This document shows positions 1 to 64,000 of a DNA stretch of 64,000 nt, in pieces. Numbering within the stretch: position 1 is the stretch's first letter; each line of letters opens with the position of its first letter. The DNA lies in contig NC_087377.1 of NCBI RefSeq assembly GCF_963675165.1, forward strand, positions 1,699,501 through 1,763,500, in the 5' to 3' direction. The notes under the pieces are model-generated. The model made no database searches. It saw only the letters and a program-made list of their open reading frames with translations, and was not told the origin of the DNA. The stretch is from Halichondria panicea (taxonomy: Eukaryota; Porifera; Demospongiae; Suberitida; Halichondriidae). The position numbers were made by a program, and so were the translations under genes.

Positions 1-248
1 TCTGCCTGAGGGCATCACTGATGCATGTTCATGTCGAAAGATTATTTTAAACGAAGGGCCTGCATGGGGTTATTTTATAGTTGAACATTTTTAGTACTGA
101 GCTTTTCGAATGTGTCAATCCAAAACTTCGTCCGGGGATATAATTTGTTGCATGTGGCCAATGTAATAATAAACTTTGTTGATAACTGAATTTGAAAGAT
201 CTCTTTCTAAGCTCTTAGAAAAAATAAAATTGAATCCACTATATATAC

Positions 249-688
249 CTGTAGTAGACTGTCGCTATTCCGGCTCTCTGAAGTACGGCCACCTCGATAT
301 ACCGGCCATTTGGCTTGGCACAGAATGCTAGCTATAATTATGTTTACTGCACAAAACTCACCCTGAAGTACGGCCACTCGCTATTCCGTTTACCAGCCAG
401 TGCTGTCTGTCCCAAACAAGGTTTTCAATGTAATTTTATACGTATATTACGGCCGGATATGACGTTTTGGGTGTGGTTTAGCAAATAAAATTGAATTACA
501 CTTAAATAGAGAACAGAATGATTCATTATCCTACATTATCCTCGAGACAAGAACCGCAAAAGTAGTCATTAGATTCGAGGTATGGTCGTTTTTAAGCCGC
601 GGCTATTTCCTGAGCTACAGCCACCTCGCTATTCCGGCCAAGCTGCATGGTCTAGAGGGTGACCGGATTAACGAGAGTCTACTGTACA
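249..688. repeat. Putative MITE with ~22-bp inverted ends; rest of 1-822 non-coding
   Basis: The left end reads GTAGTAGACTGTCGCTATTC. The right end is its imperfect reverse complement (GAGAGTCTACTGTAC near 674-688). Short direct motifs (TACGGCCACCTCG, CTCGCTATTCCG) recur inside. No clear target duplication was found. The remainder of 1-822 shows no coding signal; any 5' exons of the gene that follows must lie left of the window or be too short to see. Confidence 0.4.
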
Positions 689-822
689 TTATATTCGGCT
701 TCAGTCCAAATTGCCTGTGTATAGTTGTAATGTAAACTCTCAGTGCATGTCTGTACAATATCAATAACATAACGTGTTTGAGTGTATACAGTTTAATAAT
801 TATTGCTCTTTCTTATATGCAG

Positions 823-2215
823 TGATTGGAGAGCAAAAGCGATATCTGAAGAAATTGGATGATCTGATGACTGACAAAGACACTATCTCCATGCAGTACC
901 TCCGCCTCCTTCTTGTCGGGCCACCATTCGTGGGGAAAACAACAACTCTTGGCCGCTTACTGAAAGATATCGAAAACATTAGTTCTGCTGGAGACAAGGC
1001 AAAGCTACGCAGTACGCTACTCACCAATTGCCACCAAGTGGTCGCCTACATGAACAAAGATGCCACAGAATGGGTTTGTTCCAAAGACGTAGAAGAGGAA
1101 GCAAAGATTCTCTTTGGCTACATGTACAGTAGCAAGGTCGATGAAGTTCCGAGTGCCCCAACTGAGAAAAAGACAAAAACTGTCCCTGAAAGCGAAAAGC
1201 ACACAAGCATACCCAAGCCACTCTCTTATGAAAAGCCTCAGTCAAAGCCTCAAGAAGAAACACGCTCTGAAATACAAGAGAATGCTCACCAACAAAACAG
1301 GCTCATACCCATTAAAGCTAGATTACAAAAACTGATAAAGAACGGAAACTACTCTGAAATGGCCAAATGTCTCGGCAACACCTTGCTAAACATCAACGAT
1401 GTTGGAGGACAACCTGCCTTCCTAGAAATGCTACCAGCCCTATGTAATGGTCCGGCCATGTATCTAGTGTTCTTGGATCTAAGCAAGGAACTTGACGAAC
1501 CCTACGATATTCCCTTCAGTCGTGACGACACAGTCATTACTCCATTCAAAGCTGTACACACAGTGGAAGCCACAGTCTCTCAAATCCTCTCAGCAGTTGC
1601 CAGTATCCATCACGTCTCTCGAGAAGATGCCAAGTACAAAACCACCTCCAAATTGAGCGAGAAATTTGAAAAGTTCCAACAAGTTCATCCGGTAGCAGCT
1701 TTGATCGGTACTCACGTGGACAAGCTGGAGAATCCAAAAGAGAAAATCAAGCAGGTCAACGATGCTCTGAAAGCAACCACTCAAAAGTTTGCCGGGATTC
1801 TTGTATCACCTCCGCCAGATTCTGAATCTTCCTTTTTTGCCGTGGACAACTTTGCTGGAACGGAACAGTCTGACATTGCCCCGATTCGTGATTTCCTGAG
1901 CGATGTTTTTGCGTCTCATTTCAAGGATGCATCTCTGCCCATCAAACCGAAATGGCTCCTACTGGGCACACTACTGCGGATGGAGTACTCAATCGTGTCG
2001 ATGGAAGACTGCCTGGAAATCGGGAGATTGTTAGAGATGGATGAAGAAGATACCAAATTCTGTCTTTGGTAAGCTTGTAATTTTTGTACTCCTTCCAATT
2101 AATACATATAATAATGTACGGCAAACATTTCATACAGTAATTACCTCCAATGCATGTACGTACGATTTGTGTGTCCATTATTATTCTGTTATAGTTCTCA
2201 CCTAACCCACCCCCC

Positions 2216-2250
<35 letters not shown>

Positions 2251-4909
2251 ACCTACAGAAGATTGGATCCATACTCCATTACGGGAATGTACCCAATGAT
2301 ATTGATGGCTGGCTAAGCAACCACATGTTTTGTACCCCTGAAGTGATCTTCACTAGCATCAGCCAACTGATCCTTGCTGCTTTACGCATCCTCCATTCTG
2401 AAGGCCACGTCACTGAGTTTGAGCGAGCAGAGTTGGTCAAGATGGGGCAGTTTTCACTGGAGGCCATTATCAAGTACTGTAATGGACCTGATGTTGCAAA
2501 GATGCTCAAGAAAGGAGAGATTATTCCAGCCAAGCATCTCATCATACTGCTGCAATATCTCAACCTTCTTTCTGAAATCGTTCACAAAGATGCCAATGAT
2601 CCGAAGGTCACCCGAATCACCTATCTCATGCCGGCTATTTTGGACTGTGCTTCACAAGACGAGCTAACCAACACACCTCAACCAGACACCAACATCCCAG
2701 AACCACTCCACATCACATTCAGCTTTGGTTACGTACCAACAGGAGTCTTCTGTGGGCTCATCACTCGACTAGTTTCCCAAGGCCCTCATAAAATTCTTGG
2801 ATTGACGTGGGAATTGGTGGAAGATGGTGTCAAACGAAACTGCGTCTCCTTTTATGTTGACTACGTACACAAAGTGACACTGCTCTCTCACGACAGAAGC
2901 TACGAGATACGAGTTGAACGCAATGCAAAACAGATGGATTTATCTCTTCACGATCTTTGCTCTCACACTCTGTCAGCAATCCTGTATTCTCTCAAGATCC
3001 TGTTCCCAAAGTTGAACCTCAGTGTTGCATTTCAATGCTCTTGTCCCAAACACGCAACAAGCAAGAGTCTAAACAACCTTTGCACCCTTGTTCAAGGCCG
3101 ACAGATCCACTTCCTGTGTGGTAGAAGTCCCGTCACCCTCAGTGAAGCACAACAAGTGTGGTTGGGGAAGGTGAGTTATTCTCGTGCATGTAGACTATAG
3201 TTAAGTGTGTTCTAGCTAATGATTAACTGTTGAGCGATTTTGCCTTGAATAGACATAATATTTATGGTAAGACCATCAGATCAGCTATATCAGGTACACA
3301 TAGATTCACTATCGTCTTTACCAACTTTCCTTGTGCTAAGCTCTGTACATGAGTGCATGGCTGGTAACACATAATTTGATCTAGTGAACGCCATTTAACA
3401 GTTTGACGCACATAGCTAGACGATACAGAATCCATGTAGTAAGACACTCCATCCCCTCATGTGCTCCTGGCTATAAGTATATAGCTGATATGATGGTCTC
3501 AGTTCTAGTGTTGTATGTACACGTACGTAGCTTGAAGCTCAGAGTATACACTATACATTGTGCAGATGGGCTAAAATTAATTATTCTGTATTGCATAATT
3601 CTCTGTTATCTAGGTTGCAAGCATTGGTCAGAAGGCAAGCTTGTGTGTGCTCAAGTTTGTTAGAAATCCTGTAAAGCAGTTTTCCTTTGATTGGAGCAAA
3701 GTGGGAGATGATGACACAGCACCTGTTCTCAGCAAACCCAACACTGTGAGCTTCCAGAGTGTGAGAGAGGAGGACTTTGGTCACTACCAGTGTGAGGTGA
3801 AGGATGCAGCTGCTGGGAAAGTGCTCCTCACTCTCTACACAGCTCTCTACAAAGAGGACACAAGTCAGTTATCTAACCTCAAGTAACTACGTACTTTCTT
3901 TAATTTGCTACCATTAATTTTATGATACTAAGCCCTACAACTTCTATACTTACATATGTATAACCAGTGTACACAGTGTTTACTTCCCCTGCCCCATAAT
4001 GACAACAGAACTCTTACAACTGCCCAATTCCCATACCCTTATATAGTGTGAAGCTTTTCATTAGCTATGGTGGGGCCACTTGTGTAAGTGTGTGCATTAC
4101 ATCCGCTACAGTATAGCGGTTAATTTTCGTGGGGTAAATATTCGTTATTTTCGTGGGCAATCCGCGACATTTTCCCCTACGAAAGCATAGGTGTGGTTTA
4201 CCAGAACGCATGCAATGCAGTACATTCAATCAATGTTTTTGATTATTTTCTCAATGAATGGATATCCCACGATAATTACACACTATCTATCTTACTACCA
4301 TTATTAAAAAAAAGTTCTATCAGTTCCATCTGTCATAATCAGATTGCTATATTCGAAAGCTGGAAACTACATGACTACATGTCCGGCATTCCCCATTATT
4401 ATACAAGCACATGTTGTGTTGCGTATAATAATAATTATTTGTGCATTTTCAGATGCTTATTGTACGCAGTTTGTCATAAAACTGGCCATTTTCAATGCAA
4501 TATGTACTAATCTTGTGTGTGTGTAGGATCGTCACAAGAGGAGCCTACTAGCAGAAACCAAACAGTAGAAATTGCACAACAACGGTCGTCCATTGTTCTG
4601 ACTGGAGATGATATTCTAACAATTTGTGAGAAGCTGAGAAGTGCAAGCAAAGATTGGTTCAACTTGGGACTGGCTCTTGGAATGAAGTTTTACGAGTTGG
4701 AAAATATTCGAGATCGAAGCACAGATAATGTGTGCCGCCTAACGATGATAGTAGCCAAGCGTCTTGAAGTCACTGATCCACCCATGACATGGCCTTACAT
4801 ATGTGAATGTCTAAGGAGGCCTACTGTTGAGCGTAACGATGTAGCCGAGGAAATTGAAGACAAGTATGTGAGGACAGCAACTGCAGTTGCTCATAGTGCC
4901 ACCAATTGA
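823..4909 (+). CDS. Roc-COR GTPase / Ig-like / Death-domain protein (gene 1), 5' incomplete
   Basis: Proposed exons: 823-2068, 2249-3170, 3614-3863, 4527-4909 (stop TGA). The first begins after TTATATGCAG in phase 2, so upstream coding exons are missing. Exon 1 carries a P-loop (GPPFVGKTTT), a Switch II motif (DVGGQPAFLEM) and a G4-like THVDKL, as in Roc-type GTPases. It is followed by a COR-like winged-helix region and a Cys-containing domain (CSCPKHA) shared with gene 2. Exon 3 is Ig-like (GHYQCEVKDA). Exon 4 holds a Death-fold domain (DDILTICEKLRSASKDW). The intron at 2069-2248 ends in a CA repeat directly at the acceptor, and this intron is absent from gene 2. A further 3'UTR intron (about 4928-4989) is likely. 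The family's role in cell-death or immune signalling is inference from domain content. Confidence 0.8.
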
Positions 4910-5165
4910 TCATGATAACCTGACAAGGTACGTTTGTACTAATGTATTATTATGATCCATTACTGATATATACTTTTTTTATTGCATAGCTTGAAGGGGA
5001 CGAATAAAGTAAAGAAGCATAAAGAAGCGTCCATGCAAGAATTAAGTAAAGAACTGACTGACTCTGTGCTAACAATGTTGTCTATATAGCCATTATTATA
5101 CAGTATGAGTACTGTAACATGTTCAAGCATTGTTCCTTTGTTCCTTGTAAGGGATCAGCATCTTA

Positions 5166-5419
5166 TTCTTATCCCTTTCCTTGCCATTCGTGAAATCTGG
5201 AACAGGAGCGTCTTTAGGTCGATCAATTAGTGTGGATCCGGCCTCACCACGCCTCCAAGTCATTCTATTAGTCTAGATCCGGCTAGCAATTCTAGCTGGG
5301 ACTCCCAGTTCTAGCTCCTTTTGTTTAGCGTGTCAGAGACTGGGAGAAGATGATTGGCACTCCCTGGCTCCTTTGGATGTACAGCTGTCCAGATCCCTAG
5401 AACATACCCTCCATTCTGA
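5166..5419. repeat. Left arm of ~245-bp inverted repeat
   Basis: This sequence reappears in reverse complement at 9357-9599 (shared words include CTTGCCATTCGTGAAATCTG and GGATCTGGACAGCTGTACAT). The pair encloses about 4.2 kb containing the retrotransposon. No target-site duplication was found outside the arms, so it may be a transposon end or an inverted duplication. 4910-5165 holds the gene 1 3'UTR tail with an AATAAA near 5004. 5420-6149 shows no gene, only GCT/ACT-rich low-complexity sequence and a T-run near 5889. Confidence 0.6.
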
Positions 5420-6149
5420 CGAGTTATCAGTGCATAGGGTGCTTACTAGATTCTTGCCAGCCAGTACAGTTCAAGCTACACACAGCACCGCTCAACTATT
5501 CTCTACCCCATTATCTAGCTAAATCTGGTCCAACTAGACAGCAGACACAGCTAGTTAATTCAGTAAAGCCAGGGGTAGCCCTACTTCTACGGTTGTTCAG
5601 TACCCACGGTAACAATTCCTCTGGGCTGGGCTAACTAGTTGAGCCACGCCTCCCAATTCTCAAGGCTAGGTACATGTCTCTGTCTAGCTGCTTCTTCAGC
5701 TTCTTGCTCAGTTTTGTGGCTTAGAGAAAGGCCAGCTACTCAGGGGGAAGAGTCCAGATGAAAGTCTGGCAGCCAGGTGACGTCCAAACGGTCAGTTATT
5801 CTTTCCACCAACTTTTTAATCTAGTCTAGTCCTGCTTGCACTGCTACTACTACTGCTGCCTACTGCTGCTACTCTTCCTAGCTAGTCAAAGGTTTCTTTT
5901 TTTTTTTTTTTTTTACTTGACTGATAAGGCCGTTACCTAGACTACAGTTTGTTTGTCAGGGAGGAGCTCACATACAACTTCATCTAATTCATCATAACGA
6001 TTCCTTACCCATTGTTGTAATTTCTACAACAGATTGCCAAGGAAAGAGCTAAATACAGGAATGGTATAAAACCTTTAGTCAAACTCTTCAGAGCTAGCTA
6101 GCTAGAGCTTGAGAGATGAGAGCTAGCTAGGGCCTGGGGCTAGGGGGAA

Positions 6150-7563
6150 CAGACTGCAGTCGTTCCTACAATAAGCAAAATTTTAGAGAAACACGTTAAT
6201 TAAGTCTCTTTGTCAGGAACACCTGTGCGACCAGGCACCTATATCTCCAAGGCAGTGGGGCTTCATGTCATCACGCTCATCTATCTCAGCCCTAATACAG
6301 GTGATAGAAGACTGGAGTAGAGCCCTGGATCAAGGTCAAGAAGTATGCGTAGTTTTCTTTGATATCAAAAAGGCATTCGATACTGTCCCCCATGTCAATC
6401 TTCTGAAACATCTACAGTCACTTAATTTTAACAAATATTTACTAAACTGGGTGCATAGCTACTTACTGGAGAGGAAACAGTTTGTGGGTATTGATGGCGG
6501 TAACTCAGACAGCTTACATGTTCTCTCAGGTGTGCCCCAAGGTTCGGTTTTGGGTCCACTATTGTTCATTACGTACATAAACCAAGTCACAGATGTTATT
6601 TCTCAAGACAGTAAGCTAAATATGTTTGCTGATGACATGGCCTTATACAGAGTTATCACATCTACTAATGACTACGTGAATCTTCAAAAGGACATTTCTA
6701 AAGTCTCAAATTTTTTGAACACTAAATTATTAGAATTTAATCTTGGCAAGTGTAAGTTTATGTCCGTTTCTAAGAAAACATCGCGCTCATTGAAGGCTCC
6801 AACTCTACTTCTAAATGGTTATGTACTGCAGCAGGTTTCTAACTACAAGTATTTAGGAATTACCATATCGGCTGACTTGAGCTGGCACACTCACATCAAT
6901 ACGATTTGTAATAAAACAAGGAAGTTGATAGGTCTCCTACATCGCAGGTTCTCTGAGAATTCTTCTCCAACAACACTGTTAAAGTTGTGTACATCGTTTG
7001 TGAGACCACATCTGGAATACGCATCCTCTGTATGGAACCCATTTCACAAGTGTGAAATAAACAATTTAGAAAAAGTCCAGAGATTTGCTATGAGAGTCTG
7101 TCTGAAGAAATGGAATTTGAAAAGTGAAGAATTACTCACCTTGACCAGGCTTCCTTCTCTGCAGCTGAGGCGCCTTGCTGCGGTGCTTTGCCACCTTTTC
7201 AAAATACTACACAATCTAACTGACTTCCCAAACAACCCAGCAACCAAGAGAAATATGACGTACAGTAGTAGAACTGTTAACTGTTTTACTCTGGTCCCCT
7301 ACCAATGTAGAACATCCTTTTACAAATTCTCATTTTTTCCGCATGCAATCTCAATATGGAATAGGCTGGTTAGCCACAAGGACTTTACTTTAGTAGACTG
7401 TACTAGTATAAGTTCATTTAAGTCTCATCTGTATTCACATCTAGTTGACATGTTGTAACTATTAAAGCGTATGTTATAGGACTCACTTCACCCTAGCTTT
7501 GTAGCTATTTGTGTATCCTTGCAATTAATTGCTAAATCTTTCATAAAAAAAAAAAAAAAAAAA
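6150..7563 (+). mobile_element. 5'-truncated non-LTR retrotransposon (CR1/Jockey-like reverse transcriptase)
   Basis: A 397-residue open frame (6265-7458) has reverse-transcriptase motifs in order: FFDIKKAFDTVPH, GVPQGSVLGPLLF, and the catalytic FADD box (MFADDMALY). The C-terminal thumb region contains FVRPHLEYASSVWNPF, typical of CR1/L2/Jockey lineages. Upstream, the motif SKILEKHVN lies in a different frame at about 6172-6200 and runs into a stop, so the copy is frameshifted and lacks the endonuclease and 5' part. It ends in a poly(A) tract at about 7545-7563. The exact clade cannot be fixed by eye. Confidence 0.85.
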
Positions 7564-8490
7564 GTCGTTGCTAGCCTCTTTGTGGTGAACCATGTATCCT
7601 CTACTATCTATGGCACAAGTAAGATAAAATTAGGTAGTCTATAAAATTATAATTATATAATCTCAGTACAGTACATGCAGTATACACAATAGCTAGCTGG
7701 TACATGGTATGGTATAGATACATGTCTGATGTAGATCTAGTATTTGTAACACTTGTTTGTAAAGACAGACCCTTTGCACCACCTTCACTCTTGTTTCTTC
7801 TTTTCCGCTATACGTCCATTTACTCCATACGTTTCATACTATCTCACTTGTAATTGTTGTTTCACCATTTCCCAGGCCGTACTGTACAAGTAAAAGCAAT
7901 CCTTGAGATCTGCAACGTCTTGGTCTACAAAGAGTCTGTCGTTCACTTCTCATTTCTGGATTCTTTACCCATGTTCCTGTGTATCATTACTGTGTGGCTT
8001 GTGCTATATATTCAAATTTTGAGTGGAGTTCTACTGGGGCTATTGTAGCATTGTCCTTGGGACCGAGGCTATAGGACAAATCGGACTGCTCTGCCTCATA
8101 AATGAAGAAGCGAACACAAATGGCAGAATGTTCCCTCACAATAATATAATGATTGTTTTTTGTGCAATAAAACAATATGTTTGCTGTATTCATTTCAATA
8201 GTCTTACAACATGTTGGGATGCATGAGCACATTAATTTTAATACCCTGTATGGATCTGCACTATAGATCTATAGTATTAATAGAAGATTTAAAGTTTCAT
8301 GTGCTTCTTGGGCATAATCCTTTGGAGCCGCCCCCACATCACAGACAAAAATTAATTATAAGGTCAAAGTTCATGGACATATTCCTGTCTTTAGGCTCTT
8401 AATCTTGTGAAGAGATCAATTTCACAAATGGCTACTGCTAGCTAGCTGTTTTAACAGATATTTTCTGAGTATTGTAGCTAACAAAAAGCT
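7564..8490. other. No gene recognised
   Basis: Short open frames here (for example 7854-8048 and 8211-8402) show no domain, no paired splice signals and ordinary A+T-rich composition. I see no RNA gene. Confidence 0.5.
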
Positions 8491-8500
8491 AGCGCTTTAG

Positions 8501-8831
8501 TAGACTGGCGGCGACAGCCTCTCGCGTGTGTAGCGCGAGAGACTGGCAAACTGCCTATCAGTCACTTGTCTCAGCTGCAACGAGCATTGCAGCCTATCAG
8601 ATAGCTCAACGTCATATTAGCCCTGTTATTCTAACCGCACTTACACTTCAGGGGATTCAGTGCATTCCATAGTAGCTGAATCTCATAGCAAAATTTAACC
8701 ACATTATCTATAATGATATTCATGTTTAGTAGTGTCATACGATCTATTACACTTCCGCTGAGACGAGTGACTGATAGGCAGTTTGCCAGTCGCTCGCGCT
8801 ACGCGCTCGGGCGGCTGTCACCGCCAGTCTA
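8501..8831. mobile_element. Mutator-like MITE with long TIRs and 9-bp target duplication
   Basis: The element starts TAGACTGGCGGCGACAGCC and ends with the near-perfect reverse complement GGCTGTCACCGCCAGTCTA. Inverted homology continues inwards through the motif CTGGCAAACTGCCTATCAGT, giving TIRs of roughly 70 bp. It is flanked by GCGCTTTAG on both sides (8492-8500 and 8832-8840). Long TIRs plus a 9-bp duplication fit Mutator-like elements. It has no coding capacity. Confidence 0.75.
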
Positions 8832-8934
8832 GCGCTTTAGTGCAAGGCTAACTCATATGTTGAATAGAAAGTTTGTGCGGACAGATGATGCTATGAAAGA
8901 TTCTGAAGAGACTGCAACAGCCTTCAATGTGAGT

Positions 8935-9180
8935 CAAACTAGCCATAACTCGAGAAAGAAGCTTTAGTTTGCTAATCCACGAATCAAAATCCAAGAGAAC
9001 GTGGCTAGAAGCCTATAGAAGCTGTTAGCTTTCGTCCCATTGCAACCGTTGAGCAGTTACAGCTGAACAGACACACACACACAGACAGACACACAGAATG
9101 TACATACACACACACACAGCTCAGACAGCTTTACCGTATCCCTCGTGCGGCTACGCCTCGAGGCATAATCAATGTCATGG
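8935..9180. repeat. Candidate dispersed repeat with CA-rich tail
   Basis: The stretch runs from CATAACTCGAGAAAGAAGC through CA/GACA runs (9069-9117) to a GC-rich terminus GGCTACGCCTCGAGGCATAA. The terminal motif CGAGGCATAATC is echoed near 18800. It resembles an interspersed short element but I could not define its ends. Confidence 0.3.
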
Positions 9181-9356
9181 TGTTCAATTATTGGAATTAT
9201 TACTGGTGATTGGACAATTGGTGATGACTTAGTTGGGCGGAGTCCAGCGCAGCGTTGGTTGGACTCCGCCCAACTAGTGATGACTACCCACTACTTGACT
9301 AAGGTGGTACAGGTATAGTCTACAGCGCATAGTTTAAGGATCAAGACATATATGCA

Positions 9357-9599
9357 GAATGGAGGGTATGTTCTAGGGATCTGGACAGCTGTACATCCAA
9401 AGGAGCCAGGGAGTGCCAATCATCTTCTCCCAGTCTCTGACACGCTAAACAAAAGGAGCTAGAACTGGGAGTCCCAGCTAGAATTGCTAGCCGGATCTAG
9501 ACTAATAGAATGACATGGAGGCGTGGTGAGGCCGGATCCACACTAATTGATCGACCTAAAGACGCTCCTGTTCCAGATTTCACGAATGGCAAGGAAAGG
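9357..9599. repeat. Right arm of ~245-bp inverted repeat
   Basis: Reverse complement of 5166-5419. The open frame 9510-9758 is created by this repeat and is not taken as a gene. A short AGCCTCGA-type palindromic remnant follows at about 9627-9652. Confidence 0.6.
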
Positions 9600-9767
9600 T
9601 ACAAGGCATCTTCAGTGCGGCCTGGGATCGAGCTCGAGGCTAAAAGATTGCCTTCCTCCTACGTTATTGACTTGTTGCAGTTCACCTGTAGTGTGAGCGT
9701 GTGGGTTATAAACCGGGGCTCCGGAGCTGTAGGTGGGTGGCCGGGAAACCGGCGGTAACTAACTTTC

Positions 9768-9945
9768 CTGTAGTCTTTCATTGTGATAGTCAACAGGTCT
9801 CCTGTAGTCTTTCATTAGATCACAGCCCTCCTGTAGTCTTTCATTAGATCACAGCCCTCCTGTATGTAGTCTTTCATTGTGATTGTCAACAGCAGCCCTT
9901 CCTGTAGTCTTTCATTGTGATAGTCAACAGCAGCCCCCGCTACAG
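9768..9945. repeat. Tandem repeat, ~35-bp unit
   Basis: Five imperfect copies of a unit containing CCTGTAGTCTTTCATT followed by GTGATAGTCAACAG or AGATCACAGCC. Related single units recur near 9985-10030 and 10505-10550 (ACTGTCTTTCATTAGGC). From 9946 to 10911 no gene is seen; a CA tract lies at 10775-10807. Confidence 0.7.
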
Positions 9946-10911
9946 TGGTAGTTTTTTTTTTGTTTTTTTTGCTAGGTAGCAGCCCTACTACCTTTGATTA
10001 GGCAGCAGTCCTACTGTCTTTCATTAGGCCGTAGCAAACACGTTTTTTTCCGAACAATTCATTGCTTTGCTAATAATTATTATTATAGTTCGTTTTGTCA
10101 TAATTATATAATTATAAGAGAGCAACAATCATGTACATGTACGTAGATAATTATTATAACTTTTTATTTCTTGTGCCTCGAGCATTTTGTTGAGACCACC
10201 ACCATCTTTATAGTTCACCTGCATGTGAGAGAAGAGGTAAACAATTATGGGTGGGAGGATGCATGTGGGAAGGTAATGAAGGTATTGTGTGAAAAACCTG
10301 AGTATTAGTATACTTATAAGAAAAGTGAGATTTATGGAGTATATACTAAGAGCCTTGTGGGGAGCAACTGGGGTTAGAAATTGGATAGTTGCAGGAATTA
10401 TATATTATTATTATGACGACATATACTGTGCTATAAAATTGGCCGCTGAATGTTTTCTATACGTACGAATATATATACAGTTTACAGTGTACGGGTATGC
10501 ATTAGGTAACAGCCTCCTACTGTCTTTCATTAGGCAGTAGCAAACGGTTTTTTTTCCAATGACATTGCATGCAGACAATTACAAGCCCCACCCCTGTTTT
10601 AGATCTAGGGGAAAACCTGACTCATAATTATTATCTGGCTGGCCAGCACAACATGTCTAACTTGGGTAAGTACGTGTATACGTGTGTGCATAATTATGTC
10701 AAGCTAGCTATAGATATGTATACCTATGCCATAGCCTACAAGTATAATTATGTCATACATCCCATTCACACACGTACACACACACACACACACGCCCACA
10801 CACACACAGCTCCACTATTGGTAGATACTCCCCGTCTAAGATAAGCGACAGTTACATCGTTGCTTTCAAAGATGAGCTCACAGCTGAACAAGGTTAAAAA
10901 TTAGTATACCG

Positions 10912-11052
10912 TAAAACCTCGATTTAAGGCGACACTTTTAAATATTAAATTATGTTTGCAAAAAAAAGTATACAGTTTTAATGTACATGGTACTATAATA
11001 TGGGCGAAATGCCCAAGTGTTTAAAGGGTCACCTTAAATCGAAGTTTTACAA
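10912..11052. mobile_element. Short MITE (~140 bp)
   Basis: Inverted ends: TACCGTAAAACCTCGATTTA at the left, and a right end whose reverse complement is close to it (TTAAATCGAAGTTTTACAAT). It starts with TA, consistent with a Tc1/mariner-type element. 11053-11860 contains no supported gene; a diverged fragment of the GTATAGCGGG family lies at about 11700-11810. Confidence 0.55.
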
Positions 11053-11860
11053 TGCTAAGACAAGAAAGGCCAACTGTACAATCATGTGATATGAAGTCTA
11101 GGTCCTAAAAATAAAAAGGATGGTGGTATGAGTGGGTGGGGCAATAAACAAAGGAATGTACAAGTGAAATGTATGTAACGTTGTCAATGCAATAAGCGTG
11201 TAATAAAAGTCCTACCATCCCTAGCTATAGCTTTCCATGTAATTTTTTTAATTTCCCAAATGACTACAGTCAATGTGCCCGCCACTGTATAATGGCCAAA
11301 ACATTGCTCCACAAAAAGGTGTCCATAATTATATTGAGGAGTTGGTATAATGTTAATTCATTTTCAATGTACTTATTGCAGTTTCCGCGGCAATGGAAGC
11401 TGTCAGAGAGATATTCCGCGCAGCAGGGGGGAAGAATAGTGTCAGCGCAGAGTTCAGCTTTAAAGCCTTCTCTGCTATCATGGATCCTGAGTAAGCGTTT
11501 GGGATATTGAACGTTTATTTTCCCACTCCCTCCCTCTTTCTTTGACACAGTCACTCCTCCCCTCACATGCACAGCAAAGAACAGGGTGTCCCTGCATGGT
11601 TGAGTAGCTATAATTAAGCTGATTGAATTTAGAAGTGAGTGCATATACAGAGCTTGATAAGCTAATATAATTTGGGGAAAGTCCTGGCCTGGGCTGTATT
11701 CCGTATAGCGGGTGATAATTATGATAAGCTTCATTACGTGCACTGCATTGCATGCGTTCCATTTTTTCGGGGTAACGTTTTTGTCACCCCACGAAAATTA
11801 CATTTATGAATTCTCTCTATTGTGGTCATGTATTGTCACGCAGGTGGTTTGAGTTATTAT

Positions 11861-12206
11861 GCACTTGTCAAAGTAATGCCCCACCTCCCCCCTACCGGGA
11901 TAGGTGAGGATTAGTTGGAGATTAGACTTGAAGTTGCTCCCCTATACGTATAGGGGACTTAGACAGATCACCTGATGCATGCATTGGGTCAAAGGTCAAT
12001 TTAAGATCGTCACATGATGTCAATGTTATCTTCTCACCATGAAGAAATAGCTATAGTGTGATACAGGTCTAATCCCACATAACCCCCATATATATAGGGG
12101 CTACCAGGAGATTAGACCAAATAACATGCCCAAAGGTAGGGGTAGATCATGTGATTGGTCTAACCAACCTATCCGTAGGGGGGGGGGGCATTAGATTGAC
12201 AAGTGC
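11861..12206. mobile_element. MITE with ~40-bp TIR and ATTAT flanks
   Basis: The left end GCACTTGTCAAAGTAATGCC mirrors the right end GGGCATTAGATTGACAAGTGC except for small changes. Inner parts (CTACCGGGATAGGT versus ACCTATCCGTAGG) continue the inverted match. ATTAT occurs at 11856-11860 and 12207-12211 as a likely 5-bp target duplication. 12207-13103 has no gene; a minisatellite-like unit (CTAGCTACAGTGTACACAGT) lies near 12240 and an AGCCT...AGGCTA palindrome near 12524. Confidence 0.6.
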
Positions 12207-13103
12207 ATTATGTCTCACACCACATGAGACCCAGTCAACCACTAGCTACAGTGTACACAGTGGGAGCTAGGGCTCTACATTACCACTATATATCTTGAGG
12301 TCAATTAGCAGCTCTGCTTGGCTACATTGTTAGGGCATGTACTATTAATAGCACATGGACTGAAGCTATATTATTTATACCTAATATTTGATGTGCTACT
12401 GTTTGTCATGATAGACTTGTGTTGTCTTTGTGCAGATGCAGCCCATAATAATGGAGCATGCAAGAGGAATCTTTAGTATGGTCCTATCTATAGTCTCCTT
12501 CACAGGCCTTGGATTGAAGAGTAGCCTGGGATCGAGGCTAGGTCCTATTAAGACCTCTAACAGAACATGAACAATGTCTCAAGAAAAGCACAAACAATCC
12601 ACTGGACCAAACTATGATCATGAACTAGTTATTAGAGATAAACTTGTTTAATTCCTCACACTATATAGCATAAATTATAGCTAGCTAGCACTTCAATTCT
12701 GTACAACACCATAATGATTATTATCATTTAAATTTCTGATTGTCATTAATTGCTACTGATTTTTTAACGTGTAATTATTACATGAAAAGTGGTAAAGATC
12801 ATTAACTAAGCAAACCATTAAGAGTGATATGCATGCATCATTATACCATGCACTACCTAACCCTTCATTAGGTGCCTTATTCCTTATCTATAATTATGGA
12901 CGCTGATGGGAAAAATTGACTATTCAGTGCCTGTTACCGAGGAAACAATTGATCACCATGGAAACGATATTATGAATAAAACTTTTTTTTCATTATCAAA
13001 ATACAAGATGTAAAACTAGTGAAAATCACATGAAAAGTGGTTAAATGAACAAGAGCGTATAATTTAAACTATAATTGTCTAGTGCCTAAGTGTTGGTATA
13101 GTG

Positions 13104-25152
<12,049 letters not shown>

Positions 25153-25334
25153 CGAAGCTTTGTTCAAACACTCACCCCTTATTTCTCAGTAAACATAACA
25201 AAGCAAAGTGCCGCACCCTCTTTCTGGGGCCTTCCCCTACTAATTAAACTGATCTATTTTTAGATACACAATTATAATTATTTGAGTGGGTGTTGATAAT
25301 GATTCACAGCCACCACACTATAAAAAATAGCACA

Positions 25335-26408
25335 TTAATGGTGGTGACCTAGGTAACTAGTAACTACACAGTTCTCTAGTGAGCAGCTCTTGAAATCCTC
25401 CAGCTCTTTGAGAGGACAGGCATCCAGTTTAGCTCTTATATATACCTACAGTGGGAAAACAAGAGAGTCTCAAGTGGAATATTGTACTCTTGTGTGTGTG
25501 TGTGTGTGTGTGTGTGTGGGAGTAAGTGGGTGGATATAAATATAAGGTGGGTGAATTTGTGTCCACTGTTCGTGTTACTAGCTCAAACAAAATGCTCACT
25601 TAAATATACAGCCAACCTCAAAGTCTCCATTATAGACCTGTGTTAGCAGGCCACCCTCTATAATACAGCCAGGTTAATGGACCTCATAGCATGTGTTTGG
25701 ACCTGTGCTAGCAGACCACCCTCTATAATACAGCCAGGTTAATAGAGTATAGTTCAATGGAGCCTATAGTCACTATAATTATTATTATTATTATTAGAGG
25801 CCGATTGGTCTCTAATGGTCACATATTGACAATGCAGGGAATGAGGTCAGAGGTCAACTAGACTAGTATAATATAGCATTTTGTTTCTTGCTTGTAAGTG
25901 AAAAGTGTTGCAATGTTATTAATAGTAAGGTACTCACAAAGACATTAGTGACATGGTTGGTGGTTCCTGTGATCCTGGACACCACCTCACACACTTGCCA
26001 GATACTGGGGCGCAGCTCAGGGTCAGAGGTCAACAGGTAGCCTACAAGGGAGGGGGAGAATACACGTATCATTAGAGCAATACACTTAAGGATGGCAGAG
26101 TATCATAGCACCTGTAGCTAGTGTGTGTTCTTAAATATAATTACTGAAAAAACAGGTCCAGTTCACAAAGAAAAACCCCACTATTACAATAGTCTTAAAC
26201 TAGGTATACCCACCCGGTGGTGCTGGTTACATTTTATTATAGGATTTGTGTGTGTGAGGGGGTGGAGGCATGTACCTGTCAAGTTGTGCAGGTATTGTGT
26301 GTAGGAAGAGTCTTCAGGAATGCTGTACTGAGCACTGACTATGGCTAGAGGGTTGTCACCAAATGGAGTATCCATGAAGCACAGCTTGAACAGTAGTACG
26401 CCCAGTGC
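25335..26408 (-). CDS. NAK-family (AAK1/BMP2K-like) protein kinase, C-lobe exons only
   Basis: Exons 26408-26276, 26041-25938 and 25445-25335 (TAA). The translation starts ALGVLLFKLCFMDTPFGDN, continues through QYSIPEDSSYTQYLHNLTG, then YLLTSDPELRPSIWQVCEVV. This matches the end of NAK kinase domains (ALGCLLYKLC...PFGE..., LEPDPDKRPDIYQVS), known regulators of clathrin-adaptor phosphorylation. Splice phases agree (0, 1, 0). The N-lobe, the HRD/DFG segments and the long NAK C-terminal tail were not recognised upstream or downstream, so the gene is incomplete or very short. Its stop lies 182 bp upstream of the proposed gene 2 ATG on the same strand. Confidence 0.7.
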
Positions 26409-27050
26409 CTGTGTGTGGGCGGGTGTGTGTTGTGTGAGGGTGTGATGATAATTATGGGTATTCAGTGTTCATTGACAGCTTTCAAATGACTACCACTTAA
26501 CATGGTTCAGTAAACGTGATTCAAGGAAATTCTCCACTCATCCCCACATTCCACAGTCTTACACAGACAGACCACATTCACAAAATGCAAACCTTATTAC
26601 AAAAAACATAAGTCAACCACTAGCTACAGTGTACACAGTGGGGACCACACATAAAGAGGAATTTCGCCCCTTTTAGCCTTGTTTCCCAGTAAACATAATC
26701 ATTGCTCAGATCCTCCCCCTTTTCAGAGAGGTGTCACATTCCACCCCTTTCACAGTACACAAAGCAATTTGGTTGAATGTCATTGAAAGGTCATAATTAG
26801 TGAAAGGTCACCTCCAATAGTACTGCCACATGTCCATCCATACATGCATGGATAAATAATTACACCATACTGTAGTTTAAAATACAATGACAAATGAAAC
26901 CTCTCAGCCCATGCCAACTCAGCTAGCATATGGTTGCTCAATATTGACCTCCCTCCACCAAAGGTCTAATACATTGCTACAAGTCATCAACCATCTTTAC
27001 CTGCACTTCCAGAGTTGAGCCAGCCTCCAGCTCATCAGTGTATGCATGGA

Positions 27051-27242
27051 CTAACACACTAGAGCAATATCAGCAATCCCATCAAACTGCAGTCTGAAGG
27101 TGTACTCCATGCAGTGTATAGTTGCCCTCAGCTGTAGAGTGGTCCCAGCTGGCAGTCCATCCACCAATATCACATTGATACTGCCCTTGTCATGAGTACA
27201 CCAGTACAGCCTCTGGACCATAGATGAGAGGAGGGAAGTTAG
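27051..27242 (-). CDS. Unrecognised candidate terminal exon
   Basis: A frame opens after the acceptor CCTATACAG and reads LTSLLSSMVQRLYWCTHDKG, then VDGLPAGTTLQLRATIHCME, ending at a TAG. I recognise no family. A second short reading (VLVHAYTDELEAGSTLEVQ, to a donor at about 27000) overlaps its end in another frame, so the true structure is unclear. It could belong to the kinase gene. 26409-27050 otherwise shows no exon, only a minisatellite-like seed near 26610. Confidence 0.3.
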   Translation of the reverse strand, partial: LTSLLSSMVQRLYWCTHDKGSINVILVDGLPAGTTLQLRATIHCMEYTFRLQFDGIADIALVC

Positions 27243-27936
27243 CTGTATAGGTAAAGTTGACATGCAGTTAGCAATTGCAATAAGTATATACCCAAGTGGA
27301 CTAAGTGGTGGTTTTAGAGGGCAGTACCTTGACCTTGTATAAGCCCTTATACCTGCACATACTCTTTCCTCAGATCAGGACATGAATTCTTGTGTACCAT
27401 TGGGTACATTGCTAAACCTCACATGAACAATCTCCTACAACTGAGATAAGCTAATTGCAAACCACATTAGTTATTATACACGTACTTGTATTATAGCCAG
27501 ACAATAACACACATAATTATACGTATCTTCACAGCCCAACACTGCGTATACACTCTACGTATATGGAACAGATAACGAACATGCAAGCCTCTTATCAAAC
27601 TTTATATTTCTCACAAGTTATGATGCAGGATGATGCTGCCCACCCGGGGTACCTGTGTAGGGCTGAGGAATTGATGGACACAATAAAGACAATAGACTAC
27701 CATCATGCACGCAGGTACACTACCACCCACTACATTAGTATGAGTACGCAATGGGGGACCATACATTACAACAAAGGGAGCTAGAGAGCTAGTCCATAGA
27801 TAAAGTATCTGGGTCCACTCAATAAGACCTGACACTACTCACCCAAGCATTGTCCAGCTCCCTCTGCAGACTAGCCACCATATCCACCAACATTAATCAG
27901 GACTGCAATGCATGATCCTCCATCGTTCGCGCTCTA

Positions 27937-27983
27937 GCCTCGAGACCAGCCGTTTGTTATAAGGAAAGGTTGGTCTCGAGGCT
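27937..27983. mobile_element. Tiny foldback element (AGCCTCGA family)
   Basis: Ends TAGCCTCGAGACCA and TGGTCTCGAGGCTA form a hairpin of about 47 bp, flanked by TCGCGCTC on both sides (8-bp perfect match). It belongs to the same family as the element at 43250-43340. 27243-28270 otherwise contains only weak exon-like pieces (27620-27890), none of them assembled with confidence. Confidence 0.55.
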
Positions 27984-28270
27984 ACTCGCGCTCATGCCTG
28001 CCTTCTCTGATCTGAGGCTATGTGGTTAACAAGAAGCTGCAACTGAAGTGATCCCGTACCCAACAAAAATGGTAAAGGGTCACTAAACTAGAAAGCTGAA
28101 ATGAAATTTTGCCAAAAAGTATAAAAATAGAAGGTGATGGTATATATACATGTATACACACACACAGAACACAGAGCATTATAATAGTCAGTACTTATAG
28201 TCAACACAGAGTTAGTTCTTTACTTGACATTCTTGCATGCTTCTTTACTTGACATCTTTATTCGTCCCTT

Positions 28271-28880
28271 TCAAGTAGCTCCAGTATCTGTATGAAAGCA
28301 TGAGCACAGCACAATAAACTAGAGCCTTATAAGCAAAACATTGCAATAAAACACTGTGTGCAATCAAAATAGGGATCAGATTTATGAATAATTCCAGTAA
28401 TAATCTGTTTAAAAACATGAGTGCATGATTTAGGAGCCCTCAGGGCTAGTAGAACCATCAAGTACTTAGAATGCTGTATACTATTATGGCATGGCACAAC
28501 TGCATGACGAGCAAGCTCACAAAGTTAATAAGGTAACTCACGTGTATCCTTGACACAGGCCTTGTGAATGCTGCGAACTGCCTCTCCGTCCTCAATCTCT
28601 GAGGCAATTTCCACTAATCGACCGTAAGTAGCTGTTGAATTCAATGGATTGAATTGGAGAATATTTTTACTCTTCCACTTCTTTAGAGCAGCGAGGAATT
28701 TCCCTGGAATACCAACAAATGTGTGATCGATAGCACCAATCTCAGCATCACTGAGGCCCAGCCTGTGCTTGTATCTGTCATAGCCAGCAATCTCGGTAGA
28801 CAACTGGAGAAGAGCATCATCCCAGCACTCACTACTCAACCGAGGGGCAGTCGCTGTCACTATCGTCTTATGTGGTTGAA
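28271..28880 (-). pseudogene. Orphan Death-domain 3' exons related to gene 2
   Basis: Exon 28880-28542 starts after CTGTACAG with the same phase as the gene 2 Death exon and shares long identical runs (ATYGRLVEIASEIEDGEAVR, HRLGLSDAE). A 17-nt last exon (28287-28271) completes the frame to KDTHTGAT and a TGA. The 3' flank (GACGAATAAAG, TAAAGAAGCAT) matches the end of gene 1. No GTPase, Ig or ankyrin exon was found upstream before the minisatellite, so this is a truncated copy or the tail of an unrecognised gene. The Death frame itself is open. 28881-29455 has no recognised feature. Confidence 0.6.
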
Positions 28881-29455
28881 CTGTACAGATCAAAGTACAT
28901 TACATTATTTCAAATGACATGCAACGGCACGTAGTGGCAATACTCTGAAATGTACACCAAATACTTTATCACTGTCACATGAGACCCCATACACAATACA
29001 ACTGTCAAGGCTATAATTGAAGATTGCTTCAATTTAGATTGCTATACTTGTACAATAATGATGTCATGAATAATTATAGTGATCACATTAATTCCCAAGT
29101 TGTTCCCTTAATTAGCTTATTACCAATGCATATGATTTAATTAGATCTCACTTTTCATTGGCTAACTAGAGCTATGTGTACAGAGGACTTCTGCCAACCA
29201 ACCTGAAATCCTCTGTACATGTATATGTAGAGAAGTACATTTGTATCCTCAAGCAAACTATAGTTTGGGCAGAATATTGGCAGTACATGGAATGCTGTGG
29301 TGAACCCATACAAATGTTATTATTGCTTTCACTTCATTTGAAATGCAAACCTTAATTATTAAAGTCACCACTAGCTATTTGCATTGTCCTAATACAAATC
29401 TATTTTGTAGCTCTTTATCAAAATAATTATGTGTTTAAATTAGCAATAAGTCAAC

Positions 29456-31650
29456 CACTAGCTACAGTGCACACAGTGGGACCACACTATAGGCTCTGTA
29501 CACTAGCTACAGTGCACACAGTGGGACCACACTATAGGCTCTGTACACTATAGCTACAGTGTACACAGTGGGACCACACTATAGGCTCTGTACACTAGCT
29601 ACAGTGCACACAGTGAGACCACACTATAGGCTCTGTACACTAGTCTACAGTGCACACAGTGGGACCACACTATAGGCTCTGTACACCAGCTACAGTGCAC
29701 ACAGTGGGACCACACTATAGGCTCTGTACACCAGCTACAGTGTACACAGTGGGACCACACTATAGGCTCTGTACACTAGCTACAGTGCACACAGTGGGAC
29801 CACACTATAGGCTCTGTACACTAGCTACAGTGCACACAGTGGGACCACACTATAGGCTCTGTACACTAGCTACAGTGCACACAGTGGGACCACACTATAG
29901 GCTCTGTACACTAGCTACAGTGCATACAGTGGGACCACACTATATAGGCTCTGTACACTAGCTACAGTGCAACCACACTATAGGCTCTGTATGTACTAGC
30001 TACAGTGTACACAGTGGGACCACACTATAGGCTCTATACACCAGCTACAGTGCACACAGTGGGACCATACTATAGGCTCCGTACACCAGCTACAGTGCAC
30101 ACAGTGGGACCACACTATAGGCTCCGTACACTAGCTACAGTGCACACAGTGGGACCACACTATAGGCTCTGTACACTAGCTACAGTACACACAGTGAGAC
30201 CACACTATAAGCTCTGTACACCAGCTACAGTGTACACAGTGGGACCACACTACTATAGGCTCTGTACACTAGCTACAGTGCACACAGTGGGACCACACTA
30301 TAAGCTCTGTACACTAGCTACAGGGTACACAGTGGGACCACACTATAGGCTCTGTACACTAGCTACAGTGCACACAGTGGGACCACACTATAGGCTCTGT
30401 ATGTACTAGCTACAGTGTACACAGTGGGACCACACTATAGGCTCTATACACCAGCTACAGTGCACACAGTGGGACCACACTATAGGCTCACAAGCTACAG
30501 TGGGACCACACTATAGGCTCTGTACACTAGCTACAGTGCACACAGTGGGACCACACTATAGGCTCTATACACCAGCTACAGTGCACACAGTGGGACCACA
30601 CTATAGGCTCTGTACACAAGCTACAGTGGGACCACACTATAGGCTCTGTACACTAGCTACAGTGCACACAGTGGGACCACACTATAGGCTCCGTACACCA
30701 GCTACAGAGCACACAGTGGGACCACACTATAGGCTCTGTACACTAGCTACAGTGTACACAGTGGGACCACACTATAGGCTCTATACACCAGCTACAGTGC
30801 ACACAGTGGGACCACACTATAAGCTCTGTACACTAGCTACAGTGCACACAGTGTGACCACACTATAGGCTCTGTACACCAGCTACAGTGCACACAGTGGG
30901 ACCACACTATAGGCTCTGTACACTAGCTACAGTGCACACAGTGGGACCACACTATAGGCTCTGTACACTAGCTCCAGTGCACACAGTGGGACCACACTAT
31001 AGGCTCTGTACACTAGCTACAGTGCACACAGTGGGACCACACTATAGGCTCTGTATGTACTAGCTACAGTGTACACAGTGGGACCACACTATAGGCTCTA
31101 TACACCAGCTACAGTGCACACAGTGGGACCACACTATAGGCTCTGTACACAAGCTACAGTGGGACCACACTATAGGCTCTGTACACTAGCTACAGTGCAC
31201 ACAGTGGGACCACACTATAGGCTCCGTACACCAGCTACAGTGCACACAGTGGGACCACACTATAGGCTCTGTACACTAGCTACAGTGTACACAGTGGGAC
31301 CACACTATAGGCTCTATACACCAGCTACAGTGCACACAGTGGGACCACACTATAAGCTCTGTACACTAGCTACAGTGCACACAGTGTGACCACACTATAG
31401 GCTCTGTACACCAGCTACAGTGCACACAGTGGGACCACACTATAGGCTCTGTACACTAGCTACAGTGCACACAGTGGGACCATACTATAGGCTCTGTACA
31501 CCAGCTACAGTGCACACAGTGGGACCACACTATAGGCTCTGTACACTAGCTACAGTGCACACAGTGCATGGGACCACACTATAGGCTCTGTACACCAGCT
31601 ACAGTGCACACAGTGGGACCACACTATAGGCTCTGTACACTAGTCTACAC
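29456..31650. repeat. 45-bp minisatellite, about 48 copies
   Basis: The unit is roughly CTAGCTACAGTGCACACAGT followed by GGGACCACACTATAGGCTC and TGTACA. Because 45 is divisible by three, long plus-strand open frames (29650-31389) repeat HTVGPHYRLCTLAT; these are not genes. Some units are shortened, and a block of variants is repeated about 533 bp apart (CAAGCTACAGTGGG at 30617 and 31150), so there is higher-order structure. Confidence 0.95.
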
Positions 31651-31878
31651 ACTGCATGTTAATTAGAGTAGCATTTCTGCAAACAAGGTGAAAATGGTTT
31701 TTAGTGGAACAGCTGTCTACCCCTGGGCCCATACACGCAGACATTCTACTTTCAAAGGACTATAGAATATTTGCATATACACTAAATTGGAATTCCATGT
31801 AGTGGGACAAGACAACAGTCTGGCTAGGCTACCGATCAAAATTATCTCCGTAAAAATACAATTATTGGGGTCACAGAT

Positions 31879-31975
31879 GTCACAGCTGAGTGGAGAGTGG
31901 AGTGGGAGGGCTAGCTGGATGAATGTGAGGGATGATGGGATCATTGTGACAGGGCAATGGACCGCTACTAAACTC
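31879..31975 (+). CDS. Unrecognised candidate last exon
   Basis: After GGGGTCACAG the frame reads MSQLSGEWSGRASWMNVRDD and GIIVTGQWTATKL, ending TAG. The final part (GTGACAGGGCAATGGACCGC) is repeated at 32265-32325, beyond a MITE-like stretch (32018-32212, ending CCCGCTATACGG). No family is recognised and no partner exon was found. Confidence 0.25.
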
Positions 31976-32212
31976 TAGTTATCAGTCAACAGCTGGAGCT
32001 TTATTTCCTACAATGCATAGCGGGATATTTTTGCGGGTGCAATTTGGCTCCAGAGCCCTCAGCAGAAAGTTACGTGGGTTCTAATATTCGCGGGGTTCAA
32101 TGCCAGGAAACCACACCCACCAATAGCATTGCATGTGAAATACCGGTGCATGGGAGTTTATCCCAGTTTTAAATGCTCTGCGAAAAACAACGAAAATTTC
32201 CCGCTATACGGT

Positions 32213-33017
32213 ACTTGTTATCAATACCCCATTTTTAATAATACATGTGCAATGTATGCTAGCTGTGACAGGGCAATGGACCGCTACTAAACCCCAGTGA
32301 TCAGTCAACAGCTGGAGCTTAATTAATAATAATTATTATAATGAAGTTGATTGTTTCCCAGATGCTTGTTATCAATAATTATCCCGTCTTTGCTATATAC
32401 AAAAGTACAGCTAGCATACATGTACATGTACATGTAGGTCCTAGGTGTGTTTTTTTACGTCAAAATCAGTACAGCTTAATTGCTTTTTTAGTATTTATTT
32501 GTATGCTAGCTGTACGTTTGGATCGACGTCAAATGATATTTCGGTCTCCCTTATTCCATTAAATAATGTGTGAAAAATTGATTAACTATTATAGTGTGGG
32601 AAGTAGGGAGGAGGCACAGTGTACTATAATAATGCTTTTCTAACTCCCTAAAAATTCTATTCACAAATTTTGAGACAGTTTGCTCAATATAATCTCAAAA
32701 GCCCAATGCTATGTCAACAGTTTATAACAAGAGAGCACAGTTAGCATACAAACAGCGTCAAATACAACAAATACAAGTTTTGCTGTTTTGGATGCTTCCA
32801 TTAGAGGGAGTGTTAGCAAACGTGCTGTACAAAGTTCATTCTAATCTTCACTGTCAGCTTTGAATCTGAGGCCTCAATTCACTTATTAGTTCTACTGCAC
32901 GCTATAGCTGTACCTTAATTTGTAATTATTTCCCCCCACACACACACAGCACACCCACACACACACCCACACACACATACACACACCCCACACACACACA
33001 CCCCACACAGCCTGTAC
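32213..33017. other. No gene recognised
   Basis: A+T-rich sequence with a CA-rich stretch at 32937-33006. The expected last exon of the CFAP299 homologue was sought on the minus strand here but not found. Confidence 0.4.
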
Positions 33018-34766
33018 CTTTGGGTCAACGTTAATAATCTTTCTGTCTCGTTTATTCTTAAACAGCAGACCTGAGGCATTGTCTGCAATCACCTGTGTGT
33101 GTGTGCGTGTTATATCAAACAAATACAAACAAAGTGTCCGTGTACAATAATCATGTCAACTAATTATGTACGACGAGACCAAAGGGAGCAACTGTATAAT
33201 TGAGTAGTGCTATGGCACCCTACAGACTAGGAGGGCACTCACTAGTGTAGTGTTCCAAACACACGTTATAGGCTATCAAACTTTGCTGTGAAAATAAATT
33301 ATGTTCTGAAAAACCACACACTTTAATTATTATAGCCCCACGCTTTCTTTTATAATTTGTGCTCGTTGATCTAAGTTATAGTTAGAACATGGGCATGAGG
33401 TATCTATGTGTTATAGTGTCCCAAAGCTCGAGGGCTTCTATTTAAACCTATTGGCTACTAGAAATGCACTAGCTTAGCAACAGTCAACCTAGCAACTGCA
33501 TCATTATTCTTTTGAAAACTAATATCTAAAGTTGATATCTCTGTGTCTCTACTAAATCTGTGGTCTCTATTCAAGTCAACCCTGTTCCTCCACCTCAGTT
33601 TGATGGACAAAATTATAGTCCTAGCTCCACCCACAAAACGAAAACATCCAGCTCCTCCCCCAGTTTTGCAGCAAACAAGCCCAGCACACTTCCCAAGAAA
33701 CGAGTGACTCGTACTACTCTCACAAAGCGAAAGGAAGACACCTATAAGCTATAATTTGCAGCAAACAAGCCCAGCAAACGAGCGGCTCCTACTCTTGAAC
33801 AAAGCGAAAGGAACTTTAGGAGAAGAAGCCAAACCTAGAATCTCAGCACTTCCATACATCCAGCTCCTCCCCCATGCAGCCTTGCAGCAAAAAAGCACAG
33901 CACACTGCCCAAAAAACGAGCGTCTCCTACTGCTTTCGAACAAAGCCAAAAAAAGAAACTAGAGCTTCTCTCTTTCATTCTAGTTCTGTTATTATAATTA
34001 CTAGACAAAGCATCTACATGTAGCTACAATAATTTTTACATGTGTATCTTCTTGTAAATCACAATACAATGTACAATGTTGTAGTTTGTAGCCCAGAGCA
34101 ATCTATAGTACTGGTACTATAGCTCATAGTTCCCTGCTAAATACACTCAAATGGAATCTAAGGACACCATAAATATTATTGTAGCACTACCAAACAGCTA
34201 CTAATAAAATAATTAGCTTTTTGAAATTGGACGTTCTCAACACAAGTTATAGCCCTTCAAAGAAAAACTACGAAAACATGACGACATGTAATTAATACAT
34301 ATTTTGGCAACCACCTCTTATATATTATACCCACGTACTTCATATTTCTCACACGTACCTGATAATTAGGAGTGGAGTTGGACGAGGAGAAGTTAGTGTC
34401 CCAGTTATAGAAGCTCAAGTCACTGTGTCTAGGGAGCAGCTTCTTCCGTGACGAGAATATGGGATCAAAATCATCCACCTACAATTATCATGTACATGTA
34501 TAATACCACATAGAAAGTTTTCGTATCAAACGAAAATTAAAACGACGGAATTATTCTACTGCAAGAGATTCAATGCGTCACTATCCTAAGCTGTTGAGCT
34601 GTACTTAAAATACTAAATTGGTAGTTACGAAAATTACCCGCTATACGGCAGTTAGATCATTGGGGTGAGGTATAATTTTATGTTATAAATACATGTTAGG
34701 ATCAACCACCTTTATTATTGGTAGTACCTTGAGTCGATGTGCGTAGTCAATGTATCCTGATATCTC
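33018..34766 (-). CDS. CFAP299: CFAP299 (C4orf22) homologue, three internal exons
   Basis: Exons 34766-34728 (EISGYIDYAHRLK), 34478-34359 (contains KKLLPRHSDLSFYNWDTNF and SNSTPNYQ) and 33092-33018 (VIADNASGLLFKNKRDRKI, NVDPK). All three join in phase 0 with clean GT-AG signals and follow the order of vertebrate CFAP299 (EISGYIDYAHRLK, KKRLLPRPTDISFYNWD, SNSSPNYQVIADN). The protein is associated with cilia and spermatogenesis in vertebrates. The N-terminal half, expected at higher coordinates, and the last exon were not recognised. The region where N-terminal exons should lie is occupied by the plus-strand RRM/CXC family. Confidence 0.8.
33590..33960 (+). repeat. Imperfect tandem repeat, Ser/Pro/Lys-rich frame
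   Basis: The words CCAGCTCCTCCCCCA, TTGCAGCAAACAAGCCCAGC and AAACGAG...ACAAAGC recur two to three times. An open frame to 33754 reads SSSSPSFAANKPSTLPKKRV and may be a degenerate proline-rich tail like those of the RRM/CXC family. The same repeat also produces opposite-strand frames. No splice-supported gene. Confidence 0.4.
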
Positions 34767-34860
34767 CTATACTTATTGATTGAATGGCAGGGAATACTCA
34801 GACCATCGAAAGAATTGCAAGTTGATATAAATAATTATGCTATTATTATATACTTGCGAT

Positions 34861-34969
34861 GAGCTCCTCAATCAGAAAGTTTCAGTTCCGCTTCTTTGTA
34901 GGACACATAGATGACGATACAGCGCTAATTGAAGCGAAGCTATCAAAGGACCGATTGGTGAGTAACTTA
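34861..34969 (+). CDS. Candidate first exon, RRM-like first half
   Basis: An ATG opens MSSSIRKFQFRFFVGHIDDD and TALIEAKLSKDRL before a GTGAGT donor. FFVGHI could be an RNP2-type strand followed by helix 1, as in the YLGGLP exons further right, but the match is weak. It lies just upstream of the CXC-like exon at 35035 and about 100 bp from the first recognised CFAP299 exon on the other strand. Confidence 0.35.
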
Positions 34970-35034
34970 GCATCCGATGACTTGATAAATTATAAATGTA
35001 ATAATTAGATTTGTTGAATGTACACAAATTAAAG

Positions 35035-35164
35035 ATGTCAACCGCGAGATGCTGTAGATGTAAAACTGGCACCTGTCAGTCGTGTGTGTGCCAGAAGAAA
35101 GGCAGCCCCTGCTCATACTGCCCCCTGCACATACTGCCCCCCAGGGTCTTCGTGCACAAACAAG
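35035..35164 (+). pseudogene. CXC-like exon with 16-bp tandem duplication (unit 1)
   Basis: ATG followed by STARCCRCKTGTCQSCVCQK, then SPCSYCP. A 16-bp direct duplication (35110-35125 and 35126-35141, TGCTCATACTGCCCCC and TGCACATACTGCCCCC) shifts the frame, so the end (PPGSSCTNK, donor GTTAGT) is readable only in another frame. Cys spacing resembles CXC/CRC zinc-binding motifs. The family's function is unknown. Confidence 0.5.
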
Positions 35165-36309
35165 GTTAGTCCCTATAATTATAGTAGATCTATTCTAGTG
35201 GGTGGGGGGAAGCAGTTAATTGTCTCCACCCTCGACCTCACTTCCGCGATCACTTTAAATCAACTAACGTAAATGTTGATTATCTTTTTAACATTAGTAT
35301 AATTATGTATTAGAAAATGGAAATAGCGAAAAAATAATTGAAATAATTATCAAAAACGGTACCTTTATAATTATTATCACCGTGTTATCTTATTCTATTG
35401 TTTTGGAACTTCTCCAACTTGTACTTATTGTGTTTCATTTTGGCTAGTTGAGTTTACCATTGTTTATTCCATTCCTAAAAGGCATTAACAAAATTGAACA
35501 ATAGTTATGTACTGGGGACCCCATGATGGAAATGCTGTGCTTGCAAGAGATATGAAGGTACGTTGGGGTAGAATGGTAACTGCTTATATAGAAAACGGGA
35601 TTGCCGTTTCTCGTTTCATGCCTTTTTTACGTATTTAACCACCTTTGCAGCAAACCACAATGAAGCCCTGAAAACAATGGGAGAAGAGGAATTCAAGAGG
35701 GGCTCGGCACTGACTAGGTAGCCCTATAGTAAAATACTAGTATAACCTGTTTGGTTGTCTGGTTTGATGTCTGACAACTGCTCTACTGTTTGGTGGCTTC
35801 GCGTTGTGCTGAAGTTGTTTGACTGGTGAGTAGTTTGTTCATAGTGGAAAAGTATGCCATTCCTTGAAGAGAAACATGTGCAACTTTTGAGATCTAGCGG
35901 CCTTGTTGGAAAAGTGCGGCTTTCCACTGATATGTCTCAAGATGACTATAAATTATGGCCGCAGTGTCATCACATCCAAGGGTAGGTGGGTATGCAGAAG
36001 CAAAGGAAACACAACATTTTTTGTAAGACAGAGTCTTGATACCTAAATCAGACGCGGGAGCAGAGATATAGAGCAATCGCCTAAGGTACATAAATACTTC
36101 CTAAGATGAAGACTTACACTGACTGAACTACTTCTATATGCAGACGAGTGCACGAGTTGCACAGATATACAAGGAGTTGCTGTAATTTTCTTACACTTTG
36201 TGGTGTAGTTCAAAAAAGTTCGAAATATATATGGAAAAAGACGAAGTTACAGTAGAAATCTAAAAGTTGAACATTATAAATTATAAATGTCAGGCCATAA
36301 TTATTAGGA

Positions 36310-36421
36310 TGCCAAGTTGTATTACCATCACTAGGCACTTGTGAAAAGAAAATTAAAGAAACTGCATGCTATGCAGGTCATCAAGAGATTGTGACTTACT
36401 TGAGGAGGTTCGATGTAGCAC
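36310..36421 (+). CDS. Isolated ankyrin-like exon
   Basis: Between an acceptor TTATTAG and a donor GTAAGT the frame reads KIKETACYAGHQEIVTYLRR then FDVAL. AGHQEIVTYLR fits an ankyrin helix pair. No neighbouring exon was assembled. Nearby weak exon-like pieces (35519-35572; 35650-35720 NHNEALKTMGEEEFKRGSA; 36144-36185) are unrecognised. The rest of 35165-37365 is non-coding apart from the transposon piece at 36598. Confidence 0.35.
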
Positions 36422-36597
36422 TGGTAAGTGATGTCGTTATAATTATTTGTATATTAATAATTGGTATTGGTAGACATATAGCGAAAAAATGTTTAGAGAT
36501 AAATTGCAAATTTGCTATACCATAAATGTTATTATTATAATAATAAGATCAGGGAGAGCAAGGGTGATGCTGCCAAACTCGGATATTAATTTTGAAA

Positions 36598-37051
36598 AGG
36601 ATAGCTTCAGTATAGGTTTGCTTAGGCTAGTTAGTACAGCAGTGGATATCATGAGCCACCATTGAACTTGTAAACGTGTGTGTAGGTGAAGAACGTTTCC
36701 CGGGAAAAGGGCGTCTGCTGATACGACCTCGCAGAGAAGTTTCGGCAGATCCTGATTGAACTATGTCACCGTGAGAACATTGAGAACACTTACTTAGTGT
36801 CTATAGCACTTTGTGCCTTCGTATAATATTGTTTGTGTACATAATTGTGAATGTTTGTAAACAATCGCTAATTAGTTGGGGGTGGTCAGTTGCTAGGTAA
36901 CGATGATGATGTCATGGTACCCCCGGGGTCTGGGCTACCTGTAGGAAATAGTTACGAGTGATTTCAATGTATGGTTCATAAGATATGGATTTTTAAAGAA
37001 AAACATGTATTAATTCTGTATTATTTTGTTTTAATTAAAGCCGGGAAAGGG
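36598..37051 (-). mobile_element. piggyBac-like element, truncated inverted copy (C)
   Basis: Reverse-oriented homology to the full copies at 39677 and 60526. The right terminus GCCGGGAAAGGG is followed by TTAA (37052-37055). Homology stops near 36598 without a second terminus. The exon-like segment is present, but more diverged. Confidence 0.75.
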
Positions 37052-37364
37052 TTAAAAGAGACGCGTTCACAGGGTGGAAGAATTTATGCAGGCAAGTAAC
37101 TCAGAAACTGCAACTTACAGAGCTCTTGTGAAACTAATCCAGATTATAAAAAACAATTATTGTACTATAATTATATACATTCAATCGTATGCTCGAATTT
37201 CGATTGATATACGAACGAGTAAATATGACATTGCTAGTAAAGTGTTCAAACAGTGCCAAGAGAATGGTAACATAAATTAAGACGATCCTTTCCTTAAATT
37301 CCACTTGAGTGATGGCAATCTTCACTGATTCTCTCAACAACCAATCTTCTGATTCAAGTTAATA

Positions 37365-37905
37365 ACAACTCCAAAAACTAGTAAATGCAGTTAAAATGAG
37401 AACAGCTTTATTATATATACAACGATAAGCACAAAAATGTTCCAGTTTAAAATGGTTGGCTCCAGCCATGGGTTGTAGTCAGGCACGATTTGAGATATAA
37501 AATGAGGACTGTAAAAGAAATCGTGGCAGTGGGAAGTGGCCTTCAAGAAGGGCTGAAAGCAGTGGGCAGCGGAACTCAAGAAGGTGGTTCTTGTGTCAGC
37601 CTATAGGCATGGTGATTGGTTTAGTAGTACACGTCTATTATCGTTACGTGCAGACATTGAATATGAGTAAACGAGCTGGAGAGTGCGACTATTAGCGACA
37701 TTCGATTATACGTGTCTAAATAATGCAAACATTCATTTACGTGGTATATTCGTTTTGTGAGATCTTCACCAAAAAGATGGTTGTTGCAGTGCTCCAGTGC
37801 TCAAAGCGCCGCCAACCCAACAGCAAACTATATTTATGCAGGCAACAGGAAGTGTCAGCGTAAGTATATAAGATATAAACATAAACTGTCACGTCTATAG
37901 CCAGG
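37365..37905. repeat. Segmental repeat shared with 58385-59250
   Basis: Two blocks recur: 37367-37570 (CAAAAACTAGTAAATGCAG onward; also partly at 39058-39150) and 37620-37900 (TATTATCGTTACGTGCAGAC onward). The second block includes an exon-like Cys-containing frame ending at a GTAAGT, which is frameshifted here relative to the 58-kb copy. In the 58-kb locus the blocks are in the other order. Confidence 0.75.
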
Positions 37906-38018
37906 ATTGTACTACATGTATGTACAAAATAATATACAAATGTACGGCTATAATTTTAGTCTATATAATTATAATTATTATGGTCAAACCTGCTAAACCC
38001 ACATCATTGACACCTCAG

Positions 38019-38704
38019 ATCTACTTGTGGATAGCACTGATTCTGGTAGACTAGAAGAATCACGAGTACAGTTGGATGAGCTTCTGGTGGAGGATAAACT
38101 CACTGGAGTACCCCTACTAGTGTTTGCAAATAAACAAGACCTAGGGATGGCTTTAAAAGCTGATGATGTAAGTGTACTATTCCGTTTATTCTAGCTGAGA
38201 GTAGACCTTATAGTTACATGACTGATGTACCTACAAGAATTGTGTGATCATCATTGCATGTAATTCATTCCCCACAGATCAGCAATGATATGAAGCTAAC
38301 TGAGCTGACTGACAGACGATGGCAGATACAACCATGCTCGGCCAAAACTGAAGAAGGGATTGCGGTGAGTAGGACACTTAGCCCTAGCTATCAGCGAGAA
38401 TATTAGAATATTGTACCATTGAGTCTGGTTTTGGGTACCATAGAGCTGTGCCTATTGGAATTATTATACGTACTAGGTAATTGTACATGCTTTGATGTTT
38501 ACTCACTGTAAAGGGTGGATGGTAAAAAGTGAGTAGTTGCTAATTTAAGTATAATACCAGACTTAGACCAACTGCAGTACTTACAGCATGCATTTGAGAG
38601 CAGTATACGTACATATACAATGTGCCATGAATAACTTTGATCTCAACATGCATGATGGGATAGACTGGGTACTCAAGAGTGTAAAGGCATCGTCTAAAAA
38701 CTAA
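38019..38704 (+). pseudogene. ARL3-like small GTPase, 3' fragment
   Basis: Exons 38019-38167 and 38278-38364, plus coding text at 38654-38704, give EESRVQLDELLVEDKLTGVP, LLVFANKQDLGMALKADD, DRRWQIQPCSAKTEEGIA and DGIDWVLKSVKASSKN then stop. This matches ARL3 from just after the G3 region, with G4 (NKQD) and G5 (CSA), to the C-terminus. Exons for the myristoylated N-terminus, P-loop and Switch regions were not found upstream. The last segment lacks an AG acceptor at the expected point (CAT instead of CAG before GATGGG). ARL3 acts in ciliary cargo release; this copy is probably broken. Confidence 0.7.
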
Positions 38705-38744
38705 TCTGCTTCCAATCATAGGCATACCCACTGAACACTTGACT

Positions 38745-39150
38745 TACATGTACATCATAAGTTATGTAACCTCGATAAAAATCCATGAGTTTGAGTTCTC
38801 AACTGTGCTTCAGTGTTTGCCAATATCTACACTAACACGTTACAATGTACAGATCCTGCCTTCTACTAGCCGTACATAATTAAGATGCATGTCTGAATCT
38901 AGTCTCATGACACACAGCAGAAAGGTTGCGAAGAATAGCAAGAATCAAAATCACTTTGTAACTTATGTTTACTGAACTAATACATTGTGTCATTTCTGTA
39001 AGTATACTTTAATTCAGAATAACGGCCGCGATTTGTGGGCTGGGGACTTTAAGAATTCAATAATAATAACTCCAAAAACTAGTAAATGCAGTAAAAATGA
39101 GAACACAGCTTTATTATACGACAAGCACAAAAGTGTTCCAGTTTCAAATG
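38745..39150. repeat. Segmental repeat shared with 58682-59070
   Basis: Near-identical text (CCATGAGTTTGAGTTCTCAA, GCGAAGAATAGCAAGAATC) resumes here after the ARL3-containing interval. In the 58-kb copy the flanks on either side of that interval are joined almost directly. The open frame 39097-39453 lies over this repeat and has no domain. Confidence 0.8.
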
Positions 39151-39676
39151 TATAATAATCAAAACCAGAAATTTTTGCATTTGGTGACAAATGAATTTCA
39201 GCTGCAATCAGTCAGAGATGAGCAGAAGTCAAGATTAAACGTCAGGGTGAGAATTTATAGTAACCATGGCAATATGCCAATTCAAAAGGTGAGGGGCGCC
39301 AAAATTAAAAATAGCACCAATGTTTTTTTTTGCTTGATTTTTAGCCAGGTTGAGCCACAGTATCGCATGAGGTCAATAATACCACACAGCACGATTATCA
39401 AATTAAAAATCACCAATAATATAGATAAGAATTGCCTCTTTGCGAAATATTAGGCTCCCCAAATTTACCTGCTATAATTATGGTAGGCACTGTTTAGGAA
39501 GTTTCTACGTGATTTTGAAGTCTAAAGGGATATAGTTGTAGTATCACGAATGTCTGAATTATTTATTTATTTGCCTTTATACCATGAAAATACTTTTAGA
39601 ACCACCCCCGTTCAGAAAACTTCCAAGCAGCTACTACGAACTCCCCCGGTAAGTTTTAGTTTGTTGGATTGTTTAA

Positions 39677-40575
39677 CCCTTTCCCGGCTTTAATTAAAAA
39701 AACAAAATACAGAATAAATACATATTTTTCTTTAAAAATAAATATCTCATGAACAATGCATTGAAATCACTTGCAACTATTTCCTACAGGTAGCCCAGAT
39801 CCTGGGGGTACCATGACATCATCATCGTTACCTAGCAACTGACCACCCCCCACTAATTAACGATTTTTTACACATTTTACAATTATGAACATAAAGAATA
39901 TTGTATGAAGGCATGAAGTAACTAAAAACACTAAGTAAGTGTTCTCAATGTTCTTACGGTGACATGGTTCAATCAGGATCAGCAGAAACTTCTCTGCGAG
40001 GTCGTATCGGCAGACGCTCTTTTCCCGGGAAATGTTTTCTTCACCTACACACAGGTTTACAAGTTCAATGGTGGCTCATGATGTCCACTTGTGTACTAAC
40101 TAGACTAAGCATACCATACTGAAGCTATACAGACTACATATGATACTCCATAGTTACTTACAAGGTCCAGGACTTTGGTTCATGCTCAGGAGCTTCTTCC
40201 TCTGGCTCTTTAGGCTCTATGTTTATAGCTTGACCTCTGAAAAGTAGTTTCCTCTCTTAGTATGATCCCAGTCACTGTCCTCTTACTCAACAAGGCCATA
40301 AGCATAGTTATTCTCACTGTCTAGCTGCCCTAGAACCTCGCTGAGGTTGTACTACGAAGATCTTGTAGCCATTATCAAACGGTCACTTTTCTTTCGACAG
40401 TACTGCACAAAGTGTACCTCGAGGCAAGATATTAAAGATACCACGTGAAAGAGCAGCCCAATGCGCATGTGCTGGTACCTACAGTGTGTGCATAGCTCCA
40501 ACACAGTGCCCACAACGATTTTTTGAAAATTATCACTACCGCTGCCGTCATATGACGGCTAAAGCCGGGAAAGGG
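39677..40575 (-). mobile_element. piggyBac-like non-autonomous element, full copy A
   Basis: Termini CCCTTTCCCGGCTTTA and TAAAGCCGGGAAAGGG form 16-bp inverted repeats, flanked by TTAA at 39673-39676 and 40576-40579. This is the piggyBac hallmark. There is no transposase. On the minus strand it contains exon-like segments with splice signals (EPKEPEEEAPEHEPKSW before GTAAGT; REKSVCRYDLAEKF after an acceptor). It is nearly identical to copy B. Confidence 0.85.
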
Positions 40576-40579
40576 TTAA

Positions 40580-42635
40580 AGGGGTCATGAGGGAAGTCGA
40601 CCACAGCACTTGTCCTCCTACTGTTGCCATAAGAATGAACTGGACAATTGCTAATTAACCACACAATAGCATTGGCTTTATTGGATCTAGCATTTCCTCC
40701 ATTGTTGTCCTTACAACATGGGGTTACGTTAACACACCAATGTCACTCAGTATCCTATCTGATTTAAGACATGCAATAGTGCAAGGCGTAGCAATTTTAG
40801 ACAAGTATAGGAGGGCTCAGAGGTTGGCAAGGTGCAACTCTTATTAATGTAGGCTACCACCACGTGTGGAAATCTTTCAAAAACCGATCATCTTCAACTA
40901 TAGCTCTGGTCTTCAACGTTTTCCATTTTGATGGAAAGATTATATACTAACATGCAGGAGGGGGATTCCAGCTCTCGAACCCCCTATAGGCATTATACAG
41001 AGGATACTTTACTATCTGCAAATTCTTAATTTCAAAAGCTATATAAATGGCATCAGGCTTTCATTCTGAGAATCCATATGAAAAATGCTCCCTAAAGGGG
41101 GACCCTCTCCAAACTTCCTTTATATTCAATTTACCTTCTCCCAAACAATAAAACAGATAGAACCCTGACAGTCATACACTTTGCCCATAACACTTGTTCT
41201 GAGTGTGTACCCCATCAAAATCAATCATATAATTACATTGAAACATCAAGAGCGTTTCTTCTCTATGGAATATTCTAACAATGATGAACAAACTTAGATA
41301 CCTTGCAGTGGGACATTACTTTGCATGCACTAATGGACAGTGAATGGGCAAAGTGTAATATCTGTATTTATTTCACCTGATACGTACAGAGCTTAGTCGA
41401 AGGAAGAGAGACAGTCACACTACTTTCATTTCTGTCACGATCTTGATAGCATAGAAACGGGAAACGAACTTGCAAGCAACAGACCATTATTATTTCATCA
41501 GTCTGCAGATGTGCATGAATATTCAAAGTGATAAGTGTTCAATGCTGTCACAAAGCACTACACATGCAGACACTAATTATGCACACTGTACTCTCTCCAC
41601 AAAACCACAAGTGACTGTGCTAAACCACAAACATAAGACAATACCTACTTCTCACAACTGAGGGTTGTCTCAGAGTCCAGGGGAGTGCCCAGGTGGTGAC
41701 CAACAGACAATAACAACAAGACATGCAGGTGTTATCCAAAACTTCATTGAACTCCCATCATACTGTAGAGACTCTTGTTTACAAATTTCAATGGCATTGG
41801 AGTGACTACCCCTTGGGAAACAACCTAGCTCCAGTACACTCTTGCAGAGTTAAGACCTGCATGGGAGAAAAAAGAATATAATTAATTATATATTGTCACT
41901 TGTATTACAACAATTATGCTTCATGCATGAAATTATGCTAAATAACTGTAGCTACAATCATAAGACTATAATTTTATACGGAATAATATTCCTCACTTGT
42001 CTAACGTGTGCTTGCTTCCAACACTGCACCGTTCAGTCCATAAAAATTATAATGATATAGAGCTTGTATTGCACCTCCACATACGCATGCAGTAGTCAGT
42101 CTCGCTGTGTTGTCACTAAGAGTTGAAATGTGAAAGACATCTGCAAAACAACAGTGATCGTTAGCATGCAGTTTTATAGAACATACTGAATAATGTTCCT
42201 TCACTTGTATTTGACTCACTTGTTTATTTGAGTGCTTCTGTTAGTAATCTAGTGCTGTGTATCTGCTGGCACATTCAGCAGTCGGTCACATCAATCTCGC
42301 TGGTTTGTGTTGTCAATTAAGAGTTGAGACATCTGCAAAACAGCAATAATTGTTAATAGGTTGCAGACTGAAATGTTGCAGAATGCAGAATGTCGAACAG
42401 CAACAACTCACGCTTGCTAGTTACATACATAAAATAATTATTAGCACAAAAGTTACTATGATTATACCCACTATAGGTACACAACAATCCACTTACCAGT
42501 CGCTTAGGCTGGAAGGACAAGCCACCATGTTGGAGTTTCTCCACAGAGTTGAATTTCAACCACGAGGTTTAGTCACAATCAATCGCATGTGCAGAAATAG
42601 TGAGCCCCACCCCCTTCTTCTGTTTTGAGACATCG
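40580..42635. other. Non-coding, repeat-bearing interval
   Basis: No gene recognised. 41174-41359 is a short MITE with TACACTTTGCCCAT/ATGGGCAAAGTGTA ends. 41395-41660 is a diverged duplicate of 63370-63775 (shared words AAACCACAAACATAAGACA, ATCTTGAT, AGAAACGGGA). N-terminal exons of the PRIM2-like gene were sought here and not seen. Confidence 0.5.
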
Positions 42636-43240
42636 GCTACAGACCTTTGCAGAGTTCTTGCAACTCGATGTCTAAAGCGGAAGTTACTGGCACGTGATAT
42701 TCTTGTACATTAAAGCCACACAACATCACGTGAGCCCAACATTGCTGAGTAAGACAAGTTTTTTACATTGAGTTCTCAAGATGTATCACTAAAATAATTA
42801 CTTGTTACTAGTTATTCAGAGAAGTATGAAATAGGAGTGTAGCTTCCCAGTATTATATAAAGTGGCTTGCCCCAGCCTGCCCGCTCATTTTGTGTTGCTG
42901 CAAGCTGTTGAGAGTCTAGTCATAGACAGTTAAATCTCTCTTAGGCTTGGAGCTAAGCCTTAGCTCCAGCTGTTCTGCGACACAGGCTGTGTGACTAATA
43001 GTAACTCACAAAACGATTGAAATACTCATGATAGCTTCAGCTAGCTAGCTGTGCAAAGGCATTCAAAGCCTTCTCCTATATAGGTCAAATTTTTCCCAGT
43101 TTAACAAAGTTAAATAGGCTCTATTGGAGAAAAATTGGTTAGGAATGAGCCAGAATTCAATCTTGTTACGTAATGGTTCACGTGACAGGCACTTCCGCTC
43201 TAGACATCAAGTTGCAAGAACTCTGCAAAGGTCTGTAGTT
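42636..43240. repeat. ~600-bp element with ~66-bp inverted ends
   Basis: The left end CTACAGACCTTTGCAGAGTT, through AGCGGAAGT, is mirrored at the right by ACTTCCGCTCTAGACATC and ending AACTCTGCAAAGGTCTGTAG. No target duplication was identified and no coding capacity seen. It lies immediately upstream of the MITE and PRIM2-like exons. Confidence 0.6.
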
Positions 43241-43249
43241 TCAGGCTAG

Positions 43250-43340
43250 CCTCGGTCCCAGGCCGATTTTTCTTTAATAGAAAGAAGTTGTAGGCGACCT
43301 AGCGTTCAATTGGAGACGGATCGGCCTGGGGTCGAGGCTA
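43250..43340. mobile_element. Small MITE inserted at PRIM2-like splice acceptor
   Basis: Ends AGCCTCGGTCCCAGGCCGAT and ATCGGCCTGGGGTCGAGGCT. The sequence AGTTTCAGGCT occurs on both sides as a target duplication, and it contains the acceptor TTTCAG used by the next exon, so two candidate acceptors now exist. Confidence 0.65.
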
Positions 43341-43347
43341 GTTTCAG

Positions 43348-44684
43348 GCTATGAGATTTAGAGAATTGTTAGGGTTTTCCGAGCGAGCAGAGTTCTTTAA
43401 CAGCTACAAAGATGACTTCAACTTTGATGTTGTCAGCAGGGAAGACAGTGAGGTGAGTCTATAACTATTAATTTTTAGGCAAATATAAATAAATGCTCAA
43501 ATTCTTTGTCCAGCTGAAGGATGAAGAACTGAATTTCTATCGAGATAGTCCTGACAGCTTCTACATTGTACCATTTGCTGACGCCCTGGACTTGGTTCAG
43601 AGCAGACAAGTGGTCATCAAGAGTGTAAGCTTCCATTCTGCAAGCACTGTGTGTCTGTGTGTAACCTACCGTTCCCTCAGGGCGCTGTGTACATACCCGT
43701 CAACAATGAGGAAATGATTGCTCGTTTGGTGTGCAACAAGTTCAGACAGAAGCTTTCTGAGGAACTAGTGGTAAGTAAAACACACCCCTCTCTGTACCCA
43801 TCATCTACTTCATTTCTTCTTCCCCTGCAGAAGACCCGCAACCACCTACCAGTGGTGGATGATGATGATAAGAGGATTGCCCCCATGCTCAAGACCATCA
43901 AACATTGCTACCTTGGTGAGGCACTTCGGTCGTCTACAGTACGGACTGTTCCTCAAGAGCATTGGACTCACACTGGACCAAGCTATGGCCTTCTGGAGAG
44001 CAGAGTTTGTCAAGAAAATGGAACCAGAGAAGGTGTACACTATTATAGGCACATGTTGTACATTTGATTTGGTGTTGATTTCCCACAGTTTGAGAAGCAG
44101 TATGCATACAATGTGAGACACAGCTATGGTACAGAGGGCAAGAGGGCCAACTACACTCCCTATACAGTTGCCTCAAAATCATTCTCTCCAACAATCCAGG
44201 CCAAGGAGACCATCACGGTGAGCTCACCTACAATACTCTTGTACTCTCTCATACTTGTCTGTATATAATTATAGGGTGTCCTTTTCGTCACTGGGATGAT
44301 AGTCACATTCGACAGATACTCACCACTCATGGAGTTTCACATAAAGGAGTCACTAACATCACCGCCTATCTGAAGGATGACCACTACCAACTAGCCTGTC
44401 AGAAATACTATGAGATCACTCATGCTGTGAGTTAATAAATCCTTCTGCTGTTTTTATTTGTTTATAATACTGGTTTGTCATTTCAGATTGAAGCTGCCCC
44501 TTTCAGTTTGGAGCACCCCTCTCAGTATTTCCGGGAGAGCCGAATGCAGCGTGGGGACACTGGTGGTAAACAAGAGACAAGACTGCCAACTGTAAAGACT
44601 GAAGTGAAAGCAGAGGATGATTTTTGTGGAGATATATCAATTCAAGACATGCAGAACTTTGAAGAAGAAATGGACCAATTCTAG
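43348..44684 (+). pseudogene. PRIM2: DNA primase large subunit (PRIM2) homologue, 5'-truncated and frameshifted
   Basis: Seven exons: 43348-43452, 43514-43624, 43681-43770, 43831-44032, 44089-44217, 44275-44426, 44487-44684 (TAG). Recognisable PRIM2 text: [90 protein letters not shown]2 is the Fe-S subunit of the replicative primase. Lesions: the N-terminal ~170 residues are absent. In exon 4 the frame changes before RHFGRLQYG and about 50 residues, including the first Fe-S cysteine region, are missing. In exon 5 an extra TA in CCCTATACAG shifts the frame, with the correct frame (CLKIILSN) shown by the next splice phase. The last Fe-S cysteine is Arg (YFRES for FFCES). Sequencing error for one lesion cannot be excluded. 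Confidence 0.85.
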
Positions 44685-44943
44685 CTATATTCTACCACCA
44701 GTTATATCCTACCACCTGTATGTATACCACATGCTCTCTAGTAGTAAACACTCTTTGATCCGCTGTGTATACGTTTTTGTGTTGCGTGTGCCACTTGCAC
44801 TTGTCATTAGCGAAAGATCAGTTCTCTGAGTCACTATACTATAATGACAAGCAGAGCAGATCCTATAATTATATAATCTACTGAGCCAATTCAGTCAGTG
44901 ATAACGTTTAAAAAAAAAAAAGCGGTCTGGCCAGAAACTGCTT

Positions 44944-45125
44944 AGGGGGTAAAGTACTACTTTTTAGGGTAGCATAAGTACTACTTTTTAAGGTAGCATA
45001 AGTACTGCTTTTGAGGGCAGCATAAGCACTACTTTTTAAGGTAGCATAAGTGCTGCTTTTGAGGGCAGCATAAGTACTACTTTTAAGGTAGCATAAGTAC
45101 TGCTTTCGAGGGCAGCATAAAGTAC
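44944..45125. repeat. Minisatellite, ~27-bp units in two alternating forms
   Basis: About seven copies of GTAGCATAAGTACTACTTTT or GCAGCATAAGTACTGCTTTT variants. The minus-strand frame 44908-45243 (repeated SSTYATLK) is an artefact. Confidence 0.9.
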
Positions 45126-45586
45126 ACCACACCGAGCAGTGCATACTGTGAGTTACAGAACTCCCGATAAAGTAGCGCTCTGATGGCAGATGCCAGTTTC
45201 CCGACACCCAACCACCAGCTCCGGAGCCCCATGAATAACCCAAGCGCTACTTTGGGTCACCGGAAGTGGTTTGTATAAAGTGGGCAGTGAATCTGATTCT
45301 GTGTCTCATAAATTAGCCGCCCTTTCTAAGTCTCCTAGCTGATTATTCACCAGAAGCTAATTAATTATGGGTAATTAATTGTTATAATTATACTTGACCT
45401 AGCCTAATTATATTATCCCTTCACGACTCACGAGTGGACATCTTGCAACACCATGGCAACCAGATAGAAAATAGAGGGAGAAAGATGAAAAACGTAGTCA
45501 TCACCAGAACATAAAGTAAAAGTGCTCACATTAACTGTTATTTGTTTGCATTCTATGTTAGATAGTCGTATAATGGCTAAATGCAG

Positions 45587-46512
45587 CTAGTGATAGCCAA
45601 TCAATTCAGGGTTCGTCCTTCTCTTGTGGGTGTGGTCTGTCAATCCAATCACCAATGGGCAACGGTCGCTCCCAAACACCTCCTTACGAATCACCACATC
45701 AGTTACATGAAGGAGGAGCCGCTCAGACACCACGAAATAATCCAGCCTCCTGAAGAAAAAGAAATGTGATCATATTAACAGTAATGTACTTAATGGCCAC
45801 TCTTAACCATCTACGATATAAAAAGCCCACCTCCTACATACCTTTATCGGACAGCAAAAAATAATTATTTTGGAAATTGTCCGGGTATAATTGGAACAGA
45901 TTTTTATAGAGCATGTGAAGTGTCCGGAATAATTAGAACAAGCAAGCAGCTGCATGCGAGCTAGCTAAGTTTAATAGAATGCTGTGCGATTGAATAGTTG
46001 CACTAGCTATCTAAAACTAGCTATCTAACTGCAGCACTCTAAGTCTTACTTGCCGTCTGTGAATGTAACTCAACTTTTCAAAGTATTGTCCGGATTTTTA
46101 GAACAAATGTAATATTAAAGCACTGGAGTGTCCGTTGTATTAAAACAACGAAAATTGCCCAAAAGAGAGTCCGGGGTAATTAGAAGTGTCCTATAAATTA
46201 GAAGATATACGGTAATTATAATGGACAAACCCAAATGTTTTGTGTTATAAAATGGTTCCGCTGTAACTATACAGCTTTGCTCACACACACACTGAAATTG
46301 AAATTACACTCTATTTCTAGAGTAATGCGGGAGCACTCACCAGCCAGTGTTCTTGGCTCTGGCGTTGAACTGGTAAGTGTACGCTCCAGCGAGGTCGGGA
46401 TACAGGTGACGGAAGGTGTCCACGAAACTCTCCTCCAGTAGCTCTGTGAAGTCCTGTCTCTCCTCGGGCGTGAAACCAGCTGTCTTTGTGTTTGTCTTGG
46501 GGTTCTTCAAAT
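45587..46512 (-). pseudogene. APEX1: AP endonuclease 1 (APE1/ExoIII family) homologue, last two exons, catalytic His replaced
   Basis: Exon 46512-46341 reads [33 protein letters not shown] and NARAKNTGW. Exon 45749-45587 reads RLDYFVVSERLL ... EVFGSDRCPLVIGL then TAG. The splice restores the codon W before RLDYF. This matches the C-terminal third of APE1, the main abasic-site endonuclease. The conserved GSDHCP motif, whose His is catalytic in APE1, is GSDRCP here. The DYF aspartate is kept. Upstream exons with the other active-site residues were not recognised. Between the exons lies a TA-type MITE. Probably a non-functional fragment. Confidence 0.75.
45836..46214. mobile_element. TA-type MITE (copy 1), within the APE1-like intron
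   Basis: Closely similar to 62901-63299 (shared ATTGTCCGGGTATAATTGG, TAGAACAAGCAAGCAGCTGC). The right end AATTAGAAGATATACGGTA is preserved and the left end is decayed. Confidence 0.75.
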
Positions 46513-47255
46513 CTACGAGTAGATACATACAAAATATACATGCATGCATGTACACAAAGTCAACGCAAACTCTGAAGGTATACCTATATCTCTTATGCAG
46601 TGCCAGTGTGCGTACCTCCTAGCATACAGTGCCAGTGTGCGTATGTACTGACACTAAAGTTCAGAGACAGAGCAAGCTAGGACTACGTACGTACAGGGTA
46701 TAGAGGAAAGACACAACAAACTCTATGGTTACATATAGTATAATACTGGAGTGTTTTAAAAAAGGTGGCTTTAATTACTCGTTAGGGCCTGTGTGCCGGG
46801 TTAATCACAATCTATATATACATGTATATGCAACGGAGAAGTATAGCACAAGTTAATCGACTGAACTACTACTATACCCTTAATAATGACTCACGCTTTC
46901 CCCGAAACAAGGGAGGATTAGGAGGGCCTCCTTAACCTCTCCTATATAGTCACGCCTGGATAAAGGCCGCCCAAAATTAATGCATTTTTTGGGATCTGTG
47001 AGGGAGTGATAGGAACCAGTTATAAAACTCAAGTTGAGATATATACTCAGCTCATAATTATTGTTATAGTTAATGTATAATTATATGCACAATTCCCCAA
47101 ATTAATGGAGCCTCGGTTGTCAATTCCTTCGATCCTATTGACCTGACCACAAAACACTTGCAACACACATTGCATGACTAACAAACATTAATTTGAATGT
47201 AACTAACATAATACGGAACACTACATGCATTCACATTAATATATATACATGGCCC

Positions 47256-47336
47256 TCACGGTTTCTGCTGATGGACCAGATGAACCTGCAGGGATGTTTG
47301 TGGCTGCTCAGGAGGTGGGGTAGAGAACAAAGGCGT
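47256..47336 (-). CDS. Proline-rich terminal exon of an RRM/CXC-family unit
   Basis: After CCTTTACAG the frame reads TPLFSTPPPEQPQTSLQ and ends HQQKP with TGA. Similar tails end near 50110-50165 (TPLIPTPPGAASSSATPK, frameshifted at an A-run) and on the plus strand at 52407 (SLPPPRKP). Its presence marks the 3' end of a minus-strand unit. A degenerate first-half piece lies near 46870-46935. 46513-47255 otherwise has no gene. Confidence 0.4.
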   Translation of the reverse strand, partial: TPLFSTPPPEQPQTSLQVHLVHQQKP

Positions 47337-48107
47337 CTGTAAAGGAGTGGATGACAGTGCTTGACACAAGTGTATTACAAGAAGTGTGCTTGTGCATGCA
47401 ATCGTGGATATAATAATGGATGTGTATAAAATATTATATAGATTTAGCAATTGGTTAGAATCACTCTTTTTGCGTTATTAGAATCGTTGTTGGCTATTGG
47501 GTCAAAGGTAGCTACTGGCAAATGTGCATGGTCTAATGTCAGTGAGTGGGTGTTCACAATTGAACCAGCTGGTTGGAGGGGATCTACTTGCCATCATGGT
47601 GATCATGCACCTTCTTGTGAGAGGTTCTATATATTGTGCTCAGTACAGTGCATGCAACACAATGTAGACAGCATTTGAGTGATTTGGCTAAAATCAATTC
47701 ACACACATACGTACACACAAAGACTCTAATTAGAAATACAATTAACCAACACAAGTACATACAGTCACTACTCTTTTTTTTTTGATTTCAACCTGCAGAC
47801 AAAGTGCATGCATGGTGCCAGCACATCACACTCGAAAAACAGGAACAAATTTAAAACTTACACTTTGTCCTTTGATCAATAATTATATATTTTTTTCTAA
47901 GGCCATTTTGCTGAGAGTTCATTAAAAAATGTAATGAAGGCAAACCCGATACAGAAAGTATAATGGTTTACTTATACAATAATTATTGTGAGTGGATGGT
48001 ACTAACCCCTCCCTTCCCTTCGCCCATGGGATGTCCACCGACTGCACAACTGAGAAGTAAAGCACATGTTAATTTGTCGAACCACCATGCACTTAAAAAT
48101 GACTCAC

Positions 48108-48200
48108 GCTGGTTCCTCCAAAACAATAGAGGGCAATTCTTATGTCCCCCTTCGTGGTACGGGGAGGGAGGCCTCCCAAGTAAATTTCTCTGGATGCCGT
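48108..48200 (-). pseudogene. RRM first-half exon (unit, minus strand)
   Basis: The frame contains REIYLGGLPPRTTKGDIRIA and LYCFGGTS before a GTGAGT donor. YLGGLP is an RNP2-type strand. The expected acceptor reads GG (CCTTACGG) instead of AG, unlike the copy at 49930, so splicing may be lost. A likely second-strand exon (VDIPWAKGREG) lies at about 48046-48013. Confidence 0.5.
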
Positions 48201-48713
48201 CCGTAAGGGGGTGGAGGAACCGGTTATATACATGTATATTCAGCTCATTATTAAATATTATCCTCCAAAATAGTAACATGCATATAATTATATATATATA
48301 TATACGATTCCTCGAGCATGGATATCCTTGTGAATGCGTATATATATATAGTGGTTAGCTCTCTATAGATTTCTGTGTTAGAGTAGTATAGTGTCGTTGT
48401 TGGCTTTGTTCATGCGAGACAGTGACTGAAGAGTTATACACAACTCCAATGCATCTAGTCGACCTATTGATAGGCGTGCTTTTTCCATTTAAAAAACTCG
48501 AGCCCCCCCCCCCTATTGTGAAATTGCTTCATACACCACTGATACAGATATAGATATAGAACACGTACACATGCATGTCGATACAACATAAAACAAATCG
48601 TTTGCGCGGCTTGAATTTATACAAATAATAGGCAATCTTGTACTATATATAATTCGGGAATTCGAGCATAACTGCATATAATACATGTATGCACGCATGG
48701 TCACTCACTGAAC

Positions 48714-49050
48714 ATTTCCTCTTAGGTGGAGGGGGAACTAGCTGACTAGCGGGTACCTGTGGAGGGAGTGCAGGGGTCAATGACATGAACTCAGTTAAAT
48801 GCTACATCCTGTGTAACGAATGGCACACTAAATAATCGTTTTATACGGTTGGAGGTGGGGCTGGTGAGTTAGGGAGTGGGGTATAATGGATGGACCAGCA
48901 CTGACACTCATAGTGTCGTTGTTGGCTACATGTTGTCATTAAGGCATAATTGTTCGGGACACTCACGCAACGCTTCAACCGTAGGGTCAGGCCCCTAGCT
49001 AGGGCTAGTGGGTTCGGGAGTAGTGCGGCACACTGGGTGGAAGAACTAGC
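48714..49050 (-). CDS. Two short candidate exons, Pro/Arg-rich
   Basis: 49050-48967 (SSSTQCAALLPNPLALARG, ending LKRC before GTGAGT) and about 48758-48714 (PASQLVPPPPKRKCS before GTGAGT) have both splice signals. They probably belong to the tail of the RRM/CXC units. No known domain. Confidence 0.3.
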
Positions 49051-49530
49051 CTGTGAGGGAATTGGAGGAATCACATAAACTAAATCAAGTACATGCTTCC
49101 GTACTATTGTACTACAAACACCTAGTGATAGCTGGTTCAGTCTTGTATACGATGTGAGTGCATAAAAACAGCTGCTATAATTATATACTAAACAGGGCTT
49201 CACCTATATAGCCTTACGCAGCTCAGTATAATCATACAGAATGATATAGGTCTGCATACATGAAGTAGTATAGTGGTAGCTTAATCCTGTACACTTGTAT
49301 TGTTTTTATTATTTAATCTGAGCAGTATTCTCAGGAGGCAAACATTTACGAAACGAAACCAATGCACACGAGAAAAAATAATAGACCATGAGTAATTTTA
49401 TAGACCACTATAGACCATGCACCAGAGAACAAGTGTATAATTTTGATTTATGACAACCCTAGTGGGACCAGCACTGCATGCACACACACAACACTGAGTA
49501 TTAACTATAATAACATGGAGGGAGACTAAC

Positions 49531-49596
49531 CTGGTTTGAGCATCTTGTGCTGCAACAATTTGTACATAGTCCTTTTTTACATCTGCAGCATACCAT
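49531..49596 (-). CDS. Compact intact CXC-like exon
   Basis: ATG then VCCRCKKGLCTNCCSTRCSNQ... in 22 codons before a GTTAGT donor. It has eight cysteines in a compact CxC/CxxC arrangement and no frameshift, unlike most copies. It is preceded by CACCTCACATCAGC, also found upstream of the plus-strand copy at 52617. Confidence 0.5.
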
Positions 49597-49838
49597 GCTG
49601 ATGTGAGGTGTACGTATATATCAGTTTTCTGATGTGAGGTGAGGCAGTTGAAGATAGTCGAGTCCACTCCGTTTTAGTTGCTGATTGTTCAGCACCAGCA
49701 CTGCCCGCTCTTTTATAGCGATTATGAGCGGAAGTGTGCCCCCTTCCTTTTCTCCCTCCTGGTAAGACCAGACTCTGTACAAGAGAGAAGTATAGCATAA
49801 GTTAAGTTGTCGAACCACCACCCTTAATAATGACTCAC

Positions 49839-49930
49839 GCTGGTGCCGCCAAAACAACGGAGGGCTCCCTGATAACCCCTTTGGTGGTACGCGCAGGGAG
49901 GCCTCCCAAATAAATTTCTCTGGATGCCGT
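49839..49930 (-). pseudogene. RRM first-half exon with 1-nt deletion
   Basis: Acceptor CCTCACAG, then REIYLGGLPARTTKGVIRE. A missing G (GAGCCCTC for GAGGCCCTC) shifts the frame before the usual CFGGTS end; the GTGAGT donor is intact. A downstream exon piece near 49773-49738 reads SLVLPGGRKGRG, equivalent to the second-strand exon of the 59-kb gene. Confidence 0.5.
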
Positions 49931-50608
49931 CTGTGAGGGGGTGAAGGAACCAGTTATACAGTAGTAATAATTATGCATATATACACACAATTCGCCAAAT
50001 TAACGGAGCCTCGGCTGTCAATTCCTTCGGCCCTATTGATCTGATATGCACAATGCACATTGGCTATCAAGTATTTGACATAATACGGAACACTACATGC
50101 ATTCTATACATGGCCTCACGGTTTTTGGGGTGGCTGACGAAGAGGCTGCACCTGGTGGGGTTGGAATCAAAGGTGTCAACTCTATCTGAAATCCATCAAT
50201 CTGAAGACAGTTAGCTCTGCAGGCCTCCTAAATAAATGGATGTCGTCTGTAAGGGAGGAATCAGTGACACAGACTTAAGTGTATTTACAAGAAGTGTGCT
50301 TGTGCATGAATTACAATCGGCATGGATACAATTGTGAATGCGCATAAATTATAGATCTAAATTGATTAGTTCTCTCTATAGATTTCTGTGTTAGAGTAGT
50401 AGTGTCGTTGTTGGCAGTTATACACAACTTCAATGCATCTTGTCGACCTATATATCTTCACAAATACAAACTAACGGAGCCCCCATATTTCTAGGCTATA
50501 GAGATGACTTATCAACCTGCACTATGTAGGTTGATAGACGTACTAAAAAACTCGAGCACTCGACAAGCACTGCACACACACACACACACAACACCGAGTG
50601 AATTAACT

Positions 50609-50800
50609 ACCGTATAGCGGGTAAGTTTCGTGGGGTAAAAAATTCGTTCAACTCCAAAAACGGTGAGTAAATATTTCGTTTAGTCTCGTTGCCTGCACTG
50701 CATTCCGGTAAGCCACGCCTACGTTAAACTTTTGTGGAGGTCAGCCTGCCAACGAAAATAATGAATATTTACCCCACGAACATTACCCGCTATACGGTAT
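50609..50800. mobile_element. MITE of the GTATAGCGGGTAA family (copy 2)
   Basis: Left end TACCGTATAGCGGGTAAG; right end CATTACCCGCTATACGGTA. About 190 bp, with internal homology to the copy at 22443-22642. Confidence 0.7.
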
Positions 50801-50822
50801 AACAACATGGATAGAGACTAAC

Positions 50823-50937
50823 CTTATTTGTGCACCTGTAGCTCTGATGCAGTTGCTGCCGGTTCTACCTGCCTGGGCACACACACACAGCTGTTGCACG
50901 ACCCAGTCGTGTACTTGCAGCTGCATTTAGATGCCAT
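50823..50937 (-). pseudogene. CXC-like exon, frameshifted (minus strand)
   Basis: ATG then ASKCSCKYTTGSCNSCVCV. After CVC the conserved SNC and CTNK parts occur in other frames, up to the GTTAGT donor. It sits at the centre of symmetry (about 51 kb) between minus-strand units to the left and plus-strand units to the right. Confidence 0.45.
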
Positions 50938-51318
50938 GGGCCTGGTGTGTTGCGGCAGAGCTAGACGACGTTGAGGAGGTGAGATTTGGGGGGAAATCGA
51001 TGTGGCAGATGCTGAGAGCTGGGATGGATATATATGGAGATGGCAGACTTAATTATTTTTGCAAATGCACCAGAAAACAATAAAATCCAGTATTATGTTA
51101 GTTGCATTCAAATGTTTGTTAGCCATGCAATGTGTGTTGCAAGCGTTTTGTGGTCAGGTCAATATATATATAGGGCTGAAGGAATTGACAGCCGAGGCTC
51201 CATTAATTTTGGGAATCGTGTGTATACTATAATTATAGGCTAATAATTATGAGCTGAATATATATCATTGACTCAACTATATAGAGTTCATGTCACTAGT
51301 TCCTCTATACTCCCTCAC

Positions 51319-51500
51319 AGATTCAATCAAAGAAGGTGCACCTATAGCTGGCCTACATGTAGGTTCAACCGAAGGGGATATCAGCCAGGCCCTCCGCAGG
51401 TTTCGCCTTCGCTACTTTTAAAGCTCAAAAATCGGCCCAAGAGGCAATAAAAAGAAGTTTTGTTGCCATTAATGGGAAAATGTTGCAATTCAGAAAATAA
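51319..51500 (+). pseudogene. Degenerate fused RRM copy
   Basis: After CCCTCACAG the first-half text is interrupted by stops (KKVHL, stop, LAYM) and joins directly to the second half GFAFATFKAQKSAQEAIKRS then VAINGKMLQF. The intron and middle exon are missing. The flanking sequence at 51170-51230 is the inverted counterpart of 47090-47150 and 49990-50045. Confidence 0.55.
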
Positions 51501-52035
51501 AAAAGTAACTGATATTAATGTTCGTCTGTGCATGTTGTCTATAATACTATAATTATAATTATTATGATGCCAAGCTAAATCACTCAAAATGCATGCATGT
51601 TGTATGCAATATAATTATATATTACAGAACCTTTTACAAGAAAACAATCACCCGCTATGTGGCAGATAGTGGTTGATACTTGAGGGTGCTGACATTCACA
51701 CTATAATTGGTACTATAATAATATACTGATCCAAGTTTCCATTCTCAACTGCTGATCCAATTTATCTTTGTTCTTCACTGAATCTATTGCTCATTGTTAC
51801 TGATGGCTGGTCGAGGTATTCTGCCACGCCACTATGTCTGCCTAGGAAGCAGTTTAAAATAGCTTAATTATGAATGTACAATATCGGCAATGCTAACGCT
51901 GATGGCATGTAATAATTATTTCAATGTACTTGATGTGTTATTTCTGGATATCAAGATCAGAATTCCAACATGGCAAAGACATCTCTTTGTTCCATGTAAG
52001 TATTTATTAAATTAAATAGATGTTAAAACGACTGG

Positions 52036-52407
52036 TGATCGATATCCACTGACAAAGCTGTACAAAAAAAATTATTATTAAAGGCAAAAATGTCAAGAGG
52101 AGAAGAGGAACGGAGGACTACAACTATCACTAATTCCCCGTTGCCACTTTATGCAATGAAAGGGCCCGAGATGGCTATTAAGAAAAACACACTGCAAAGG
52201 GCAATGCTCGGGAGGACACTGTACCACTTAACCCCTGAGCATATGCGAACGCCTCTGCAGAAGGCAACAAGGAGAAGACTGGACCACTCTCAGTCGAAGA
52301 TGCTCACCAATCTTCCTCGACCAACCCAGCCACAGTCTCCACCCCAGCCACAGCTAACCCAGCAGCGAACCTATAGCCACAGTCTCCCCCCCCCCCGGAA
52401 ACCGTGA
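52036..52407 (+). CDS. Candidate RRM end plus Pro-rich tail
   Basis: A frame with KIIIKGKNVKRRRG resembles the RRM last strand and basic extension. An overlapping frame from ATG 52090 runs 105 codons, ending PTQPQSPPQPQLTQQ...SLPPPRKP with TGA, like the minus-strand tail at 47256. Which frame is used is uncertain; a frameshift between them is likely. Confidence 0.35.
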
Positions 52408-52616
52408 GGGCCATGATGTAGGGTTGAATTGACAGCCGAGGCTCCATTAATTTTGGGAATCGTGTGTATACTACTATAATTATAGGCTAATAATTATGAG
52501 CTGCATATAATTATATCATTGACTCAACTATATAGAGCAACTAAAACCGAGTGGACTCGACTAGACTATCTTCAACTGCCTCACATCAAAACTGCAACTA
52601 TACACCTCACATCAGC

Positions 52617-52735
52617 ATGTCGTGCTGCAGATGCAAAATAGGAATATGTAGCGGGTGTGTGTGTGCCCAGGGGGGCACACCCACTCAAGAGGCAATAAAA
52701 AATTTTTCGTTGCAAAAAAAGGAAGTTAATGTGCA
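52617..52735 (+). pseudogene. CXC-like start fused to RRM second half
   Basis: MSCCRCKIGICSGCVCAQGG then directly TQEAIKNFSLQKKEVN: the middle of the unit is deleted. Two copies of the unit's terminal intron text (GATGTGCTGGCACCA...CACAGGTTGAAAT type) follow by 52830. Confidence 0.5.
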
Positions 52736-52913
52736 TGCATGCATGTTCCTGTTATGTGATGTGCTGGCACCACATGCATACACTTCACATCATGTGCTGG
52801 CATCACATGCATACACTTCATCCACAGGTTGAAATTCAAGAAGTAACAGTACTGTTATTATGATGCCAAGCCAAATCACTCAAAATGCTTGTGCTGTCTC
52901 CAGGGTTCACCTT

Positions 52914-52978
52914 CGCCACTAAGAATCGGCCAATGAGGCAGTGAAGAAAAAATTTGTTTCAGTTAAAGGAAAAAATGT
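52914..52978 (+). pseudogene. RRM second-half exon, frameshifted
   Basis: After TGTCTCCAG the text FTFAT and, in another frame, NEAVKKKFVSVKGKN are read before a GTAAGT donor. The GKN end is in phase 0, supporting the ancestral phase of the last RRM intron. Confidence 0.45.
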
Positions 52979-53040
52979 AAGTTAATGTGCATGTCACTGC
53001 ATCATCTCAGCTCGCATGGTATCTATAAATAGCTATTAAA

Positions 53041-53144
53041 TGCTGTAGATGTAGCACAGGAGCATGCCACAGATGTGTGTGTCCATGCATGGCAGACCTT
53101 GCAGCAATTGTATCCCTGGAACAAGCTCGAGGTGCACCAACAAG
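53041..53144 (+). pseudogene. CXC-like exon, 1-nt deletion
   Basis: CCRCSTGACHRCVC, then in another frame MHGRPCSNCIPGTSSRCTNK to the donor. A missing G after CVC explains the shift. No in-frame ATG. Confidence 0.5.
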
Positions 53145-53288
53145 GTTATAGTCTCTATATATATATATATATATATTCATGTTGTTATAGTTATGGCAGC
53201 ATCCAAACAATCTATTTACGAGGCCTCCCTACTGACAACAAAGAATTGAGACTCTCAGCTCCACTGCTCTGGTTCGACTAGCGTGACC

Positions 53289-53458
53289 ATGTCGGCATGC
53301 TGCTGCAGATGCACAAAAGGATCTTGCCAAAGTTGTGTGTGTGCCCAGTTCCGTGACCATGTCGGCATCATGCTGCAGATGCACGAAAGGATCCTGTCAG
53401 AGTTGTGTGTGTGCCCAGGCCGTGTACAAAATGCTTCAGCACCAGCTGTACTAACCAG
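53289..53458 (+). pseudogene. CXC-like exon with internal duplication
   Basis: ATG then SACCCRCTKGSCQSCVCAQ. The DNA encoding this start is repeated 55 bp later in another frame (TGACCATGTCGGCAT twice). The C-terminal half PCTKCFSTSCTNQ before the GTTAGT donor is in yet another frame. Confidence 0.5.
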
Positions 53459-53936
53459 GTTAGTCTCTATGATATCAAACAAAATTTGGTTTTAATCAAA
53501 GGTGCATGTTCCTGTTATGTGATGTGCTGGCACCATGCATGCACTTTGTCCACACGTGGAAATTAAAAAAAAGAGTAGTGACTGTATGTACTTGTGTTGG
53601 TTAATTGTATTTCTGTGCGAGGACAAAACAATGGTACCTGCAGTTGTGAAGCCACAATGAGGATCCAGAGGTTTTGTACAGTATAATTATGCCTCGGTGA
53701 TCTCCAAATTAATGATAAATAATTAAGCTAGTGTTTTAAATTTTAGGACAACAATGCTAAAAAGCAGTACAAGTACGGTGGCCAAAATAGCATCAAACGG
53801 AGGCCCTACATGAAGATGTCTATTATAAGAAAACCTCTCTGGTCTCTTGCGGCTATTCACAAAGTTATGCCAGTGGGTATACTATGTACTATGTGCTCAT
53901 CATTCTCAGGCATGCACCGAGAAGAAGTGTTTTGGG

Positions 53937-54300
53937 AGGTCTACCTCATGGGTGCACAGAAAAATAAAGAGAGAAGAGTGTTTGTCTCTGGTCTCCCCCC
54001 ACATACGTCGAGGGACTCTGTGGCGGAGGCCCTGAAGATGTCTAATAATAACAAAGTTATGCCAGTGGGTATAATTATGTGCTCATCATTCACAGGCATG
54101 AATGCACTAACTGGTGTTCTCTGTTCTCTGACCCCCCACTCCCTCACAGACAACTGGCACAGCTCCAGGAACACCTCCGACAGCACCTGCAGTCGTCACT
54201 GTTAATGTTGTCCTCTCTGGTATAGAAAGGAAGGAAGAGGGTTCCGGTTCGCCTTTGCAACTTTTTTTTTAGTAAAAAAGCGGCCGAAATGGCAATAAAG
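53937..54300 (+). pseudogene. RRM copy, both halves partly readable
   Basis: ERRVFVSGLPPHTSRDSVAE then ALK, followed by a short tandem duplicate (AAGTTATGCCAGTGGGTATA at about 53861 and 54054). A second half (FAFATFFFSKKAAEMAIKTA) is seen near 54245-54300. The two are not joined by clear exons. Confidence 0.4.
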
Positions 54301-54563
54301 ACCGCATGTTTTCATGAGGCTTGCCACAGATTTGATGCGTATTATGAATCGATTTTCCAAGCCAAAATGCTCTAGCGTTATAATTATAAATTAAAAAAGG
54401 TTGTAAAAATGATGTTATAATTGCAGTCCAACAAATATCGGCTTGTAGAAATCATATGCTCTAGACGGACTAAAGCGGACGTCATGAGAACGGTATATGC
54501 TTTGTGCTCTGCCTTGGTACATGTTCACTGCATGTGTATATAGAATTTCTCGTTAGGTCACAG

Positions 54564-54636
54564 GTGTGTGTGTGCCTTGGGAGGTGGAACCTGTAGCAAT
54601 TGCCTCCCTGAAACGGGATCCATGTGCACCAACAAG
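54564..54636 (+). CDS. CXC-like exon, open but 5'-truncated
   Basis: CVCALGGGTCSNCLPETGSM then CTNK in one open frame, showing the full second half of the motif. The donor is GCTAGT rather than the GTTAGT found in other copies. Upstream CCRC residues are missing; an acceptor-like GTCACAG precedes it. Confidence 0.45.
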
Positions 54637-54694
54637 GCTAGTCTCTATCCAAGCTCATCCCTCAGCACCGGCCATATCCATGCATGGCATCTAG

Positions 54695-54866
54695 ATCTGC
54701 TAGTTGCTGCAGATGCAAAACTGGGTCCTGCAGCAGCGGGTGTGTGTGAAGTGATCATCCAGCCCAGGGGTTTGCCTTTGTTGCGTTTGTGAATAAAGCA
54801 GCAGCAGAGAAGGCTATTGAAGCGAAAAATATTATAATTAAAGGGAAAAGAGTAATAGTTGTGTGA
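54695..54866 (+). pseudogene. CXC-like start followed by RRM second half
   Basis: ASCCRCKTGSCSSGCV ends at a TGA. Then the frame GFAFVAFVNKAAAEKAIEAK, NIIIKGKRVIVV opens, with RNP1-like FAFVAF, and ends TGA. The CXC piece and the RRM piece are in different units or joined by deletion. Confidence 0.5.
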
Positions 54867-55124
54867 ATGTTTATAATGGCACCACATGCACACTTTGTCC
54901 ACAGGTGGTAATCCAGAAGTAACAGTATACTATGATATACCAAGCCAAATCACTCTAAGTTATTGAATTATGTATATACATTACTGAAGTATCAACCACT
55001 ATCTGCATGAACACGAACACGAACACAAGCATTTTATGTGGTCCCTCCATTTGGTAGGGAAAGCCATGAACATTTTCAAAAGACGATGGTATAGAAATAT
55101 ATATATATACTATTATAATTACTC

Positions 55125-55742
55125 TCGCAACCGAGAAGAAGTGTTTTTGGACGGCTTGCCCCTTGGATGCACCATTAACACTGTGAAGGTGGCCCTCCAA
55201 TGCTGTGAAACAATCCATGTAAGTTATAATCCCATCGCCTGGGTTCGGGTTTGCTACCATAAAAACAGTCGCAGAAGCTGAGAAGGCTATAGAAGCCAAA
55301 AGTATTATAATAAAAGAAAAAAGAGAAATAGTTGTGTGAATGCATGTTATATGATGTGTTGGAACCATGCACATACTTTGTCCACATGCATTGACTCGAC
55401 TGAGTGTTGATGTTACTGGTTCCTTTACTCACAAAAAAGTGCATTTGGGCTGCAGGGACAATCAAAGATGACATCAGTGCTTTGGCCCCACTAGCGTGAG
55501 TCATTATAAGCTAGGGTATAAATTTAAAAAATGATGTAAGTTTAATGTGCATGTTCCTGTTTTGTGCTGGCACACACTTTGTCACAGGTGAAACTCCAGA
55601 AAAGAGTAGTATGTTATATAGAAACAGAGCATAATATTATATTCATATATCCATGGGTTCGGGTTTGCAACCCTAAAAACAGCTGCAGAAGCTGAGAAGG
55701 CTATAGCGGCCAAAGCTGTTGTAATCAAAGAAAAAAGAGTAA
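55125..55742 (+). pseudogene. RRM unit (first half, two second halves)
   Basis: REEVFLDGLPLGCTINTVKV then ALQCCETIH to a GTAAGT donor. The second half FGFATIKTVAEAEKAIEAKS follows (55245-55339, TGA). A further second-half copy FGFATLKTAAEAEKAIAAKA lies at about 55660-55735. Segments 55523-55640 and 55820-55935 are near-identical direct repeats. Confidence 0.5.
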
Positions 55743-55969
55743 GTTTTAATAGTTGGCACCACATTCGCCACATTCGCAAAAGTGTCAGCTGACAATGACG
55801 TATACAGGGGAAAAATAATTTAAAAAATGATGTAAATTAATGTGCATGTTCCTGGCACACACTTTGTCACAGGTGAAACTCCAGAAAAGAGTAGTATGTT
55901 ATATAGAAACAGAGCATAATAATTATTATATGCATATATGTATATAGATTGTGCTCATCCCAGCCCAGG

Positions 55970-56130
55970 GGTAATTCGCCTTTGCCACCCTAAAAAGCAA
56001 AGCCACGGCTGAGAAGGCTATTGAAGCCAAAACTATTTTAATTAGTTTGGATTCGTTACTTTCAAACAAAAGCAGCAGCAGAGAAGGCTATTGAGGCTAA
56101 AAGCATTATAATTAAAGAAAAATAGTTAAG
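55970..56130 (+). pseudogene. Two tandem RRM second halves
   Basis: FAFATLKSKATAEKAIEAKT and, 70 bp on, TKAAAEKAIEAKSIIIKEK then stop. Both end like the 54.8- and 55.3-kb copies, showing local tandem duplication of this exon. Confidence 0.5.
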
Positions 56131-56273
56131 TTTTAATATAGTTGTGTGATGTGCTGGCATGTACGCACTTTGTTCACAGATTGAAATCAGAGTAACAACT
56201 TCACGTGTAGTATTATTATTAGTTAATTAATCATTATAAAAAGGGCCACATCTTCTCTAGTGCTCTCTCCGGC

Positions 56274-56339
56274 ATGGCATCAGTAAACTGCTGCAGGTGC
56301 ACGACTGGGAGCTGCAGCGGATGTGTGCCTAACAAATGA
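56274..56339 (+). CDS. Short CXC-like open frame
   Basis: ATG, then ASVNCCRCTTGSCSGCVPNK and TGA: 21 residues keeping the first five cysteines. The stop replaces the CxC...CTNK half. A truncated copy, or possibly a very short peptide. Confidence 0.35.
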   Translation: MASVNCCRCTTGSCSGCVPNK

Positions 56340-56435
56340 GTTGTGTATAACTGCCAACAACGACACAATCTGAAAACAGCACCGGCCTCTAGATCTATCC
56401 TCTATCAGCTAGCTTCTAGATGGTTTCCAATTAAC

Positions 56436-56690
56436 AAAGTTTTGCAGATGCATAACTGGCACATGCCTCAACTGTGTATGTGCCCGGGGAGGTAGGCCAT
56501 GCAACAATTTCCTTCCTGGAGCCCGTGGCAATTGCACCAATAAGGTTAGTCTATCCATAATGTGATAGTTATAGCTGCATTTAAAAATAATACAAATGTA
56601 CATAGGAGGCCTCCCTATTAGTACCACAACAGGGATATCAGGAATGTTTTGCACCCACCAGTGCGAGTCAAAAATCTGGCAAAAAAGCAA
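56436..56690 (+). pseudogene. CXC-like exon followed by RRM first half
   Basis: 56436-56544 reads FCRCITGTCLNCVCARGGRP, CNNFLPGARGNCTNK in one open frame to a GTTAGT donor: the best full-length CXC copy, with one Cys changed to Phe. About 50 bp on, YIGGLPISTTTGISGMF begins an RRM first half that soon meets stops. This adjacency shows that CXC and RRM exons belong to one unit. Confidence 0.55.
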
Positions 56691-56801
56691 CAAATAAAAA
56701 AAATATGTTTACAATGACGGAAGTTATGATGTGCTGACCGTGCACACTTGTCCACAGGTACGTGGAAATTAAAGTATAAGAATCAATTATGTATTATCCA
56801 G

Positions 56802-57063
56802 ACAGTCTCGATCCCAGAAGTGTCGTCGATATCCTCTAATCAAGAAACGACTAGTCGATGAAATAATCAAAGATGACGTGAGTTCGGGTTGATTCATTTA
56901 TGCAATCCTCAGTAATCCTATTCAGGACTTCAAGCAGCAGCTACGGTTGAAAATGGGTGATAACTTCCCAAGCTGTTTACAACGTGCTGTTGTCGCACCT
57001 TCCTTGTCTATTGAAACAAGAACAAGGCATTTGGATAAAGAAAAATGTTACCTACGTTGCCCT
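56802..57063 (+). CDS. Unrecognised two-exon coding segment
   Basis: 56802-56877 (QSRSQKCRRYPLIKKRLVDE, IIKDD) and 56926-57063 (DFKQQLRLKMGDNFPSCLQR, ending DKEKCYLRCP) have clean acceptors and GTGAGT donors and join in phase 0. The basic, Cys-bearing composition suggests a nucleic-acid-binding or transposon-derived protein, but no family is recognised. Flanking exons were not found. Confidence 0.45.
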
Positions 57064-58384
57064 GTGAGTTTGAGAATACAACCGATAATTAGGAGAGTGG
57101 GTTATTGCTTACAATAAAATAATAGCATAATTTATGATGTTTGGATGATGTAATAAAGAACTCTGAAAACCGCTGTATGGTTAGACGGAAGTATGGTGGG
57201 CGTCATGCAGTCAGACTTGCGTAACGATGACGCATATAGTACCTCCGTCATCCTGGGTCATGAGGTTAAAGGTTATCCTCCTGGGCGGCAGATTATTTAT
57301 GCTCAAAGGTGATGGATACACTCTTAAAGAAAATGTAAATACATCATCATCAATCAAGAGAAATCAGTGGCTAACTGATTTCGCAAAATCTGGCCTGCTA
57401 TTAACTTTATAATATCTGGTTGAGGATGTCTTTACAATATCTGGTTGATGATGTCTCCCTCAAACGATCAGCTATGGCCCTTGCTCGCATTTTCATTGTA
57501 TATGATGCACAATGTGACATATCACACACATGCACAGAGTATGTCACTAGTGAGGTCTCAATAAGTTTCAATATTTTCTAGTTAATTAGCTATTAGCCAA
57601 CACGGACGTTTAACAGAAATGTAAGAAATTGAAATCTGATTCCCTTAATATGACATCATTTTGTGGGGCGGATTATATGTCAATGTGGTTTCGATACACA
57701 TAAATTGCATATGTAGCTTTTCAAAAAATAAATGCTCAATTTGAAATTTGACAAGAGAGTTTCAATGTCAATGATTATAAATTATCAAGTTATTACAATT
57801 ATTGTAGAAGAATTTTTGTTTCATTGTACAGATAAACGACAACCACAACAAACATACAGCAACAACAATCAAGACCAACACCAAACCTTAACTTTGCATC
57901 TGGACCACCAATAAAACCAATAAATCACTTGAACTTTGTATTCTCGACAGTTATTATCCCTCAAAGGATACGCACATTACTATATAGTTCATCATTATCT
58001 CTGATAAATTAATTGACAACTAATCGCAAGTCTGTTCTTTATTGAAGCTCACTCTCTCTCTCTCTCTCTCTCTCAGTTCTCTGATTCGCAAGGTTTCAAT
58101 TATTTGCAAGTTATTTCTCAGAGCCAGAGTGAACAGAAGAATGAATGGATGATGGAGTGCGTGTATAAGTTAGTGACAGTACAAATTGTCACTGACATTC
58201 CTTTTTTACTGTTCATCGTAATTATTCAGATATTCTATGATCCAAGTTCTCAACTGAGCGAAGTTCAACTCCATGTGGCAAAAACATTTGAACCGGAAAG
58301 GGTTTTATTAAACATAATTATTGTGACACACAACGAAGAAAATGTGGAACCCATAAGTCTGCTCTTGTTAACTATGGCACTTAT
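57064..58384. other. No gene recognised
   Basis: A+T-rich with a (CT)n tract at 58048-58076. Open frames at 57227-57412, 57732-57914 and 58104-58430 have no domain or splice support. Confidence 0.5.
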
Positions 58385-59250
58385 ATGTACACGTCTATTA
58401 TCGTTACGTGCAGACATTGGATATGAGTAAACGAGCTGGAGAGTGCGACTATTAGCGACATTCGATGATACGTGTCTAAATTATATAATGCAAACATTCA
58501 TTTACGTGGTATATTCGTTTTGTGCAGATCTTCACAAAAAGATGGTTGTTGCGGTGCTCGCTCAAAGCGCCGCCAACCAAACGCGAAACTGTACTGCCTC
58601 CAGTGTTACATGCAGGCGACAGGAAGTGTCAGCGTAAGTATAACATATAAATAAACATAAACTGTCACGTCTATAGCGCAGCACATCATAAGTTATGTAA
58701 TCTCGACAAAAATCCATGAGTTTGAGTTCTCAACTGCGCTTCAGTGTTTGCCAATATCTATACACTAACACGTTACAATGTACAGATCCTGCCTTCTACT
58801 AGCCGTACATAATTAAGATGCATGTCTGAATCTAGTCTCATGACACACAGCAGAAAGGTTGCGAAGAATAGCAAGAATCAAAATCACTTTGTAACTTATG
58901 TTTACTGAACTAGTATCGTGTCATTTCTGTAAGTATACTTTAATTCAGAATACCGCAATTTGTGGGCTGGGGGCTTTAAAAATTCAATAATAATAACTCC
59001 AAAAACTAGTAAATGCAGTAAAAATGAGAACACAGCTTTATTATACAACGATAAGCACAAAATTGTTCCAGTTTCAAATGGTTGGCTCCAGCCATGACTT
59101 GTAGTCGGATACTTAGATTCTAACACGCTTTGAGGTATAAAATGGAGGACTGTAAACAAAATCGTGGCAGTGGGCAGTGACCTTAAAGAAGGGCTGAAAG
59201 CAGTGGGCAGCGGCCTTTAAGAAGGGCTGAAAGCAGTGGGCATGCATTTG
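58385..59250. repeat. Segmental repeat (second copy of the 37.4-39.1 kb blocks)
   Basis: Contains, in order, the TTATCGTTACGTGCAGACAT block, the TTTGAGTTCTCAACTGCGCT block and the CAAAAACTAGTAAATGCAG block, lacking the ARL3-bearing interval. An exon-like frame at 58529-58631 (KDGCCGARSKRRQPNAK, LYCLQCYMQATGSVS) is open here between an acceptor GTGCAG and a GTAAGT donor. It is Cys-rich and unrecognised. Confidence 0.75.
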
Positions 59251-59340
59251 GGTAATAAACGAGCTGAATATGCATGTCATAATTATATAATTACTCAACT
59301 TATCATGAGTTCAGGTCACTCATTCCTCTATCCCTCACAG

Positions 59341-59778
59341 ACACTATCAAAACAATTATGCAAGGTGTATTTGGGCGGCCTCCCTGCTGCGGTGAGCAAA
59401 GGAGACATCAGGGAGGCCCTCCATTGTTTTGGAGCCACCAGCGTGATTCATTATTAAGGGTGGTGGTTCGACCAATTAACTTGACTGTGCTATACTTTTC
59501 TGTTGTACAGTGTGTGGAAATACCAGGACGACAAGGAGTGACAAGGGGTTAGTACTATGCATCCACTCATATAAAATTGCAATGCATTGCTTGTTGTCTC
59601 CAGGATATGCCTTCGTCACATTTGGTTTGCAAACGTCAGCTGAAAAGGCAATAAAAGCCAAACAAATTGTTATTAACGGGAAAAAATTAATGTAAGTTTT
59701 TACTGTTTTCATGAATGTTGTGTTGATGTGCTGGCACCATGCATGCACTTTGTCAACAGGTTGAAATCAAGAAAGTAG
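59341..59778 (+). CDS. RRM protein, most intact unit of the family (5' incomplete)
   Basis: Exons 59341-59442 (KVYLGGLPAAVSKGDIREAL, HCFGATS), 59511-59547 (CVEIPGRQGVTRG), 59604-59691 (YAFVTFGLQTSAEKAIKAKQ, IVINGKKL) and 59760-59778 (stop). Together these give a full RRM: RNP2 (VYLGGL), strand 2, RNP1 (GYAFVTF), helix 2 and the last strand. Phases 0 and 1 match at the first two introns. The first donor is GTGATT instead of GTGAGT. The last exon is read as LKSRK in the spliced frame; VEIKKVA in another frame matches sister copies, suggesting a small insertion before the last donor. No start codon or CXC exon lies in phase upstream. RNA binding is inferred from the fold. Confidence 0.6.
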
Positions 59779-59844
59779 CATAGAATCAATGTGTATATAA
59801 TTATTAGTCTGTGTAGTCTGTATATTATTCTGTGTATGAATTAA

Positions 59845-59935
59845 CCCTTTCCCCGTTTTAATTAAAACAACAAAATACAGAATTAATGCACATTATTTTA
59901 TCTTTAAAAATCCATATCTCATGAACCATACTGGC
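59845..59935. mobile_element. piggyBac-like element, end fragment (D)
   Basis: TTAA then CCCTTTCCCCGTTTTAATTA, homologous to the left end of copies A and B for about 90 bp, then unrelated sequence. 59936-60334 has no gene. Confidence 0.65.
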
Positions 59936-60334
59936 CAGACCGCTTTTTATTACATGTGTTAATTGTCGGAGGGGAGGGTGAACTGCAGGATGTAGTGACA
60001 CCATATAAATTACAATTACAGTGTCTAGTAAGAGTTGAGCTAAAGATTAACTATTGTTTCAATAGTTGTATGTTGACAATTATTGTTGATTTTTTTTATT
60101 GTACAGACATACGACCACCACCACAGCAACCATAGAACAACGATCAGCAACACAGAGAAGAACATTAATTAATTAAACCTGGACCCAACACTCCAAATCA
60201 CTTGTATACATTGTGTTATTTTATATGCCTCGATGCGCATGCGCAAGACCATGTATTTTATATTTTACAGTAAAAGTTACGTTACTTGTTTGTGTGGTGA
60301 ATTGTGCAAAATGAGTCAAAATTAAATTACCGTA

Positions 60335-60525
60335 ACGCATACTAATAAAATGTATACTCGCGAAAATCACCATTTCCCATTCAGTTAAACGAATCTCACG
60401 AAAATTTACCCACTATAACTATACGGTAGTAAGACTTTTGCTCAGAAGTAGAGATACACACACCTGTTCACATTTCTTAAGCTCAGATGGCACCAATGCA
60501 AAACTGTGAAAATACTTTCAATTAA
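60335..60525. repeat. Duplicated block, also at 62390-62578
   Basis: Shared words ACTCGCGAAAATCACCATT, TAAGACTTTTGCTCAGAAG, GATGGCACCAATGCAAAACT. The block includes a right half of the GTATAGCGGG-type MITE (TTACCCACTATAACTATACG). A third partial copy begins near 63813. Confidence 0.8.
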
Positions 60526-61426
60526 CCCTTTCCCGACTTTAATTAAAAAAACAAAATACAGAATAAATACATATTTTTCTTTAAAAATAAATATCTCATG
60601 AACAATGCATTGAAATCACTTGCAACTATTTCCTACAGGTAGCCCAGATCCTGGGGGTACCATGACATCATCATCGTTACCTAGCAACTGACCACCCCCC
60701 ACTAATTAACGATTTTTTACACATTTTACAATTATGAACATAAAGAATATTGTATGAAGGCATGAAGTAACTAAAAACACTAAGTAAGTGTTCTCAATGT
60801 TCTCACGGTGACATGGTTCAATCAGGATCAGCAGAAACTTCTCTGCGAGGTCGTATCGGCAGACGCTCTTTTCCCGGGAAATGTTTTCTTCACCTATACA
60901 CACAGGTTTACAAGTTCAATGGTGGCTCATGATGTCCACTTGTGTACTAACTAGACTAAGCATACCATACTGAAGCTATCCAGACTACATATGATACTCC
61001 ATAGTTACTTACAAGGTCCAGGACTTTGGTTCATGCTCAGGAGCTTCTTCCTCTGGCTCTTCAGGCTCTATGTTTATAGCTTGACCTCTGAAAAGTAGCT
61101 TCCTCTCTTGGTATGATCCCAGTCACTGTCCTCTTACTCAACAAGGCCATAAGCATCGTTATTCTCACTGTCTAGCTGCCCTAGAACCTCGCTGAGGTTG
61201 TACTACAAAGATCTTGTAGCCATTATCAAACGGTCACTTTTCTTTTGACAGTACTGCACAAAGCGTACCTCAAGGCAAGATATTAAAGATACCATGTGAA
61301 AGAGCAGCCCAATGTGCATGTGCTGGTACCTACAGTGTGTGCATAGCTCCAACACAGTGCCCACAACGATTTTTTGAAAATTATCACTACCGCTGCCGTC
61401 ATATGACGGCTAAAGCCGGGAAAGGG
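60526..61426 (-). mobile_element. piggyBac-like non-autonomous element, full copy B
   Basis: Ends CCCTTTCCCGACTTTA and TAAAGCCGGGAAAGGG, flanked by TTAA (60522-60525, 61427-61430). Near-identical to copy A. The minus-strand frame ENISREKSVCRYDLAEKFLL, ILIEPCHRENIENTYL has an acceptor-like AG before it. The flanking host sequence is contiguous in the duplicate at 62578-62581, showing an unfilled version of the site. Confidence 0.85.
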
Positions 61427-61430
61427 TTAA

Positions 61431-61705
61431 GTACAACCAGAAGTCTCGAGGTCAGCTGCGCGTTTACTTCCTCAAGAGAAGGCCACACACGAATTGAAGC
61501 TAGTACAAGAGCACTGACTTACACTTGTACCTCTGCTTCAGAGCAAAATGAGGCAAAAATAAAATTGCTTCTCCTCCAAACACTTCAAGCTTTTTAAACT
61601 AGTCCGCCAATTCTTAATTTCATAAGCTAAATGAAAACATTCTCCCTTAGGTATTACAATAGAGATATAATAATACAGTCCTACACTTTGCCCACTTTAT
61701 GTGAG
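61431..61705. repeat. Duplicated block, also at 62582-62845 and partly 63863-64000
   Basis: AGAAGTCTCGAGGTCAGCTG, GAAGGCCACACACG and CTTCTCCTCCAAACACTTCA are shared. It ends at TACACTTTGCCCACTTTATG. The open frame 61337-61597 spans the transposon end and is not a gene. 61706-62141 is non-coding. Confidence 0.8.
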
Positions 61706-62141
61706 CGATAGACAAGCAGATGCACCTTTGTAGTACACAAATTAGATTACTGTGCTAATTAGGTTACTTAATGTGCCAGTGAAGCATTAAATGCATATGA
61801 TCAAGAAAAGCTGCAGTAAAGATCGATGTCAAGGTAAGGCATAATATTACAGACAATTTCAAGTTGGTTGTCCAGTTGAAGTGCAGTGTTGAATTGCACT
61901 GTAGTTAATTAGCCCAATTAGGCTGACATTTGAGGTGGAGGATTATATGGAGGCATTACTTCAATCAAGAAGTGGCAGAACATGTCTGCATGTGTGAAAA
62001 TAGTTAAACGCATAACTATGCTGTATAATTATACTGGGAACGTTTCTCCAACAAATCAAATTGCTTTGGGCATAATCCTAGCTTGGCCTAGGCTCTCCTT
62101 TTTCTGTTCTTTAGTTCTAAATACGTGACGAATTGGAGGAA

Positions 62142-62216
62142 CAAAGAAAGAAAGAAGGAAGAGACAAAGAAAAAGGAGATTCCTTTTTCTTTGTCTCTTC
62201 CTTCTTTCTTTCTTTG
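62142..62216. repeat. Perfect 36-bp palindrome, purine/pyrimidine-rich, 3-nt loop
   Basis: Left arm 62142-62177 begins CAAAGAAAGAAAGAAGGAAG. The right arm 62181-62216 is its exact reverse complement; the loop is GAT. The left arm is almost all purine. Confidence 0.95.
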
Positions 62217-62287
62217 CAATTGCCGCGCCAATTTTTGTAACTTATTTATCAATAAAAACAACGTTGTCATGTATATATACTATGCAT

Positions 62288-62484
62288 ATCGTATAGCGGG
62301 TGATGTGGGGTAAAATATTTGTTATTATCGTGGGGAAGCTGCATGGCCTACATGAAATTTCCGCCACGAAAACGTAGGTGTGCTTACTGTAACGCATACT
62401 AACAAAATGTATACTCGCGAAAATCACCATTCCCATCCAGTTAAACGAATCTCACGAAAATTTACCCACTATAATTATACGGTA
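62288..62484. mobile_element. MITE of the GTATAGCGGG family (copy 3)
   Basis: Left end CGTATAGCGGGTGATGTGGG; right end TTTACCCACTATAATTATACG. Internal GAAAACGTAGGTGTG matches a remnant at 4110-4200 in gene 1. Confidence 0.65.
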
Positions 62485-62821
62485 GTAAGACTTTTGCTCA
62501 GAAGCAGAGACACACACACCTGTTCACATTTCTTAAGCTCAGATGGCACCAATGCAAAACTGTGAAAATACTTTCAATGTAAGTACAACCAGAAGTCTCG
62601 AGGTGAGCTGCGCGTTTACCTCCTCAAGAGAAGGCCACACACGGATTGAAGCTAGTACAAGAGCACTGACTTACACTTGTACCTCTGCTTCAGAGCAAAA
62701 TGAGCAAAAATAAAATTGCTTCTCCTCCAAACACTTCAAGCTTTTTAAACTAGTCCGCCAATTCTTAGCTAAATGAAAACATTCTCCCTTAGGTATTACA
62801 ATACAGATATAATAATACAGT

Positions 62822-62900
62822 CCTACACTTTGCCCACTTTATGTGTTACCTCATTGAAATCAATTAGCATATTTATAAATTAGGTATGGGCAAAGTGTAG
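62822..62900. mobile_element. 79-bp foldback MITE
   Basis: CTACACTTTGCCCACTTTAT at the left pairs with ATGGGCAAAGTGTAG at the right. The same ends bound 41174-41359, and a single end lies at 61683. Confidence 0.6.
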
Positions 62901-63299
62901 TACCGTATATCTTCTAATTTATCGGACAGAAAAAAATAATTATTTTGGAAATTGTCCGGGTATAATTGGAACAGATTTTTATAGAGCATGCGAAGTGTCC
63001 GGAATAATTAGAACAAGCAAGCAGCTGCATGCGAGCTAGCTAGGTTTAATAGAACAAGGTACGACTGAATAGTTGCACTAACTTCTAAAACTAGCTACTC
63101 AAAGCTATCTAACTGCAGCACTCCAAGTCTTACTTGCCGTCTATGAATGGTAACTCAACTTTTCAAGGTATTGTCCGGATATTTAGAACAAATGTAATAT
63201 TAAAGTACTGGAGTGTCCGTTGTATTAGAACAACAAAAATTGCCCAAAAGAGTGTCCGGGGTAATTAGAAGTGTCCGATAAATTAGAAGATATACGGTA
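62901..63299. mobile_element. TA-type MITE (copy 2), full length
   Basis: The ends are a 28-bp near-perfect inverted repeat beginning TACCGTATATCTTCTAATTT and ending AATTAGAAGATATACGGTA, with terminal TA on both sides. Internal GTCCGG motifs are scattered through it. Tc1/mariner-like by ends only. Confidence 0.8.
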
Positions 63300-64000
63300 T
63301 CTGTTTTAATTTGTTTCACCTTATAATTATCACGGCGCTCGGACAATAGAAGATACCAGACTTGAGTTTCATTCTGATTTCTGTCACAGATCTTGATCCT
63401 TTGATATCGTAGAAACGGGACTTGCACGCATGCAGCAGTAATTCAGTCTGCAGGTGTGTTATGCAATGCATGTGTAGTCAGTGGGAATCGAAGTGATAAG
63501 AACACATGCATGTTCAATGCTGTTAACAAGGCCATTGTGCAACAGAGAATTTCCTAACAGCAAAACCACAATAGATAATGTTTTCCTAAGCCTAAACTTG
63601 AACCAAGCAAGAGTACTCTTGTGTATAAATAAAACAGCCCCTATAAAGGCCACCTCTGTACAATGGCCAAAACATGTATACATTTCCCACTGTGCACAAA
63701 ACCCACAAGTGTGTGACTGAGGCAAAACAGTTGGTAAACCACAGACATAAGACACTACCTACTTCTTGCTTACTCAGATAACAAGATTGAATTGCAAGCC
63801 TCTGTACTTAATTCTTAAGCTCAGATGGCACCAATGCAAAACTGTGAAAATACTTTCAATACAAGAGTCTCGAGGTCAGCTGCGCGTTTACCCCCTCGAG
63901 AGAAGGCCGTACAAGAGCACTGACTTATACTTGTACCTCTGCTTCAGAGCAAAATGAGCAAAATTAAAATTGCTTCTCCTCCAAACACTTCAATTTTAAA
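63300..64000. other. No gene recognised; diverged duplicates
   Basis: 63370-63775 is related to 41395-41660. 63810-64000 is a third copy of the GGCACCAATGCAAAACTGTG block followed by TCTCGAGGTCAGCTGCGCG. Open frames here are short and domain-free. Confidence 0.5.

Follow-up and report, generated by a model that had tools for sequence, protein, structure and literature searches.

The window analysed here, a stretch of 64,000 nucleotides (64 kb) from the sponge Halichondria panicea, contains in positions 34861-59778 many short exons of two kinds, carrying either a CXC-like cysteine motif or one half of an RRM (Table 1). These exons are the decayed remains of many copies of a gene family that seems not to have been described before; more complete gene models of it are found on another chromosome, C16.

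Broken family copies in the window

Profile HMMs with a threshold of at least 15 bits, whose training set had included window sequences, identified 11 CXC, five RRM-first-half and eight RRM-second-half matches. All 24 fall within 34861-59778 and none in the remainder of the window, and 20 dinucleotide shuffles of the window produced no match to the same HMMs. A second HMM set, trained on C16 copies alone and used with a cut-off of E up to 0.01, found 15 CXC stretches in the window, 14 of them within these 25 kb and one weak stretch beyond (24908-24943, E 9e-3), as well as six stretches of the RRM first half and nine of the second, all within 34861-59778; the CXC piece at 49.59 kb and the RRM second half at 47.9 kb were missed by this set. 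In several cases a frame-broken CXC exon is represented by two stretches, one for each half, so that the number of CXC exons is about ten. The concentration of both kinds of pieces in this region, as described in the first-pass annotation, is therefore confirmed by HMMs that find nothing in shuffled DNA, and the GTTAGT donor, the borders of the RRM exons, the exons rich in proline and the final intron are real as well.

Table 1. Family pieces in the window, in order of position
Feature	Position	Strand	Remarks
CXC exon	35044..35170	+	frame-broken
Type-A CXC-RRM pseudogene	47770..49596	-	seven recognisable exons, by alignment to C16 copies; low end approximate
Its exon 6, RRM second half	47862..47946	-	RNP1 GFAFITF
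Its intron 5	47948..48006	-	starts GTTAGTACCATCCACTCA; the C2 hnRNP gene has GTTAGTACCATCCACTCA with one base different
Its intron 4	48042..48107	-	97% identity with intron 4 of C16 copy d418
Its exon 4, RRM first half	48108..48200	-	RNP2 IYLGGL
Its exon 3	48709..48756	-	proline-rich; PPPPKRKCS at end (NLS-like)
Its exon 2	48967..49050	-	proline-rich; LRLKRC at end
Its exon 1, CXC motif	49531..49596	-	internal deletion; GTTAGT donor after
Pseudogene RRM first half	49839..49930	-	break identical to C16:392086-391995
CXC exon	50834..50934	-	frame-broken; C16:396.8 kb counterpart breaks at about the same place
CXC fragment	52617..52685	+	MSCCRCKIGICSGCVCAQGG
CXC exon	53038..53147	+	frame-broken
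Two neighbouring CXC pieces	53289..53464	+	MSACCCRCTKGSCQSCVCAQ and MSASCCRCTKGSCQSCVCAQ, without an RRM half between
CXC second half and another CXC fragment	54559..54746	+	
Five RRM second halves in a run	54768..56122	+	at 54768, 55241, 55655, 55975, 56060
RRM first half	55138..55203	+	
Longest CXC exon of the window	56437..56544	+	followed by GTTAGT donor; one Cys replaced by Phe
RRM exons 4 to 7	59341..59778	+	first half, short exon, second half, C-terminus

The best copy of the window (47770..49596) has lost 36 nt from exon 1 and the acceptor of exon 4, changed from CAG to CGG; it has gained 1 nt in exon 5, and exon 6 lacks its AG acceptor and has 1-nt losses. Lesions are shared between this copy and six other C1 copies, and this fully modelled copy and its six C1 sisters are pseudogenes. 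Two CXC pieces had been put forward as intact. The first, at 49596-49531, is not, as the missing 36 nt are present in sister copies; the second, at 56437-56544, does have its GTTAGT donor but not the full set of cysteines, and just upstream of it there is no in-frame start codon, the nearby ATG being out of frame and meeting a stop. No complete open gene model was seen in the window, where the 47.8-49.6 kb copy is the one modelled in full.

Predicted genes on C16 and the relatives of their two halves

Among the matches listed, most RRM pieces of the family are concentrated in two regions, C1:1.24-2.25 Mb and C16:386-449 kb; one more cluster, degenerate and broken, is found at C1:5.24 Mb. The C16 models comprise seven exons, namely the CXC exon, two proline-rich exons whose linker ends in a basic NLS-like PPPKRK or PPPKRR, and four exons encoding a single RRM. 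Two of them, d418 and e436, are cleanly open, with AG acceptors, GT donors, intron phases 0,0,0,0,1,0 and 462-nt frames with a terminal stop. The third, b396, is open solely via a shifted stretch: its exon 6 has gained 1 nt, for which a displaced acceptor of exon 7 compensates, and the end of the RRM and the tail are therefore read in a different register from those of d418; b396 may be a young pseudogene. The spliced models score 35.7 (d418), 41.2 (e436) and 38.8 (b396) bits against RRM_1 (PF00076; gathering threshold 20.7). By the usual definitions of the RNP motifs, d418 has RNP2 IYLGGL and RNP1 RGFAFARF with the aromatic residues of both, and RNP2 of e436 (VHVGGL) has His at the aromatic position. 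The family proteins are predicted small chimeras of about 150 aa with an eight-cysteine CXC-like motif in exon 1. These spliced models support the assignment of the CXC motif and the split-exon RRM to one gene, as first proposed, but not the direct join from CXC exon to RRM exon, since two proline-rich exons stand between them.

The three RRM intron positions of the family and their phases are those in RRM2 of a gene on C2, the hand-spliced protein of which matches hnRNP A2/B1, A1 and D-like. The 18-nt intron start GTTAGTACCANCCACTCA has 11 exact occurrences in 131 Mb, ten in family copies and one in the homologous intron of the C2 gene; three of 200,000 shuffles of the C2 intron did as well as the GTTAGTACCANCCACTCA match. 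Conversion within the family does not explain why 18 of 19 intron nucleotides agree with the C2 gene. The protein segments of the family and the C2 gene are only 31-43% identical, and an idealised RRM query gave 15 matches with the C2 gene absent, so that RRM2 is singled out by its introns and not by protein similarity. An hnRNP-type gene would be the source of the RRM of exons 4-7, which would have been taken over from its RRM2 together with the introns. Two candidates for a retrocopy revealing a joined transcript were rejected, the C2 match being the hnRNP gene itself and the C1:5.24 Mb match a broken cluster; no intron-less full copy of the CXC-RRM gene occurs among the genome-wide matches listed. 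A further RRM match at C6:1738152 has 35% identity and one open frame.

A LINE-like reverse-transcriptase (RT) ORF of the same genome also starts with the CXC motif, which makes up roughly its first 35 residues. These RT ORFs are dispersed. By hand count, 21 of 41 CXC matches are followed on their own strand by RT at a distance of up to 2.5 kb, another 12 are of the array type and eight are neither, and an RT fragment used as query gave 97 matches genome-wide. RVT_1 passes the cut-off in one of four RT ORFs (L042, 2.3e-12), falls below it in L040 (9.6e-5) and is absent from the shorter L030 and L041; a domain scan of the four found no RRM. A part of the element, L045, may resemble the C-terminal nuclease of LINEs with a restriction-like endonuclease; a search of it for such a nuclease gave neither a Pfam nor an NCBIfam match. 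RT copies also lie within the same C1 array as the family pieces. In both the RT ORF and the family the CXC motif directly follows Met and precedes proline-rich sequence, with 42-57% identity between L040 and eight family sequences; in contrast to the RT ORF, the family lacks RT and bears introns, and the second and third cysteines of its motif stand one residue closer together. Assignment of all copies to a transposon with known proteins, considered in the first-pass annotation, is relevant in part, in that the RT-element ORF starts with CXC, but the CXC-RRM unit is clustered (among the matches listed) and intron-bearing, and its models contain no RT. That CXC and RRM pieces are debris of one mobile element with no host gene is highly improbable, for although that ORF begins with CXC and the array units are repeated and broken, the RRM pieces keep mainly to two regions and the C1:5.24 Mb cluster among the matches listed, the seven-exon models have RRM introns in common with a host gene, none of the four scanned RT ORFs has an RRM, and dN/dS between d418 and b396 is about 0.3.

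Divergence of exons and introns

Exons of d418 and b396 (without exon 2) differ at 52 of 357 positions, compared with 33/1397 (2.4%) in introns (Fisher 3e-17); without exons 2 and 6 the exon count is 36/277 (Fisher 3e-12). The six introns (58-502 nt) diverge by 0-3.6%. Synonymous divergence (dS 0.351) exceeds that of the introns, and with dN at 0.107 the ratio stays below 1, so simple positive selection was rejected. In the three pairings of d418, b396 and the C1 copy L053, exon 6 has 16/80, 16/82 and 17/83 differing positions, with 0-1 differences in the flanking introns. Among 14 copies chosen by hand out of 54, exon 4 has diverged more than intron 4 in all but one of the 91 pairs. The contrast is mixed in the e436 comparison, where exons 4 (42/93) and 6 (26/83) exceed introns 4 (13/66) and 6 (12/74) but exon 5 (11/34) equals intron 5 (19/58). 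Two C1/C16 pseudogene pairs are near parity (exons 4/92 and 6/115, flanks 3/111 and 8/258), as are C1 pseudogenes among themselves (exon 3.2%, intron 2.8%).

We favour, with modest confidence, a decaying chimeric family with conversion between arrays that is opposed by selection on the exons of working genes. Through duplication or gene conversion, DNA would pass between the C1 and C16 arrays; where a conversion replaced the exons of a functional gene, selection would eliminate it, keeping the proteins distinct; judging from their sequences, the open copies look as if selection kept their predicted proteins different. Conversion was assessed by counts per region only, and b396, half of the main exon/intron comparison, counts against this reading inasmuch as it is possibly a pseudogene. 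The mixed contrast with e436 and type-A exon 5, which is no more diverged than introns, also speak against it.

It is unlikely, in our opinion, that expressed copies instead gain exon substitutions by a mutational or copying process after recent duplication, such as targeted mutation or conversion templated by spliced cDNA. The joint rise of synonymous and non-synonymous sites beside nearly unchanged introns, the diverged exon 6 and the RT copies of the C1 array agree with such a process. Against it, type-A exon 5 is conserved as strongly as introns, no closer exon donors were found in all of C16:386-449.5 kb, the window and parts of the C1 array, the exon changes are mixed (A/G 25, A/C 15, C/T 12, A/T 7, G/T 5, C/G 4), and the near parity of pseudogene pairs is explained by selection too. 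A specific form, in which exons and not introns of expressed copies are rewritten into a repertoire of nuclear RNA- and DNA-binding proteins against the CXC-bearing retroelement, is very unlikely; its templates would perhaps be reverse-transcribed spliced sister RNA or the single-exon fragments of the arrays. Quite unlikely, too, are introns that look young under constraint, imposed by splicing or by an RRM protein that regulates its own gene, beside exons ageing normally. The intron-5 start common to the family and the C2 gene and the consistent behaviour of intron 4 would fit such constraint, but introns 1 and 3 (484 and 502 nt) show conservation from end to end, and intron drift in C1 pseudogenes is about as fast as exon drift.

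Relation to known systems

The C-x-C spacing style of the motif is that of the Tesmin/TSO1-like CXC (PF03638) and MSL2 CXC domains, the former having nine cysteines versus eight here. Membership in PF03638 was rejected, as none of 12 CXC members matches it in Pfam; the sole match, in a scan whose HMMER filters suppress the majority of matches weaker than 0.1, is to metallothionein (1/12, E 0.053), and a PDB profile search with the motif gave no match at E up to 10. Among the papers listed by literature searches, judged by title and abstract start, none concerns a CXC-RRM or expanded RRM family; none matching CXC or zinc-finger retroelements was found.

Host-transposon fusion genes arising by transposase capture likewise unite a mobile-element domain and a host domain in one gene, but the present family involves an RT element and an RNA-binding partner. 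In it the emergence of a chimeric gene can be traced, from an hnRNP-type host half with its introns and a half common to a resident retroelement. Tentatively, and with considerable doubt, the proteins might act in the nucleus, the CXC motif binding the target of the retroelement's N-terminus and the RRM binding RNA, and compete with or restrain the element; if so, the genome would be defended with the very motif by which the element recognises its target. In sequence the RRM resembles that of hnRNP A/B/D-type proteins (best PDB matches of d418: hnRNP A2/B1, A1 and D-like), and it has three intron positions and phases in common with the C2 gene. In contrast to hnRNP A/B proteins with their two RRMs and glycine-rich tail, the family models contain a single RRM, stop shortly beyond it without such a tail, and carry in addition a CXC motif at the N-terminus and a basic linker rich in proline.

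The family also stands as a strong and testable example of genes whose exons age faster than the introns between them. In the primate L/M opsin pair, exons likewise diverge more than introns at both synonymous and non-synonymous sites, which is attributed to gene conversion and purifying selection (PMC3213168); the sponge family differs in having many copies on two chromosomes and in conversion being judged from regional counts. Snake three-finger toxin genes, for which ASSET is described, also have similar introns and differing exon segments (PMC2474615), but there segments are switched in an unrelated protein, whereas the exons of the present family differ by scattered substitutions.

Organization of the CXC-RRM copies

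By applying profile HMM searches, we confirmed the first-pass annotation of CXC-like exons and RRM halves crowded on both strands at 34.9-59.8 kb; matches of at least 15 bits were found neither in the remaining window nor in 20 shuffles. HMMs built solely from copies on another chromosome (C16) recovered most of these pieces; the broken exons at 49.59 and 47.9 kb escaped them, and one weak CXC match fell outside the region. In the genomic DNA analyzed (131 Mb, 39 contigs), related exons, whose genome-wide counts are lower bounds, form two arrays and a degenerate cluster; the more distant matches inspected were CXC-only or other RRM genes.

Two gene models on C16, d418 and e436, are cleanly open, each predicted to span 462 nt, stop included, in seven exons. 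Exon 1 of d418 encodes the CXC motif (MSALCCRC...RCENQ) and is followed by two proline-rich exons, ending in NIC and PPPPKRKRS, and by an RRM spread across four exons, an arrangement repeated in e436. The third model, b396, has the same plan and is open with a changed RRM end and tail, because the 1-nt gain in its exon 6 is compensated by a shifted exon 7 acceptor. All splice borders in the three models are GT-AG, and the predicted spliced proteins score above the Pfam RRM cut-off (d418, 35.7; e436, 41.2; b396, 38.8 bits); the closest solved structures to d418 are hnRNP A2/B1 and A1.

The window copy retains these seven exons with lesions, namely a CXC exon shortened by 36 nt, an AG-to-GG change in the exon 4 acceptor, one additional base in exon 5 and loss of the exon 6 acceptor. 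The seven C1 copies that were compared all carry the lesions of exons 4, 5 and 6. Between 52.6 and 56.5 kb, the runs of single exons represent fragments, and no complete open CXC-RRM model was seen in the window.

Features of the window and related loci (unprefixed coordinates are window positions, the window being C1:1699501-1763500; C1, C2 and C16 are chromosomes or contigs of the same genome)
Feature	Position	Strand	Remarks
Window copy	49596-47770	-	type-A pseudogene
d418	C16:418385-420280		open model
e436	C16:436.8-434.1 kb	-	open model
b396	C16:396.6-394.7 kb	-	open, changed end
Segmental array of related exons	C1:1.24-2.25 Mb		
Smaller array	C16:386-449 kb		
Degenerate cluster	C1:5.24 Mb		
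RT-linked CXC copies within C1 array	C1:1378069, C1:1523266, C1:1881167		
Possible fourth family site	C1:4640334, C1:4648478		8 kb apart; one-mismatch copy of intron-5 start and CXC match
hnRNP-type gene	C2:8.39 Mb		
Second RRM exon set	L059:2900-3201		adjoins hnRNP-type gene, which may therefore be tandemly duplicated
ORFs with Roc/Death/Ig/ankyrin matches	768-2069, 13292-13756, 3614-3883, 23635-24132	+, -, +, -	Pfam
846-aa ORF	14508-17045	-	resembles 768-2069 ORF by eye; no Pfam match
423-aa ORF	6187-7455	+	strong RVT_1 match (1e-30); by eye another non-LTR-type element
Candidate exons	43400-44690, 45600-46500	+, -	resemble large DNA primase subunit and AP-endonuclease (by eye)
Repeat pair	39673-40345, 60522-61196		98-99% identity in two 300-nt stretches
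Inverted copy of this repeat	36615-37056		91-93% identity
Minisatellite-like long ORFs	29644-31389		unit VHTVGPHYRLCTLAT

Probable origin of the RRM, relatives of the CXC motif and putative function

The e436 protein used as query matched a C2 gene with two hnRNP-type RRMs and, by eye, a Gly/Tyr-rich tail. Three introns, of phases 0, 1 and 0, interrupt its RRM2 following FGPIS, following SRG and ahead of VEVKK, respectively, matching the family. The intron-5 start GTTAGTACCANCCACTCA has 11 exact genome matches (seven in C1 copies, three in C16 copies and one in the C2 gene) and nine further matches at one mismatch, five of them in the C1 array; the reversed pattern gave one match at up to one mismatch. 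Since intron positions, phases and GTTAGTACCANCCACTCA are common to both, the most likely origin of the family RRM is a DNA-level copy that included the introns. The protein-level link is weak (segments 31-43% identical), and the C2 gene is absent among the 15 matches of an idealized RRM query.

The family CXC motif also starts ORFs of up to 1088 aa; of four scanned, one had an RVT_1 match above the cut-off and another a weak match, and two shorter ORFs had none. A reverse transcriptase (RT) fragment matched at least 97 sites in the genome, with 150 of the 173 candidates scored. Counted by hand, 21 of 41 CXC matches are followed within 2.5 kb by a same-strand RT, 12 are array-type and eight are neither. 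None of 12 members scanned matched the Pfam CXC domain, one matched metallothionein weakly, and a PDB profile search with the motif gave no match.

Judged from sequence, the combination of a CXC motif with a basic proline linker and an RRM is suggestive of a small nuclear protein that would bind both DNA and RNA. Because its first domain is common to a resident retroelement, the most economical guess, and a doubtful one, is that the protein interferes with this element. The neighborhood is possibly immune-like, with clear ankyrin repeats and sub-threshold Roc, Death and Ig matches; such ORFs would suit a defense setting and prove nothing.

Divergence of exons and introns

Between d418 and b396, exons 1, 3, 4, 5 and 6 differ at 14/102, 6/48, 16/93, 0/34 and 16/80 positions, and introns 1-6 at 6/465, 6/236, 18/498, 2/66, 0/58 and 1/74. 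With exon 2 (16/45) excluded because it is poorly alignable, exons differ at 52/357 versus 33/1397 in introns (Fisher, 3e-17); if exon 6 is also excluded on account of the b396 shift, the exon count becomes 36/277 (3e-12). Synonymous sites are 28% different versus 2.4% for intron sites (dS 0.351, dN 0.107, dN/dS ~0.3). Between d418 and e436, exons 4 and 6 are more divergent than introns 4 and 6, and exon 5 equals intron 5. Among 14 hand-picked copies of 54, exon 4 exceeds intron 4 in 90 of 91 non-independent pairs (means 0.363 versus 0.162).

C1 pseudogenes compared with each other have similar divergence in exons 3-6 (122/3865) and introns (495/17377; 15 pairs, L057 excluded). Against C16 copies they differ at 395/3064 exon versus 513/13756 intron positions, excluding intron 2, which cannot be aligned across the two chromosomes and for that reason has a pooled divergence (15%) as high as that of an exon. 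Two C1-C16 pseudogene pairs are near parity between exons and flanks.

This pattern fits gene conversion combined with selection against conversion in exons: DNA would have passed between C1 and C16, and exons of coding copies would resist overwriting, while those of dead copies would not. Some intron constraint is also suggested by the intron-5 start common to the family and the C2 gene, and an exon-directed process could alternatively lie behind the excess exon divergence. If conversion and selection are responsible, the differences between the proteins of coding copies matter. The same explanation is given for gibbon opsins (PMC3213168), where synonymous and non-synonymous divergence both exceed that of introns, as exon divergence in both site classes does between d418 and b396.
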